A stretch of DNA of 50,720 nucleotides from a virus, in IMG/VR virus record IMGVR_UViG_3300027777_000052, positions 1 through 50,720 of that record. One strand, given 5' to 3'. How positions within the stretch are numbered: position 1 is the first letter of the stretch; each line of letters starts with the position of its first letter. Below the pieces are notes generated by a model. The model saw only the letters and a list, made by a program, of their open reading frames with translations, had not been told where the DNA came from and searched no databases. Shown in pieces: positions 1 to 50,720 of the stretch. Both the position numbers and the translations under genes were made by a program.

Positions 1-258
1 GATTCTGAAATGTTTAATTTTTACTTATCATTAGAATTAACCAACCCAAAAATTGATGGTGTAGATGTTGATGATGATACACTCTACGATTTTATTCAGA
101 ATTTTACTTATAATGACACTGCTCAAGAACAAGAGTTAGATGCTGTTTGGCACATTGTATCATTAATAATTGACAATAAAAATATGTATGATAATACCTA
201 TATGTATTCAAATGCTGTTATTGGATACTTTGACCAATTTGGAAATGGTTTGACTTAA
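1..258 (+). CDS. Hypothetical protein, possibly 5'-truncated
   Basis: The frame is open to the left edge of the window (Asp-Ser-Glu precede the first ATG at 10), so the true start may lie outside; if it starts at 10 the product has 82 residues. The protein is acidic, rich in Asp, Asn and Tyr, without signal peptide, membrane segment or recognised motif. Its stop overlaps the stop of the convergent minus-strand gene by 3 nt (255-258), the tight packing usual in this genome. Function unknown. Confidence 0.6.
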   Translation, partial: DSEMFNFYLSLELTNPKIDGVDVDDDTLYDFIQNFTYNDTAQEQELDAVWHIVSLIIDNKNMYDNTYMYSNAVIGYFDQFGNGLT

Positions 259-623
259 TAAGAAAAATCAACATCAAGGCAAACATTTGAAAACCACATT
301 TCAATTTCATCAAGAATTGAATCTTTAATATCATCTTCAACCCAACTTGGCAAATCTGAAACATATTTCAAATAATCCCAATCACCTTCAAAACCAACCT
401 TTATTTCAATTGGTTCAAGATATATGGTTCCACTATATTTACAACTTTTATATTTTTCGGTCTCCCAAAGGGCAACTTTACCAATCTTATAAGTTACAGA
501 CCAATCCGCATAATCATCATCAGCAGATGAATAAGGCATACTATATTGACCTTCTTTAGTTATAACCTCATCAAACAATTTAATGATGTTCTTTTTAATT
601 AATCCTATTTTTCTATCTTCCAT
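255..623 (-). CDS. Hypothetical acidic protein
   Basis: 122 residues. The N-terminus is basic and helical (KIGLIKKNIIKLFDEV); the rest is rich in Asp, Glu, Tyr and Trp. No family recognised. The start codon shares one base with the stop codon of the upstream gene (TAATG at 621-625), which suggests translational coupling within a three-gene minus-strand operon (2178 to 255). Probably cytoplasmic because no membrane segment or signal is present. Confidence 0.75.
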   Translation of the reverse strand: MEDRKIGLIKKNIIKLFDEVITKEGQYSMPYSSADDDYADWSVTYKIGKVALWETEKYKSCKYSGTIYLEPIEIKVGFEGDWDYLKYVSDLPSWVEDDIKDSILDEIEMWFSNVCLDVDFSY

Positions 624-1657
624 TATACATAGTCAGGAAAAAACTCATTTATGTATTTATCCACCAAACTACTACTCGGATAATCCGGAATTCTAAAATC
701 AAGCCAAGACTCATCACCATTATCCATAAAAGTATTCATCATATTTACCCAAGTAGTAACATAATCAAGGTTATTAGCGTAATATCCCCAATTACCAGTA
801 TCCGCAACATATTTGCTAATAGAATTAAAAACCTCATTTGGATTAAATTTTAATACATAATGTTCAATAAGTTTGTTAGGATTATAATTGGACGGAATTG
901 ATTCCCACTTAGCCGTTTTCATATCAAAGAATGTTTCCAACTCATTTGTCACAGAATTATATACTTCAGTTTCATACGCACTATTATAAGCATTTGAGTG
1001 AATACCATATAAGTCACCCGATAAATCACCCAAATAATCGTTATCTATTAAATACATAAACGATTCCTCATCACCAATTACATCACCCACATTTTCAGGT
1101 GTTAAATTAAAAATACCATCTTCAGAATAATTGTTAAATAAATCAGGTGTTAAATCATCAATCTCAATTTTCAAATTGGTTAATACATCTAACATATGTT
1201 TTTTTAATAGTTCAATATTTGCAGGGTTCAATTCTTCAATAACATCTCTATATACATCATCGGTTGTGTTACCCCATCTATCCCACATATCATCTTCACC
1301 CAATACTATTTTGGCAACATCTCTAGCAGAAGTATCACGACCACCACCATAAAATAACTCAGCTAAATCCTCTCTATCTTTAACATATAAATAATATCCA
1401 TCATCTTTAGTCACAATATCATCTAACTTAGAAACACAAACTCTAAGTGTTTCTTTATCTTTTAAGACATTTAAATTAAAATTTAATATCTCCAATTGAT
1501 AATCACTTAATTCATCATCAAAAGGGTCAATATCATCTAATATGTTTTGTTTTTGGAAGAAGGTAAGTATTTGTCCCATACTACCAAAGATTTTTAATAA
1601 ATCTTCCATTTCTCCATTATTAAATTCGTCTATGTATTCTTGTAATTGTGGTTTCAT
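623..1657 (-). CDS. Hypothetical large acidic protein
   Basis: 344 residues, strongly acidic, with many Asp/Asn/Tyr residues and no signal peptide, membrane helix or recognisable catalytic motif. It begins MKPQLQEYIDEFNNG. It sits between the tagged gene at 1660-2178 (2-nt gap) and the gene at 255-623 (1-nt overlap), so the three are probably co-transcribed. An acidic DNA mimic or a virion-associated protein are possibilities, but neither is supported by a specific motif. Confidence 0.8.
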   Translation of the reverse strand: MKPQLQEYIDEFNNGEMEDLLKIFGSMGQILTFFQKQNILDDIDPFDDELSDYQLEILNFNLNVLKDKETLRVCVSKLDDIVTKDDGYYLYVKDREDLAELFYGGGRDTSARDVAKIVLGEDDMWDRWGNTTDDVYRDVIEELNPANIELLKKHMLDVLTNLKIEIDDLTPDLFNNYSEDGIFNLTPENVGDVIGDEESFMYLIDNDYLGDLSGDLYGIHSNAYNSAYETEVYNSVTNELETFFDMKTAKWESIPSNYNPNKLIEHYVLKFNPNEVFNSISKYVADTGNWGYYANNLDYVTTWVNMMNTFMDNGDESWLDFRIPDYPSSSLVDKYINEFFPDYV

Positions 1658-1659
1658 AA

Positions 1660-2178
1660 TTATTGTTGACTTATATATTCTGAATCAAAAATTATTTTAA
1701 TCCCTGTTTTTGATGTTATGTTCTCTTTGAAATAATCGTTTATACCCCACTGAACCTCGTCACTAATTTCCCATCCGTAATCATCATCATTTAATGCGTC
1801 CTCTAATGTTCTATTTTCATTGTTACCAAGAGTAACACTTCCACCTAAATCATTAACCTTAACACTAACAACTACATTGGGTTTTTTTTCATCCAATTCC
1901 CAATAATCAATGTCATCCACCTCAAAAAAGAAATCATATCCACCATATTCATCTATATGATGTGGGTTCTGAAGTAATAAGGTTTTGGCAAGTTCTTTTG
2001 ATTCTTCCTCACCTCTCCACTCAATTAAGTATTTGTAAGCTTCATCGTAACTAGTAATACCCTCTCTATTATCCAACTTAAACATATTGATAAATTGATT
2101 GTCAATTTCACCCCCAAACTTATCAAAGTATTTGAATATAAAGTTCTTATATCTAGACTCCGTTATTATTAATTTCAT
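1660..2178 (-). CDS. Protein with N-terminal ITES tag, unknown function
   Basis: 172 residues beginning MKLIITESRYKNFIF. The K-L-I-I-T-E-S start is shared, with variations, by several unrelated proteins here (5440-6363, 6831-7151, 9705-11111, 15296-16660, 21600-22994). In T4-like phages short N-termini ending in (I/L)-x-E are capsid-targeting sequences cut by the prohead protease, so this may be a packaged protein; that is inference. The remainder is acidic with a Gly/Asp-rich region and no known domain. First gene of the operon running to 255; divergent from the DUF6915 gene. Confidence 0.8.
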   Translation of the reverse strand: MKLIITESRYKNFIFKYFDKFGGEIDNQFINMFKLDNREGITSYDEAYKYLIEWRGEEESKELAKTLLLQNPHHIDEYGGYDFFFEVDDIDYWELDEKKPNVVVSVKVNDLGGSVTLGNNENRTLEDALNDDDYGWEISDEVQWGINDYFKENITSKTGIKIIFDSEYISQQ

Positions 2179-2204
2179 TCTTTTCTATGCAGTAATTTTA
2201 ATTA

Positions 2205-2216
2205 TAATTATAAATA
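2205..2216 (+). promoter_or_regulatory. TATAAATA element upstream of DUF6915 gene
   Basis: TATAAATA at 2209-2216 ends 15 nt before the ATG at 2232. It matches the T4 late promoter core literally, but most putative late motifs in this window read ATATTTATAA in the direction of the gene, so the assignment is tentative. Confidence 0.3.
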
Positions 2217-2231
2217 GTTAAAACTACAGAA

Positions 2232-2582
2232 ATGGCTCACCCACTTTTACATTCAAAATCATCCGCTAAAAAATTTGGTGGTATTCCGGAGGATTATATC
2301 CATTTACATAATTGGTTAGACGAAACCAAAGCTTGGTATGGTCACTCATTACATAGAATGTGGAGACATCATTCTGAGGGTATATTTGAGATGGAACGAC
2401 TCTTTGGTCAATCATTTCTGAATAGTGATGGAAAAATTGTTTACACTCGTTATGTGGGTGAACAACACGTTAAAGAAGATTGTTATAATTACTTGCCTAG
2501 TGCTAAAGAATGGATACAAGCAATTGAGTCAAAAGAAAAACCGGTTTGGATGATACGGACATTAGATATTAATGTAGATTAA
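2232..2582 (+). CDS. DUF6915 family protein
   Basis: 116 residues with the conserved pattern of a small family found in bacteria and phages (DUF6915 from memory): an MAHPLLHSKSSAKKFGG start, an HNWLDETK segment, a His-rich RMWRHHSEGIF helix, and YVGEQHVKEDCYNYLPS. The many conserved His, Trp and Asp residues suggest a metal site, but the function is unknown. No signal peptide. It is transcribed divergently from the 255-2178 operon and followed after 22 nt by another plus-strand gene. The family call is strong; function cannot be given. Confidence 0.85.
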   Translation: MAHPLLHSKSSAKKFGGIPEDYIHLHNWLDETKAWYGHSLHRMWRHHSEGIFEMERLFGQSFLNSDGKIVYTRYVGEQHVKEDCYNYLPSAKEWIQAIESKEKPVWMIRTLDINVD

Positions 2583-2583
2583 C

Positions 2584-2598
2584 ATATTTATAATAAAA
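2584..2598 (+). promoter_or_regulatory. Putative late promoter (ATATTTATAATAAAA)
   Basis: Full match to the motif that precedes tagged and mobile genes in this window; it ends 6 nt before the ATG at 2605 and starts at the stop codon of the gene at 2232-2582. Confidence 0.5.
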
Positions 2599-2604
2599 AG
2601 ATTT

Positions 2605-3306
2605 ATGCAACCACAAGTTACACCGGAACAATTAAAATCATTAAAACTATTCGCAGTTTATCTACAATCATACGGAGCCGAAACAGCCACTAAAGAATAC
2701 TTTATAGAAGGTTGTTCTATTGATTGGGAAGATGAAGAATTCCGCTCACCGCAGACAAACATATCTATAGAAACTTATGCAAAAATTGATGAGGTTCTTA
2801 AAGAAATTGTTGAAACCAATGAACTAATAGAAAATGCAACCACAGATTGTGACCTTAGAGGACAATTAACACTTGAAATTGATTGTATTAAAAGAACATT
2901 AACCGCTCACGCAACTCAATGGGAATTTGAAAGTAGAGGATATGATTTCTCAAAAACTTTAAATGAAATTTCCGAAGATTATAGCGAAGAAACATATAAT
3001 GAAGTCATCAGATTATTTGAAGAAATTGGTCAGGATGGTGAAGGTGAAGAACAATTTAATGGTGGTGGTGATAGTGGAGCATTAGATGATTATATGAATA
3101 TTAATGGGTCTCAAATACGTCTACCAAAACTTATTGAAGATATGTTATATAAATGGTTAGAAGAAACTGATATAGACTGGTACAACAATGAAGGTGGTCA
3201 AGGTAGTTTTATATTTAGACCAAGACATTCTGAAATTGTTTTAAATTTGGAACAGAACTACGAAGAAAATGTTGATGTCCCATTAAACTTTGAAATAAAA
3301 TTTTAA
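2605..3306 (+). CDS. Hypothetical protein with GGGDSG C-terminal domain
   Basis: 233 residues. The N-terminal two thirds are acidic and helical. The C-terminal part (about 150-233) contains FNGGGDSGALDDY, then LIEDMLYKWLEETDIDWYNNEGGQGSF and a final strand region. A Gly-rich GGGDSG followed by a helix and W-x-N-x-(E/D)-G-G/A is typical of a small domain seen in phages and bacteria (resembling DUF6878, from memory); its function is unknown. An ATATTTATAATAAAA motif lies just upstream and a rho-independent terminator just downstream. Confidence 0.8.
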   Translation: MQPQVTPEQLKSLKLFAVYLQSYGAETATKEYFIEGCSIDWEDEEFRSPQTNISIETYAKIDEVLKEIVETNELIENATTDCDLRGQLTLEIDCIKRTLTAHATQWEFESRGYDFSKTLNEISEDYSEETYNEVIRLFEEIGQDGEGEEQFNGGGDSGALDDYMNINGSQIRLPKLIEDMLYKWLEETDIDWYNNEGGQGSFIFRPRHSEIVLNLEQNYEENVDVPLNFEIKF

Positions 3307-3312
3307 AAATAC

Positions 3313-3343
3313 AAAATCCCCTGATTTCTCAAGGGATTTTTTT
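3313..3343 (+). terminator. Rho-independent terminator
   Basis: AAAATCCC at 3313-3320 pairs with GGGATTTT at 3333-3340 around a 12-nt loop, followed by T residues; it lies 6 nt after the stop of the gene at 2605-3306. Confidence 0.75.
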
Positions 3344-3531
3344 ATAGTCAGGTTGGAAGTTCAATAAGTAAATTAAAAAGAGTTTTAAGTTTTGACAAAT
3401 TAATTTTGAACTGCTGAGTGTTGAGGTTTGAGAACTTTATCATTATCAAAACGTCGAGGACTCTGTTAATAGTTTGTAGGTAATACGGAATAGTCCATAT
3501 ACATTACATTATATTCCTCCCGGACACTGAA
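3344..3531. other. Non-coding gap, content unassigned
   Basis: About 190 nt between a plus-strand terminator and the end of a minus-strand gene. No frame longer than about ten codons with ATG, no tRNA-like fold and no promoter match were found on either strand. It is less AT-biased than other gaps, with a stretch such as CGTCGAGGACTCTG near 3450, so an RNA or a decayed gene is possible but unsupported. Confidence 0.4.
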
Positions 3532-3720
3532 CTATACTTTAGGAACCCCACACTCGAAACAAGTTTTAACAATGATGAAATATCCACCTTCATTATACAA
3601 CTTCAAATATTCCTCAGGGTTTTCCGGTTTAACATATTTGGTTGGTCTTAGATAAGTTCTCTCAACCGGTTTTTCTATATGACAAAAATCACATTCGTCA
3701 AATTCTACATCTCCACTCAT
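3532..3720 (-). CDS. Small zinc-ribbon-like protein
   Basis: 62 residues if started at the ATG at 3720 (MSGDVEFDECDFCH). A longer frame runs to 3816 but would lie inside the upstream gene, while the ATG at 3720 starts 1 nt after that gene's stop at 3722. CDFC near the N-terminus and CFEC near the C-terminus form two C-x2-C knuckles, a typical treble-clef or zinc-ribbon arrangement. Function unknown; nucleic-acid or protein binding is plausible. Confidence 0.75.
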   Translation of the reverse strand: MSGDVEFDECDFCHIEKPVERTYLRPTKYVKPENPEEYLKLYNEGGYFIIVKTCFECGVPKV

Positions 3721-3721
3721 A

Positions 3722-4159
3722 TTATATTTCGGTGATTTGGTTATGGTAATCCAAAATATCTTGAATCTCTTCAATTTGGTTTTCCATATGTTTAACCATC
3801 TCGTCTCTTTCAACAATTGAGATTTCCGTCTCTTTCACTGCAGGTGTCTCACGATTTCTTGAGTAGTAATCCTGAACAATCCCCTCATTACAATCCAAGT
3901 TTTTGATTCTTGCAATCATAGATTTTAATTCCGATAATCTAAAAATGTGGTGATATACCGACCCATTTGCTCTGTGGATGTTTGTTTTAAGTTCCACTAA
4001 CTCATTACTCTTTTGGTTAAGTAATTCCATTGATTCTTTAGCCGAGTATGGTCTAACATTACCAACCTCAACTGAGTTGTATGTCGCCACTTTGGCGTGC
4101 AAATCTTGAATCTCTTTAACCAATCGGTTTTTCTCTTTTAAAGCTTTCTTTATATTCAT
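3722..4159 (-). CDS. DIP1984-like helical protein
   Basis: 145 residues, almost entirely helical with heptad-like spacing. The start MNIKKALKEKNRLVKEIQDL, the middle VELKTNIHRANGS and the following LSELKSMIARIKNLDC resemble the DIP1984 (septicolysin-like) family, which keeps an N-R-x-N segment in the same place. Family function is not established. It is co-directional with the zinc-ribbon gene that follows after 1 nt. No signal peptide. The family assignment rests on remembered pattern only. Confidence 0.65.
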   Translation of the reverse strand: MNIKKALKEKNRLVKEIQDLHAKVATYNSVEVGNVRPYSAKESMELLNQKSNELVELKTNIHRANGSVYHHIFRLSELKSMIARIKNLDCNEGIVQDYYSRNRETPAVKETEISIVERDEMVKHMENQIEEIQDILDYHNQITEI

Positions 4160-4217
4160 AATAAAATTGTTTTATTGTTTGTTTGTATAATATAATCTAT
4201 TTTTTTCTAAAGTCAAA

Positions 4218-4556
4218 TTACCAAACCTCATATGCACAAGTTTTGAACTCACTACCCCTTAATTCTTTAATGGAGTCATCAATAGGTGTAACTATGTATT
4301 TTTGAAAATCATCCGGTTTCATTAAAACTCCTTCTACAAACCCAAATGTTTTAGCAATACCATTTATTACCGACACCATATTATCAATTTGATAATCATC
4401 AGGTATTAAATTTGTTAAAACAATAAAATACTCTCTTGCATCAGGATATGACCAATGTAAATAAAAAAAACGATAGTCAGGGTGTCTCCTTAACTCAGGA
4501 AACTCCTTATACACCTCTTTTAAAATTAACTGTAATCGTTTAGGATATGGATTCAT
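4218..4556 (-). CDS. Hypothetical protein under host-type promoter
   Basis: 112 residues, MNPYPKRLQLILKEVYKEF at the N-terminus, mixed alpha/beta composition with many aromatic residues, no known motif. It has its own promoter (TTTG-N19-TATCTTTG at 4561-4591); the last G of the -7 box is only 5 nt from the A of the ATG, so the transcript may be leaderless or nearly so. Expressed early, if the host-type promoters mark early genes. Function unknown. Confidence 0.75.
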   Translation of the reverse strand: MNPYPKRLQLILKEVYKEFPELRRHPDYRFFYLHWSYPDAREYFIVLTNLIPDDYQIDNMVSVINGIAKTFGFVEGVLMKPDDFQKYIVTPIDDSIKELRGSEFKTCAYEVW

Positions 4557-4559
4557 ACG

Positions 4560-4614
4560 ACAAAGATAATACTTTATTTTATATAAACAAAAAAAAGGAA
4601 CTAAATGTTCCTTT
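4560..4614. repeat. 55-bp direct repeat, copy A (promoter plus terminator)
   Basis: Identical over 55 bp to 5387-5441. The unit contains a full host-type promoter directed at the gene at 4218-4556 and most of the terminator hairpin that serves the gene at 4626-5366. The bases just outside the left end differ (G versus T), so identity is limited to the functional unit. Confidence 0.9.
4561..4591 (-). promoter_or_regulatory. Host-type promoter TTTG-N19-TATCTTTG
   Basis: Minus strand: TTTG (4591-4588), 19-nt spacer, TATCTTTG (4568-4561). This is the Bacteroidota primary sigma consensus (TTTG / TAnnTTTG). It drives the gene at 4218-4556. Confidence 0.85.
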
Positions 4615-4617
4615 TTT
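4591..4617 (-). terminator. Terminator hairpin
   Basis: AAAAAAGGAAC (4591-4601) pairs with GTTCCTTTTTT (4607-4617), loop TAAAT. The minus-strand T-run after the stem merges into the -33 box of the next promoter. It ends the transcript of the gene at 4626-5366. Confidence 0.8.
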
Positions 4618-4625
4618 AAAATGAA

Positions 4626-5366
4626 TTACATTATGTATTCCAAAACCCATTTACCATCCCACTTTTTGACTTGAGATTTAGGAACCCAAAATTCCATTTC
4701 ACCAATCTCATCAACTCTTCTCAAGTAATCCTCACGGAATCTCTCAGCTTGACTTCTATCAGTGATGTAAGAGATTTTCATATTTTTAGCACAAGTTTTT
4801 CCAACTCCTGTTAACATTGAAAACTCATCAGTCAATCTTTTAGCACAACACCCACAAACTTTACTTCTACCCTTTGTCATTTTTCCTGAGAACTTGAACG
4901 CCTTTGGAGAAACCGCCAACAACTTAGTAATGTCAATAACCATTGGGTTAAATTCCAATCCGTAAGTTTCTTTCATTTGTTGACCAATTTTACGACCAAC
5001 AGTTATGGTATCACCCGGAGTAGGAATTTTAAAATTACGAGTGTTCTCTTTATCGTTGTCCTTTTGGATTTGAGTTAAAGTAGCGTTTACTTGTTTATCA
5101 GACAATGTTCCGTATTTAAGTAACTTACCTTTGATTTCGTTGATGAAATTATTTGGACCATCATACTTAGCAATCTTTTGTAAGTTTTCAGACATTGTTT
5201 CAACATTAACTGTTTGAACACCTTTCAACGCTTTCTCAGCAGATTCAAGTTGTTTTGGAGTTAATGAACCCCATCTTTCTAAAGATGATTTAAGATTTAA
5301 TAAGAATTTGTTAGAACCTTGATAATTTCTAACTCTTGAAGCGGTAGTAGTAGTGGTAGTTGTCAT
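4626..5366 (-). CDS. DUF6011-like zinc-motif protein
   Basis: 246 residues from the ATG at 5366; a longer frame would need a TTG inside the promoter. The start is MTTTTTTTASRVRNYQG. Two similar helical units follow (LKSSLERWGSLTPKQLESA and IKGKLLKYGTLSDKQVNATL). Near residues 175-205 lies CGCCAKRLTDEFSMLTGVG followed by KTCAKN, matching the CxxCgrxL...S...GiGp.C pattern of DUF6011 zinc-binding segments. The same helix pair plus DUF6011 order is seen in phage and plasmid proteins of unknown role. It has its own host-type promoter and terminator. Confidence 0.75.
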   Translation of the reverse strand: MTTTTTTTASRVRNYQGSNKFLLNLKSSLERWGSLTPKQLESAEKALKGVQTVNVETMSENLQKIAKYDGPNNFINEIKGKLLKYGTLSDKQVNATLTQIQKDNDKENTRNFKIPTPGDTITVGRKIGQQMKETYGLEFNPMVIDITKLLAVSPKAFKFSGKMTKGRSKVCGCCAKRLTDEFSMLTGVGKTCAKNMKISYITDRSQAERFREDYLRRVDEIGEMEFWVPKSQVKKWDGKWVLEYIM

Positions 5367-5387
5367 AATATATCTGTTTTGTGAGTA

Positions 5388-5418
5388 CAAAGATAATACT
5401 TTATTTTATATAAACAAA
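5388..5418 (-). promoter_or_regulatory. Host-type promoter TTTG-N19-TATCTTTG
   Basis: Minus strand TTTG at 5418-5415, 19-nt spacer, TATCTTTG at 5395-5388; 22 nt from the -7 box to the ATG at 5366. Confidence 0.85.
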
Positions 5419-5420
5419 AA

Positions 5421-5441
5421 AAAGGAACTAAATGTTCCTTT
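5421..5441 (-). terminator. Terminator hairpin overlapping stop codon
   Basis: AAAGGAAC (5421-5428) pairs with GTTCCTTT (5434-5441). The stop codon of the gene at 5440-6363 lies at the base of the stem; the minus-strand T-run follows directly. Confidence 0.75.
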
Positions 5442-6363
5442 AATTTAATAATTCTATTTCTGTGTTACTATCCGTTAAGTAGGATGGATAAGTTCTTAGT
5501 ATGTCCTGTTTAATTGTTTTCATAATACCATCTAATAGTTCGGGGTTGTCTCTAAAGTTGGAATCCGGAATCATTTTTCTATCAATCATTTTACCAGCTT
5601 TAAGAACTTGAATAGATAATTTAATCTTACCATCAACTTCTTCAACATCTTTAATCATAAAATTAACTCTATGAGCATTGTCTCCCCAACCTCCACTAAT
5701 TAATTTTGATTGATTGGTTACTTTATCTTTACGACTAACAAAGTTTGAAATTCTATCTGTATTAACTCGTTCAAGATTATAACGACCATCTATAAGACGT
5801 TCCATCTCACCTTTAGTCACACTTACAACATCTGATTTTAAATTTGAATCATATTTAACAGGATTCACCTGACTCATTTGTTTTCTAGTTGAGGGTGAAT
5901 AAGTATCTAATGTTCTATACCATTGGTCATTAATAAATAAAAACACAGGATAGTATCCGTATGATTTAATTTCGTAATACCAATCATTGTTATTATTCAC
6001 ATTCCACTGTCCTTCAACATTTGACCCCTTAAACGGCATCTTAGCTGTTGCATACTCATAAGCAGTATTGTTAGTAACCTTTCTTTGTTTGAATTGTCTG
6101 TAGTCCTTAAAGTTTTCTTTTGTTAGGTTCTCGTAATCACCATCTGGTCTAAAGTTAGCCGTGTATATTTCATAATACATTGTTGCCTCATTTATTGGCA
6201 TTCCAAAGTATCTTAACATTTCTTTAATAAACTTAATCATCTCGTTTTTAGTACCAGCGTTTTGTTTATTGTCGTTAATGTATTTGAACAACAAAATCTC
6301 CTTCTTATTTAAGACAGGAGACTCTTGTTCTTCTTTTAATATACGTTTAATTAATTCTTTCAT
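5440..6363 (-). CDS. Hypothetical protein with N-terminal tag-like segment
   Basis: 307 residues. The start MKELIKRILKEEQESPVLN ends in a basic amphipathic helix followed by K-E-E, like the I-(K/V)-K-E end of the tag seen at 15296-16660 and 27603-29090, so it may be a virion-packaged protein (inference). The rest has Tyr/Asn-rich central sequence and a basic C-terminal half; no known domain. Packed 1 nt downstream of the Dps-like gene, in the probable operon 7151 to 5440. Confidence 0.75.
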   Translation of the reverse strand: MKELIKRILKEEQESPVLNKKEILLFKYINDNKQNAGTKNEMIKFIKEMLRYFGMPINEATMYYEIYTANFRPDGDYENLTKENFKDYRQFKQRKVTNNTAYEYATAKMPFKGSNVEGQWNVNNNNDWYYEIKSYGYYPVFLFINDQWYRTLDTYSPSTRKQMSQVNPVKYDSNLKSDVVSVTKGEMERLIDGRYNLERVNTDRISNFVSRKDKVTNQSKLISGGWGDNAHRVNFMIKDVEEVDGKIKLSIQVLKAGKMIDRKMIPDSNFRDNPELLDGIMKTIKQDILRTYPSYLTDSNTEIELLN

Positions 6364-6364
6364 T

Positions 6365-6829
6365 TTATTTTAAGAATCTCAATTTGTATAATGTAGAATA
6401 AAGTAATTCTTGGATTGTATCAATTTGATTTTGAATATATGATTCTTTAACACTTTTTCTATCTTTCTCAATAGCCAAGTCTAAAGCTTTAAAATATGAA
6501 ATTAATTGTTCAACATTTTTATAATCTTCAAGTTTAATTGTGTCATATCCGGTAATAATGTTGTGTTTTCCTTGATAACTTTCTACTAAACCGTCAGTTA
6601 AATCACCAATACCTTCATAAAATCCACCCAAAGCCATATGTTCAGCAAAAGATGATTGTGACTTTGTTTGCCAATGAAAAATGTGAACCTGAATTCTTGA
6701 ATGAAGTAATTTAGAAACCAATTTATTGATATTACTTGTTTCAGTTTTTTCTTCTTTTTTAGTTTCCGATTCTTCTTGTTCTCTTAAAAACATATTTCTT
6801 TTTTTGAATTGCATTAAATTTTTTTCCAT
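6365..6829 (-). CDS. Dps/ferritin-like helical protein
   Basis: 154 residues. After a variable N-terminus (MFLREQEES, a possible L-R-E cleavage site) a ferritin-like core begins: LLHSRIQVHIFHWQTKSQS, then HMALGGFYEGIGDLTDGLVE and SYQGKHN. The H-x3-H-W-Q-T spacing and the D-x-x-D-x-L-V-E motif are those of Dps-type four-helix proteins (DUF5856-like in phages), where His, Asp and Glu bind iron. A role in protecting phage DNA or as a capsid-internal protein is possible. Second gene of the operon 7151 to 5440. Confidence 0.7.
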   Translation of the reverse strand: MEKNLMQFKKRNMFLREQEESETKKEEKTETSNINKLVSKLLHSRIQVHIFHWQTKSQSSFAEHMALGGFYEGIGDLTDGLVESYQGKHNIITGYDTIKLEDYKNVEQLISYFKALDLAIEKDRKSVKESYIQNQIDTIQELLYSTLYKLRFLK

Positions 6830-6830
6830 T

Positions 6831-7151
6831 TTATTTTCCTATTATTAGGTCGTCAAACCCTAGTTTATTCATTCCACCAACTTCTTCATCGTCTTTTAGT
6901 TCGTCATACATATATGCTTTAACAACTGACGTAATACTTTGTTCCGCTTGGGCTATTTTACTTTCCATCCAATCGTCCAATTGAACATCACCCTCTTCTT
7001 CCATTTTCTCCCACATTTTTTCAGCCATTTTAGCGATGGTAAAAAGAAATTGTTTAGACATATAAGAACCACGACCCTCATCTTCTTTAATAGTTTTCAT
7101 TTTGGTAACCAACTTTTCAAGTTGTTTTTCTGTTAATATAATATCCTTCAT
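6831..7151 (-). CDS. Small helical protein with N-terminal LTE tag
   Basis: 106 residues from the ATG at 7151; an upstream in-frame ATG at 7184 would put the putative late promoter (7159-7172) inside the gene. It starts MKDIILTEKQLEKLVTKMKT, the clearest short form of the recurrent tag (I-L-T-E-x-x-L-x-x-L-V). The rest is helical and acidic with a WMESKIAQAEQSIT segment like small helical proteins of other large phages. Function unknown. First gene of the operon with the Dps-like protein. Confidence 0.8.
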   Translation of the reverse strand: MKDIILTEKQLEKLVTKMKTIKEDEGRGSYMSKQFLFTIAKMAEKMWEKMEEEGDVQLDDWMESKIAQAEQSITSVVKAYMYDELKDDEEVGGMNKLGFDDLIIGK

Positions 7152-7158
7152 ATTCAGT

Positions 7159-7172
7159 TTATTTATAAATAT
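7159..7172 (-). promoter_or_regulatory. Putative late promoter (ATATTTATAAATAA)
   Basis: On the minus strand ATATTTATAAATAA ends 7 nt before the ATG at 7151. It follows a terminator directly, as other promoters in this window do. Confidence 0.5.
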
Positions 7173-7186
7173 CACATAAAACAAAA

Positions 7187-7209
7187 AACCCCCACGTTAT
7201 GTGAGGGTT
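7187..7209 (-). terminator. Terminator hairpin
   Basis: Arms 7187-7195 and 7201-7209 pair with one C-A mismatch around GTTAT; a minus-strand T6 run follows. It ends the transcript of the gene at 7263-7766. Confidence 0.7.
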
Positions 7210-7262
7210 AATTTTGGACCAACATAATGTCGGCGACTCCACCATCCTATCTTTAAAGAGAA

Positions 7263-7766
7263 TTAGGAAAACTCTGCTGTTGATGATACTCGAAGACCAT
7301 CAACTTCTTTATCATAATAATTTGACATATTAATGAAACTTGGTCGGTAATTAGGTTGTTTACTTTGTTCCACAACATAATTTTCATCCAACACATAACC
7401 ATCCGGTTGACCCCACTCCAAAGCCATCTTAATGAACTCTTCGGTGTCTTGTAATTCACCATACTCATCCACAACTCTACCTGAACGGATGAACTTTAAT
7501 AGTTCTTCTTTATTAGTATAGAATTTACCATCTTGGAAGTTCCATAAGAATTTCCAACCTGAACTTCTTTTACCAATATGAATCTTTAATCCATCAATGA
7601 ACTCATCCCACGCAGACCATCTCTCAAAACCTTTTTCAATGTCTCTAAACTCATTCATTATGTTATCCGGACTCCATATATCCAAATCATTTATCTTTTC
7701 AACCAAGTCAAGGTATTTGATTCTAACCTCACTTGCTTTTGGAATTTTGTAATAATTTGTGCTCAT
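7263..7766 (-). CDS. Conserved phage protein, HIGKRSSGW family
   Basis: 167 residues starting MSTNYYKIPKASEVRIKYLD. The block IHIGKRSSGWKFLWNF, followed by YTNKEELLKFIRSG and RVVDEYGELQDTEEFI, is a pattern I recognise from uncharacterised proteins of many tailed phages. No catalytic role is known. No signal peptide. It overlaps no neighbour, lies 2 nt downstream of a small membrane protein gene, and is followed by a terminator. Confidence 0.8.
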   Translation of the reverse strand: MSTNYYKIPKASEVRIKYLDLVEKINDLDIWSPDNIMNEFRDIEKGFERWSAWDEFIDGLKIHIGKRSSGWKFLWNFQDGKFYTNKEELLKFIRSGRVVDEYGELQDTEEFIKMALEWGQPDGYVLDENYVVEQSKQPNYRPSFINMSNYYDKEVDGLRVSSTAEFS

Positions 7767-7768
7767 TG

Positions 7769-7990
7769 TTATCTCTCTTGTTTATAGATGAATAACGTAT
7801 CTACCGTCTTTCCATCTGTTGTTAATCTTTTTTCCGGTTGAATTCTTTTGTTTGAATGAATCTCTATTGGAGTATCTTTATTTACCATAATAAATAAAAT
7901 AACACAAGTTATTAACCCAAAAAACCATCCCATAATCAGTGCACCGACATCAAATGTGTCAATAGTACCACTTCCTGTTGTTGTATTCAT
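7769..7990 (-). CDS. Small single-pass membrane protein
   Basis: 73 residues with one hydrophobic segment at about 16-36 (VGALIMGWFFGLITCVILFI) and a polar C-terminal tail rich in Lys and Thr. No signal cleavage site or lipobox. Encoded between 8009-8284 and 7263-7766 on the same strand. It could be an inner-membrane accessory protein; no family recognised. Confidence 0.7.
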   Translation of the reverse strand: MNTTTGSGTIDTFDVGALIMGWFFGLITCVILFIMVNKDTPIEIHSNKRIQPEKRLTTDGKTVDTLFIYKQER

Positions 7991-8008
7991 ATCTCTTTAA
8001 TTATTTAA

Positions 8009-8284
8009 TTATTTAGTTACCAACGCCTCTACTTTACTTCTCATATGGTCAGCCAAATCATATTCATTAACTGATGTTACCACGATTGACTCAACCAAAT
8101 ACTTGAATGGAACGTGAATTAAGAAGTCACTCCCGTTAAAGAATGTTAAATCGTTTTTCAATTCAAGACAACCCTGAACCATTTTCAAGAATAACTTGAA
8201 TTGGATTGCATCCACAAATGTTTCGTGTAATAGTTTTCCGAACTTTTCGTTCTCAATTCTAACGGAGTAAGTATTTGTTTTCAT
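8009..8284 (-). CDS. Hypothetical protein under host-type promoter
   Basis: 91 residues, mixed alpha/beta, beginning MKTNTYSVRIENEKFGKLL; no recognised domain, signal or membrane segment. A TATCTTTG box lies 20 nt before its ATG. Likely the first gene of a small operon with the genes down to 7263. Confidence 0.7.
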   Translation of the reverse strand: MKTNTYSVRIENEKFGKLLHETFVDAIQFKLFLKMVQGCLELKNDLTFFNGSDFLIHVPFKYLVESIVVTSVNEYDLADHMRSKVEALVTK

Positions 8285-8303
8285 ATGTTTCAGTTTGATA
8301 GGA

Positions 8304-8334
8304 CAAAGATAATATTTTTTTTCTAATATAAAAA
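8304..8334 (-). promoter_or_regulatory. Host-type promoter, degenerate -33
   Basis: TATCTTTG on the minus strand at 8311-8304; the -33 position (8334-8331) reads TTTT instead of TTTG. Directed at the gene at 8009-8284. Confidence 0.65.
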
Positions 8335-8351
8335 TTTTTTTTTGTTTTTTT

Positions 8352-8534
8352 TTAGAACGGACAATATTCTTTTTTTGGTTTTGGAATTAAATCCACATAT
8401 TCTTTTTTAATTTTTTCAGAAATAGCATTTCTGATAAACTTACTAACATCAATGTTATAAGATTTCATTTTTTGAAGTGTTTGTAGTTGGGTTTCTGAAA
8501 TACGGATAACTTTTGTTTTCGTGTATTTTTGCAT
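8352..8534 (-). CDS. Ribbon-helix-helix-like DNA-binding protein
   Basis: 60 residues, MQKYTKTKVIRISETQLQTL. The pattern is a short strand (TKVIRISE), a helix (TQLQTLQKMKSYN) and a second helix (DVSKFIRNAISEKIKKEY), as in Arc/MetJ-type ribbon-helix-helix repressors, followed by a Pro/Lys-rich tail. Such small proteins often regulate phage promoters; the target is unknown. It lies between the host-type promoter at 8304 and the 57-residue membrane protein gene. Confidence 0.65.
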   Translation of the reverse strand: MQKYTKTKVIRISETQLQTLQKMKSYNIDVSKFIRNAISEKIKKEYVDLIPKPKKEYCPF

Positions 8535-8587
8535 AATTGTAATACATTTATATCGGTTATCAAGTAGTTATAGGTAATAAAATAAAA

Positions 8588-8761
8588 CTACCCAATCTTA
8601 CTACTACACCACGTTAAAATACCAGTAAGTAATCCTAAACCACCACACAAAACTATTAAGATATTCCATATATACTTAATAGTTTTATTTTCGTATTTTA
8701 CCGTGTTGTTCCATATTATCATACCCAACACACCCATTATTAACCAAATTGTTATTGTCAT
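8588..8761 (-). CDS. Small two-helix membrane protein
   Basis: 57 residues from ATG at 8761 to TAG at 8588. Two hydrophobic segments are visible, at about 3-17 (ITIWLIMGVLGMIIW) and 31-51 (IWNILIVLCGGLGLLTGILT). It has its own near-perfect host-type promoter 16 nt upstream, which supports it as a real gene despite its size. Possible holin, superinfection-exclusion or other membrane role; no family recognised. Confidence 0.65.
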   Translation of the reverse strand: MTITIWLIMGVLGMIIWNNTVKYENKTIKYIWNILIVLCGGLGLLTGILTWCSSKIG

Positions 8762-8776
8762 ATGTTATATTTTTGA

Positions 8777-8807
8777 CAAAGATAATACTTTTTTTGATAT
8801 AAACAAA
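8777..8807 (-). promoter_or_regulatory. Host-type promoter TTTG-N19-TATCTTTG
   Basis: Minus strand TTTG at 8807-8804, 19-nt spacer, TATCTTTG at 8784-8777. The spacer also resembles the 55-bp repeat unit closely, although the adjoining hairpin is different. Confidence 0.85.
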
Positions 8808-8810
8808 AAA

Positions 8811-8841
8811 AACCCCAACAAAATTTACTCTGTTGAGGGTT
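8811..8841 (-). terminator. Terminator hairpin
   Basis: AACCCCAACA (8811-8820) pairs with TGTTGAGGGTT (8831-8841) with one bulged A. The minus-strand T-run runs into the promoter at 8777-8807. It ends the Nudix gene transcript. Confidence 0.75.
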
Positions 8842-8911
8842 TTAATAATACCAACCGTAGAAAGGGGTTGTTGGCTTATGAGATTATAAATATGTTATAA
8901 AATTAAAAAAG

Positions 8912-9337
8912 TCAATCTTTTTTTAAGATTCTCGTAATTAATCTACATAATTGGTCGTTTTCATCATCAAATGGTAGATTTTCAAGGTCAAAGTATCCAC
9001 ACTGAGAGTGTTCATCTCCATCAAAAGCATTTTCTAAGTCAGGATTTATCTTCTCATCCGTCTCCATTAAAAACACATACATCAACCCTTTTACTTCCGA
9101 ACCATCGCGATTGTATCTCTTAACAAATCCAACTAATTTTAAATCATTATTTAAAGTATAATCAGTTTCTTCTTTGAATTCGCGCTTAATACCATCCATT
9201 GGATGTTCATTTTCTTCTAAATGACCACCAGGAATACTCCATTGTCCCGGTAAACTACCCGTAGCGTTTCTTTTACATAGCAATACCTCATCACCACATT
9301 TGACAATTACACCGGAATATCGTTTTACTTGTTTCAT
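8912..9337 (-). CDS. Nudix (MutT-like) hydrolase
   Basis: 141 residues. The Nudix box spans residues 38-60: G38, E44, R52-E53-F54, E56-E57 (GHLEENEHPMDGIKREFKEE), with the spacing G-x5-E-x7-R-E-U-x-E-E; the usual final Gly is Asp59. The preceding LPGQWSIPGG and the strand pattern fit a MutT-type nucleoside diphosphate hydrolase. Substrate not predictable; phage Nudix proteins act on dNTPs, NAD-type compounds or RNA caps. Cytoplasmic. A TTATAAATA element lies at 9354-9361 upstream, shared with the divergent DUF192 gene. Confidence 0.9.
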   Translation of the reverse strand: MKQVKRYSGVIVKCGDEVLLCKRNATGSLPGQWSIPGGHLEENEHPMDGIKREFKEETDYTLNNDLKLVGFVKRYNRDGSEVKGLMYVFLMETDEKINPDLENAFDGDEHSQCGYFDLENLPFDDENDQLCRLITRILKKD

Positions 9338-9352
9338 TTTATATTTTTTTGT

Positions 9353-9366
9353 GTATTTATAAGTAT
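9353..9366 (+). promoter_or_regulatory. Putative late promoter (GTATTTATAAGTAT)
   Basis: Directly abuts the ATG at 9367. Read on the minus strand the same bases contain TATAAATA placed 16 nt before the Nudix ATG at 9337, so the element could serve either direction. Confidence 0.4.
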
Positions 9367-9714
9367 ATGGAATTAACTATAAACAAAAATAAATTTAAAG
9401 TCAAAACTGTCATCTCATCCAAAGACACTAGTCAAGGAATGATGAACAAAAAATTTGACGATACCTTTAATGGTATGTTATTTATTATGTCTGAAGGTCA
9501 ACACTGCTTTTGGATGAAGAATTGTATAACCAATCTTGATATAATCTTTATTGAAGATGATGTTATAACAAAAATTCACCACAACTGTCCCCCTTGTAAA
9601 ACCAAAGATTGTAGAAACTATTGTGGTGAAGGTGATATGATACTTGAACTTCAGGGTGGAACCTGTAAAAAATTAGGTATTAAATCCGGTGACAAAATTG
9701 TTCATCACGATTGA
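9367..9714 (+). CDS. DUF192 family protein
   Basis: 115 residues from the ATG at 9367; an upstream in-frame ATG (9349) would run through the promoter-like element. Typical DUF192 features are present: SSKDTSQGMMNKKFDD, FIMSEGQHCFWMKNC, NLDIIFIEDDVITKIHHN and the C-terminal LELQGGTCKKLGIKSGD. Bacterial members are usually exported, but no signal peptide is visible here. Extra Cys residues (CPPC, CRNYC) distinguish it. Function of the family is unknown. Its 3' end overlaps the convergent DHH gene by 10 nt. Confidence 0.85.
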   Translation: MELTINKNKFKVKTVISSKDTSQGMMNKKFDDTFNGMLFIMSEGQHCFWMKNCITNLDIIFIEDDVITKIHHNCPPCKTKDCRNYCGEGDMILELQGGTCKKLGIKSGDKIVHHD

Positions 9715-11111
9715 TTTATCTTCTCCTGTAATAATTTTACAAACTCATTCTGAATCATTTTAGTAAATTTAACATAAGGTGAGTCCTCCGAATCAGGATT
9801 GTATTTATAATTCCCTTTTGGTGGTCTATTACTTCTACCCATAAAGTTTAAACCCGATATGTTTGTAATACATTTATGTCCTCCACTATTTGCTTGAATA
9901 AAATCCCAAGCATTAACTTTAATATTGTCCAACATTTCTCTATGTTCTTCAGGTAATTCAGAAAAAGGTTTCTCCATCATCTCACCGATATGAATTAATT
10001 CCTCTTTACCATCTTCCTTATTTTTATATTCCTTACCATATAAAGCAATAAAATCTTTAAATGTAAATCCTGTTGATTCCGGATTAAAATCTTTTGATGA
10101 TTCTGAAATCCATTTAATAGTTGATAATGGTATTTCTCTTTGTTTTAATTGGTCCTCCCATTTTGATAATACCTCTTGAGCAATCTCACCTAAGTTAACA
10201 CCTTTTAATTGACGCTCACTTTTGAATGGATTACAAGACGCTTGAACCAACCCTAATGGCCAAGCAATTACTATAAAGTCAGCCTCCGGATTATTTTTAA
10301 ACGGTGTATATCTATCGTATGAACCTGGTTTAAACATTGAACCACCACCATATTGAACAATGATGTTACCCAATACTTTAACATTAGGATTGTCTTGCAT
10401 TGATTTAACATACTCATCTTTATTTTTTTCAAGTTGGTCCGGTTTAGCATAACCTTTTTCAACCATTATTTTTTTAATAGTGTGAAGTATGTTTAATAAA
10501 GATGGACTACAATCCATTACCAATGTTTCTAAAAACCCTGGTTTATTTTTAAATGCCAATAATAGTTTGTTAACAACCAAACCCATTAACATTTTATTTT
10601 TTTCTAATGATTTGTCTTTATCTAACTTAAATAAATAAGATATAACTTCATCAACTGAAATGTTGTTAACAGCATAGTTTGCAGAATCTACAGTTGAAAT
10701 AAGTAATATATCTGAGGATGGAAATAACTCTTTTGGAGAAACAACCTGAGAGATTGTCTCAACATTTGAACGAGAGTGTCTGAATGATGTTGATTTAGTA
10801 TCTTCAGCCCCGGCTTGTCTGTCGTGGTGGTCAGTGTGAATTACAAACATTGGTTTTCCGTGAGCAAAATCAACTAACACCGGCATTGTATCACCTTGAG
10901 CATCATTTTTCTTAACAGCAAACTCTTTATCACCGTATTGAATAATATGAGCACCAACTACTTTAATACCATTGTTCTCAAGGTATTGTTTCATCGCAAT
11001 AGCTGTAGTCACACCATCTAAATCTTGGTGAAAATATATCTCAGCCTTTGGATATCGTTTAGCAAGAGCTTTGATATCTCTTAAACCACTTTCGGTTATA
11101 AGTTTTTTCAT
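9705..11111 (-). CDS. DHH-family phosphoesterase with N-terminal ITES tag
   Basis: 468 residues. H28-Q-D30-L-D32-G33 and D94-H-H-D97 match motifs of DHH/RecJ-type phosphoesterases, with DFAHG (81-85) between them; near the C-terminus NSGGHKCITNISGL recalls the GGH motif of DHHA1 domains. Likely a manganese-dependent exonuclease or oligo/cyclic-nucleotide phosphodiesterase. The catalytic domain follows immediately after MKKLITESGLRDIK, the same segment seen on other proteins here, which hints at packaging in the virion (inference). It starts at the stop of the peptidoglycan-binding-domain gene (11111), so the two are coupled. Confidence 0.85.
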   Translation of the reverse strand: MKKLITESGLRDIKALAKRYPKAEIYFHQDLDGVTTAIAMKQYLENNGIKVVGAHIIQYGDKEFAVKKNDAQGDTMPVLVDFAHGKPMFVIHTDHHDRQAGAEDTKSTSFRHSRSNVETISQVVSPKELFPSSDILLISTVDSANYAVNNISVDEVISYLFKLDKDKSLEKNKMLMGLVVNKLLLAFKNKPGFLETLVMDCSPSLLNILHTIKKIMVEKGYAKPDQLEKNKDEYVKSMQDNPNVKVLGNIIVQYGGGSMFKPGSYDRYTPFKNNPEADFIVIAWPLGLVQASCNPFKSERQLKGVNLGEIAQEVLSKWEDQLKQREIPLSTIKWISESSKDFNPESTGFTFKDFIALYGKEYKNKEDGKEELIHIGEMMEKPFSELPEEHREMLDNIKVNAWDFIQANSGGHKCITNISGLNFMGRSNRPPKGNYKYNPDSEDSPYVKFTKMIQNEFVKLLQEKINQS

Positions 11112-11470
11112 TAATCTAATCCAAACATATGTAATCCTTTATCTATTATACTACCTTCGTCAGCAATACATTGTTTGAAAAGTTCAACATCTTTACTTGG
11201 CATTTTACTAGCTGTTGCAGGACCCCAAGTACCATCTGCAGGTGAAACACCAATTTTACTTTGATATTTAGTAATAGCCTCCATAGTTTTATCATCTATC
11301 TTACCATCAACCTCTAAAGGTTTATTAGAATCATCTTTAATACCTTTTTTATTAAGAAAACGTTGTAACCCTTTTTTTTGTTCAGGAGTTTCCTGTTGCT
11401 CATTAACTAACCCGTATCTTGAACGAATATCGTTTTTCTCTTCTTCTGAAATTATAAATCTTTTTGCCAT
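11111..11470 (-). CDS. Peptidoglycan-binding-domain (PGBD) protein, IRxxYGL tag
   Basis: 119 residues from ATG 11470; an upstream in-frame ATG would overlap the methyltransferase end and the promoter. The start MAKRFIISEEEKNDIRSRYG, continuing LVNEQ, resembles DIRRQYGLLTEQ in 30771-31385, suggesting a shared virion tag. Residues about 35-90 form a PGBD-1-type three-helix domain: KGLQRFLNKKG, PLEVDGKIDDKTMEAITKYQ and DGTWGPATASKM. Such domains bind cell-wall peptidoglycan in endolysins and virion hydrolases, but no hydrolase domain is attached. Confidence 0.8.
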   Translation of the reverse strand: MAKRFIISEEEKNDIRSRYGLVNEQQETPEQKKGLQRFLNKKGIKDDSNKPLEVDGKIDDKTMEAITKYQSKIGVSPADGTWGPATASKMPSKDVELFKQCIADEGSIIDKGLHMFGLD

Positions 11471-11483
11471 AGTATTTGTTTTA

Positions 11484-11494
11484 GTTATAAATAT
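11484..11494 (-). promoter_or_regulatory. Putative late promoter (ATATTTATAAC)
   Basis: Minus strand ATATTTATAAC ends 13 nt before the ATG at 11470; it follows the terminator of the methyltransferase gene. Confidence 0.5.
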
Positions 11495-11501
11495 ACTGAA
11501 A

Positions 11502-11527
11502 ATAAAAAAGAGGTTATAACACCTCTT
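11502..11527 (-). terminator. Terminator hairpin overlapping stop codon
   Basis: AAGAGGT (11508-11514) pairs with ACCTCTT (11521-11527); minus-strand T-rich run follows. The methyltransferase stop codon (11514-11516) is in the loop side of the stem. Confidence 0.65.
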
Positions 11528-12377
11528 CATTTAATTCTAATTTTGTTTGTTTTTGTTCATCAATTAACACTTGAACTCTTTTCCGAGCAATCTCTGTATA
11601 ATCCGGAGACACCTCAATCCCAATCCATCGTCTATCTAATAACTCAGCAGCAAATGCCGATGTTCCACTTCCCATAAAGGGGTCAAGAACTATGTCATTC
11701 TTATACGATAATATTTTAATCGCCTTTGATGGGATATCCATTGAGAATGTAGCTTTAGTTAATGATTTAGTATCTGAAAAATAGTTCCATCTAGCAAAAA
11801 CCAAATCCATAAATTCTTTTTTATCTTCATCTTTATAAACCATTTTGTTTTTGACTTTACCATCCTCACCAGTAACCTGTATTTGTTCCCCCAACCATTG
11901 TGATTCACCTTTGGTTAGTTTTTTATTAGTTTTCTTATAAGCTAATATCACACATTCCTTTGGGTTATATAAATAAGGACTAGATGCTGACATCCAAGAA
12001 CCCCAAGCAGTTTGTCTAACTCTATGAGGACTGTCCTCATTTAAGTCAATCATACCAAAGAACTTAAACCCAACCTCTTTCATCTTCATCCAAAATTCAG
12101 CGTTGAATAATATTCTACCCCCTCTTTCTTGGACATTGGTTTCTATTGGAACATTGATTGCAACTCTACCATCATCTTTTAATACTCTGTAAACCTCCGT
12201 TAACCATTTATTTGTAAAATCCCAATACTCATTCATTGGAATACTATCATTATATACATCGTATTTGATGTTAACAGAATATGGGGGGCTAGTCACCACT
12301 AAATCCACACAACCTTCAGGAAATGTTCTCATAACCTCAACACACTCACCATTTATAATCTTTCCAGTCTCTATCAT
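11514..12377 (-). CDS. DNA methyltransferase, TSPPY type
   Basis: 287 residues. Motif IV is TSPPY (residues 29-33) near the N-terminus, and motif I is DPFMGSGTSAFAAELL near residue 240, giving the beta-class order (IV before I) of N4-cytosine or N6-adenine methyltransferases. GRVAINVP and the WIGIEVSPDYTEIA end complete the fold. No restriction partner is adjacent, so it is probably an orphan enzyme that modifies phage DNA against host restriction or marks regulatory sites. Starts 1 nt after the upstream small gene ends; terminated by a hairpin over its stop. Confidence 0.9.
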   Translation of the reverse strand: MIETGKIINGECVEVMRTFPEGCVDLVVTSPPYSVNIKYDVYNDSIPMNEYWDFTNKWLTEVYRVLKDDGRVAINVPIETNVQERGGRILFNAEFWMKMKEVGFKFFGMIDLNEDSPHRVRQTAWGSWMSASSPYLYNPKECVILAYKKTNKKLTKGESQWLGEQIQVTGEDGKVKNKMVYKDEDKKEFMDLVFARWNYFSDTKSLTKATFSMDIPSKAIKILSYKNDIVLDPFMGSGTSAFAAELLDRRWIGIEVSPDYTEIARKRVQVLIDEQKQTKLELNEEVL

Positions 12378-12378
12378 A

Positions 12379-12681
12379 TTACTCTGTTAATTGGTATTCC
12401 CAACCATCTTCTTTTTTTATTGGTGTAATCTCTAAATCTAAAAACACTGCGTTCTGTTCACTAGCGTGTAACCCTAATATATTATAATCGTAAAACTCTT
12501 CAGCCTCACCATAAGTCATTAGGTCTCTTTCTTGTAGGATGTGTAATATTCTTGGTTTTGAATACAACATCTTTCTTCCGGGAGAACCAAAATCCTCAAC
12601 AATCCCAACAATTGCACTTTCTAACCCATCTAATAGAACCGCACCTTCTGCGTATTCATCAATATCAACCGTTATTTTCAT
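12379..12681 (-). CDS. Conserved phage protein of unknown function
   Basis: 100 residues. The order LLDGLESAIVGIVEDFG, then LYSKPRILHILQERDLM, then TYGEAEEFYDYNILGLH and NAVFLDLE is one I recognise from small proteins of many phages: a DG-(F/L)-E-x-A-I/F-x-G start, a YS-x-x-x-x-x-x-L helix and a Y-x-E-A-x-E-F/Y-x-x-(F/Y)-N segment. Function unknown. It overlaps the DUF3310 gene by 17 nt and precedes the methyltransferase by 1 nt; likely one operon. Confidence 0.8.
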   Translation of the reverse strand: MKITVDIDEYAEGAVLLDGLESAIVGIVEDFGSPGRKMLYSKPRILHILQERDLMTYGEAEEFYDYNILGLHASEQNAVFLDLEITPIKKEDGWEYQLTE

Positions 12682-12910
12682 TTCTTTCCTTTCTTAAGTT
12701 TTCTATTCTACGATTAAGATACCATTCAGCCTTAAGTAGGTCTTCCAATTCTTTATCCGGGTATTTCTTACCCGCTCTTGAGATATATTTAACCGTATTA
12801 CCTAAATGAAAATCTAAATCCCAAGCCTCAATAACTTTTATCGCTTCATAAATGTTGTCTGCTCCCCCATAATGGTCTGGGTTTTTTACCATTTCTTTAT
12901 TCTCACTCAT
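12665..12910 (-). CDS. DUF3310 family protein
   Basis: 81 residues: NPDHYGGADNIYEAIKVIEA, then WDLDFHLGNTVKYISRAGKK and LEDLLKAEWYLNRRI. This is the DUF3310 signature (N-P-x-H-Y ... F-x-x-G-N-x-x-K-Y-I-x-R ... K-A-x-W-Y-L), a compact helical domain common in tailed phages and related to the nucleotide kinase gp1.7 of T7 in some annotations. Likely acts in nucleotide metabolism, which would suit its place between GSII and a methyltransferase. Confidence 0.9.
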   Translation of the reverse strand: MSENKEMVKNPDHYGGADNIYEAIKVIEAWDLDFHLGNTVKYISRAGKKYPDKELEDLLKAEWYLNRRIENLRKERNENNG

Positions 12911-12911
12911 A

Positions 12912-14096
12912 TTATTTTGATGTTATATCTTCTGTTGGTACATTTGCGTTTGATTCCATCATTTCCGGAGTCAACTCATAATCATCATCATTTCGGTATT
13001 CACATAGTAACTCTTCATCAGACATAATTCCCGAGAATTGTTCTTTTAATTTTGATGTATCCACATCGCCATACATTGCGTGAATAGTTGTATTTAATTG
13101 GTCAGCAAAACCCAATGCCCTATAGATAACACCAATAACTTTATATGGGTTAGCATTTGACGATGGTCTTCTATCCTCAAGATAACCTTTCCAAGTTTCA
13201 CCAACCGATTTAGGAACTCTAATAGATGCTCCTCTATCTGATACACCCCAACTAAATTTATCAATTGATTGTGTCTCAAATTTACCTGTTAATCTAAAAT
13301 GATTATCCGAACCATATTCATCAATGTGAAGTTTTTGTCTTGTTTCAAAAGCGTTGAAGATTGATTTAAAATAACTTTCACCACCCACTTCTCTCATCTT
13401 TTTACTTGAGAAGTTTGTATGTAATCCTGAACCATTCCACTCACCCCATTGAATTGGTTTTGGGTGAAGTTCAATTGAATAACCTCTTTTCTCGGCTAGT
13501 TTATGTAAGATGTAACGCGACATCCATAAGTCATCAGCCGCAGCTAATTTACCTTTGGAGAATATTTGATATTCCCATTGTCCAAGTGCAACCTCAGCAT
13601 TGGTTCCCTCAACATTAATACCTAACTCAAGACAATAATCCAAATGTTCATCACTTAAATCTCTGCCTACAATTTGCCCACCAACACCACAATAATATTT
13701 ACCTTGTGGTTCAACATTACTACTTCTTTCAAACCCCAATATATCCTTGTTGTGTCCTGAACGAATAAAATATTCTTGTTCAAACCCAATCCAAAAATCG
13801 GTGTCTTCATTACCTAATTTACTTCTGTCGTTTGTTTCGTGTGGCTCACCATCTTTATTTAATACCTCACATAAAACATAAACCAAATTAGTATTACCTT
13901 TTTTATACATTCTCACAGGTTTAAGGTAACAATCTGAAGAGAATCCTTCGGCTTGCATAGTTGAACTACCGTCAAAACCCCACGCAGGAATATCACTAAT
14001 CTCTTTTGGTAATGAATCAACAACTTTAATTTTACTTCTTAAATTTGGTTCCGGTTTGTATCCGTCAAGCCAAATGTATTCTAAACGAATCTTCAT
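12912..14096 (-). CDS. Glutamine synthetase, type II (GSII)
   Basis: 394 residues. Catalyses glutamate + ammonia + ATP to glutamine. The N-terminal beta-grasp domain includes LEYIWLDGYKPEPNLRSK and WGFDGSST. The catalytic domain keeps FWIGFEQEYFI (metal Glu), NVEGTNAEVALGQWEYQ, SGLHTNFSSKKM, RLTGKFET, SDRGASIRVP and GYLEDRRPSSNANPYK (catalytic Arg/Glu). This pattern is the eukaryote-like GSII found also in Bacteroidota, so capture from a Bacteroidota host is likely. About 50 residues follow the usual GSII C-terminus. Starts at an ATGA overlap with the upstream gene. It could raise glutamine for nucleotide synthesis. Confidence 0.93.
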   Translation of the reverse strand: MKIRLEYIWLDGYKPEPNLRSKIKVVDSLPKEISDIPAWGFDGSSTMQAEGFSSDCYLKPVRMYKKGNTNLVYVLCEVLNKDGEPHETNDRSKLGNEDTDFWIGFEQEYFIRSGHNKDILGFERSSNVEPQGKYYCGVGGQIVGRDLSDEHLDYCLELGINVEGTNAEVALGQWEYQIFSKGKLAAADDLWMSRYILHKLAEKRGYSIELHPKPIQWGEWNGSGLHTNFSSKKMREVGGESYFKSIFNAFETRQKLHIDEYGSDNHFRLTGKFETQSIDKFSWGVSDRGASIRVPKSVGETWKGYLEDRRPSSNANPYKVIGVIYRALGFADQLNTTIHAMYGDVDTSKLKEQFSGIMSDEELLCEYRNDDDYELTPEMMESNANVPTEDITSK

Positions 14097-14317
14097 AATT
14101 TAACTATATAATATTTATTTATTTTTATACTTTTTTTATAACCATTTCTTACTGAGAATAATGGATTTGTTGTTACAGTTAAACCAACACCGGGAGAACC
14201 AAATATGATTGAGTAACTAAATGGTGATTTATTAAAAATAATTGGATATTTGAATATCCTAATTATTGTTTGACTACAATCATTACCAATATGATGTGTT
14301 TTTTTAGACAGCCACAT
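14093..14317 (-). CDS. Hypothetical protein, coupled to GSII
   Basis: 74 residues if started at the ATG at 14317 (MWLSKKTHHIGNDCSQ); ATGs at 14329 and 14326 are possible but overlap the upstream gene more. Its TGA overlaps the GSII ATG (ATGA at 14093-14096), which indicates translational coupling and supports it as a gene. Central SYSIIFGSPGVGLTVTTNP looks beta-rich. No domain recognised. Confidence 0.6.
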   Translation of the reverse strand: MWLSKKTHHIGNDCSQTIIRIFKYPIIFNKSPFSYSIIFGSPGVGLTVTTNPLFSVRNGYKKSIKINKYYIVKL

Positions 14318-14486
14318 AGTATCCATCACTTACATTACTTTCTTTTATATAACCCTCAGAAATTAACATCTCTAATTGTCGTTTTGTTTCGTCCATATCC
14401 TTTCTAAGAATGTATTTGGAGATGTAACTGATGTGGATTGGTTGTCGTAACTTATCCATTAAGGTTTTAATTTGTTTTTTGTCCAT
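14304..14486 (-). CDS. Small winged-helix-like protein
   Basis: 60 residues: MDKKQIKTLMDKLRQPIHIS, then a helix (DMDETKRQLEMLISEG) and a wing-like end (YIKESNVSDGYYV). This resembles the second half of a winged helix-turn-helix, where a recognition helix precedes a beta hairpin. Possible DNA-binding regulator or accessory factor. Its start shares one base with the stop of the 253-residue gene upstream (TAATG). Confidence 0.65.
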   Translation of the reverse strand: MDKKQIKTLMDKLRQPIHISYISKYILRKDMDETKRQLEMLISEGYIKESNVSDGYYVAV

Positions 14487-15247
14487 TATGATAATAATTT
14501 TCTAGTTATTTTAATGTTTTGATTGATATATGATAATATTTTTCTTTTAAAGATTGGGACTAGTGTTTGTTCTAAAGGAAACACATCATTACAAAACACT
14601 TCAAATATTGGATAATCACATTCTTTATTTTTTTCATATGTTTTTGAAAATGTAGAGATAATTTCCGGTATAGTCAAACTATCCTGTTGCCCTTTGAAAA
14701 CTAATTTTAAAGATGTTTTGGTTTGTCCTTTGGTTTTATACACTTTTCTTGTTGTGTATTGCCAAATATATAAAATTTCCGGTGTCTTATAAGAAAAGAA
14801 ACCTGATTTACTTTGTAGATTGGTTTTGTTTTTCTTTACAACAACATCTATGGAATCGTAAACAATACTCCATATTGATTTTGCAAAGTTAAAATAGTCG
14901 TGTAGTTGTGGTTGACTACTTTTTAATATTTTTTGATATTCAATAACTTCCTCATCATCTAAAACGGGAATGTCTTTAACTTTTAAATCAGATAACACTA
15001 GTTCATCATCATTAGAAGTTAATTTTTTATCGACATATAAAATTTTGTTTTGTGTAAGTAAGGTCTGTATATTACCCAAATGTAGTGAAAGCTCAATAAA
15101 CATTGGGTAGACCTCCATTCTCTCAAGATGTTTGTTCATCTTTTGAAAGTAATCTAATAACACATATTGTTTTTGCTCAGCATCTAGAATACCTTCAAAT
15201 AACCAATCGGTATCCATTATAAATTTATTTTTCTGTTTCATTCCCAT
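14486..15247 (-). CDS. Hypothetical protein
   Basis: 253 residues, MGMKQKNKFIMDTDWLFEGI at the start (a second ATG lies two codons in). Charged, with helical N-terminal part and alternating strands in the second half (SGFFSYKTPEILYIWQY). No catalytic motif, signal or membrane helix. First gene of the operon that includes the winged-helix-like protein and GSII. Function unknown. Confidence 0.75.
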   Translation of the reverse strand: MGMKQKNKFIMDTDWLFEGILDAEQKQYVLLDYFQKMNKHLERMEVYPMFIELSLHLGNIQTLLTQNKILYVDKKLTSNDDELVLSDLKVKDIPVLDDEEVIEYQKILKSSQPQLHDYFNFAKSIWSIVYDSIDVVVKKNKTNLQSKSGFFSYKTPEILYIWQYTTRKVYKTKGQTKTSLKLVFKGQQDSLTIPEIISTFSKTYEKNKECDYPIFEVFCNDVFPLEQTLVPIFKRKILSYINQNIKITRKLLS

Positions 15248-15295
15248 ATTATATTACTTAAAATATACGGGAAAAAATTTAAAAAAGGAATAGTT

Positions 15296-16660
15296 TTAGT
15301 TAGTTCTCATAATATAATAGGTTACACCATTAACATCTTCACTATCATAATTACCATCATAACTATTCATAACACCCCAACCATCAGAGTCAACTAACCC
15401 TTGAGCTAAAGCGTCTTCATCAATATAATCTTTAATATCATAACCAAGATTTTTAAGATAATCTAATGGGTCTCTTCTTACGTCTCTAACAAGTTCCGCA
15501 ACTTTATTCTCAATCATATCTTCACTTGGTTCGGTGTCAACTTCAATACTATCCAACTCTTCCTGTAGAGCGTCAATTTGATTTTGTATATCCTCCTCAT
15601 AATCATAATAATTTTCATCATCAGAATCTAATTCTTTTAATTGTTCTTCCAAATCAGCAATTTGAGATTCAAGTTGTTCTATTCTTTCTTCTTGTTCCGA
15701 AGTCAGTTCATAATCATCATCATTAAAATAACTTTCAGGGTTCTCTCTAACTTGATAATCATAATCATCTTCAGCCATACTAACAATAGCATCAACATCT
15801 AAATAATCTTCAATAAATGATTCATTAAATCCATCAGCACCAACATCATCAACATAAGATTTTGCATATTGTAATGCCGCCTCATCCATTTCTTCTTCAG
15901 TTCCAACAGTATATTCTCTATCCTTGAATCCCGGAATTAAAACCTCAAATTGTTGTAAACCATAATGAGTATATCTTGGATGTGCATACATCATATAAAC
16001 ATCTGCATCATTTTCCTCTAATTCTTCAATTTCCGTTTGTGTTTCATCAATAGCTTCTTGAACTTCGTATGCCCTGTCATCATTATCATCAATCCCCTCA
16101 TACTCTTGCTCTAAATCTTGAAGTTTACGTCTCAAAATTGTTAATTTTTCTTTGTCCTCGTCCGATAATGGTTCTATTTCACCAACATTAACTAAATTAT
16201 CAAATAATGCGTGAGCTTTTTCTCCGGTTTCATCACCCTGTTCTAAAGCCCATTCGTCACTATCACGAAGAGATTCTTGTTCACCAAGTTTAGCATTTAA
16301 TTCTTGTTTTTCTCTAATTCTTTCACGAGGAGAATCACTATCAGAAATATATCTTTTAACTTGTAATCCACCTAAATCAGCAACTTTAGTATTACGAATA
16401 TCTAAATAACCATCAATGTAAGCTATTGGCCCAATATCTTTAACATCTTTACCACCCAAATCTAAATCACCGGTAATATATAATGGTTTACCACCATATT
16501 GTTTCATTTTTCTAAAAACGTTACCATTGTAACTAGCATATTGCATTACATCCAAGTAATCCTCAGGAGATATTCTATAATATTCGTCCTCAGTTTCTTT
16601 AATGATTCGTTTAATTACTTTATATAATTCGGATTCAGTAAGTCTTAATTTTCTACCCAT
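15296..16660 (-). CDS. Long acidic coiled-coil protein with LTESEL tag
   Basis: 454 residues, very acidic. It begins MGRKLRLTESELYKVIKRII-KE, the best match to the recurrent tag (basic start, L-T-E-S-E-L, I-x-x-I-I-K-E). About residues 50-110 contain repeats like LRR turns (LYITGDLDLGGKDVKDIG, YIDGYLDIRNTKVADL). Two long coiled coils follow, near 175-215 and 325-375, rich in Glu and Leu. No enzyme motif. A scaffolding or internal head protein would fit the tag, acidity and coiled coils, but that is inference. A GATATTTATTGAT element abuts the ATG. Confidence 0.8.
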   Translation of the reverse strand: MGRKLRLTESELYKVIKRIIKETEDEYYRISPEDYLDVMQYASYNGNVFRKMKQYGGKPLYITGDLDLGGKDVKDIGPIAYIDGYLDIRNTKVADLGGLQVKRYISDSDSPRERIREKQELNAKLGEQESLRDSDEWALEQGDETGEKAHALFDNLVNVGEIEPLSDEDKEKLTILRRKLQDLEQEYEGIDDNDDRAYEVQEAIDETQTEIEELEENDADVYMMYAHPRYTHYGLQQFEVLIPGFKDREYTVGTEEEMDEAALQYAKSYVDDVGADGFNESFIEDYLDVDAIVSMAEDDYDYQVRENPESYFNDDDYELTSEQEERIEQLESQIADLEEQLKELDSDDENYYDYEEDIQNQIDALQEELDSIEVDTEPSEDMIENKVAELVRDVRRDPLDYLKNLGYDIKDYIDEDALAQGLVDSDGWGVMNSYDGNYDSEDVNGVTYYIMRTN

Positions 16661-16672
16661 ATCAATAAATAT
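16661..16672 (-). promoter_or_regulatory. Putative late promoter (ATATTTATTGAT)
   Basis: Minus strand ATATTTATTGAT ends at the base before the ATG at 16660. A TATCTTCG box (one change from TATCTTTG) lies at 16676-16683 but lacks a -33 match. Confidence 0.4.
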
Positions 16673-16714
16673 CCACGAAGATACAAAATTTATTTACTTA
16701 TTATCATTATTATT

Positions 16715-16730
16715 GATATTTATGGATATA
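16715..16730 (+). promoter_or_regulatory. Putative late promoter (GATATTTATGGATATA)
   Basis: Plus-strand relative of the ATATTTATAA motif, 23 nt before the ATG at 16754 in the divergent intergenic region. Confidence 0.35.
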
Positions 16731-16753
16731 TAAACTTTAAATCATATATTACA

Positions 16754-16897
16754 ATGAGCTGTGGATGCAAAAACAAAGGAAATCAAACCCCACCACCAGC
16801 ACAACAAACGAATACTCCTGCAGGACAAAGTCAACCACAGACACAACCTATCCAAGAGTCAATTCGTAAAGTTGTAGAAAAATATTACAAGAAGTAA
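16754..16897 (+). CDS. Small Cys/Gln-rich protein
   Basis: 47 residues, ATG at 16754 to TAA at 16897, followed by a clear terminator. The start is MSCGCKNKGNQ, the centre is Pro/Gln-rich, and the end is PIQESIRKVVEKYYKK, a short helix that recalls the I-x-E-S-(L/I)-x-x-(L/V)-V-x-x tag helices elsewhere in the window. The C-x-C could bind metal. I recognise similar tiny proteins from other Bacteroidota phages, function unknown. Confidence 0.65.
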   Translation: MSCGCKNKGNQTPPPAQQTNTPAGQSQPQTQPIQESIRKVVEKYYKK

Positions 16898-16926
16898 TAA
16901 CTAAACGTTTGGGGTAAAAAACTACA

Positions 16927-16951
16927 GGGGACAATTTTGTTCCCTTTTTTT
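16927..16951 (+). terminator. Rho-independent terminator
   Basis: GGGGAC (16927-16932) pairs with GTTCCC (16939-16944) around AATTTT, then a T7 run. Ends the small gene at 16754-16897. Confidence 0.8.
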
Positions 16952-16999
16952 ATTTATAATTAAAATTAATTTCGATATCATTTTGTATAACTTAAAAAT

Positions 17000-17818
17000 A
17001 TGAAATATATAAATGAGAACTCAAACAGAGGATTGGTTAATTTATTCTCCGATTATATTGTCAACCAAATAAATAAAGACAAACAATATGATGTTGTTAT
17101 TGAAGTAACTGATTGTGGTAAATTCTTTGTGGTTAATGGAATGACCAACTCCGACAAGATTTTGGATATGGTTAAGGTAAAAGAATCTTTCCTTGAAAGT
17201 TATAAATCCCTACTAACTAATTTTGGTTATGAGAATGTTAATGTAATTGATTTAATTATGTATGAAAAAGAATTAGCAAAGAAAGATGACTATACTTTTG
17301 ACTTTTATAATTCTTCAAGACCAATATATCATTACAAATTAATTAACACATTAATTGATAATTCCCAACCTAAATTTAATTCCATTTCATACACCGACAG
17401 ATTAGAATACGAGTTGGATTATTCTGAAGATAACACTCATAATTTAGAATATTATACTTACGCCCCGTTAAACATCTCATCTGAGTTTCCACACGGGTAT
17501 AGTTTGAGTATGGGAAGACAAGAGTTATACTATTCAGAATACATCTGTAATCAATTGTTTGATGTGATACTAACCGACAAATTAACTTTTAAATATTCAT
17601 CCGTTAAACAAGACGAGGATAACCAAATAAACATTCAATCAATGAGTTTGTTCCCACGAAAAGATGTTATTTCTATGGTGTTAGATGTATTTGATTTTGA
17701 TATGTTAATATTTAATGATATGATTAAAGGTTACAACATTATGGAAGACGTAACCAAACCATTTGATAAAAAACCTTGGCTCATAAGAGATAAAATTAAA
17801 GACCTGATATTATTTTAA
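17000..17818 (+). CDS. Hypothetical protein
   Basis: 272 residues, MKYINENSNRGLVNLFSDYI. Mixed alpha/beta with conserved-looking blocks VVIEVTDCGKFFVVNG and HGYSLSMGRQELYYSEYICN. I could not place it in a family; a faint likeness to SAM-synthetase-type strands (VTDCGKFFVVNG) is too short to use. No signal or membrane helix. Single gene between two terminators, plus strand. Confidence 0.7.
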   Translation: MKYINENSNRGLVNLFSDYIVNQINKDKQYDVVIEVTDCGKFFVVNGMTNSDKILDMVKVKESFLESYKSLLTNFGYENVNVIDLIMYEKELAKKDDYTFDFYNSSRPIYHYKLINTLIDNSQPKFNSISYTDRLEYELDYSEDNTHNLEYYTYAPLNISSEFPHGYSLSMGRQELYYSEYICNQLFDVILTDKLTFKYSSVKQDEDNQINIQSMSLFPRKDVISMVLDVFDFDMLIFNDMIKGYNIMEDVTKPFDKKPWLIRDKIKDLILF

Positions 17819-17822
17819 AAAG

Positions 17823-17846
17823 AAAATCCCCAATCAAGGGGATTTT
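17823..17846. terminator. Bidirectional terminator
   Basis: AAAATCCCC (17823-17831) pairs with GGGGATTTT (17838-17846), 9 bp with a 6-nt loop and flanking A/T runs on both sides; it separates two convergent genes. Confidence 0.85.
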
Positions 17847-17847
17847 T

Positions 17848-18135
17848 TTATAGTCCAAAATGTTCTTTAATGATTGCAACACCTTCTTCAATCTCGTTGT
17901 AATCTCTGTCCGGAGCATATAGATAACTTTTATGGTCATCTGTATCCGGTGATTCAACTATCATAAACGCAGGAACAAATTCATTCTCAGTAATCTCAAC
18001 AAACATTTCGTATTCATCTTCGTGTTCGTTAATATCTCTAACCTCAAATGATATATTTGATTCCTTTAATTGTTTCTTCATTGTCTCACAGTGGGGACAA
18101 CCTTTCATTGTGAAAAGAATTAATAACTTATCCAT
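17848..18135 (-). CDS. Glutaredoxin-like protein
   Basis: 95 residues with a thioredoxin fold: strand LLILFTMKG, redox motif C13-P-H-C16, and cis-proline P55 in EFVPAFMIV. A dithiol CPHC places it with glutaredoxin/NrdH-like proteins. It would supply electrons to ribonucleotide reductase or other enzymes using glutathione or thioredoxin reductase. It overlaps the thioredoxin gene by 8 nt, so the two are coupled. No signal peptide; cytoplasmic. Confidence 0.85.
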   Translation of the reverse strand: MDKLLILFTMKGCPHCETMKKQLKESNISFEVRDINEHEDEYEMFVEITENEFVPAFMIVESPDTDDHKSYLYAPDRDYNEIEEGVAIIKEHFGL

Positions 18136-18451
18136 TGATTAGGTTAGTTGCCAATTGTTTAATTTGACCCTCCATTTGCATTCCTGGTTGAGAATACACT
18201 TCTTTACCACCTGAGAATGATTTTAATGTTGGCACCGCTCTAACACCCAATTCTACCGCTAAATCTCTATTTTCTTCAACATCTAAAGTATATAATTGAA
18301 CTTCTGAATTTTCATTTCTATATTGTTCAGAAACTTTTTCAAAAATAGGTTTCATAACTTTACACGGACCACAAAATTTGGCCCAGAAGTCAACAATCAA
18401 TTTATCACCATTTTCAATTTTTTTTCTTAATTCTTCTTGTGTAATTTCCAT
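18128..18451 (-). CDS. Thioredoxin
   Basis: 107 residues, full thioredoxin length. Strand LIVDFWAKFCGPCK holds the active site C27-G-P-C30; the cis-proline is P74 in VRAVPTL. Conserved VEENRDLAVELGVR follows. The usual W-A-x-W-C is W-A-K-F-C, a mild change. Reduces disulphides in the cytoplasm, e.g. ribonucleotide reductase; in T7, host thioredoxin is the polymerase processivity factor, but nothing here links it to a polymerase. Coupled to the glutaredoxin gene. Confidence 0.92.
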   Translation of the reverse strand: MEITQEELRKKIENGDKLIVDFWAKFCGPCKVMKPIFEKVSEQYRNENSEVQLYTLDVEENRDLAVELGVRAVPTLKSFSGGKEVYSQPGMQMEGQIKQLATNLING

Positions 18452-18455
18452 AATT

Positions 18456-19124
18456 TTAATTTATATTAGACCAACTTCTACCATTTTTTAACTCATAAAA
18501 AAAATTTTCTCTGACTTGGGGGTAGAGTTCTTTTAATTGTTTAACTTTTAACCCTTCTTTTATTTTTTGTTTTATTTCTTTAACTAATTCAACCCCATAT
18601 TTAGAGTTTTTTTGTTTAGTCTCTTTTGCTTTATTAACTCGTTTTTCTTTTTCATCATCAGATATTGACCCCCACCCATTTTTAACTGATAATCGTCGTT
18701 TTTCTCGTTGTTCATCTGCTTTATCACCATATAGTTCCTCATATGTTTTACCTTTATGAGAATTACCATTTTTAACTGCCTCAGATATTTTAACCCTCAT
18801 TTCCGGAGAGTGAACATATCCTAAACAACCTTCACCACCTATTGTAGCGTTTAATCCATTATTATATGAATTATATTGGTCTATATATTTTTTTTCTGTT
18901 TCGTAAATAAGATTAAAATCACATTCTTCAATTAATTCTATGGTAAAATTTTCTTGACCATATTTTTTCATTGAGTTATATAACTTTGATTTATAATTTG
19001 AGGTAAAACATCTTGATAAATGTTCTTTAAACCTTTTATCTAATGACGATATAGTACAACCTATATAAATTAAACCATTTTCTTTATTTGTTATTTTATA
19101 TATCCTTCCTTTTTCTACGCTCAT
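18456..19124 (-). CDS. GIY-YIG homing endonuclease with NUMOD-like region
   Basis: 222 residues. The GIY-YIG nuclease fold is at the N-terminus: GRIYKITNKENGLIYIGCT, then RFKEHL and the Glu near residues 78-80. After it, a DNA-binding part contains SPEMRVKISEAVKNG (NUMOD3-like) and repeated basic helices. Free-standing mobile endonucleases of this kind cut related genomes and spread by repair; this one separates the thioredoxin gene from the gene at 19165-19485 and carries its own putative late promoter. No intron or inteins were seen in neighbours. Confidence 0.9.
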   Translation of the reverse strand: MSVEKGRIYKITNKENGLIYIGCTISSLDKRFKEHLSRCFTSNYKSKLYNSMKKYGQENFTIELIEECDFNLIYETEKKYIDQYNSYNNGLNATIGGEGCLGYVHSPEMRVKISEAVKNGNSHKGKTYEELYGDKADEQREKRRLSVKNGWGSISDDEKEKRVNKAKETKQKNSKYGVELVKEIKQKIKEGLKVKQLKELYPQVRENFFYELKNGRSWSNIN

Positions 19125-19131
19125 TGGTGTC

Positions 19132-19147
19132 TTTTATTATAAATATC
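19132..19147 (-). promoter_or_regulatory. Putative late promoter (GATATTTATAATAAAA)
   Basis: Exact consensus of the motif on the minus strand; it ends 7 nt before the ATG at 19124 of the GIY-YIG gene. Confidence 0.6.
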
Positions 19148-19164
19148 ACCAAGTAACATAAAAG

Positions 19165-19485
19165 TTAATCTTTTTTTGTTAATCGTTTTATTTGTAGTAA
19201 AATATAATCAACTACGTTTTGTTTATCCACCTTTGTTAAAATAAATATCTTAGTCTCCGACTTTCGTAAAATTAAAATACCAGTAGAGTCATATTCGTAT
19301 AATCTATCTTTATAAAATATGTCGTGTTCATTGTTCATAAAATAGTCAAACCACAGTAAATGTGATTTATTTAAAAATTTGTCAGTGTCTTCTTTAGACA
19401 TCGTTGGATACACCTCTACAATACTAGGGTGAACTCCAAACCTTTCTTTAAAAGTATCTACGCAATGTTGTGGTATTTCTTTCAT
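19165..19485 (-). CDS. Hypothetical protein
   Basis: 106 residues, MKEIPQHCVDTFKERFGVHP at the start, mixed alpha/beta, no recognised motif. It starts 1 nt after the stop of the PcfJ-like gene and so belongs to that operon (promoter at 21260). The GIY-YIG gene sits just downstream, so the original operon may have continued into thioredoxin and glutaredoxin before the insertion (inference). Confidence 0.75.
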   Translation of the reverse strand: MKEIPQHCVDTFKERFGVHPSIVEVYPTMSKEDTDKFLNKSHLLWFDYFMNNEHDIFYKDRLYEYDSTGILILRKSETKIFILTKVDKQNVVDYILLQIKRLTKKD

Positions 19486-19486
19486 C

Positions 19487-21241
19487 TTAAAAATCTAAAA
19501 CGTCCGGGTCATTATAGACCGGAACTAGGTTATAATTATTATACGAATTTAATTTCATAATTGAATCGTTTTCCCAATCTAAATACACACTTTTTGTATT
19601 ACTTGTAAGACTATTATATTCTTTAATAGTGTAATCAGAGAATACTTTCCTTCCCCCAAATTCACCACCAATCTGTAATGTATCAAACAACTTCTCACGA
19701 ACAATATATTCAATTCTATCATCCAATTTACTCAAAACATCATCCCAACTATTGTCTAATCTATTATTACGTTTTCCCAAAGTTTGAACTCTTCTCAACA
19801 TAAAACACATTTCATCCGGCCACACAAGTGGTGTCACCTCAATCTCAATTGACGCTCTTTCTTCAGTTTCTCCCTCACCACGTCTTAACGATATTAATAC
19901 AGAACCCACACGTTTAACATATGTCTTAACACAATTAGATTGAAACAACGACTCGTTGTTGTATCGTTTTGATGTTGTTAATACCTCAGGGAAGTATGGA
20001 CCATCTTTGGTTAAAATAACCTCATTTATTTTATCAACAAACTCTTGGTTATAGATTCTAGTAAAGTCACCATTGGTATAATGGTTATATTTTTCCGACC
20101 AATCATAGTGTTCTTGAACAAACTCATCGTGAGTTCTTGATGTCCATTTAACCGGTTCCATTTGGTCTAACAAACGATAAAATCTAAAGTGGTCTTCAAT
20201 CACATTACTGTTAACCAATCCTTTTTGAAATAATTTATATATCTCAAAGAAATTGGAGAACTCCTTTTTTGTTAACAACCCTTTTCCAATGTTATTATGG
20301 AATACAATTTGTCTATTATGTTCCAATAATAATTGAATAAAATCATCAGGTTGATTTAATATAAATTTTTCACCAAAAATGTTACAAGCATTTTTGAAAT
20401 TATTTACACCCTCAAATGATTTAACGTTATGTAATACTCTCTTAACCTTATCCCCCTTTAAGTTATGAACTCTCATTAAAGCATCAATATACTTATACCC
20501 ACACTTCACCAAATCTTTTTTCTTTGGTTGGGGATAGGTATTCATAAGTTCAAACCAATTGTTTGGAACTTTGGTTCCTTGAGCATCCAAATATCTTTTG
20601 TAGATTCTTTGTTCAGGAAGTAAGTCAGCATATAGTTCAGTGCCGGGAATGGCATTTACAAAGGTTGAGATTACCTGATTAACTATTGTTGGGATATCAA
20701 CTTTATCTTTATCAACTATTGAGTTGAATGACTCTCTCAAGTATCGTCTCATATTATTGATAGGGTCATTATTAAAAAGGACTCTTCTAATATTTTTACG
20801 ACATTTTCTCTTCAAATGGTAATTATCTAATGAACCGGTATATAACGCATTTGTTTTATAGTTGAATGTGATGAACTTACAATTAGTTCTTAATTTAAAC
20901 CATTTACCCGCAACACGTCTTGTTTTACTATAATTGAATACCTTGAAGGAAACTTTATCATTCTCTTTAGTCACACAGATAATCACCCTAGTCAAATATA
21001 AGTGAGCAAGTGGGTTCCCGTAATGTTCTACAAATTTTTCTTCTGTATTGTAATTCGCATTAACAGTATAGTCACCCCAAGGCGTATAACTTGTATGTCT
21101 TCCTGAACTTAAACTAGTTTCAATCGTCCCCCAATCAAACTCGTCCTCAACTTCTTTTTTAAGAGGACGAATAGGATTAGTATCCAAGTATTCCCATACT
21201 TGATACTTCTTTGCGGTATAGTTAAATAATTCTTCTTTCAT
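19487..21241 (-). CDS. PcfJ-like protein
   Basis: 584 residues from the ATG at 21241, 18 nt after the promoter -7 box; the frame extends 7 codons further but into the promoter. Helical basic middle region. Near residues 435-480 lies ESLFQSNCVKTYVKRVGSVL followed by ISLRRGEGETEERASIEIE, resembling the PcfJ core (H/N-C-V-x-x-Y-x-x-x-V ... R-x-x-x-x-x-x-x-x-T/S-I-E-V). PcfJ-like proteins occur in conjugative plasmids and phages; biochemical role unknown. First gene of its operon. Confidence 0.7.
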   Translation of the reverse strand: MKEELFNYTAKKYQVWEYLDTNPIRPLKKEVEDEFDWGTIETSLSSGRHTSYTPWGDYTVNANYNTEEKFVEHYGNPLAHLYLTRVIICVTKENDKVSFKVFNYSKTRRVAGKWFKLRTNCKFITFNYKTNALYTGSLDNYHLKRKCRKNIRRVLFNNDPINNMRRYLRESFNSIVDKDKVDIPTIVNQVISTFVNAIPGTELYADLLPEQRIYKRYLDAQGTKVPNNWFELMNTYPQPKKKDLVKCGYKYIDALMRVHNLKGDKVKRVLHNVKSFEGVNNFKNACNIFGEKFILNQPDDFIQLLLEHNRQIVFHNNIGKGLLTKKEFSNFFEIYKLFQKGLVNSNVIEDHFRFYRLLDQMEPVKWTSRTHDEFVQEHYDWSEKYNHYTNGDFTRIYNQEFVDKINEVILTKDGPYFPEVLTTSKRYNNESLFQSNCVKTYVKRVGSVLISLRRGEGETEERASIEIEVTPLVWPDEMCFMLRRVQTLGKRNNRLDNSWDDVLSKLDDRIEYIVREKLFDTLQIGGEFGGRKVFSDYTIKEYNSLTSNTKSVYLDWENDSIMKLNSYNNYNLVPVYNDPDVLDF

Positions 21242-21259
21242 CAGGTTTATTTTGAACCA

Positions 21260-21291
21260 CAAAAGTAAGACATTAAATTTGAATATACAAA
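21260..21291 (-). promoter_or_regulatory. Host-type promoter TTTG-N20-TACTTTTG
   Basis: Minus strand TTTG at 21291-21288, 20-nt spacer, TACTTTTG at 21267-21260 (matches TAnnTTTG). The -33 box abuts the stop codon of the gene at 21292-21582. Confidence 0.75.
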
Positions 21292-21582
21292 TTAATTAAG
21301 GGAAAAATGAGCAAATTGTGTGTGATAAATTATGGACTTAATCTTATCCATATCAACCTCATTGTTCTGAGATTGTTTAAGAGCCACAACGATAGATATA
21401 ATTTGTTTTTGGGTTAAGGAAACATCCTCACCATTCTCAATATTATCTAATGATTGTTGTTTTACTCTGTCGTAGAAGTCATCCTTTAAAACATCCCCAA
21501 TTAACTGAATTAAGTCATTGGGGTTGTTATTAAAGAAAGTTATAAATTGATTAATGTAGATTTCAACGTCAACATTTTTCAT
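21292..21582 (-). CDS. Conserved small helical protein
   Basis: 96 residues: YINQFITFFNNNPNDLIQLI, then DDFYDRVKQQSLDNIENGED and SLTQKQIISIVVAL. All-helical, acidic; I recognise similar proteins (a short helix, N-P-x-D-L-x-x-L-I-G, then L-T-x-x-Q) from other large Bacteroidota phages. Function unknown. Follows the tagged LRR protein after 17 nt on the same strand, likely co-transcribed. Confidence 0.75.
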   Translation of the reverse strand: MKNVDVEIYINQFITFFNNNPNDLIQLIGDVLKDDFYDRVKQQSLDNIENGEDVSLTQKQIISIVVALKQSQNNEVDMDKIKSIIYHTQFAHFSLN

Positions 21583-21599
21583 AATAGTTTTTTTTTAAA

Positions 21600-22994
21600 T
21601 TATTCTTCCATATGGTAGAAACCTTCACCCGTATTGTATTGTTCTAATGCTTTTGGCACTTGAACATTCGGACATCTACTTACATTCACAAATGTAAGGT
21701 TTGGTAAGTTTACAATACAGTCAGGGATTGTTTGTAATTCTTTGTTGTTTGGACAAGCCAAGAACACTAAGTTCTTTAATTCACAGATTGAGTTTGGAAG
21801 TTGACTAATCATATTCTCAAACAATATTGCTGTTAGCGATTGGAATCTACTGATTGTTTCAGGAACATCAATATTAACAGTTTCATTTGAAGTGTTAATA
21901 ATGTTTAACCTTTTGATTGTTGTTGGTAGTGAGTTGAATAATTCTTCAAAACCATATAATGCCACAAACTTACCTGTTGCAGAGTCCGGATATTTAATCT
22001 CAACATTATCTGAATTTGGTTTAACAAATCCTGCTGCAAATTCAGGTTTAAATATTTCTTTAAACTCAGACCATTTTCCATTCAAATATTCAACAACCGG
22101 AATATTACCCCCGTGTTGGTTAGCAAATTTAAATTGGTTAGATGGGAAGTGAAATTGATATCTTTCAGACGGTAACCCCGTAACTTCCCCCACTTTACCT
22201 TTATCATCATTAGCAATAAAGATATATAATGGACCTTGTTGTCTGTAAGTATTTGAATAACTAGAACCTTCAGCCGCTGTACACCAGTTAGTTTCACCTC
22301 TATCAAGACCTCCATTATAACCTCCAAAATACGAAGCCGCTTTAGAACCTAAAGCTCCTTTATCCGCAATTTTAATTAATGTGTATTCAGAACCAACTTT
22401 TAAGATTTCAGCGCCAGGAATATTAAAGTTTGTGTTAGACGCAGCACCCACCTCTTTCTTAACTTTTTTACCACGATACATATTTAAATCAACAGTTTCA
22501 CCATCACCAACTTTAACTTTTAAGTGTGATAAATCACCTAATGATTTAACATTATTAATATCTTTCTTAGCAGCATCTTCTAAACTACCTTTAAATCTAT
22601 CATATTTCACCAATAACTCAGTGAATTGAGATAAATCTTCTAAGAAAAGTCGTCTGTATTCATTAGCTTTTGATTTATATTCATCACTACCAACCTCAAT
22701 TGGTTCATTAGAACCTTCACGAGTTAAATATGGTTTAACAAATAGATTCAATAACCATTGAGTGTATTTACCAACTTTAACTTTGTCACTTGTCATATCT
22801 TGAACAGACGCCGCATCTTTGTCATAATTCTCAGGAACTCTTGTTGTAGGGTCAGCAAACACTATTTGCTTAACAACCTCAAATGGTAAAATACCTTTTT
22901 TTCTGTCACCACTAGGTAAAACATATTTCTTGTATAATATTTGAAAACGAGCGTCTTCAGTAATTAAGTTCGATAATACTTTTGTAATCTTCAT
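21600..22994 (-). CDS. Tagged protein with WCTA domain and C-terminal LRRs
   Basis: 464 residues. Start MKITKVLSNLITEDARFQIL carries an L-I-T-E site like other tagged proteins. Residues about 195-290 hold a domain I know from many phage proteins but without an assigned function: TNWCTAA (235-241), then GPLYIFIANDD and YQFHFPSNQF. Residues 350-455 are leucine-rich repeats (LPTTIKRLNIINTS, LPNSICELKNLVFLACPNN, LPNLTFVNVSRC). Such LRRs mediate protein binding. Both a host-type (23069) and a putative late promoter (23004) lie upstream. Confidence 0.8.
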   Translation of the reverse strand: MKITKVLSNLITEDARFQILYKKYVLPSGDRKKGILPFEVVKQIVFADPTTRVPENYDKDAASVQDMTSDKVKVGKYTQWLLNLFVKPYLTREGSNEPIEVGSDEYKSKANEYRRLFLEDLSQFTELLVKYDRFKGSLEDAAKKDINNVKSLGDLSHLKVKVGDGETVDLNMYRGKKVKKEVGAASNTNFNIPGAEILKVGSEYTLIKIADKGALGSKAASYFGGYNGGLDRGETNWCTAAEGSSYSNTYRQQGPLYIFIANDDKGKVGEVTGLPSERYQFHFPSNQFKFANQHGGNIPVVEYLNGKWSEFKEIFKPEFAAGFVKPNSDNVEIKYPDSATGKFVALYGFEELFNSLPTTIKRLNIINTSNETVNIDVPETISRFQSLTAILFENMISQLPNSICELKNLVFLACPNNKELQTIPDCIVNLPNLTFVNVSRCPNVQVPKALEQYNTGEGFYHMEE

Positions 22995-23003
22995 TTTAAT
23001 TGT

Positions 23004-23018
23004 TTTTATTATAAATAT
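23004..23018 (-). promoter_or_regulatory. Putative late promoter (ATATTTATAATAAAA)
   Basis: Full-length match on the minus strand, ending 9 nt before the ATG at 22994. Confidence 0.55.
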
Positions 23019-23068
23019 TTGATTTTTGTAAATAATTCGTTAAACCCATTTACTTTTCTTTAACGGGA

Positions 23069-23099
23069 CAAAGATAACTCATTTTTTTTAATATCCAAA
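23069..23099 (-). promoter_or_regulatory. Host-type promoter TTTG-N19-TATCTTTG
   Basis: Minus strand TTTG at 23099-23096, 19-nt spacer, TATCTTTG at 23076-23069. The -33 box abuts the methylase stop codon. It lies 75 nt upstream of the ATG at 22994, with a second (late-type) element in between. Confidence 0.8.
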
Positions 23100-23948
23100 C
23101 TATTTTACGTAATTCATAATTAGAAGTTCTTCTCCCATATTTTGAGCTTTACCTTTCTTAGCCGCAGCCGCTTTAGCAAACTCTTTCTTCTCCCATACAT
23201 ATTGAAGTGGTGGGAACCAAGTGTGTAATTGTGGAAAATCATAATAAGATAATGAGAACTTACCTTGAATACCTTTCAAACAATCCGCTAACCTCTCGTG
23301 GTCCGCACTATCAAAGTCGTGGTTATTATAATAGTTCTCAGTCTTCCAATATGGAGGGTCAGCGTAAACATATGTAGATGGTCCATCATACTTTTGAATA
23401 ACTTCTTCAAAGTCCATATTCTCCACTTTAGTAATCTTTAAGAAATGTTCTACCCAATCCGGTTTAGATAACTTATCTCGGAATGTAAGATACTTTGATT
23501 TATATTTACCTTTTAGGTCAATGAAGTTACTTGTTTCAGGCTTAGACCCTGAGAATACTTGAGCCAATACATAAGCGTATTTTGCTGCAACAACATAATC
23601 ATAAGGTTCTACCTTGAAATTATCGGCGAATATTTCAGCCTGAAACCTGATGAATTGTTCTCTGTAAATGTCCGGTGTTGGAAACTCCCCTCTTTGTTGA
23701 CAAGGAATGTTATTCACTTCTTCCAATAATCTTTCCGGATTCTGAAGACATTGAAATAAATTGTAGTTAAGCGGATTAAAGTCGTTGTAGACAACTTCTT
23801 TTAAATTGGGGTATTGTTTTAAATCCATATTAAAGAATACCCAAAACATACCTGAAAATGGTTCTACGTATGTTTCAATGTCATTTGGTATAAATGGAAC
23901 AATCCATTTACCTATTTTAGATTTACCCCCGATGTATGATAATGCCAT
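23100..23948 (-). CDS. D12-class DNA adenine methylase (Dam-like)
   Basis: 282 residues. Motif X/I: YIGGKSKIGKWI and YVEPFSGMFWVFFN; VVYNDFN follows; motif IV is DPPY at 197-200 (YADPPYW). This alpha-class order is that of N6-adenine methylases such as Dam and M.EcoRV. The usual F-x-G-x-G is FSGMF, a variant. No restriction enzyme is adjacent, so it likely protects phage DNA or controls expression. Own host-type promoter 16 nt upstream. Confidence 0.92.
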   Translation of the reverse strand: MALSYIGGKSKIGKWIVPFIPNDIETYVEPFSGMFWVFFNMDLKQYPNLKEVVYNDFNPLNYNLFQCLQNPERLLEEVNNIPCQQRGEFPTPDIYREQFIRFQAEIFADNFKVEPYDYVVAAKYAYVLAQVFSGSKPETSNFIDLKGKYKSKYLTFRDKLSKPDWVEHFLKITKVENMDFEEVIQKYDGPSTYVYADPPYWKTENYYNNHDFDSADHERLADCLKGIQGKFSLSYYDFPQLHTWFPPLQYVWEKKEFAKAAAAKKGKAQNMGEELLIMNYVK

Positions 23949-23963
23949 AATTTTTCTTTTTTA

Positions 23964-23995
23964 CAAAGATAAGAAATAAAAAGTAAAAAAGCAAG
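23964..23995 (-). promoter_or_regulatory. Host-type promoter for methylase
   Basis: TATCTTTG on the minus strand at 23971-23964; the -33 region reads CTTG at 23995-23992 (20-nt spacer), a partial match. Confidence 0.7.
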
Positions 23996-24026
23996 TTTCT
24001 CTTTCAATTATTTTTTACTATATTTG
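23995..24026 (+). promoter_or_regulatory. Host-type promoter, plus strand
   Basis: TATATTTG at 24019-24026 matches TAnnTTTG, 16 nt before the ATG at 24043; the -33 region (GTTT near 23995) is a weak match. Divergent from the methylase promoter, with the two -33 regions touching. Confidence 0.6.
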
Positions 24027-24042
24027 TAGTAAATTAATATTT

Positions 24043-24267
24043 ATGAATATGAAAGAATCTATTGAAACTCAAATTATCGAAGAAAAAGATATTATTGACA
24101 TTACACCGGACCAACTAGAACAACCTGAAAAAGAATGTAAATCTTGTAAACAAAAAAAAATAACTAATAGTCAGTTGGCTATGGTAATTGCATCATTTTA
24201 TATATTATTCTCTTCAATATATGGAACAGTTAAATTAATCAAAGAATTAATTCACCTTATCCCTTAA
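24043..24267 (+). CDS. Small membrane protein with CxxC motif
   Basis: 74 residues. Acidic N-terminal half, C-K-S-C followed by a Lys-rich patch (KQKKITNSQ), then one hydrophobic segment (LAMVIASFYILFSSIYGTV) and a short tail. Likely anchored in the inner membrane with a cytoplasmic, possibly metal-binding N-terminus. Own promoter and a terminator directly after. Family not recognised. Confidence 0.7.
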   Translation: MNMKESIETQIIEEKDIIDITPDQLEQPEKECKSCKQKKITNSQLAMVIASFYILFSSIYGTVKLIKELIHLIP

Positions 24268-24273
24268 AAAAGA

Positions 24274-24292
24274 AACCCCTTTTATAGGGGTT
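24274..24292. terminator. Bidirectional terminator
   Basis: AACCCC (24274-24279) pairs with GGGGTT (24287-24292), loop TTTTATA, between the convergent genes at 24043 and 24291. Confidence 0.7.
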
Positions 24293-25202
24293 ATCTTTTA
24301 AATTTAACAAACAATTTAATATATAAATCACCTCTATTGTGATACCCTTTACCTTTAACTCTTAATGGTTTTGACGTATCAAATTCTCCCGGTAATTTAA
24401 TTGAAATCTCACCTAACGGATGTGGGACTTTAACAGTATCTTCTTTCAAGGAATTTAAATCAAAATAAGCGTTGTAAATTAAATCATCCATTGATTTTTC
24501 AAAATTATTTTCAGGAACAATTTTAATTCTAACAACTAAATTACCATACATACCATCTTTAAAATCCCCTTTACCTTGTACTCTTAAAAATTGACCTTCA
24601 TCTATACCATTTGGTAATTTAATAGATATTGTCTCTACATTAGATGTTGTAGTTTTTCCGTGACAAATTCCACAAGTTGTTTTATATGAAAATCCTCTAC
24701 CACCACAAGACCCACAACTTTGTCTTATAATTTGAGTAAATAATCCGGTCCCTATTTGTTGAGTAATAACTCCTTGTCCACCACAAGTAGAACAAGTTAT
24801 TCTTTCACCTCCGGACCCATTACATCCACCACAATTATGGTCTCTATTATATGTTATACTTTTTTCACCACCTTTATAAGATTCAACCGCACCAACAACA
24901 ACTTCAACTATTTTATCAGGAACTGCTCGTTTTCTTTGAGTGTGCATTTGATTAAACATATCCTCAAAAGGGTTAAATCCTCCACCACCCATATTAGCAA
25001 ATGGGTTCCTTCTTTGATTATCGTATTGACTTCGTTTATTTTCGTCACCTATCGTATCATACGCCTCCGAAATCTTTTTAAACTTATTTTCGTCACCCCC
25101 TTTATCCGGATGGTGCTCTACCGCTAACTTTCTATAAGCTTTCTTTATTTCGTCTTGTGAGGCATTTTCACTAACACCCAATATTTGATAAAAATCTTCC
25201 AT
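24291..25202 (-). CDS. dnaJ: DnaJ (type A/I Hsp40 co-chaperone)
   Basis: 303 residues. J domain at 1-62 with the catalytic H31-P-D33; Gly/Phe-rich linker ([18 protein letters not shown]); cysteine-rich zinc region at about 123-190 with four C-x-x-C-x-G-x-G-like repeats ([33 protein letters not shown]); then the substrate-binding C-terminal domains. Complete but shorter than bacterial DnaJ (about 370), mostly in the C-terminal part. Would recruit host DnaK for folding or remodelling of phage complexes. A full zinc-finger DnaJ is uncommon in phages. No DnaK or GrpE is seen in the window. Confidence 0.95.
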
Positions 25203-25240
25203 TCTTTACTTAGTTTATATTTAAAGTTAAATTATATATT

Positions 25241-25885
25241 ATGAATTATTTAATTGTTCTATTCAAAAATAAAGTAAAAAAGAAAATAATCAAGAAGTTT
25301 AAGACCTCAAATAGAGCGAATACTTTCTACGAATCTTTATTATTGGAAAGTGGTAATGTTATTTTTGATAAACAATATGAAAACGGATTCTCCTTTAATT
25401 ATGAAATTGCCCTACTTGAAAAAGTGTCGGGAACTTTTTTACCTGTATTTTTAAAAGATGAATTTGGTAGAAATATTAAAGTAAATTTAGATAATGAAGA
25501 TTTTTCTATAAAAAAAATAAACCCATACCATATCGAAGAATTAATTTTAGATACTACATTAAATAAAAAAATAAACTCAAAAGAGTTTATTAGGTTATAT
25601 TTAGACCCACCCGGATTTAAACTAGTTTCTAAATTAAATAATAAAATTGTTGTTCAAATTGACGATAAATTTAATTTATTTACATTAAAAAATGAATATG
25701 ATTCAAGTAGGTTTATTGATTCAATTTCTGAGTTTTTTATTGAACAAAAACGTTTTGACTGTATGTTTGTTAAAGATTACTCAAATGCTCAAAGAAAATA
25801 TCTTTATAACTTATTAGTTGAAAATGGTTTTTCTAAGTCTTACTTACAACGTCAGACAACGACCCATCCTTCAATAAAAACATAA
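25241..25885 (+). CDS. Conserved phage protein of unknown function
   Basis: 214 residues, start MNYLIVLFKNKVKKKIIKKF, then TSNRANTFYESLLLESGNVI and FDKQYENGFSFNYEIALLE. I recognise this N-terminal pattern from uncharacterised proteins of Bacteroidota phages. Basic strand-helix N-terminus, no signal peptide. The last 53 nt overlap the convergent gene at 25833-26087, an unusually long tail-to-tail overlap. Confidence 0.75.
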   Translation: MNYLIVLFKNKVKKKIIKKFKTSNRANTFYESLLLESGNVIFDKQYENGFSFNYEIALLEKVSGTFLPVFLKDEFGRNIKVNLDNEDFSIKKINPYHIEELILDTTLNKKINSKEFIRLYLDPPGFKLVSKLNNKIVVQIDDKFNLFTLKNEYDSSRFIDSISEFFIEQKRFDCMFVKDYSNAQRKYLYNLLVENGFSKSYLQRQTTTHPSIKT

Positions 25886-26087
25886 ACTCAACTCCGGACA
25901 TATCTATTTTAAACTGATTAAAGTTCCTATCAACATCTCTAAAATTTTTTTGAACTTTTTTATAATCGTCATAACTAAGTTCCATAGCAACAGCCATAGT
26001 CCCATCCGGAAATAATGTTTGTAATCCATCAGCAACAAGAGCTAATTTCTCAATTATCCCATCAATACTTTGTGTAGTCTCTCCCAT
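25833..26087 (-). CDS. Hypothetical protein
   Basis: 84 residues: MGETTQSIDGIIEKLALVAD, with a strand-turn region (PDGTMAVAMELSYDDYKKV) and FMFLLKDGS near the end. Overlaps the upstream gene by 34 nt and the convergent gene by 53 nt. No recognised domain. Position within a run of five small minus-strand genes suggests one operon. Confidence 0.65.
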   Translation of the reverse strand: MGETTQSIDGIIEKLALVADGLQTLFPDGTMAVAMELSYDDYKKVQKNFRDVDRNFNQFKIDMSGVEFMFLLKDGSLSDVVSKT

Positions 26088-26254
26088 AATGTTAATTTTT
26101 TAGGTTGTTCAATCGGTTTAGTAACAATATCTTCCTTATTTATTTTTTTAATTGTCTTAATAAAATCTTCTTTTTCTCTGTTTAAAATAATTTGATTCTT
26201 AACAATTTCTTTATTCAGTAACTCCAGTTCCTTTAACTCCTTCTTCTCCATCAT
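26054..26254 (-). CDS. Small coiled-coil protein
   Basis: 66 residues starting MMEKKELKELELLNKEIVKN; a continuous charged helix to about residue 42 and then LTLWERLHKVLMG. Overlaps both neighbours (44 nt upstream, 34 nt downstream). Coiled-coil adaptor or membrane-proximal role possible; no family recognised. Confidence 0.6.
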   Translation of the reverse strand: MMEKKELKELELLNKEIVKNQIILNREKEDFIKTIKKINKEDIVTKPIEQPKKLTLWERLHKVLMG

Positions 26255-26642
26255 CTAATTTTATTTTATTTACTTTTGGTTTCATCTCAAAACTTAAATC
26301 TTTTAAATTATTTAAATTTTGTTTTTCAAAGATAGATTTTAATTCGTTAACTTTATTTTGAAATAATCTATCTTTTTCTTCTAATTCAAGATTATATCTA
26401 ATAATATTTTTAAGGTTATCTGAAATTATTCCAACACTTTCTTCCGATATTTCAGACACAAAAGAAAAAAATCTATGATTCTCAACTTTACTAGTTTGTT
26501 CCATTACTTTTTCTTCATCTACGTATTTTTTAGGTAATTTCCAAGTTGTCGGAAAACTAACATCAAAACTTAAATAGTTTTCTAATTTTCTGACAGACTG
26601 TAAATAAGGTAAAAGAGATGAAAATTCTTTATATAAACTCAT
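26211..26642 (-). CDS. Conserved phage protein, SVRKLENYL type
   Basis: 143 residues, MSLYKEFSSLLPYLQSVRKL, then YLSFDVSFPTTWKLPKKYVD and a C-terminal coiled coil (LELEEKDRLFQNKVNELKSI). The N-terminal block is one I recall from uncharacterised proteins of Bacteroidota T4-like phages. Function unknown; cytoplasmic. Confidence 0.7.
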   Translation of the reverse strand: MSLYKEFSSLLPYLQSVRKLENYLSFDVSFPTTWKLPKKYVDEEKVMEQTSKVENHRFFSFVSEISEESVGIISDNLKNIIRYNLELEEKDRLFQNKVNELKSIFEKQNLNNLKDLSFEMKPKVNKIKLDDGEEGVKGTGVTE

Positions 26643-26644
26643 AA

Positions 26645-26833
26645 TTAATTTTTAATAATAAATGTTAAGCAATATGATATTGCAAATCCAAGAAACATAA
26701 GTTCCCATTTACCCCACACCATTTGTTTTGGCGGATTTGAAAATAGGGAACTTATTATTCTACCAACCGTTCTAAGAACAGTCAAAACAGAAAATATAAA
26801 TACAAATAAAAATACTGTATTAATGTTATCCAT
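26645..26833 (-). CDS. Small membrane protein
   Basis: 62 residues with two hydrophobic segments: about 5-22 (NTVFLFVFIFSVLTVLRTV) and 43-60 (WELMFLGFAISYCLTFI), joined by a basic loop. 2 nt between its stop-to-start neighbours on both sides. Role unknown; two-helix phage membrane proteins are often holin or antiholin-like, but there is no specific evidence. Confidence 0.65.
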   Translation of the reverse strand: MDNINTVFLFVFIFSVLTVLRTVGRIISSLFSNPPKQMVWGKWELMFLGFAISYCLTFIIKN

Positions 26834-26835
26834 TA

Positions 26836-27009
26836 TTAGTCTTTTTTTCTTTCAGATAAAATCTCTTTTCTTAGACTATCTAATAATTTTTTTAAATCCT
26901 GTGCAGATTTTCTAGCTCTTGTTCCGGCACTATTGTTACCACCAAAAAACTTTGTCGTGTCAACTGATAATTCTTCAACCAATGACTTAATTTGTTCTAA
27001 TGTTTCCAT
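26836..27009 (-). CDS. Hc1-like histone H1 homologue
   Basis: 57 residues, ATG 27009 to TAA 26836. METLEQIKSLVEELSVDTTK, then FFGGNNSAGTRARKSAQDLK and KLLDSLRKEILSERKKD. The pattern acidic helix, T-K-F-(F/Y)-x-x-x-N-x-A-G-T-R-x-R-K, then a Leu/Lys helix is that of the Hc1 (histone H1-like) family of Bacteroidota and Chlamydia, small DNA-binding proteins that compact nucleoids. In a phage it could condense DNA or alter host chromatin. Co-directional with the small gene run that follows. Confidence 0.8.
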   Translation of the reverse strand: METLEQIKSLVEELSVDTTKFFGGNNSAGTRARKSAQDLKKLLDSLRKEILSERKKD

Positions 27010-27090
27010 CTGAATAATTTTAGTTAATTTATTTTTTATAATACTGTAAAAGTAATTTTTTTTACCCTATAGTAAATACTAACAAGGTTT

Positions 27091-27555
27091 TTAATGATTT
27101 AAAGACTTATCTAATATTTTATAAATGGTTGTAATCATATCTAAATCAGATTTAGTAAATGATTTTTCATTGTTAAATAAGTCAGTAAAAAAAAATCCTA
27201 TGGATGATTTAACTTTAATATCTTTTTGATGGTAAAATGTTTCATCAAAAAAAGATTCAAAATAATCAAAATGTTCACCTTTTTTATCAAATTTGATATT
27301 TTCCTTACTGAAATTATCAATGATTTTATTCCAACACCATTCAAAATGATTTCTATCATCATTTTCCGTTAAAATGATTTTAGTTTCATTAACCTCACTT
27401 TCACCTAAGTAAGTGTTAAAAATAAGATTATTAAGTGAATGTGTGAAATCAGAATATAATTCCAATTTTTCAGGAATTATATTATTACTTCGGAACCAAA
27501 CGTCAACGTCTTCCCGTAATAAAGGTTTTGATATGTAGTTAAAAAAATTCTCCAT
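27091..27555 (-). CDS. Conserved phage protein, start codon in hairpin
   Basis: 154 residues, MENFFNYISKPLLREDVDVW, then HFEWCWNKIIDNFSKENIKF and EHFDYFESFFDETFYHQK. Aromatic- and acid-rich, helical; similar uncharacterised proteins occur in Bacteroidota phages. L-L-R-E near the N-terminus recalls the tag sites but may be chance. Its first codons coincide with a terminator-like hairpin (27548-27574), so the gene may be expressed only by read-through or be attenuated. Confidence 0.75.
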   Translation of the reverse strand: MENFFNYISKPLLREDVDVWFRSNNIIPEKLELYSDFTHSLNNLIFNTYLGESEVNETKIILTENDDRNHFEWCWNKIIDNFSKENIKFDKKGEHFDYFESFFDETFYHQKDIKVKSSIGFFFTDLFNNEKSFTKSDLDMITTIYKILDKSLNH

Positions 27556-27574
27556 AGAGTTCGTCTATGGAGAA
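27548..27574 (-). terminator. 11-bp hairpin over a start codon
   Basis: TTCTCCATAGA and TCTATGGAGAA form a perfect 11-bp inverted repeat with a 5-nt loop. On the minus strand it is followed by a T7 run, as in a terminator of the gene at 27603-29090; the ATG of 27091-27555 lies in the second arm. Confidence 0.75.
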
Positions 27575-27602
27575 ATTATAAGTTATAATATTTGTTTGTA
27601 AA

Positions 27603-29090
27603 TTATTGAGTTTTTTGATTGTAACCAATTAAAGATTTCATTCTAGCAAACTCTTCATTAATTTGTTTTTGTTTTTTAACTTCAATGGATTCTAATTTAG
27701 CCATTAATTTATCCCCTTCATCTTCACCTGCAGTATCTTTAATAATTGGTTGAGGAGCTTTGTTATAAGCCTTTTTCTTAATCTGACCTAAGATATTATC
27801 TTTTCTAATTTTATTACGTTTTTTATTAACATTAGATTCACCGGTGTTTGCCCACTCAGGATTATTACCTGTTCTTGAAGAACCTTCAATATTATCAGTA
27901 ACCCATTCTTCATTTGGATGGATTTCATCGTACACTAAATTTTCTTGTCCTGCAGCAGTTAAATTATCAACATACTCTTCAACAGCACCTGACGGGATAT
28001 ACGCTTTTTTACTCATTTTTTCTAATTCACCATTTCCTTTTGGGAATATTTTAGGGTTCATATCGTAATCACCTTTAGAACCATCTTTAAGGTAATCTTT
28101 CATTTTTTTGGTAACATCTTTAATGTAATCATTATTTTCTTTACCAGAACCATTGTGTGCTTTTTTATAAACTTCTAAACCTCTTGGAGAACCCCCCATT
28201 CCTTTAATGTTATTTTTTTCCGCAGGGTCCTTAACAATTTTATTTTTTTGCTCTTTAACAATTTTTTCAATTAAACTAATCATTTCACTTTCAGTCAATC
28301 TGTAAGATTCTTTAATATTTTTTTTGTGGTCAGCACCTTTATATGCTTTAATATTTTTAGCAAAGTTAGCTTGTTTAACTAATTTAGGGTCACCACTTTT
28401 TAATGCTTTCTCAATACAAGATTTAGTCACTTCTCCTCCACAATGTTTAGAGAAATCACCTTTAGTTCCTTTTTTCTCAATTTCTTTTTCTGCTTTCTGA
28501 ATAAAATTTTTACCTTCTTTAGTTTCAAATTTTTTACCGTCAACCTCAAAATTATCTTTACCTGTTTTTCTAGCTTGAGATAATGCACCAGTAAAGGCAT
28601 TACCTTCATCTGTTTCAGATTTTTTACTTTGTCTCAACATTTTGAAATCTTCAGCATCAATTTTATTGTTTTTATTTTTATCTAATCTTCTTTGACGACC
28701 TTTTAATGATTCAGTAATGTTAACACCTTGACACATTTCTTTAGTTACCGGGTCTTCTTTACCAAAATTTTCTATATGATATCTACAAGTTTTTTCTCTG
28801 TCTTCGTCAGTATTTTCCTCATCATTTTCAATATCGTCAATAGATTCATTCTCACCAACGTAGTCAAATTCATTATTGTTATTTAAATCTTGGAAATCGT
28901 GAATGTCTTCCTCCATTTCACCACCTTTATAACCACATTCATTACATTCACCTTCATACATAGTTCCACCACATTCACATACATTACCACCTTTTATTTT
29001 AGAAACAAGACTATCAGCCTTCTCTTCTAAAGTCTCTTTTAGAATTTTAGACACTAAATTATCTAAATAAGTTGTATTTAATTTTTTCAT
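27603..29090 (-). CDS. Tagged modular protein, probable virion component
   Basis: 495 residues, highly charged and Lys/Asn-rich. N-terminus MKKLNTTYLDNLVSKILKET is tag-like; a second, internal copy, RLTESEMISLIEKIVKE, is at 264-280. A small zinc ribbon (C38-x-C40, C49-x2-C52) follows the first tag. Two EF-hand-like loops are visible: D68-x-N70-x-N72-x-E74-F-D76 and D137-x-N139-x-N141-x-K143-I-D145-x2-D148. The C-terminus is INEEFARMKSLIGYNQ. I recognise this mosaic from large Bacteroidota phages; a virion or scaffold role is inferred. Late-type promoter 7 nt upstream. Confidence 0.75.
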   Translation of the reverse strand: MKKLNTTYLDNLVSKILKETLEEKADSLVSKIKGGNVCECGGTMYEGECNECGYKGGEMEEDIHDFQDLNNNNEFDYVGENESIDDIENDEENTDEDREKTCRYHIENFGKEDPVTKEMCQGVNITESLKGRQRRLDKNKNNKIDAEDFKMLRQSKKSETDEGNAFTGALSQARKTGKDNFEVDGKKFETKEGKNFIQKAEKEIEKKGTKGDFSKHCGGEVTKSCIEKALKSGDPKLVKQANFAKNIKAYKGADHKKNIKESYRLTESEMISLIEKIVKEQKNKIVKDPAEKNNIKGMGGSPRGLEVYKKAHNGSGKENNDYIKDVTKKMKDYLKDGSKGDYDMNPKIFPKGNGELEKMSKKAYIPSGAVEEYVDNLTAAGQENLVYDEIHPNEEWVTDNIEGSSRTGNNPEWANTGESNVNKKRNKIRKDNILGQIKKKAYNKAPQPIIKDTAGEDEGDKLMAKLESIEVKKQKQINEEFARMKSLIGYNQKTQ

Positions 29091-29097
29091 TTTTAGT

Positions 29098-29112
29098 TTT
29101 TATTATAAATAT
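29098..29112 (-). promoter_or_regulatory. Putative late promoter (ATATTTATAATAAAA)
   Basis: Full match on the minus strand, ending 7 nt before the ATG at 29090, placed between two probable virion genes. Confidence 0.6.
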
Positions 29113-29126
29113 ATTAGTTTTTAACT

Positions 29127-30089
29127 TTATTTCTTTGAAAAGGTATTTTCATATTCATAAGCAATAATTGTTTTAATAACATTTTCACTTATATTATGTC
29201 TCTTACTAATATTTTGAATAGCTTTCTTAACTTGTTCATTCTCAAATATTTTTAGAGCTTTAATATCCCCTTGATTACAATATGGAAATTTTTGACATTT
29301 CTTTTTAACCTGTACAAATTTTCCTCCAGGAATTTGTGTTTTCTTTTTACCACCCCAATCTTTCTTCTTTGTTGACTTAGCCCAAGCTGAAGTTGTTTCA
29401 TATGAACCCGATGCACCTGAACCTGTAGCCTCAGTCGCCTCAACTTTTTTGGTTTCACCACAAATACATTTAGATTTAACTCTATCACAAGAATCACAAT
29501 ATTCCTCCTTACCTTCTTTCACACAATTAGGGACCATTTTACCATTTTTATTTTTCATACCCTTTTGGTCATAACCTTTCCAACAATCCTCTTCCATTTC
29601 ACCTTTGATTGTTGAGAATAATGGACCTGAATAAGCTCCGGCTGAACTAGCACCTTGCTCCTTAGTTTCACCTTTATCTTTACCCGGTCTAGAGTATCTA
29701 TTTTTTTTAATAAATGGGTCAGACACAGTTACATTTGGTGTACCAAATTCATTATTTTTTTCTTTAAACTTTTTAAAATCCGGGTCTGTTTGTAAATCTT
29801 TTTGGAATTGTTTTTTCCCGCTTTTATTTTCACCCATAATAGGTAATGATGAAGTTAATTTACCAACCGGTTTATTTATGTTAGTTTTACCTACTAATTT
29901 GTCAACAATACCTTTTTTCATTGGTCTTTTAATTATTTTTAATTTCTTATTATTTTCAGGAATTTCATTTTTATATTCATTTGCAGCTAAAACAGCATCC
30001 ATACCACCATTTACAATAGTATTAGACTTACCCATTTCAGTAGACATAGCTTTTTTTAAATCCGACCCATAACTTTCTTTAACTTTCAT
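29127..30089 (-). CDS. Low-complexity probable virion protein
   Basis: 320 residues, basic. MKVKESYGSDLKKAMSTEMG at the start; then GASSAGAYSGPLFSTIKGE, a Cys-containing motif DCWKGYDQKGMKNKNGKMVP-NCV, a zinc-like cluster (EYCDSCDRVKSKCICG), EATGSGASGSYETTSAWAKS, and a conserved C-terminal block KFVQVKKKCQKFPYCNQGD and HNISENVIKTIIAYE. These modules recur in related phage proteins, whose role I do not know; similar composition to 27603-29090 suggests that they work together. Virion location is inferred. Confidence 0.7.
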   Translation of the reverse strand: MKVKESYGSDLKKAMSTEMGKSNTIVNGGMDAVLAANEYKNEIPENNKKLKIIKRPMKKGIVDKLVGKTNINKPVGKLTSSLPIMGENKSGKKQFQKDLQTDPDFKKFKEKNNEFGTPNVTVSDPFIKKNRYSRPGKDKGETKEQGASSAGAYSGPLFSTIKGEMEEDCWKGYDQKGMKNKNGKMVPNCVKEGKEEYCDSCDRVKSKCICGETKKVEATEATGSGASGSYETTSAWAKSTKKKDWGGKKKTQIPGGKFVQVKKKCQKFPYCNQGDIKALKIFENEQVKKAIQNISKRHNISENVIKTIIAYEYENTFSKK

Positions 30090-30092
30090 AAA

Positions 30093-30497
30093 TTATTTAA
30101 CTATTAATAGATATGAAGTAGATAACACTCCTAAGAATGCCGCCGCTTTATATAAAAAAGATTTAAATTTAACACCTTTTAATTCTTTTTGTAAATCTTT
30201 AGTCATTAGGTCGTATTGTGTTATTTGTAAATCTTTCTGACCTATAATAAATTGATTATTTTTGTCTTTCTTTTCTAATAAAAAAATGATTGTATCTTTT
30301 TGAACTTCTCTCTGCTCAACTTTACTTAGTTTTAATTGAGTTAATGATAACTCTTCTTTACACCCGTCAAACCTTAATAAGTCTTGATAGATTAATCTAG
30401 CTGTTTTAGTTGGAAGTACTACTTTGGTTGTATCTTGCTGCGAATAACTGCTCAAGCTCAACATTACCAAAGTTATTAACATTATTAACTTTTTCAT
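30093..30497 (-). CDS. Exported spanin-like protein
   Basis: 134 residues. A signal peptide is clear (MKKLIMLITLVMLSLSSYSQ), followed by a coiled-coil region (EELSLTQLKLSKVEQREVQK ...) and a C-terminal hydrophobic segment (SFLYKAAAFLGVLSTSYLLIV). No lipobox Cys, so it is not a standard o-spanin lipoprotein. The first 92 nt overlap the 3' end of the membrane-anchored coiled-coil gene at 30406-30771 in another frame, the classic Rz/Rz1 layout, and an amidase lies just upstream. A lysis role is likely but unproven. Confidence 0.65.
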   Translation of the reverse strand: MKKLIMLITLVMLSLSSYSQQDTTKVVLPTKTARLIYQDLLRFDGCKEELSLTQLKLSKVEQREVQKDTIIFLLEKKDKNNQFIIGQKDLQITQYDLMTKDLQKELKGVKFKSFLYKAAAFLGVLSTSYLLIVK

Positions 30498-30771
30498 TTG
30501 TTTTTTCTTTTACTATTGTTAAATTATTATCAATGTGATGAATTTCTTTAGTGATGTTGGTAACATTTTCTTTTACCTCCATAACTTTAGTATCTATTTG
30601 TTTATTAACCACTTGAGCTGAATCAACTTTAACTTGGATTCCCTCTATTTTCTTTTTATAACCACTAACGTCAGTTTTTATACCACTAGTTGTGAAAATA
30701 TTCCAACCAACCAAAACACCAACAATGATTAATAAAATTGTTTGACTATTACCTTTAGTTATATCTTTCAT
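30406..30771 (-). CDS. i-spanin-like membrane-anchored coiled coil
   Basis: 121 residues: short cytoplasmic start, one N-terminal membrane segment (TILLIIVGVLVGWNIFTT), then a long polar coiled coil predicted to lie in the periplasm (IEGIQVKVDSAQVVNKQI, ENVTNITKEIHHIDNNLTIV). This is the topology of i-spanins (Rz). The 3' end encodes the start of the exported partner in a different frame. Shares its start with the stop of the upstream tagged gene (position 30771). Confidence 0.65.
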   Translation of the reverse strand: MKDITKGNSQTILLIIVGVLVGWNIFTTSGIKTDVSGYKKKIEGIQVKVDSAQVVNKQIDTKVMEVKENVTNITKEIHHIDNNLTIVKEKTNEKVNNVNNFGNVELEQLFAARYNQSSTSN

Positions 30772-31385
30772 TATTCCTCAGTTTTAATTGTTTTTTTTCT
30801 TGAAGCTAAAACTCCCGCCCATTTTGATTTAAATTTTTCGTAGTAAGTTTTTAATTTACCAATTAAATTTAAAAATTCATCATCAACTTTTAACATTTCA
30901 CCATTAATATAAACACCATTTTCTTCCCCTATTGAAAAGAAAAATTCAATATCAAATTCTATTAAAGTACCTGACCATTCAACATTATTTGTGTATACAT
31001 TTAGTTTATTAAAATCTGCCATATCAGAAACACCCGAAACAAATTCATCCATAGTTTCTTGAAAAGCTATTTTTTCATCAGTAGTCAATTCTAAATCTGT
31101 TTGGTCTTTACCGTGTAAAACTAATAATCCGCCTGAAATTCGATAAGCTTGTTTTTTATCGTCTTCAGATTCTTCTTCATCATCTTCCGCAGTGTCATAA
31201 TCAATTTTATCTTGAACTGATTTAGTTACATTAATTTTTGAAGTTACATTATCGTCAGTTAGGTCAACACCTTGTTCTGTCAATAATCCGTATTGTCTAC
31301 GGATATCCTCATTAATAGTCTCATTATTTAATAATTTTCTTGAGGCTTCTAATAATTGTTTAATTTCATCGTGCGAATTATTCAT
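30771..31385 (-). CDS. Tagged protein with IRRQYGLLTEQ segment
   Basis: 204 residues. Near the N-terminus ASRKLLNNETINEDIRRQYG-LLTEQ parallels DIRSRYGLVNEQ in the peptidoglycan-binding-domain protein (11111-11470). An acidic linker (TAEDDEEESEDD) and a mixed alpha/beta C-terminal domain follow (YTNNVEWSGTLIEFDIEFFF). No catalytic motif. Overlaps the amidase gene by 8 nt and abuts the spanin-like gene. Because two unrelated proteins share the I-R-x-x-Y-G-L-x-x-E-Q segment, it is probably a targeting or processing signal. Confidence 0.75.
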   Translation of the reverse strand: MNNSHDEIKQLLEASRKLLNNETINEDIRRQYGLLTEQGVDLTDDNVTSKINVTKSVQDKIDYDTAEDDEEESEDDKKQAYRISGGLLVLHGKDQTDLELTTDEKIAFQETMDEFVSGVSDMADFNKLNVYTNNVEWSGTLIEFDIEFFFSIGEENGVYINGEMLKVDDEFLNLIGKLKTYYEKFKSKWAGVLASRKKTIKTEE

Positions 31386-31974
31386 TTTCTATTTTTTTTA
31401 AAAGTTCATTAAATTTAAATGCGGGGCTAACATCTGTATAATCTACACTAAAATTACTTTTAGTTACAATTCCACAATATTTTTCAATCCCATTTATTTT
31501 TGTATTATGTTCAATAACTTGAGGTTTAATTTTTACAGTGTCTAACAAATTTTTACATAATAATCCAAGATTTTCAATCTGAGATTCTGTATATGGTTGC
31601 CAAAAAAAGTAATCCCTCCACTTCTTTTCAAACACGTTACCTTTATAAATATCGCCAATCCAGTTAATGTAATGGTCTGTTAGTGGTTCTTTTTGTAACC
31701 ACCCTAAATTTTCTAATGATATAATAATCGAATTACGATTTATATTGGGGTCTTTGAAGTATTCCGAATGTTCGGTGTTTCCCAATAATTGAATAATTTT
31801 ACCTTCTCGGGTAACAATGTAGTTAGGTATTCGTTTAAAATCCCCATTATAACGAAACTTCAACGACTGAAGATAGTCGTTGAAGTTTCTTGATGTGTGT
31901 GTCAATATGATTTGGTGTTTCTTTTTTTGTTTCCCAACAGGTTTGAACTCACCGTATTTTATAATATCTATCAT
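31378..31974 (-). CDS. N-acetylmuramoyl-L-alanine amidase (Amidase_2), endolysin
   Basis: 198 residues. Typical Amidase_2 features: IILTHTSRNFNDYLQSLK (first zinc His region), PNYIVTREGKIIQLL, NRNSIIISLENLGWL (conserved N-x-x-S-I/S-I-E), and a later HNT-containing segment (PQVIEHNTKINGIEKYCG). It would cleave the amide bond between MurNAc and the stem peptide. No signal peptide, so it would need a holin to reach the wall. Located with spanin-like genes and membrane proteins, forming the probable lysis region. Confidence 0.85.
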   Translation of the reverse strand: MIDIIKYGEFKPVGKQKKKHQIILTHTSRNFNDYLQSLKFRYNGDFKRIPNYIVTREGKIIQLLGNTEHSEYFKDPNINRNSIIISLENLGWLQKEPLTDHYINWIGDIYKGNVFEKKWRDYFFWQPYTESQIENLGLLCKNLLDTVKIKPQVIEHNTKINGIEKYCGIVTKSNFSVDYTDVSPAFKFNELLKKIENE

Positions 31975-31992
31975 TCCACATAGATTAATGTT

Positions 31993-32733
31993 TTATGATT
32001 GTGGTTTAATATAACTCAATCTATTTGGTTTCGGAGATTCATCTATAATATCTTCTTCAATAATTTCTTCAATCACTTCATCAACTGATTCTGATTGAAA
32101 TTGTGGTAACTCAATATATTTTTCAACGACCACCTCAACCGGAACTTCAACTATTTTCTCAACAATCACTTCCTCAATAATCGGAACCTCAACAATTACT
32201 TCCTTAATAACTTCTTTTTCTACAATAACTTCTTTAATAACTTCTTTTATCACATCATTACTTGATTTTCCATCATCGTATTTTGTGAAGAAGTGTAAAG
32301 ATGTTAACGAGATAACCGGAAGTAATCCACCTTCTAAGAATGCCAACCATCGTTTCATAGCAATAACATCATTGGCTTTAGAACCTAACATTTCCCATAC
32401 CGGACCAGTTAGTTCCATCCAAGATTTAAATAATTCTCCTGTCTCATCAATTTCTTTATAAGAGAAAAAGATATTACCAATCATTTGAATAAAAGTAATA
32501 ATCCCAAACATAAACCATACTCCACCTTTGATTTTATTGGTTGCAGCAACCAATGCAGTCATTGCACCAATTTCAATCGCTATGGATAAGTATATAGCCC
32601 AACTTATTGGGTTTGCTAAGTTATACCAAGATACAACGTGGGATATAGATATTCCGGCAACCAATAGAATTGGTACCAAGAACATCGCTCTATTTGGGTG
32701 TTCCTTAATGGATGCCCATAATGACTTAATCAT
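31993..32733 (-). CDS. Four-helix membrane protein with EV(I)KEV repeat tail
   Basis: 246 residues. About four membrane segments in the first 150 residues (MFLVPILLVAGISISHVVSW; AIYLSIAIEIGAMTALVAAT; VWFMFGIITFIQMIGNIFF; FLEGGLLPVISLTSLHFFT). The tail is an acidic/hydrophobic repeat (VIKEVIKEVIVEKEVIKEVI, VEVPVEVVVEKYIEL) like that of the protein at 39602-40330. Next to the endolysin, so a holin or lysis regulator is possible, but the size and tail are atypical; a membrane scaffold is equally possible. Confidence 0.7.
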   Translation of the reverse strand: MIKSLWASIKEHPNRAMFLVPILLVAGISISHVVSWYNLANPISWAIYLSIAIEIGAMTALVAATNKIKGGVWFMFGIITFIQMIGNIFFSYKEIDETGELFKSWMELTGPVWEMLGSKANDVIAMKRWLAFLEGGLLPVISLTSLHFFTKYDDGKSSNDVIKEVIKEVIVEKEVIKEVIVEVPIIEEVIVEKIVEVPVEVVVEKYIELPQFQSESVDEVIEEIIEEDIIDESPKPNRLSYIKPQS

Positions 32734-33022
32734 TTGTTAATTTATTTATTTCTTGGTCAATCTCAGTTTGTCTATTAACATCTAAGATTTTTCTATCAGA
32801 CGCTTGAATAGCTCTTTTCTCTGATTTAAGACCTTCAATTTTTATTTCTTTACGAAGTTTAACCGATAGGGAATCAACACTATCATTAACATCTTGGATT
32901 CTTGAGTTAGTACTACAAGTTTTGAAAAATGTGATAATAACAAGGAAGAACATTATTCTTACTCCCCACGCATCAATAAAATTTAATATTGCTTTCATAA
33001 TTTTTTGTATTAGTTTTATCAT
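32726..33022 (-). CDS. Membrane-anchored helical protein
   Basis: 98 residues. One N-terminal membrane segment at about 20-36 (VRIMFFLVIITFFKTC) and a long charged helix (IQDVNDSVDSLSVKLRKEIK). Same topology as the i-spanin-like protein. Overlaps the next gene by 8 nt; first gene of the lysis-region operon after the terminator at 33033. Role unknown. Confidence 0.65.
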   Translation of the reverse strand: MIKLIQKIMKAILNFIDAWGVRIMFFLVIITFFKTCSTNSRIQDVNDSVDSLSVKLRKEIKIEGLKSEKRAIQASDRKILDVNRQTEIDQEINKLTND

Positions 33023-33032
33023 AAAAGTAAAA

Positions 33033-33060
33033 AACCTTCTATCATAATAAATAGAAGGTT
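33033..33060 (-). terminator. Terminator hairpin
   Basis: AACCTTCTAT (33033-33042) pairs with ATAGAAGGTT (33051-33060), 10 bp, with a minus-strand T6 run. It lies 9 nt after the sigma gene. Confidence 0.85.
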
Positions 33061-33069
33061 CTAAACTTT

Positions 33070-33870
33070 TTATAAGTATTCAAATAATATTGAACTGTCA
33101 TTCCTTAGTTTTCGTAAGGCTTTCTCTTTGATTTGTCTAACACGTTCTTTTGTTAAATTAAAATCACTTCCAATATCTTCAAGGGTTCTTGGTGTCCCAC
33201 TAAGACCATAATAATCCTCTACAATTACTTTTTCTCTTTCATCTAATACACTTAGTAATGAATGTAATTGTAACTTTAATTCATCTTTAGTATTAAACCC
33301 TTCGTCAGGCATATCCGCTTGGTCATTTCTAATAATATCAACAAGAGTATCACCATCTTCATTAATACTCATATCCAAATCAACCATTGAAGGTAAGTTT
33401 TGAAACTTATCTTCTAATTTACCTCCGTTAGATTCAATAGCTTTTTTAGCTCTATGTAAATCCTGAACCACGTTAACCGGTAGTCTGATTGTACGAGCAT
33501 TGTCGTTTAACGATTGAAGAATAGATTGTTTAACCCACCACACAGCGTAAGATATAAATCTAAGGTTCTTAGACCAATCAAAGTTTTGGATTGCTTTCAT
33601 CAACCCTAAGTTACCCTCAGAGATTAAATCAGGAAAATCTAAACCTTGATTTTGATATTGTTTTGCTACGGTAATAACAAAACGTAAGTTACCTTCCAAT
33701 AGTTCTTGGTTCACCTCGTCAATCTCTCTTGGAGATAAAGTTCCGGACGTAATTAACTTTGACAATTCCCTCTCTCTTTCAGGAGTCATTACCTTAATTT
33801 TACGAATGTCTTTTAAATACAAGTTAATCTCTTCTTGATTAATTGGAATACCTGAGTTTTTTTCTTTCAT
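33070..33870 (-). CDS. Sigma-70 family RNA polymerase sigma factor (RpoD-like)
   Basis: 266 residues. Region 1.2: EEINLYLKDIRKIKVMTPER. Region 2: LLEGNLRFVITVAKQYQNQG, FPDLISEGNLGLMKAIQNFD and FISYAVWWVKQSILQSLNDN (core-binding, -10 melting and recognition). Region 3 is short. Region 4 helix-turn-helix: RTLEDIGSDFNLTKERVRQI. It looks like the Bacteroidota primary sigma factor but slightly shorter, as if captured from a host and trimmed. It should redirect host polymerase to phage promoters. Co-transcribed with 33872-34447 from a host-type promoter (34479), so it would be made early. Confidence 0.93.
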   Translation of the reverse strand: MKEKNSGIPINQEEINLYLKDIRKIKVMTPERERELSKLITSGTLSPREIDEVNQELLEGNLRFVITVAKQYQNQGLDFPDLISEGNLGLMKAIQNFDWSKNLRFISYAVWWVKQSILQSLNDNARTIRLPVNVVQDLHRAKKAIESNGGKLEDKFQNLPSMVDLDMSINEDGDTLVDIIRNDQADMPDEGFNTKDELKLQLHSLLSVLDEREKVIVEDYYGLSGTPRTLEDIGSDFNLTKERVRQIKEKALRKLRNDSSILFEYL

Positions 33871-33871
33871 A

Positions 33872-34447
33872 TTAATTTGAATATTTGTTTAGTTGTAATA
33901 ATTCTTTTTCAGTCAGCGAATTTAAGCCTTTTTCTTTAATCTTCTCTAATAATTCGTCTAAAGATGGACTACGTTGTTTATTTTTAATTTCATCAATGTC
34001 GGTCCACTCATCGTCATCATAGTCAAAATCAAAGTTTTCAATGTTTAATTTAAAATTATCACGGATTTGGTCTTGTATCATTTTTCGTACCTCAAATTCA
34101 TTTGGTTCAGAACCAAGTGGTTTTTCTGACATAAAGTCACTAATACCATCATTAAAAAGATGTTCGGATATTTTTTTAGGTAAACCGTATGACAAATTGT
34201 CAGAAGTATAAGGTAGTAAGACATACATAATATCCCCAACTCCTAAAATCATATCAATATAGTCTTTCACATCCTCGTGGGAATCCAATGTTGAGATTGT
34301 GAACACAGATGATTCTGGTCCAAAATAAAAATTAAGATTTGGTGTGTCAGAAATAACACATAATTCTTCTGCAATTTGTTCTGTAAATTCTTTTGGGTTG
34401 TCGTTTTTTGTAAAGACAAATAAAATGTATTTGGTTAAGTCCTTCAT
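33872..34447 (-). CDS. Hypothetical acidic protein with LDELLEKI tail
   Basis: 191 residues. N-terminal alpha/beta part (KYILFVFTKNDNPKEFTEQI), an acidic linker (FDFDYDDDEWTDIDEIK) and a C-terminal helix hairpin PSLDELLEKIKEKGLNSLTE-KELLQLNKYS. That last motif (L-D-x-L-L-x-K-I-x-x-x-G-x-x-S-L-T-x-x-E) is a small tail common in Bacteroidota proteins, including rhomboid-like ones. One nt before the sigma gene; a link to sigma function is possible from context only. Confidence 0.75.
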   Translation of the reverse strand: MKDLTKYILFVFTKNDNPKEFTEQIAEELCVISDTPNLNFYFGPESSVFTISTLDSHEDVKDYIDMILGVGDIMYVLLPYTSDNLSYGLPKKISEHLFNDGISDFMSEKPLGSEPNEFEVRKMIQDQIRDNFKLNIENFDFDYDDDEWTDIDEIKNKQRSPSLDELLEKIKEKGLNSLTEKELLQLNKYSN

Positions 34448-34478
34448 ACGTTATACGTTTAGATTAGATATTATGTTA

Positions 34479-34509
34479 CAAAGATACGAAAAAAATTATG
34501 TTCCCCAAA
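34479..34509 (-). promoter_or_regulatory. Host-type promoter TTTG-N19-TATCTTTG
   Basis: Minus strand TTTG at 34509-34506, 19-nt spacer, TATCTTTG at 34486-34479, 32 nt before the ATG at 34447. Drives the operon with the sigma factor. Confidence 0.85.
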
Positions 34510-34512
34510 CTT

Positions 34513-36882
34513 TTATTGTGAAACATAGCTAACATTTTCTTCTTTTCGGATTCTAACCACATTATCAGCCCAATTGGTAACTAATGGATTGTGAGTTATA
34601 ACAAATATTTTTTCAAAATAATCCTTAATTTTACTAAAAAATTCTGACACCATTTCCAAATTATCGTTTGATATTTTTCCAAAGACCTCATCGAATACCA
34701 CCAGATTTGCACGTGGTAATGAACATATCTTACTCAACACCGCTCTTAACGCTAGTGACGCTATTGACCTTTCATATCCTGAACCGGAAGACATCGGTTT
34801 CTCAACTTGAGTGTTGTTGTCAATCATAAGGAAGTCAACCTCGTTCTTATCATTAATCTTAACCTCCAATCTAAAGTGACAACTATCTTCCAATAACCTT
34901 TGAAGTTCACTATTAATAAGTGGCATCATTGTTTTCATTATAAGTTTGGTTACACCATTCTTACCAAAGATTTCCAAATAGATTTTATAGATTCTTTCTT
35001 TCTCCGTTTCTTCAGCAATCTTTCTAATTGTTTCCAAGTTAGAAGTTATCTTGGTAGTTAGATTAGTAATCGTAAACTTATTGTTTGAGATACTAGTTTC
35101 AATAGTTTTCTTCTCACCTTCAAGTTCATCAATTCTAATCCCCGCTTTAATCAACAACCCATCTGTCTTATTGTTTTCAATAATCTTATCCTGAACTTCA
35201 GAGTATCTTTCCAATTTGGTTTTTAACGCATCAATCATCAATTGGAAACGTTCAACACTTAATTCATATTTCTCTTTGATAAGTTTGTTTTTCTCATACT
35301 CATCAAACTCTTTTTTAAGATTAACAAAACTTTCTTCTTTGCTGGTTAATTCACGCATTAACCCCAATAATTCCTCTTTATGCGTGATAAATCCTGCAAG
35401 TTCACCAATTTTTGCATTGGTTATAGCCGCATTCATCAGTTCAATACCACAGTGTTCACATTTGATTCCACCATCAACCGAACTCTTAAGTTCTTCAATA
35501 CTTTTAATCTTAGCGTTGTTCTCCGCTTGTTTAGTTATCAAATCCTTAATCTCTTGTTTCACCTCATCGTGTTTGTCCTCGTGGTAAAATTCAGATGGTT
35601 CAACAACCTTAACACCATCTCTATCTGAAATAGCTTTGGCTTTTTGTAGGTCCAACCCATTAATCTCTTCCTGAACTTTGTCCGGAGAAACCGTCACCAA
35701 TTCATTATCAATGTTGTGTTTGGATTTTAACAACCCATCACGATACTCTTGTCCTTTAAGGATTCTTGCTTTAGCATCTTCCAATTGAGTATCTAATGTA
35801 AGATTAGTTTCGGTTAGGGTATCAATTGTTTCTTGACTAGTTTGGTTATCCGTTTTAAGTTCTTCAGAGTTATAGATGTTTGATAACATTCCTTTGGAGA
35901 AGTCACTATAAATTTCTTTAGCGGCTTCTTCCTTACGTTTAAGGAAATCTAACCCCATAAACCTTGAAAGAACTTGACCCCTCGCCGTAGGTTTGGCGTC
36001 AATTAGTTCTTCCAAGTTGGTGGCAGTTGTTAGGATTGTCATTAAGAAGTCCTCTTTGGTTCCGATAGACGTTTTAATAAACGCCTCGGTCTCTCTTCGT
36101 TGTTCTCCGGTGAAGTTCTGCAAACTACCATCAGACAATCTTTTATAAAAGTCCAACTCGGTCTTAACCGTCCATTCATTTTTCTTTGATAACTTTCTCT
36201 CAATATTTCTCAATATAATATACTCCTCACCATCGATTGTAATCTCACCTTTTACGGCAACTTTGTTTCTGTCTGTAAACCTGTTGAATATTTCCTCCGC
36301 TTTAGATGTTTTGGTCGTCTCATTAAAGAATAAGAACATAAGTAAATCCACAGTAAGAACTGTCTTACCCCCAAAGTTAGGTGGGTTTGACTCTACAACC
36401 GTAATCCCATCACACTTCTCAAAATCTATCTTTTGATTCTCACCATAGGATAAAAAGTTTGAGAACTCAATGTTCTTGATATACCATCTTTTAAACGGAG
36501 CAGCATCAGTTTGAGTTTGTAACAATTTGTTATCCACAATACTATTAAGTTGGTAGATATCATCGTAGTGTTCCATATTCCCCTTTGACTCCAAGAATGA
36601 ACGAACTAGTTCTAATTGATAGTTCTCATCCAAGATGTTAAAGGAGATGTCTACGGTATGTGTGGTGTCGTCAGCAACCTTTGTCTTGGTGATTACGTTG
36701 ACGTTGGTTGTGTTATACTTCTTTTGGAAGTAATGACGAACACTCTTTATTTTTTCTTGTGTAAAGTTTTCAGCATAATCCTCCCATACAATCTGTAGGT
36801 AAGGATTATCAAAACTTGTGATATCTAAATCTTTTATCATTATTGTGTAATTAAATTCTATGGGGGGATTAAATAAATCCAT
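34513..36882 (-). CDS. gp46/SbcC/Rad50-like recombination ATPase
   Basis: 789 residues. Residues 134-175 hold the ATPase start FSNFLSYGENQKIDFEKCDG with a Walker A variant N166-P-P-N-F-G-G-K-T174. Two long coiled coils flank a zinc hook C476-E-H-C479. C-terminal: signature SSGSGYERSIASLALRAVLS, Walker B NLVVFDEVFGK, and ITHNP. With the gp47-like enzyme (40722-41510) it would process DNA ends for recombination-dependent replication. Unusual: about 130 residues precede the ATPase, absent from T4 gp46; the Walker A position usually Gly/Ala is Pro167. An alternative start is the ATG at 36840. Confidence 0.9.
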   Translation of the reverse strand: MDLFNPPIEFNYTIMIKDLDITSFDNPYLQIVWEDYAENFTQEKIKSVRHYFQKKYNTTNVNVITKTKVADDTTHTVDISFNILDENYQLELVRSFLESKGNMEHYDDIYQLNSIVDNKLLQTQTDAAPFKRWYIKNIEFSNFLSYGENQKIDFEKCDGITVVESNPPNFGGKTVLTVDLLMFLFFNETTKTSKAEEIFNRFTDRNKVAVKGEITIDGEEYIILRNIERKLSKKNEWTVKTELDFYKRLSDGSLQNFTGEQRRETEAFIKTSIGTKEDFLMTILTTATNLEELIDAKPTARGQVLSRFMGLDFLKRKEEAAKEIYSDFSKGMLSNIYNSEELKTDNQTSQETIDTLTETNLTLDTQLEDAKARILKGQEYRDGLLKSKHNIDNELVTVSPDKVQEEINGLDLQKAKAISDRDGVKVVEPSEFYHEDKHDEVKQEIKDLITKQAENNAKIKSIEELKSSVDGGIKCEHCGIELMNAAITNAKIGELAGFITHKEELLGLMRELTSKEESFVNLKKEFDEYEKNKLIKEKYELSVERFQLMIDALKTKLERYSEVQDKIIENNKTDGLLIKAGIRIDELEGEKKTIETSISNNKFTITNLTTKITSNLETIRKIAEETEKERIYKIYLEIFGKNGVTKLIMKTMMPLINSELQRLLEDSCHFRLEVKINDKNEVDFLMIDNNTQVEKPMSSGSGYERSIASLALRAVLSKICSLPRANLVVFDEVFGKISNDNLEMVSEFFSKIKDYFEKIFVITHNPLVTNWADNVVRIRKEENVSYVSQ

Positions 36883-36887
36883 TTGTT

Positions 36888-37397
36888 TTAATTCAGTTCT
36901 TCTACTTCTTCTTGAATGGAATCACCACCATCTCTTCTATCCTGAGCCACCAACACGGTATCCAAGTTCCAACCATCATATGCGGTTAGTTTTTCACATC
37001 CTCTATCCATCCAATAAAATTCACTCATCCAATCATCCCATTTGGAATCAACTAGTTTAATGAAGTTCTCATCGTTACCTCTATCTCTATATCGTTGGAT
37101 GAACTCCTCTTTTCTGTTATCATCCGGATAAACCAAATAGAAATATAAACAGTTGTCCAATAACGCGTCTCTCACTTCTTTATGTGAAGAAACAAAGATG
37201 TATTTGTGTTTTCCAATGTTCTCTTTAATATGAGTAATATAGTTCTGAGGAAAACTTGGGTTTCTTGTTTTATTACCGTGTTCATCAATAACCCAACTAA
37301 AACCACTTGAATCGGAATCCAAAGTGGTATCAGGATTATTTTTATGATAGGTAGTTTTTCCTACCCCGGGAAATGCTGATACTATCTTAGTTCTCAT
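36888..37397 (-). CDS. P-loop kinase-like protein
   Basis: 169 residues. SAFPGVGKTTY (Walker A, G-x-G-K-T-T) near the N-terminus, then LDSDSSGFSW, KYIFVSSHKEVRDAL and YLVYPDDNRKEEFIQRYRDR. This order resembles small phage nucleotide or polynucleotide kinases. Substrate unknown. 11-nt overlap with the gene at 37387 and 5 nt before the gp46-like gene, so part of the recombination operon. Confidence 0.75.
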   Translation of the reverse strand: MRTKIVSAFPGVGKTTYHKNNPDTTLDSDSSGFSWVIDEHGNKTRNPSFPQNYITHIKENIGKHKYIFVSSHKEVRDALLDNCLYFYLVYPDDNRKEEFIQRYRDRGNDENFIKLVDSKWDDWMSEFYWMDRGCEKLTAYDGWNLDTVLVAQDRRDGGDSIQEEVEELN

Positions 37398-37650
37398 TAG
37401 TCACTTCAGGTGTTAAAACTTCAACATCAGTTATGTTAATTTCATTTACATCACCCATAATCTCAGCGTTTAATTCTGTTGTCTCACCATTCTCAGACTG
37501 ATATTGGGCTTTCAACTCCTCCATTTGTTTCTCAAACATTTCAGTATACTCTGCTTGAGCTTTTTTTCTTAATCCTCTAAGAGAGTTGTTTCTTGTTGTT
37601 ACTCTTGCTTTGTGAGCCTTTGCTCCACCACGTAATTTTGACTTTGGCAT
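37387..37650 (-). CDS. Small conserved basic protein (MPKSKLRGGAKAH)
   Basis: 87 residues with the strongly conserved start MPKSKLRGGAKAHKARVTTR that I recognise from many tailed phages, followed by a helix and a variable acidic tail (TELNAEIMGDVNEINITDVE). The basic N-terminus suggests nucleic-acid binding. Function unknown. In the recombination operon, between 37663-38190 and the kinase-like gene. Confidence 0.75.
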   Translation of the reverse strand: MPKSKLRGGAKAHKARVTTRNNSLRGLRKKAQAEYTEMFEKQMEELKAQYQSENGETTELNAEIMGDVNEINITDVEVLTPEVTNEN

Positions 37651-37662
37651 AATTGTATTTAT

Positions 37663-38190
37663 TTAATTGTTATTTATTTCTTGATTCATCTGTTCTCGTA
37701 TTTCATCTAAAGTAATCCCCGGTTCACTATTAATTCGTTCCTTAACCTCATTAGTCAATCTATCAATAATGTCTTGACCCAAATTGTTATCTCTATCTGT
37801 AGTTCGTTTACCATTAAACGTTGTTTCATCTTCATCATCCTCATTTTTATAATAATCAAGCCAATCCGGTCTCTCATCAATTTTAATACTTTCAACCTTC
37901 TTAATCATCTTTTGAACTTCTGTTTCAGACCCTCTTAACATTTTAGATAATTGAACTTTTCTTTCTATATTTCTAAATCGGGTATAAAAATTTTGAGTGT
38001 TAGCTTTATGAAAATTTATATCTATATTATTGTCTTCCAAATAATCTATAATATTAACAATTTCATCACTATCATCACTAATACCCATATCATTTACCAA
38101 CTGAAAAAAATCATCACACTTAATAATCTTTCTCGTCTCAGTTTTATCTTTCAAAAACTTAATTACAAAGTCACCTAATTTATTTTCCAT
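37663..38190 (-). CDS. Hypothetical acidic protein
   Basis: 175 residues, MENKLGDFVIKFLKDKTETR; helical, acidic linker (YYKNEDDEDETTF) and a C-terminal helix (ITLDEIREQMNQEINN). No domain recognised. Lies 3 nt after the membrane protein gene and 12 nt before the small basic gene. Confidence 0.7.
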   Translation of the reverse strand: MENKLGDFVIKFLKDKTETRKIIKCDDFFQLVNDMGISDDSDEIVNIIDYLEDNNIDINFHKANTQNFYTRFRNIERKVQLSKMLRGSETEVQKMIKKVESIKIDERPDWLDYYKNEDDEDETTFNGKRTTDRDNNLGQDIIDRLTNEVKERINSEPGITLDEIREQMNQEINNN

Positions 38191-38193
38191 ATC

Positions 38194-38541
38194 TTAATTT
38201 TTTGTTGGTCTATTTTCCTCAAACCATTCTACAATAGCGTTTATTGCCCACACAGCTCCGGATGACAAAATCCCATCAAAGAACCAACTAATCCATAGTG
38301 GTGTTCCAAACAATGCTAAAGTTGGTGAGAATACTGTTAATGATAAAAACCAACCCCCGTGAAAGCTAAAACACATCGGACAGGTTAATATACCTGATAT
38401 GAAGTGGCCTAATCCGTTAAACGGTAATTGACTTTCACCCCAATTTTTAAAGAAGTTTCTTACCCCTTGAAATATTGACCCGTAGACCATAATGTTCATA
38501 AGCCCGTAGCTTAATATGAACCAAGTTAAAATGTTAATCAT
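38194..38541 (-). CDS. Membrane protein with CPMC motif
   Basis: 115 residues, about three hydrophobic segments (ILTWFILSYGLMNIMVYGSI, LSLTVFSPTLALFGTPLWIS, FFDGILSSGAVWAINAIV) and ISGILTCPMCFSFHGGW. The arrangement of a C-P-M-C-F-S motif between membrane helices resembles phage DUF1360-like proteins. Metal or redox role of CPMC unproven. Overlaps the HNH gene by 8 nt. Confidence 0.7.
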   Translation of the reverse strand: MINILTWFILSYGLMNIMVYGSIFQGVRNFFKNWGESQLPFNGLGHFISGILTCPMCFSFHGGWFLSLTVFSPTLALFGTPLWISWFFDGILSSGAVWAINAIVEWFEENRPTKN

Positions 38542-39259
38542 ATTTTCTATTTTTTTTAATATTATCCTCAGCCCATAATGGCTGTAAATTTGTGTAATGG
38601 TTTAATGATAATAAATCTTCTTCGTTTTCAGATAAATAAAGTGGTTTTATATGGTCTAAATGCCACTCACCATAATTTTCCCAAGACATACCTTCAGTAA
38701 ACTTACTTTCAATATACAACTTAAAATTTTCTTTATCAAGTCCTATAATATCAAAGGTTCTTTTACTTTTATTTTCACCTGTTAAAAATTCTCGTATCCT
38801 ATTTCTAAGATTTTTTTTCATTCGTTCTAATGAGTCAGTTTTTAATTTATTTTTTTTCCACTCATTATTTTTATTTCTTTCATTTTTTTTATTATTATAA
38901 TAATATTGTTTTCTTTTCTCTCTTTCACTTTCAACATTATTCAAATAATATTCTTTTCTATTTATTAATTGTTTTTCCCTAAACTCAGAATTTTCACGAT
39001 ATTTCTTTAATCTTTCTTTTGAAGTCATATGCGGATTATTAGTTAGATACCTATCAATAGTTTCTTTATATTTTTCAGGATTGTTATCTCTCCATTTTTT
39101 ACTACTCTCTTTAATCTTATCCGAATTTTTACTTCTAAATTCTGAACTTCTTAATTTTTCACACGATTTACAATAAATTGATTTACCATCTTTATTATTT
39201 TTATTGTTACCAAAATCACATAACAATTTTTCAATATCACATTTTTTACATATTTTCAT
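38534..39259 (-). CDS. HNH homing endonuclease
   Basis: 241 residues. N-terminal zinc ribbon (CKKCDIEKLLCDFG, YCKSCEK), long basic Lys/Asn-rich region, and a C-terminal HNH domain: ENYGEWHLDHIKPLYL (catalytic D-H), HYTNLQPLWAEDNIKK (final N/H-type residues). A free-standing mobile endonuclease that cleaves and spreads into related genomes. It lies between a membrane protein gene and 39322-39600, with its own putative late promoter. Confidence 0.92.
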   Translation of the reverse strand: MKICKKCDIEKLLCDFGNNKNNKDGKSIYCKSCEKLRSSEFRSKNSDKIKESSKKWRDNNPEKYKETIDRYLTNNPHMTSKERLKKYRENSEFREKQLINRKEYYLNNVESEREKRKQYYYNNKKNERNKNNEWKKNKLKTDSLERMKKNLRNRIREFLTGENKSKRTFDIIGLDKENFKLYIESKFTEGMSWENYGEWHLDHIKPLYLSENEEDLLSLNHYTNLQPLWAEDNIKKNRKYD

Positions 39260-39270
39260 AATTTAACCTT

Positions 39271-39284
39271 TATATATAAATATC
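39271..39284 (-). promoter_or_regulatory. Putative late promoter (GATATTTATATATA)
   Basis: Minus strand GATATTTATATATA ends 11 nt before the HNH ATG at 39259. Confidence 0.5.
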
Positions 39285-39321
39285 ATAAAATATAAAATGT
39301 ATGATGTGTTCGGGAAAAATA

Positions 39322-39600
39322 TTATTCTCCTATATAATGTGTACTTATGTTCTCACCTTCTTCAACTTCACTTATGAATTTTTGGATAGAACGAAATTCT
39401 TTTATTTTTTCAATTTGGTCATTTTCAGTTGAGGTCGTTTCAAAACGTAGTCTAGCACTACCATCACCATCTACTGTGACCGGGATAGTTCTGCTAGACC
39501 CAACTGAACCTAAAATTTGTATCTTTGTTAGTAATTCAAGTAATTCTTGTATTTCTTCCTTACCACCACTAACTCTAACATTTAAATAATAATTTTCCAT
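39322..39600 (-). CDS. Conserved small phage protein
   Basis: 92 residues from ATG 39600, which starts 1 nt after the upstream stop; an ATG at 39615 would overlap it. MENYYLNVRVSGGKEEIQEL, then IPVTVDGDGSARLRFET. The V-D-G-D-G-S-A-R-L motif is one I recall from uncharacterised phage proteins. Function unknown; likely single domain, alpha/beta. Confidence 0.75.
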   Translation of the reverse strand: MENYYLNVRVSGGKEEIQELLELLTKIQILGSVGSSRTIPVTVDGDGSARLRFETTSTENDQIEKIKEFRSIQKFISEVEEGENISTHYIGE

Positions 39601-39601
39601 A

Positions 39602-40330
39602 TTACATTGTTTCATTTATGTTTGAACCTTTCAAATAGACTGCTCCCTGACTTACTTTAATTGATTCCAATTGTTTATTTATATTTTCAAGGTCTTCAAT
39701 CCTTGTGTTTTTTAAAGATAGTTCTTTTCTAAGTTTCTGTAAAGTTTCTTGAAGAAGTAATACCTTATCATTTGGTTTTTCTACTTCAACTATTCTTTCC
39801 ACAATAGTTTCAACCGGAACTTCTTTGATAACCTCCACAATTTTTTCAACAATTATTGGTTCAGGTTTGTCACAAATATTGTCTAAATTTGTGACAGGAA
39901 CTTCCACCATAACTTCTTTAATAATTGGTTCTTGATTTTCCAACTGTTGTATTTTTAACAACAGTTCATTTATTTTATTTTCGTCCCCAATTTTATCTAT
40001 ATTTGGGACAGGAACTTCCACTATAACTTCTTTAATAACCTCAACTTCTCGGATTATTTCTTTAACTACCTCAACCTCTTTGATAACTTCAACAGGTACT
40101 TCTACCCGTATTTCACGGATTACCTCAATTTCTACCTGTTTTTCACCAACAATATCCGTTTTTCCCAAATCATCTCCAAGTAAACCATATTTTTTTATGT
40201 TAAACCCTTCGGTATAACATTTGGTAATGAACTTATCAACATCCTCAATATTGTTTAATTTACAATACTCGTTGACGCTACTTAATTGACTATGTGTTAG
40301 TTTTATTTGTAACACGTTCTTTGTTTTCAT
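39602..40330 (-). CDS. Protein with EVIKEV repeats and C-terminal coiled coil
   Basis: 242 residues. N-terminal 50 residues fold-like (LQIKLTHSQLSSVNEYCKLN); then about 110 residues of E-(V/I)-(V/I)-K-E-V repeats (VEVPVEVIKEVEVVKEII, IVEKIVEVIKEVPVETIVER) broken by DNxCDKPEP-like linkers; then a coiled coil (LLLQETLQKLRKELSLKNTR). The same repeat is in the membrane protein at 31993-32733. Repeats may form an extended fibre; purpose unknown. Overlaps its upstream neighbour by 41 nt. Confidence 0.7.
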   Translation of the reverse strand: MKTKNVLQIKLTHSQLSSVNEYCKLNNIEDVDKFITKCYTEGFNIKKYGLLGDDLGKTDIVGEKQVEIEVIREIRVEVPVEVIKEVEVVKEIIREVEVIKEVIVEVPVPNIDKIGDENKINELLLKIQQLENQEPIIKEVMVEVPVTNLDNICDKPEPIIVEKIVEVIKEVPVETIVERIVEVEKPNDKVLLLQETLQKLRKELSLKNTRIEDLENINKQLESIKVSQGAVYLKGSNINETM

Positions 40331-40547
40331 TATACGTTATCCATTGGTCAACTTTGGAACAATCGTGACTATCAACACCACATTTCTTTAACTTATTTTT
40401 AAGTTTTTTTAATTGTTTAATAGTCAATTTATCCACCCAAACCGCAATATGTCCGTGTTCCGGTTTTCCCAATAATCTATCTCTTTTAATCTGATTCTCT
40501 ATTTCATTCCATTCGGAATCAGTCATTGATTGTCTTAAATTTCCCAT
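40290..40547 (-). CDS. Hypothetical small protein
   Basis: 85 residues, MGNLRQSMTDSEWNEIENQI, followed by GHIAVWVDKLTIKQLKKLKN and CGVDSHDCSKVDQWITYNEN. Basic centre. No recognised family. Between 40550-40732 and the EV-repeat gene, part of the gp47 operon. Confidence 0.65.
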   Translation of the reverse strand: MGNLRQSMTDSEWNEIENQIKRDRLLGKPEHGHIAVWVDKLTIKQLKKLKNKLKKCGVDSHDCSKVDQWITYNENKERVTNKTNT

Positions 40548-40549
40548 TT

Positions 40550-40732
40550 TTATTTAATTTTTATTCCACTAAAATATTCAAAGTCAATAATTGTAAACTC
40601 TTCAGTTCTTCCCGGAGTTGAGCGGTTATATTCTACAATCACTTTGGTATCAGTAATTTCTTTTATAGTTACATTAACCGGTGTAGACCCCAAGTCCAAA
40701 TCAAGAGTTCTACCTATTAAACTATTTCCCAC
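40550..40732 (-). CDS. Hypothetical small beta-rich protein
   Basis: 60 residues, MGNSLIGRTLDLDLGSTPVN, mostly beta strands (VTIKEITDTKVIVEYN). Overlaps the 3' end of the gp47-like gene by 11 nt, so translationally linked. Shares the MGN start with the gene at 40290 but no more. Function unknown. Confidence 0.65.
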   Translation of the reverse strand: MGNSLIGRTLDLDLGSTPVNVTIKEITDTKVIVEYNRSTPGRTEEFTIIDFEYFSGIKIK

Positions 40733-41510
40733 TATTAACTAATTTTTCAGTTCCATTTATTATATCATCAAATGATTTCATCTTAAATGATAAGAAAGGT
40801 TTTGGATTGTGTAAATCAACAAACAAATACTCATCTGTTTCTAAATCATAAACCCCAAATCCGTGTTTGGTAATACTTTCCCCATAGTTCTGTTGCAAAC
40901 ACGAACCTATCATCACACCTCTTTTACCATTTGGTATATTAAAAACCGCACGTTTGTGAACATCCCCACATAAAACAAGGTCTAAACCATTAAACTTTTC
41001 AGTGTCATATGCGTGTGAACCAAAGTCAAATCCTAAATCTGTGGTTAATCCGGCAACAGGGTCGTGGAATAACCCAATCTTAAATCCAACCGCAGTATCA
41101 ATTTCCGGAGGAATATTACCTTGAAATTGTGAATATACACACCAAGACACATTTTCATCCTTATAAACCCCCCTATTCTTGTAATAAACAATATTTGGAT
41201 TATTTAAATTATCAACAATAGGTGTTATACTATCCAACCTTTCATCATTCTTCAAATTTGCGTCGTGATTACCAGGAATTAAAATTATTTTAGCAATTTT
41301 AGAACATTCAGTTAATACCCAAGAAGACATTTCTATCGCCTCAGGTGTTAGTTGGTTTTTACTATGTAATAAATCACCAGTAAACACGATTCTACAAGGT
41401 TTAATCTCTCTGAATTGTTCCAACATATTATTCAAGATTCCACGATATAAATCGTGGTCTTTGAATAATCTAATATGTAAGTCACTGAAGTGACAGATGG
41501 TCTTTATCAT
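40722..41510 (-). CDS. gp47/SbcD/Mre11-like nuclease (metallophosphoesterase)
   Basis: 262 residues with the calcineurin-like metal motifs: D10-L-H12 (SDLHIR), G45-D-L-L-H49, G80-N-H-D83, FHD (148-150) and G182-D-V-H185. Together they coordinate two metal ions (usually Mn). Partner of the gp46-like ATPase (34513-36882) in end resection. The genes are about 4 kb apart here, with other genes between them, whereas in T4 they are close. The HNH endonuclease and EV-repeat gene lie between them. Confidence 0.9.
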   Translation of the reverse strand: MIKTICHFSDLHIRLFKDHDLYRGILNNMLEQFREIKPCRIVFTGDLLHSKNQLTPEAIEMSSWVLTECSKIAKIILIPGNHDANLKNDERLDSITPIVDNLNNPNIVYYKNRGVYKDENVSWCVYSQFQGNIPPEIDTAVGFKIGLFHDPVAGLTTDLGFDFGSHAYDTEKFNGLDLVLCGDVHKRAVFNIPNGKRGVMIGSCLQQNYGESITKHGFGVYDLETDEYLFVDLHNPKPFLSFKMKSFDDIINGTEKLVNSGK

Positions 41511-41515
41511 ATTAC

Positions 41516-41731
41516 TTACTTATCAAATAATTTAAACTCTTCGTTTACGTGACCGCAATCGTCACATCGATAGGTAGGAAACGGGACAATATTGTCTTCC
41601 TGACTCCCGGTTAACAGTTTGTTAACTTTTTTTATCAACACAACTTCTTTGAAGTATATGCAGTCACATTCCTCACACACCACGGTAGGTTGTTTTTTTA
41701 AATCAATCTTTGGTTGTAATAAATCATCCAT
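41516..41731 (-). CDS. Small zinc-ribbon protein
   Basis: 71 residues with CEECDC and CDDCGH (two C-x2-C knuckles, about 40 residues apart) and a mostly beta linker. Likely a zinc ribbon that binds nucleic acid or a partner of the replication genes around it. Encoded 5 nt before the gp47-like gene and 22 nt after the nuclease gene. Confidence 0.75.
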   Translation of the reverse strand: MDDLLQPKIDLKKQPTVVCEECDCIYFKEVVLIKKVNKLLTGSQEDNIVPFPTYRCDDCGHVNEEFKLFDK

Positions 41732-41753
41732 ATGTTTTTCTTTTAAATTTAGT

Positions 41754-42623
41754 TTATTTTTGTTTCTTTGTCAAATACTTTGACATATCCATTTCCAAAA
41801 TAGTATCTTGAACTGACTTGGGAACACGGAACTCTTCATATTGTCCAATTTCTTTAACAAGAACAATTACGCACCCATACAATTTAATGTCTTCGTATTT
41901 GGTTCCTTGTAACATTTTAATAAGAAGTTTCCCATAAAATGGTAATTGAGTGAAGTAGTGACCCAACGCGTTGTTTGGTAACTTATTAAACGGGTAATAC
42001 ATTTTTTTGGTAAAATGATTCTCTTCAAAATTCTTCGGCTTATTACTTTTCCAGTCTGTTATTACCAAACCAAACTCAGTTTGTTCCTTATTCATAATCA
42101 ACCACACCTTATCCGGTTGTCCTGTATACTTCAACTCGGGGTCACCCAATACAATTTCCGTATCTAATAACACAGCTCCTCTCTCAACCATAAGGTTCAA
42201 GTATGCTGTTCCCGCAGATATCATACTATCCCCCTTTAATATTTGAGTAAAGTCACATTCAAAGATAGGTTGTCTTACTTCTTTATAATTCCCAAACATC
42301 TCAATCGTTTTCTTCTCCAACATATAGTGAACTCTACTTCCCATATTGGTTGAATAGTCTCCAGCGGCTTTCCACTCATCTAAGAGTTGTTGTTGAACCT
42401 CAAGGTCACCTTTAGCTTTCTTTAGTGAAATACCTTCCGTATCAAACTCTTCGTAAAAGTATTTCATTACCTTACTAACAGATGGATAATCACTTCGGAT
42501 TACACCGGTTTCATCCTTCATATAATAAGTGTGGGTATCCTCAACGAATGTTAATTCAAGTTCCTCTCTTCGTTTATCTAATAACCCTCTTATTTCTTTT
42601 GCAGCCTCATTTAAATCTATCAT
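41754..42623 (-). CDS. PD-(D/E)XK nuclease (RecB/Cas4-like)
   Basis: 289 residues. GSRVHYMLEKK, then YTGQPDKVWLIM (catalytic Asp), VITDWKSNKP (D-x-K) and HYFTQLPFYGKLL (helix with Q-x-x-x-Y) follow the standard order of PD-(D/E)XK exonucleases of the RecB family. In phages these process recombination or replication intermediates. Shares the operon with primase (42624) and the gp47-like enzyme. No Cys cluster, so no Cas4-type iron-sulphur site. Confidence 0.85.
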   Translation of the reverse strand: MIDLNEAAKEIRGLLDKRREELELTFVEDTHTYYMKDETGVIRSDYPSVSKVMKYFYEEFDTEGISLKKAKGDLEVQQQLLDEWKAAGDYSTNMGSRVHYMLEKKTIEMFGNYKEVRQPIFECDFTQILKGDSMISAGTAYLNLMVERGAVLLDTEIVLGDPELKYTGQPDKVWLIMNKEQTEFGLVITDWKSNKPKNFEENHFTKKMYYPFNKLPNNALGHYFTQLPFYGKLLIKMLQGTKYEDIKLYGCVIVLVKEIGQYEEFRVPKSVQDTILEMDMSKYLTKKQK

Positions 42624-43523
42624 CTATTTCATTGTATAAAAATAATTATTTATGTCACCCCTTAAATCGGCAACATCGGCATCACCCGTTAATTTTATTA
42701 TTTTAATCTTACCATATAATCTACCCCCATTTAAGTTGTGGTATAATTTAACAGCGTCTTGCCACGCATCAGCGTCAAGACATATAATTATATTCCCGTT
42801 CGCCTTTTCGTATATTGTGTTAAGTAATAATTCCGACATATGTTTTCCCAACATAGAAATACTATTAGGTAAGAATATTGCATCAAACGCACCCTCACAA
42901 AGATGAATGTCGGCATTCCAATTGATTGTACTCTCAAAGAAAATTATCTCATCTTTTGATGCCTCAGGATTTTTGTATTTGGCTCTTGAATTTGGGTCCC
43001 AACTTCGGGCAATAAAATAGTTTAACTCATCCTTACTATCATAAGAAGGAATTATTATTCTACCTGAGAACGCACCCTTATCACAAAAACCAATTCCATA
43101 CTTCTCAATAATTTTATCTGTTATCCCTCGTTGATTTAGGTAGTTATAAGCTTGACGACGAACCGGATAAACCAAACTACTATCCTTGAATTTGGTAAAT
43201 CCTTCGGGTAGTTTTAATTTATTAACTCGTTTCTCTTTTGGTTTGTGATTTTCAGGTTGGAGTAAGTTATAAACTTTTTTCTGTTTTTTATTACCATATC
43301 GGTCAATTAACTTCCCTAATGTTCCGTGAGTTCCGTTTTCATCTGAACACGACCAGCAACGCCAAATATGTTCAAAGTAATTAACTTCTAAATTTCCTTT
43401 GTTTCTACCCTCATCACACTCAGGACAATTAAAACTAACCTGCCCTTTAGATTGGTAATGAAGTTTCTCATCACCTAATATTTCGTGTAGTATCTCTAAT
43501 AAAATTTCCGCATCGTCTGACAT
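42624..43523 (-). CDS. DNA primase (zinc finger and Toprim)
   Basis: 299 residues from ATG 43523; the frame extends six codons into the promoter. Zinc finger: C33-P-E-C36 ... C56-W-S-C59. Middle: YLNQRGITDKIIEKYGIGF (primase core). Toprim: HLCEGAFDAIFLP (Glu) and IICLDADAWQDA (DxD-like). A T4 gp61/DnaG-type enzyme that makes RNA primers. It follows a host-type promoter whose -7 box lies only 6 nt from the ATG, so the mRNA may be leaderless. Confidence 0.9.
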   Translation of the reverse strand: MSDDAEILLEILHEILGDEKLHYQSKGQVSFNCPECDEGRNKGNLEVNYFEHIWRCWSCSDENGTHGTLGKLIDRYGNKKQKKVYNLLQPENHKPKEKRVNKLKLPEGFTKFKDSSLVYPVRRQAYNYLNQRGITDKIIEKYGIGFCDKGAFSGRIIIPSYDSKDELNYFIARSWDPNSRAKYKNPEASKDEIIFFESTINWNADIHLCEGAFDAIFLPNSISMLGKHMSELLLNTIYEKANGNIIICLDADAWQDAVKLYHNLNGGRLYGKIKIIKLTGDADVADLRGDINNYFYTMK

Positions 43524-43528
43524 AAAGA

Positions 43529-43559
43529 CAAAGATAAACAAAAAACTAATAAAAACAAA
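43529..43559 (-). promoter_or_regulatory. Host-type promoter TTTG-N19-TATCTTTG
   Basis: Minus strand TTTG at 43559-43556, 19-nt spacer, TATCTTTG at 43536-43529. The ATG of primase is at 43523. Confidence 0.85.
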
Positions 43560-43564
43560 ATATT

Positions 43565-44260
43565 TTAATGATTACTTTTTTTTATATTATCTGAAGCCCA
43601 CAGAGGTTGTAAATTAGTTAAAGAATTAACTATTTTAGGGTCAGTGTTTTTTTCAAATTTACTAATAGGTATTATGTGGTCTATATGCCATTCCCCCCAA
43701 TTTTCCCAAGACATACCATCAATAAATAAAGTTTCTAAATGTTCTTTTAATTGTTCCGCAGAATACCCTAAAATTTCATATGTTGTTGATTCTTTTTTAC
43801 CCCCAAATCGTCTAGTCACTGAACCTAACATCCCCCTCCAAGCATATTCGTGAGGTTTATTAATATATCTTAACTTAAAATATTCGTTAATTTTTTTACG
43901 ATTATTTAAAGCATATTCTTTGGTTCTTTTCTTATGTGTTTTTGAAAACTCAGGTAAATTTTGATAATCATTTTTAAATTTATCACTACGACATTCTTTA
44001 CACATTGACCTATAACCATCTTTAGACCCAATTTGTTTGTGAAATAAATTAATATCTTTTTCAATTAAACAAGATGGACAAGTTTTTCCGGTGATAATTG
44101 ATTTATCATTTTGTTTATTTTTATGATAATCATTTTTACTTTTAACTTTACGGCATTCTTTACATTGATGAAATCGACCATCTTTTTCCCTATTATGTTT
44201 ATGAAATTCACAAACATCTTTTTCAACTAAACATTTACTACATATTTTTTTCATCACCAA
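43565..44260 (-). CDS. HNH homing endonuclease with two zinc fingers
   Basis: 231 residues. Two N-terminal zinc-finger repeats (CSKCLVEKDVCEFHKHNREK and CPSCLIEKDINLFHKQ), basic centre, and a C-terminal HNH: WENWGEWHIDHIIPISKF and NSLTNLQPLWASDNIKK. Same architecture as 38534-39259, probably a second copy of the same mobile family. It lies just upstream of primase; overlaps the small ribbon-helix-helix gene by 23 nt. Confidence 0.92.
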   Translation of the reverse strand: MVMKKICSKCLVEKDVCEFHKHNREKDGRFHQCKECRKVKSKNDYHKNKQNDKSIITGKTCPSCLIEKDINLFHKQIGSKDGYRSMCKECRSDKFKNDYQNLPEFSKTHKKRTKEYALNNRKKINEYFKLRYINKPHEYAWRGMLGSVTRRFGGKKESTTYEILGYSAEQLKEHLETLFIDGMSWENWGEWHIDHIIPISKFEKNTDPKIVNSLTNLQPLWASDNIKKSNH

Positions 44261-44396
44261 AATATTCTGTTAATAATTTATTAGTCAACGATGATAAATT
44301 AATATGTTTATCTCTAATTATTTTTTCAATATTAGGGTCTATTGTTATAGACATCCTAATTTTTTTTTCTTCTGTTTTAATTTTTTTACGCCCCAT
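44238..44396 (-). CDS. Ribbon-helix-helix-like protein
   Basis: 52 residues from ATG 44396, close behind a putative late promoter; a longer frame starts at 44462 but contains the promoter. RMSITIDPNIEKIIRDKHIN and SSLTNKLLTEYF follow the strand-helix-helix pattern of Arc-type repressors. It overlaps the HNH gene by 23 nt and may regulate it or travel with it. Confidence 0.6.
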   Translation of the reverse strand: MGRKKIKTEEKKIRMSITIDPNIEKIIRDKHINLSSLTNKLLTEYFGDEKNM

Positions 44397-44409
44397 ATGT
44401 ATAAATATC
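44397..44409 (-). promoter_or_regulatory. Putative late promoter (GATATTTATACAT)
   Basis: Minus strand GATATTTATACAT directly abuts the ATG at 44396. Confidence 0.45.
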
Positions 44410-44488
44410 TTATTTTTTGTAAAAGTATCATTTTTTTTTAATAAATAAATTATTATTATCAAAACTTTATTAGTTTTTTAATGCCACT

Positions 44489-44504
44489 ATATTTATGATA
44501 ATAA
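44489..44504 (+). promoter_or_regulatory. Putative late promoter (ATATTTATGATAATAA)
   Basis: Plus-strand motif variant, 11 nt before the ATG at 44516 and overlapping an in-frame ATG at 44495. Confidence 0.45.
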
Positions 44505-44515
44505 CTTTTAATCAA

Positions 44516-44737
44516 ATGCCGACAAACATTAATATCAATAACATATCAGGAGCAACACCTTTTAATCTTTATTTGTGTGACCAAACAAATGTTACTTGCA
44601 TTTATATTGACACAATTCCGTCATCATCATTACCTTACAATTTTCAGGTTCCCGTGATTTTGGAAAATAATCCGTCTTACAATTTAAAAGTTGTCGATAA
44701 TAATGGTTGCACATCAATTTCAAATATCCTAATTTAA
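44516..44737 (+). CDS. Small beta-sandwich-like protein, tail cluster
   Basis: 73 residues from ATG 44516 (the ATG at 44495 lies inside the promoter-like motif). [23 protein letters not shown]-free beta strands, and [12 protein letters not shown]. The pattern I-x-G-x-T-x-(F/Y)-x-(I/L)-Y-(L/V)-C-D ... C ... I-P ... D-x-x-G/K-C matches the first 75 residues of the 574-residue protein at 47268, so this is a stand-alone copy of that domain. Probably a virion/tail component. First gene of the plus-strand tail cluster. Confidence 0.65.
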
Positions 44738-44738
44738 T

Positions 44739-47261
44739 ATGCCTTGTAGTTCTACATATTGTATAAATAACACCGGATTAGTAGGTGCCGATGATAACTA
44801 CATAACAGGAGGAACCTATAATGGTAAATCCTATTGGACAGGTCAAACTAGTGGTTGGACTATATATTATTCAACAGGTGCAACAAGTTATTGGTGTTTA
44901 TCTGATACATTAGGAGGAACTTGTTATTTAACGGGAAAATATCCGTGCACAAGTTCTTGTCCTGACTTATCAAGTGTTTACGTTTTTAGTGGAATGTGTC
45001 CTACACCTACTCCAACCCCAACACAAAATTGTGATGTGTTAGATTTTACAGCATTATTTGATTGTGAATATATACCAACCCCAACACCAACTCCAAGTGC
45101 AAGTGTAACTCCAACACCAACAATAACACCATCTTCAACAAATTTTTGTTCAATTATTGGTATTGACGCTAGCGGATACACTTACACACCAACCCCAACA
45201 CCAACCCCAACAGTAACACCAACAAAATATAACACAAAGAATAAAAAAGCAATATTACCATTTTATTCAGATTTAATAACAAGAAATTGTCCATTATATG
45301 GGTTTGCCAACTATTCTGCAATTACCGGTCAAATAATTTGCCCAGGGTCTTTAAAATTCCAAGATTGTTATTATGGTAATTTTTACTATTGTAATAATGT
45401 CACAGGAAAACCAACAGGATATCAGTTTGAATTATTTAGTGTGTATGGTGCATCTGTAACTGTATCAGGAATCGCATCAAATAAATGTATTTTTTATGTA
45501 GGAATAGATTATAATCACGGAAACATAAATGATATTAATATTTTATCAGGTTCTTATGGTTATTCTTATTCTGGTGATTGTGTTTATTGTCAAATAGCTT
45601 TAACACCAACACCAACACAAAGCCCTACACATACACCAACACCAAGTATAACCCAAACTCACACTCCAACACACACTCCAACACCGAGTGTTACACATAC
45701 TAATACACCAACATTAACTCAAACACCAACTTATACACCAACACTAACTCAAACACCAACACACACTGTAACACCAAGTATAACACCAACACACACTCCA
45801 ACAACAACACACACACCAACTCCAACACTTACACCAACTATAACACAACCGGCAGCAATGAACGAAACATTTACTATGACAGCTAGAAGTTTAAATAATG
45901 TTTCTATTAGTCTTGTGATATCCCCACTTTTACCATTCAGGGTTGTTTGGGGAGATGGTAATACTATGGTATATACTCCAAATACAACTATAGCAATCAC
46001 TCACACATATTCATCACCATACACTGGAAATATATTAATTCAATCATCTGACTTAACTTCAATTACTACTTTTCAAGCAAACATCGGTACATTACCATTA
46101 ATAACTGACACAAGTACTAGATATTTAGAGGTTGGAACTTCTCAATTATCACTATTAGATGGGCTAACAGTTTTTAACGTAGCGAATATAGTATTTTTAT
46201 CAGGAAATCTTAATTTATTACCGTCATCATTAATAACTCTTTATGTAACTTATGGTAATTTATCCGGAGATATTCAATATTTACCATCAACTATTGAATC
46301 ATTCACAATTAATTACTTATCCTCGTCATTAAATATGTCTAATACGATACTAGGAAATGTCGCCAATTTACCAATAACATTAACAACATTTGCTATAGGT
46401 GGTAATAATACATTAAGTGGTAATATTCAAAACATCCCATCATCATCTCTTGTAGACCTTGTGATTGAAGGTCAAAACATCATTAGTGGAAACATAGCTT
46501 TATTGTCAACACCATCTTTATATAGAATATACATTGGCGGTCTTAACACTATTTCAGGTGATTTAGGTGGATTACCTAATAGTACAACTCAAATACAATT
46601 ATACGGTAATAATACGGTAACTGGAGATATTTCAACGTTACCCCCAAATTTAATCCGAATTGAGGTTTCAGGTTCAAACACATTATATGGTAATATAAAC
46701 ACATTTAACTATTCAACCTTAATTACAGTGTCAATTGTAGGTAATAACGTTATTTCAGGAAATATTAGTTCAATAAACTTAAAATCCGGGGCATTCTTTT
46801 CTTTAGAAGGTAGCAATACAGTAACCGGTGATATTGGAACTCTTGGTAATTCTTACGCGTATTATCAAATATTTATTGATGGTCATAACACTATTTCAGG
46901 AAATATTCAAAACTTACCATCTAACGCTAAAAACATTACTATATCAGGACAGAACACTATTTCCGGAGATTTATCATTAGTTCATTTAGCAATTAATCGT
47001 TTAATAATTCGTGGTAATAATACCATTACAACATTCTCAAATAGTTCTAGAATTTTTACAAATTTAAGTACAATTATAATTAGTAGTTCTTCAGGATTTA
47101 ATAGTACAAATATTGATAAATTACTAACAAGTTATTCAAATTCAACTTGGTCTAGTGGTATACTACAATTAAGAGGTACTAGTACACCAAAATACACTAA
47201 CATATCGGCATATTCGACATTACAATCACCACCTAGAAATGTTAATATAACTATATCATAA
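44739..47261 (+). CDS. Tail-fibre/adhesin with Pro-Thr linkers, PKD-like and LRR-like repeats
   Basis: 840 residues. N-terminal Cys-rich domain ([20 protein letters not shown]); Pro-Thr linkers ([13 protein letters not shown]) at about 88-170; a second Cys-rich domain ([14 protein letters not shown]) at about 185-285; a long P-T-H-T linker (290-375); a PKD-like domain ([11 protein letters not shown] ... [10 protein letters not shown]); and about fifteen repeats of the form N-T-I-S-G-(N/D)-I-x-x-L-P-S-S-L, leucine-rich-repeat-like. No signal peptide. A receptor-binding or cell-surface-binding fibre is the likely role. Confidence 0.8.
45600..45850 (+). repeat. (ACACCA)-type coding repeat (Pro-Thr linker)
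   Basis: Imperfect hexamer-like repeats encoding Thr-Pro-Thr, Thr-His-Thr and Pro-Ser units. A related tract lies at 48210-48365 in the next gene. Prone to length change by slippage. Confidence 0.75.
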
Positions 47262-47267
47262 TAAATT

Positions 47268-48992
47268 ATGACATCAATAACATTACTTAACATCACAGGT
47301 TTAACTTACCCATACGATATTTACGTATGTGATGTGTATGGTAGTAATTGTGGTTATGTTGCTCAAGTTATATCTTCAATTCCACCAACAATAGAAATTG
47401 TATTACCACCACCATTTAATATGGCACCGGCGGTGGGTATTAAAATAATAACATCAGATAAATGTGAACGATTTAAAATTATTGATTGTTTAAATATTCC
47501 TCCAACAACCATAGATTGTTCAAGTTATGTTACTACAGGTACAACAGATATATTTAAGTATAATATTGACACGAATGTTTTAACACATTTAACATTCCCA
47601 TCATTACCATCAATTGGTGACATAGCAAATAATAGTAATAAATTTTGGATTACCGATACTAATAATCCACAAGAAATTACCGAATATTATATCAACTCAA
47701 CACCATTTCTAGCATTATATAATAGAACTCTATACCCATCAAAACCTTTATTAGGTTTATGTGTTAAAGATGAGAATACTTTAATTTCAACAATCACCGG
47801 AGCAACTGCTGGGTCGTCCTATATTGTAGTTGAGGCAGATATCTCAACAACAATACCAACAATAACTAATAAATTTTCATTACCCGGAACCGGTAGAATA
47901 GTTGGAGGAGATTTGTATTATTTTCCTACAACAGATAAATTATTTGTTTCAAGTGTGGGTGGTGGTAATATATATTTAACTCAATATAATTATACAACAG
48001 GAACTATTGAATATGATGTAACTCTTAATCCATCAATTACAGGGGTATATGGATTGTCATCAAAAAATAATAAACTTTATCTTTTTGAATACTCAACAGG
48101 AAAAGTATACCGTCTTGACGATATTACAATACCAACATTTACATTAGTTCAAACAACAATTCCTGGTGTTGGTGCTGCGTCATCAGATGTTAGTTGTGCA
48201 ATTGCTGTAACACCTACACCTACACCTACAATAACACCAACAATCACCCCAACACACACCCCTACACCAAGTATAACACCTTCACATACACCAACACCAA
48301 GTATAACCTCATCACATACACCTACACCAAGTATAACACCAACACATACTCCAACCCCAACATATCCATATGTGTTTGACCCATATGTTTATTTAGTGCC
48401 GGAACCACAAGACACTACATCATTAACTAATTTAGGAACTTATATGTATAATAGTGGGTCTACTAGTTTCTTAGGATGGGGTAATGGTGGTGTTCCATCT
48501 GTTAGTTCTTATTCTAACGATTTAAATATTTACATTCATTACTCAGGATTTACCGGAAGTAATGGAAACTTTATAACTAATGTATCAACATTAAAAGGAC
48601 ACATTAGACAATTAGTTGGAACTGGTACAGATAGTTATGGTTGTATTCAACATCAATATTCATTCAATACAATCGAATTATTAACAACACAAATTAATCC
48701 AAATATACAATATTTCTACACTCTTTGGATACCTTTAAATGCGGTAGGTGGTTCAATGACAAATATGACTATTGATATTGGTTCAAATATACCTTGTTCT
48801 ACTGATATTGTTTATAACGCAATCCCTGATGCCGTATTGGCATCAACTAATGTTGTTGTTTCAAGTGGTGCAGCAATCCCATCAAACATATATAGAGTTC
48901 TTTGGATTGACCCAACTTGTTTAATCCCAAGTTCAGTTCCACCACCATCATTATCATCGTCATTATTCTTTAAAGGAAATACAAAAACATAG
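47268..48992 (+). CDS. Tail protein with [14 protein letters not shown] domain and Pro-Thr linker
   Basis: 574 residues. Residues 1-75 are the Cys-containing domain shared with 44516-44737 ([20 protein letters not shown]). About 85-310 look like a beta-propeller-type sequence ([19 protein letters not shown], [20 protein letters not shown]). A Pro-Thr linker ([17 protein letters not shown]) follows, then a 200-residue C-terminal domain. 6 nt after the previous gene. Likely tail or fibre component binding the host surface. Confidence 0.75.
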
Positions 48993-49003
48993 TATTTATT
49001 ATT

Positions 49004-50720
49004 ATGTCAGTACCATACAAAAATCCAATATCCAGCGTTCAAGTATCAACGCCACAATCCGTTTCAAGAACATCAGTTTTTGGGACCAACTTTTCAGTAC
49101 TTAATGTTGGTGGTTATATGGAAGTATATAACCTATCTGATTTAACTTTAACATTAACGGCATCAACTTACCCATCACTAATTCAATTATCTGCCAATAC
49201 CATACCGATACGATATATGAAAGGTAATGGTACATTTTTATCTCCTGATTATTTAACATTAAATTCGGATAACATATCTTCAGGTAGAAGAAGATTAGGT
49301 ATGATGGCATATGTTCACGAGACAGATAAAGTTTATCAATATGTAATACCAAATTATGACACATTATGGAATAATATAACCGGTCTTACAGGATTTTCTG
49401 CCGTAACTTATTCTGATTATACAACCGTTGTTAATAGTCGTTCATCTGCAGGTCAATCATTTATACAATCTTGGACTGCCTCAACTATTGAGGGTGTTGG
49501 TGGTTATACAAGTGCAAATGCAAATTGGAGAATCTTTCAAACAGGTGGTGGTATCACATTTAGTGGTGGGACGGTTACAGGACCAACAATATTCACAAAT
49601 GGTTTAAGTGCCAATACAATATCGGCAACCACATATTATAATTTACCTCCATCAACATTTAGTGGTGGAACGGTAACAGGTCCAACCAATTTCACAAATG
49701 GATTAACGGCAAATACAATATCGGCAACCACATATTATAATTTACCAAAAGATATTTTTGTTACGGGTGGTACCTATTCATCGGGAACAGCAATATTTAC
49801 AAACAATACCGGAGGAACATTTAATGTTACAGGGTTTAGTACAAGTACGGGTACTTCTTTTACAGGAGGAACTGTATCGGGGGCAACAAACTTTACAAAC
49901 GGATTATCAGCAAATACAATATCTGCCACAACAATCACAACTCCGGGAGTAACATTAAATAATAATGGTTTAACCGCAACCACAATATCGGCAACCACAT
50001 ATTATAACTTACCAAAAGATATTTTTGTTACGGGGGGAACATACACCGCTGGTAATGCAATATTTACAAATAATTCAGGAGGAACATTTACTGTAACAGG
50101 ATTTACAACATCACCTCTTACAACTAAAGGTGATTTATTTACATTTAATTCAACTAATACAAGACTACCAGTAGGGTTAGATACACAAGTCTTATTAGCA
50201 GATAGTACAACATCAACAGGTCTTAAATGGGGAAGTAATACTGCTGCTACACCTACAGGATATTACTTAGCAATATCAGATAGTACAACACAAGATAATC
50301 CAACTGCAAATACTCCAAGAGCAATAAAATTTGATACTACAGATTTATCTAATGGATTTTCATTACAAACACAAACTGCTATTTTTACAGGAACTATAAG
50401 TAATGGTGGAGCAGGTGCAGGAACTATATTAAATGTTACAGGTGTTACATCAGGAACATTAAAGATAGGAATGGTATTAACAGGTGGTAGTATAACAGCA
50501 GGAACTTTTATATCTGCATTTACAAGTGGTACAGGAGGAATAGGAACTTATGTAGTTTCAGTTTCTCAACTTAGAACTTCTGCTACATATACAGGAACAA
50601 TGACTTCTCAGATTGTTGTTGCTAATACAGGAATTTACAATTTACAGTTTTCTTCTCAAATGGATAAGAGTGATGCAGGTGTTGATTATGTAAATTTTTG
50701 GTTAAGAAAAAATGGAACTG
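49004..50720 (+). CDS. Tail fibre with repeats and C1q/TNF-like knob, 3'-truncated by window
   Basis: Open reading frame from ATG 49004 to the window end (at least 572 residues), no stop. Residues 1-170 hold an N-terminal attachment domain ([15 protein letters not shown]). Then repeats of [10 protein letters not shown][20 protein letters not shown] and DIFVTGGTY-x-x-G-x-AIFTNN. A junction [20 protein letters not shown] follows, then a knob: [20 protein letters not shown] ... [18 protein letters not shown] ... [10 protein letters not shown], the C1q/TNF-like pattern of phage fibre tips. A separate domain ([20 protein letters not shown] ... [14 protein letters not shown]) is inserted within the knob. 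Confidence 0.8.
49613..50040 (+). repeat. Direct coding repeats in tail fibre gene
   Basis: A 33-35 bp unit starting near AATACAATATCGGCAACCAC recurs at 49613-49647, 49712-49746 and about 49981-50013 (third copy with few changes); the following AAAAGATATTTTTGTTACGG block occurs at about 49746 and 50014. They encode the [21 protein letters not shown] units. Confidence 0.8.

Follow-up and report, generated by a model that had tools for sequence, protein, structure and literature searches.

Short N-terminal tags on unrelated proteins of a large bacterial virus: probable capsid-targeting propeptides of the T4 kind

Tagged proteins in the window

The window analysed here is a stretch of 50,720 nt (IMGVR_UViG_3300027777_000052), a fragment of a large bacterial virus. 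Gene calling took the longest ORF and resolved overlaps greedily; some gene starts are therefore wrong. DNA from 20000 to 40000 gave a single 66-base match to annotated phages and nothing else. A first-pass annotation had described six ORFs that start with a short tag, a tag-like start of ORF 5440-6363, two tag copies in ORF 27603-29090 and an IRxxYGL..EQ sub-type, and all of these, with their coordinates and N-termini, were borne out. The segments below all lie on the minus strand, with slashes at putative cut positions; G-numbers denote related genomes, among them G069, a 308-kb relative with a median protein identity of 88%.

Among the six, ORF 1660-2178, with no known fold, begins with MKLIITE/S (2158..2178), and its orthologues in G001, G002, G011, G012 and G069 retain ITE. 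ORF 6831-7151 begins with MKDIILTE/K (7128..7151) and has orthologues in five genomes; ORF 9705-11111, which has 80 relatives, begins with MKKLITE/S (11091..11111), and its body scores 22.8 bits with the DHH family, under the Pfam cut-off of 28.1. The type B tag MAKRFIISE/EEKNDIRSRYGLVNE/Q (11399..11470) opens ORF 11111-11470, the body of which is a peptidoglycan-binding domain. Both 6831-7151 and 11111-11470 begin at inner ATGs of longer ORFs; the inner start of the latter is backed by an ORF of G001 (145414) that starts with MAKRFIISED and is 36% identical over 126 residues, and its match to a G069 ORF starting with MAKRFIITEE covers 25 residues only. ORF 15296-16660 carries the type A tag MGRKLRLTE/SELYKVIKRIIKE/T (16595..16660), and its orthologues bear varied tags. 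For ORF 21600-22994, with an LRR-like C-terminal part (below cut-off), the putative tag MKITKVLSNLITE/D (22956..22994) is missed by the type A profile and rests on orthologues, which have LITE in G001 and G069, LIVE in G002, IILE in G011 and, by eye, LIIE in G012.

ORF 5440-6363 starts with the type D tag MKELIKRILKE/E (6331..6363); its orthologues start with MKNLITKILKE in G001 and MKELIKRILRE in G069, and the called G002 ORF has 82 extra residues and carries IRVTEFDLVKIVKLIIKE at the corresponding place. A possible weak tag, ...MFLRE/QEE (6779..6829), precedes the body of ORF 6365-6829 (DUF5856; PHROG name starvation-inducible regulator). FLRE is retained in G001 and G069, the starts differ in G002 and in the 635-kb relative LR745206, and the orthologues in G009-G012 begin at the body. 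ORF 27603-29090 has the N-terminal tag MKKLNTTYLDNLVSKILKE/T (29034..29090) and the inner copy YRLTE/SEMISLIEKIVKE/Q (28239..28316), the latter retained in four of the five orthologues examined (absent from G010) and also in G069. Its C-terminal end, INEEFARMKSLIGYNQKTQ (27606..27665), bears a resemblance, judged by eye, to tags of type C and to the C-terminus of the scaffold, ENPQFLRMKDIMSKI. The candidate start MKVKE/S (30075..30089) of ORF 29127-30089 is undecided, with counterparts MKIKE/T in G002 and MLKE/S in G069 and no such start in G001, and a type B-like segment, INEDIRRQYGLLTE/Q (31275..31316), lies within ORF 30771-31385. ORF 27091-27555 was rejected as a tagged protein because (I/L)-x-E is not retained in its orthologues.

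Shared N-termini in the window and in its relatives

Within the window alone, the evidence above chance is modest. The pattern [IL][TS]E[SKED] matched 5 of 1520 positions in residues 1-20 of 76 ORFs, versus 5 of 8391 beyond residue 100, and the looser [IL]xE was found near the N-terminus in 21 of 52 window proteins versus 13, 13 and 12 in three control stretches; a pairwise N-terminal test of the 52 proteins gave zero pairs. A profile built from G009-G012 only (type A) gave eight window matches of at least 7 bits: the N-terminal tags of 15296 (31.5 bits), 6831, 9705, 1660 and 11111 (9.3 bits), the inner copy of 27603, and 40290-40547 and 8352-8534, which we judged to be chance. This profile recovers five of the six named tags and misses that of 21600. 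On ORFs not chosen as genes it gave one match of at least 10 bits in 11,739 residues. With a wider profile that included G001 and G002, six of eight window matches start in residues 1-25, which make up 13.6% of positions (P=1.4e-4); 8352 is among these six.

The relatives gave a far stronger signal than the window, and there a short N-terminal stretch is common to unrelated proteins. In G069, which was not among its seeds, the type A profile placed 33 of 36 matches in residues 1-25 (10.8% of positions), versus two matches on shuffled G069 proteins; in LR745206, which has different tags, none of four matches was N-terminal. Pairs with similar N-termini on unrelated bodies, versus those in two inner segments, numbered 120 vs 9 and 11 in G069, 66 vs 8 and 14 in G012, 50 vs 9 and 6 in G010, 47 vs 9 and 9 in G009, 45 vs 7 and 9 in G001, 37 vs 2 and 4 in G011, and 10 vs 1 and 2 in Flavobacterium phage vB_FspM_immuto_2-6A (immuto), where unrelated means no blastp match at E 0.01 beyond residue 40, a definition that may leave remote paralogues among the pairs (in G012, for example). 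Signal peptides were considered as the source of this sharing and rejected, as the effect persists after their removal. Since the wider profile was seeded with N-termini taken from G001, G002 and G009-G012, its enrichments in these six genomes are in part circular; the non-circular profile tests are those of the window (with the G009-G012 profile), G069 and LR745206. The loose [IL]xE was only mildly enriched at N-termini, and in G002 not at all (23 versus controls of 29, 21 and 26). One pattern search selected on the motif itself, and therefore only residues beyond the motif are independent there. The tag consensus gave zero matches to phages by tblastn.

Chance similarity among AT-rich proteins that are rich in lysine and isoleucine would account for the several window-only tests that were weak or negative, but in the relatives it is excluded by the controls, shuffled proteins giving 0-3 profile matches per genome and inner segments several-fold fewer pairs; we give this explanation almost no credence.

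Upstream element, tag exchange and the (I/L)-x-E end

Tagged genes occur in tandem arrays (e.g. G001 173902-176968), and many follow a TATTTAT element, which lies upstream of 57 of 120 tagged genes versus 170 of 1033 others, as counted with regular expressions of our own making that admit false positives. The element is also upstream of 12 of 20 head genes and of none of 27 early or metabolic genes, and is common to tagged and head genes in four genomes. Its presence is uneven: no enrichment at tagged genes was seen in G002 (2/13 vs 21/111) or LR745206 (5/139 vs 17/723), no MCP gene had it, and it preceded one of four head genes in immuto and two of five in G069, the latter check relying on the same expressions.

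Homologous bodies in different phages were found to bear different tags. The exchange was seen on the DHH protein, whose tag differs in LR745206 and LR756502, on a poly(A)/CCA polymerase, on an FDWDDN-motif protein and on others, and bodies of an Acb1-like 2H phosphoesterase carry three tag types. What stays constant is best seen in the DHH N-termini, where the tag end is I/L/V-x-E at 80 of 80 loci, with E in all 80, P3 occupied by I in 62, L in 17 and V in one, S at P1' in 79, and P2 the most variable among tag positions 1-8. The codons of this tag vary (72 of 80 loci) while E, I/L and S are retained; this codon comparison dropped eight loci and restricted P1 through its search expression, and the residue counts given above were redone on all 80 without restriction. 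T4 gp21 cuts after L/I-x-E (available part of PMC9026906) and, judged by its residues, the DHH tag pattern is this cutting rule. An (I/L)-x-E ending, as in T4-type capsid-targeting sequences, was thus found, and in the capsid propeptides the terminal (I/V)xE aligns with the T4 gp23 site FLTE65/A.

These data also bear on whether the shared N-termini exist at the DNA level only, as gene starts that recombination has spread along with a promoter, the peptide itself having no function. The frequent TATTTAT and the tandem arrays would suit such spread, but E, I/L and S persist despite varying codons, and on one and the same body quite different peptides, alike in their (I/L)-x-E end, substitute for one another, which makes a purely DNA-level origin very unlikely.

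Head genes, known packing systems and predicted cargo

No S77 prohead protease was found in the window, a 50.7-kb fragment, nor in 50 other DHH-bearing records drawn from the 80 DHH loci, one of them 214 kb long. Five larger relatives, however, carry the DHH gene of the window (80-94% identical) and an S77 gene on one contig. These are among 21 of 25 linked records with S77 (five of the 21 with a full-length DHH gene), which were reached only via other contigs, through a neighbour gene in G001, with 25 of the 80 loci that this gene turned up examined. In G011 the protein matches Peptidase S77 (PF03420) at 94.2 bits, above cut-off, and the S77 of the window's group has an invariant H95 and S158-S159-R160, presumably the catalytic columns; those of LR745206 and LR756502 fall under the Pfam cut-off. 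In close relatives the protease adjoins T4-type head genes, with Gp23 and gp20. In immuto, a cultured phage that grows on Flavobacterium sp. LMO8, a block of tagged genes at 102-119 kb lies beside the S77 gene. A degradation or processing signal for another protease, with no connection to the head, would fit the 51 records without a prohead protease, but larger relatives with the same genes do encode S77 with a fitting motif, and we hold this reading to be extremely improbable.

A profile of 24 LR745206 tags, searched beyond residue 40, found 12 matches of at least 6 bits in the S77-scaffold fusion of that phage, versus three in the next protein, and none of 300 column-permuted profiles reached 12. 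With a plain matrix the top single match, too, falls on the repeat (14.4 vs 13.3); with an HMM no single repeat exceeded 4.0 bits, versus single matches of up to 6.2 in other proteins. A C-terminal cluster in LR745206 was set aside as single-linkage and partly noise, only its IRDxKIxxIL tail looking real. That many type A tags are conserved beyond their first LTE could be explained by docking alone, with the tag directing its protein to a phage structure other than the head (replication factory, membrane site or tail) and (I/L)-x-E staying uncut. Conservation, however, falls precisely on P3 and P1 of the gp21 rule and leaves P2 free, the LR745206 tag is similar to the unit repeated in the prohead protease-scaffold protein of that phage and the upstream element is shared with head genes, and we regard docking without cutting as unlikely.

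Based on the sharing of tags by unrelated bodies, their exchange between homologous ones, their (I/L)-x-E end, the tag-like repeats in the protease-scaffold protein of LR745206, the upstream element in common with head genes and the five relatives with DHH and S77 on one contig, we concluded that the tags are very likely T4-like capsid-targeting propeptides, in support of the head-packing reading put forward by the first-pass annotation. We infer that a late tagged protein would dock on the core of the prohead (scaffold and S77 protease) through a helix formed by its tag before shell closure, that a gp21-type protease would then cut after (I/L)-x-E and release the mature protein inside the head, and that this protein would share the head with the packaged DNA and probably be injected when the next cell is infected. 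Tag dialects may be particular to each phage lineage, dictated by its core proteins, and we propose that a gene moving between lineages therefore swaps its tag.

The known kind is the T4 tag of IPI, IPII, IPIII and Alt, together with the gp24 propeptide and gp21, with which the present system shares a short N-terminal stretch on unrelated bodies, the (I/L)-x-E end and, in relatives, a T4-type head module with S77 protease, Gp23 and gp20. T4 IPII and IPIII start with MKTYQEFIAE; in the IPIII tag, residues 4 and 7 are needed for targeting and 8 and 10 for cutting (available part of PMC9026906). The LR745206 tags keep this Tyr4, Phe7, Ile8, Glu10 spacing (Tyr-x-x-Phe-Ile-x-Glu), and by eye the tags of type D are similar to MAKINELLRES, with which gp24 begins. 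The window tags, in contrast, have other sequences (LTESxL.., ISEEEK..YGLLNEQ, ILKEE) and by eye lack Tyr4 and Phe7 and hence similarity to IPIII, so that "works like" is supported and "homologous to" is not. Further differences are the inner and possibly C-terminal copies, and cutting is here a prediction. What is new is the tag sequences and their presence on many more proteins per genome, a strict count giving 7-62 per record, with some false positives from our expressions, versus a handful in T4; heads with so many cargo proteins would be unusual.

Giant phages such as phiKZ, 201phi2-1 and SPN3US (gp175/gp245 proteases) likewise have inner-head propeptides, and pack and eject head proteins cleaved C-terminal to Glu (available parts of PMC5694885 and PMC9026906). 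As far as these parts go, however, the phiKZ motif is S/A-x-E and that of SPN3US A-x-E, SPN3US has several propeptides of more than 100 residues, and identical short starts are described for one pair of proteins, gp53 and gp54, rather than for tens of unrelated ones. A parallel in gene order is offered by phages of freshwater Bacteroidetes with bS21 on the opposite strand within the terminase-portal-protease-capsid region (available part of PMC9723584, which does not mention tags and suggests bS21 itself as possible packed cargo). We confirmed bS21 in G011 and G009, where by eye it has no tag.

To our knowledge, the proteins that giant phages inject with their DNA are mostly unknown. If the tags are head-loading labels, a simple profile would predict the cargo of uncultured phages, their injected protein sets would be legible from sequence, and short portable labels would be at hand for loading proteins into phage heads; that genes swap their label on changing phage lineage is documented above. 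More tentatively, large Bacteroidetes phages might use an address code in which each tag type copies a different segment of the prohead core and which loads tens to more than 100 proteins. The copied segments could conceivably be the protease-scaffold repeat, the scaffold C-terminus and a small core protein, and it is possible, though doubtful, that the cargo includes counter-defence enzymes, e.g. Acb1-like ones, with the injected set readable from the genome. By the strict count, subject to the false positives noted, LR745206 has 62 tagged proteins and six IMG/VR records have 7-22 each. A Pfam run on those of at least 110 aa within one fetched piece (75 of 94 in the six records, 53 of 62 in LR745206) gave as predicted cargo Acb1-like proteins (anti-CBASS family), DHH and HD proteins, poly(A)/CCA polymerase, RNA ligase, methyltransferase and cell-wall enzymes.

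Tagged ORFs of the window and tags of its relatives

The six ORFs of the window, a linear fragment of 50,720 bases and an entire IMG/VR virus record, that the first-pass annotation had given a tag begin MKLIITES, MKDIILTEK, MKKLITES, MAKRFIISEE, MGRKLRLTES and MKITKVLSNLITED, as described; the tag-like start of 5440-6363 (MKELIKRILKEE), the sub-type segment in 30771-31385 (INEDIRRQYGLLTEQ) and the two copies in 27603-29090, one N-terminal and one inner, were likewise found. The bodies, said to be unrelated, had no Pfam family in common: only peptidoglycan-binding and DUF5856 passed the Pfam cut-off, DHH, LRR_14, Phage_scaffold and FlxA matched below it, and the remaining ORFs had no match. Among ten window marker genes (replication, metabolic, other), the strict rule tagged 0/10 and a loose [IL]xE lay near the start of 2/10. 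The protein of 27603-29090 is conserved, with tag-like sites at N-terminal, middle and C-terminal positions, and could be a core component that undergoes cleavage into several fragments.

Elsewhere in the window, two large proteins with threonine-proline repeats (44739-48992) are probably tail or fibre proteins, and endonuclease genes were recognised by eye at 38534-39259 and 43565-44260 (HNH-like) and at 18456-19124 (GIY-YIG-like). The single near DNA match of 20000-40000 to annotated phages (66 bases, 86%) lies inside 38534-39259 and maps immediately before the gp21-type prohead protease (S77) gene of LR745206, a 635-kb relative.

The window has 47/78 proteins in common with the related IMG/VR record G011 (median identity 48%) and 64/78 with G069, a 308-kb close relative (88%). 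The tag statistics are modest for the window alone and strong for the relatives. In a pair test for similar N-termini on unrelated bodies, with residues 41-69 and 61-89 as inner controls and signal peptides removed, N-terminal pairs numbered 120 vs 9 and 11 in G069, 45 vs 7 and 9 in G001, 47 vs 9 and 9 in G009, 50 vs 9 and 6 in G010, 37 vs 2 and 4 in G011, 66 vs 8 and 14 in G012, 10 vs 1 and 2 in Flavobacterium phage vB_FspM_immuto_2-6A (immuto), and 0 vs 0 and 2 in the window; with signal peptides left in, the values were 592 vs 44 and 51 in LR745206 and 5 vs 1 and 0 in G002. Many LR745206 proteins also share a C-terminal tail resembling IRDxKIxxIL(D/N), with 295 C-terminal pairs vs 44-51 for inner segments.

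The tags fall into types A, MKxI(I/K/R)LTES(E/Q/D)LxxLIxxVIxE; B, (F)ISEEEKxxIxSxYGLxNEQ, also INEEEKNRILNLHETATKRQYLSEQ; C, MNLQENIxRIKxMMGxIxE; and D, MKELIKKILREE; those of LR745206 read MIKKYxxFIxE and MKYLKxFNES. All types carry (I/L)-x-E at their end or inside, the LR745206 form FNES excepted. A profile for type A was derived from G009-G012, and 33/36 of its matches in G069 fell within the first 25 residues (10.8% of positions), with 2 matches in shuffled G069 proteins. N-terminal matches in the seed genomes of a wider profile that took in G001 and G002, where the test is partly circular, numbered 15-19 each in G001 and G009-G012 and 9 in G002; LR745206, whose tags are of other sequence, had 0/4 matches N-terminal. 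Scanning IMG/VR with a degenerate nucleotide pattern of type A gave at least 120 matching stretches; among the matches listed, the residues that follow continue as LxxLIxxVIxE in many and do not in a few. A protein block of immuto at 102-119 kb, annotated mainly as hypothetical with some enzyme names, has its own tags (MKKSQLRxIIKEEL, MENFDLKKFLVENKLT, MKKQILSEQFRRMQKLAGIITE) and directly precedes T4-like head genes.

Differing tags on homologous bodies

For the DHH protein (window 9705-11111) the N-terminus reads MKKLITE|S in the window (| marks the putative cut) and MKKIISE|G in G011; LR745206 has MISKYNQFINE|E, and the further relative LR756502 has MLRKYGQFINE|E. The N-termini of an Acb1-like 2H phosphoesterase are MNLNEELSKMKSIMGINE|N (G001), MKDLIKKILKE|E (G012) and MKLKKYKQFIKE|S (LR745206), the LR745206 body being 39% identical to each of the other two; the G001 copy exceeds the Pfam Acb1 cut-off of 27 bits (33.4), and those of G012 (20.4) and LR745206 (23.1) lie below it. 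T4 57B, scoring 202.7 bits for Acb1 with the domain from residue 9, has no such tag. In another family the starts are MRLLELLRE|A for immuto, MKDLIRQILRE|E for G001 and MKFLEILEE|S for G009. Poly(A)/CCA polymerase carries a tag in LR745206 and G009 and lacks one in G001, and orthologues of the window's DUF5856 protein start with the body in G009-G012 and have different beginnings in G002 and LR745206. Homologous bodies carry differing or absent tags across phages; the tags are thus modules subject to gain, loss and exchange.

Strict tagged counts were 22/239 in G001, 7/124 in G002, 14/336 in G009, 18/284 in G010, 13/242 in G011, 20/291 in G012 and 62/862 in LR745206, and this predicted cargo comprised 22 Pfam families among 75 proteins scanned from the six IMG/VR records and 15 among 53 from LR745206. 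Capsid-targeting tags themselves were already established for T4, and portions of PMC9026906 already suggest that they allow T4-like phages to take up various proteins. Titles on 'capsid targeting sequence' did not name Bacteroidetes phages, the giant Salmonella phage SPN3US being among their subjects, and the titles and abstract openings listed by further literature searches gave no description of these tags.

Putative cutting site, prohead protease and core

Across 80 DHH loci, P1 was Glu in 80/80, P1' Ser in 79/80, and P3 I in 62, L in 17 and V in 1. Of tag positions 1-8, P2 varied most (1.55 bits), and the codons of the tag vary (72 loci). This pattern at the predicted site is the T4 gp21 rule, L/I-x-E, as worded in part of PMC9026906. 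Passages there also state that IPIII packing needs the first 10 residues only, 4 and 7 serving chiefly targeting and 8 and 10 cutting. LR745206 tags keep the Y-x-x-F-I-x-E of the T4 IPII/IPIII N-terminus, MKTYQEFIAE. Capsid propeptide ends INE|A, INE|S, VSE|A or INE|N align with the T4 gp23 FLTE65|A column, that propeptide having 65 residues in an excerpt of PMC5694885.

S77 (PF03420) exceeded the Pfam cut-off in 12/29 large records, matched below it in LR745206 and LR756502, and was found in 0/50 DHH records searched. Among 25 records reached via a G001 neighbour gene, 21 had S77 and seven matched the DHH query. In five records (G068, G069, G071, G076, G077) S77 shares a contig with a full-length DHH whose identity to that of the window is 80-94%; G090 likewise carries S77, with an incomplete DHH at the record end, and in G080 DHH was present and S77 not found. 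Terminase, portal, scaffold, capsid and S77 profiles gave no convincing match in G001 and G002. In G069, terminase, portal, protease, scaffold and capsid genes were assigned from their similarity to G011; Pfam confirmed S77, Gp23 and Portal_T4 in G011, Gp23 in LR745206, and S77 and Gp23 in immuto. Ribosomal protein bS21, untagged by eye, lies within the head module, on the opposite strand (G011 194471-194755, G009 63366-63557), as in the Bacteroidetes phages of PMC9723584, going by sections of that paper.

In LR745206, S77 is fused to a long scaffold-like part (198546-200669) in which a 14-residue unit resembling the phage's own N-terminal tags recurs about 12 times. When a profile of 24 such tags was run against the phage's own proteins past residue 40, the HMM version placed this fusion top: its 12 places, spaced for the most part by 14 residues (YSEYIAENLDKNIA), sum to 26.1 bits (runner-up 6.2), though every single repeat scored at most 4.0. 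The plain matrix gave it 12 matches of at least 6 bits (runner-up 3; best single match, 14.4 vs 13.3). With 300 column-permuted profiles it never reached 12 matches (mean 0.59, highest 10), though 11/300 ranked it first. Given these matches, the LR745206 tag seems to copy the repeat found in the core itself. In the window's group, the scaffold C-terminus ENPQFLRMKDIMSKI resembles, by eye only, the type C tag and the end of 27603-29090.

An element upstream of tagged genes

The sequence TATTTAT, within 35 bases upstream, preceded 57/120 tagged vs 170/1033 other genes in G009-G012, where it also preceded 12/20 head genes (the MCP genes being without it) and 0/27 early/metabolic genes. Counts for tagged vs other genes were 20/51 vs 58/300 in G069 (head genes 2/5), 17/41 vs 35/198 in G001 and 2/11 vs 5/59 in the window; immuto had it at 1/4 head genes, and in G002 and LR745206 it was not enriched at tagged genes. 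TATTTAT is perhaps a late promoter element; late expression of structural genes is described, in parts of PMC9723584, for its Bacteroidetes phages. In G009-G012 and G069 it stands at two favoured spacings before start codons, about 4-6 and 13-17 bases.
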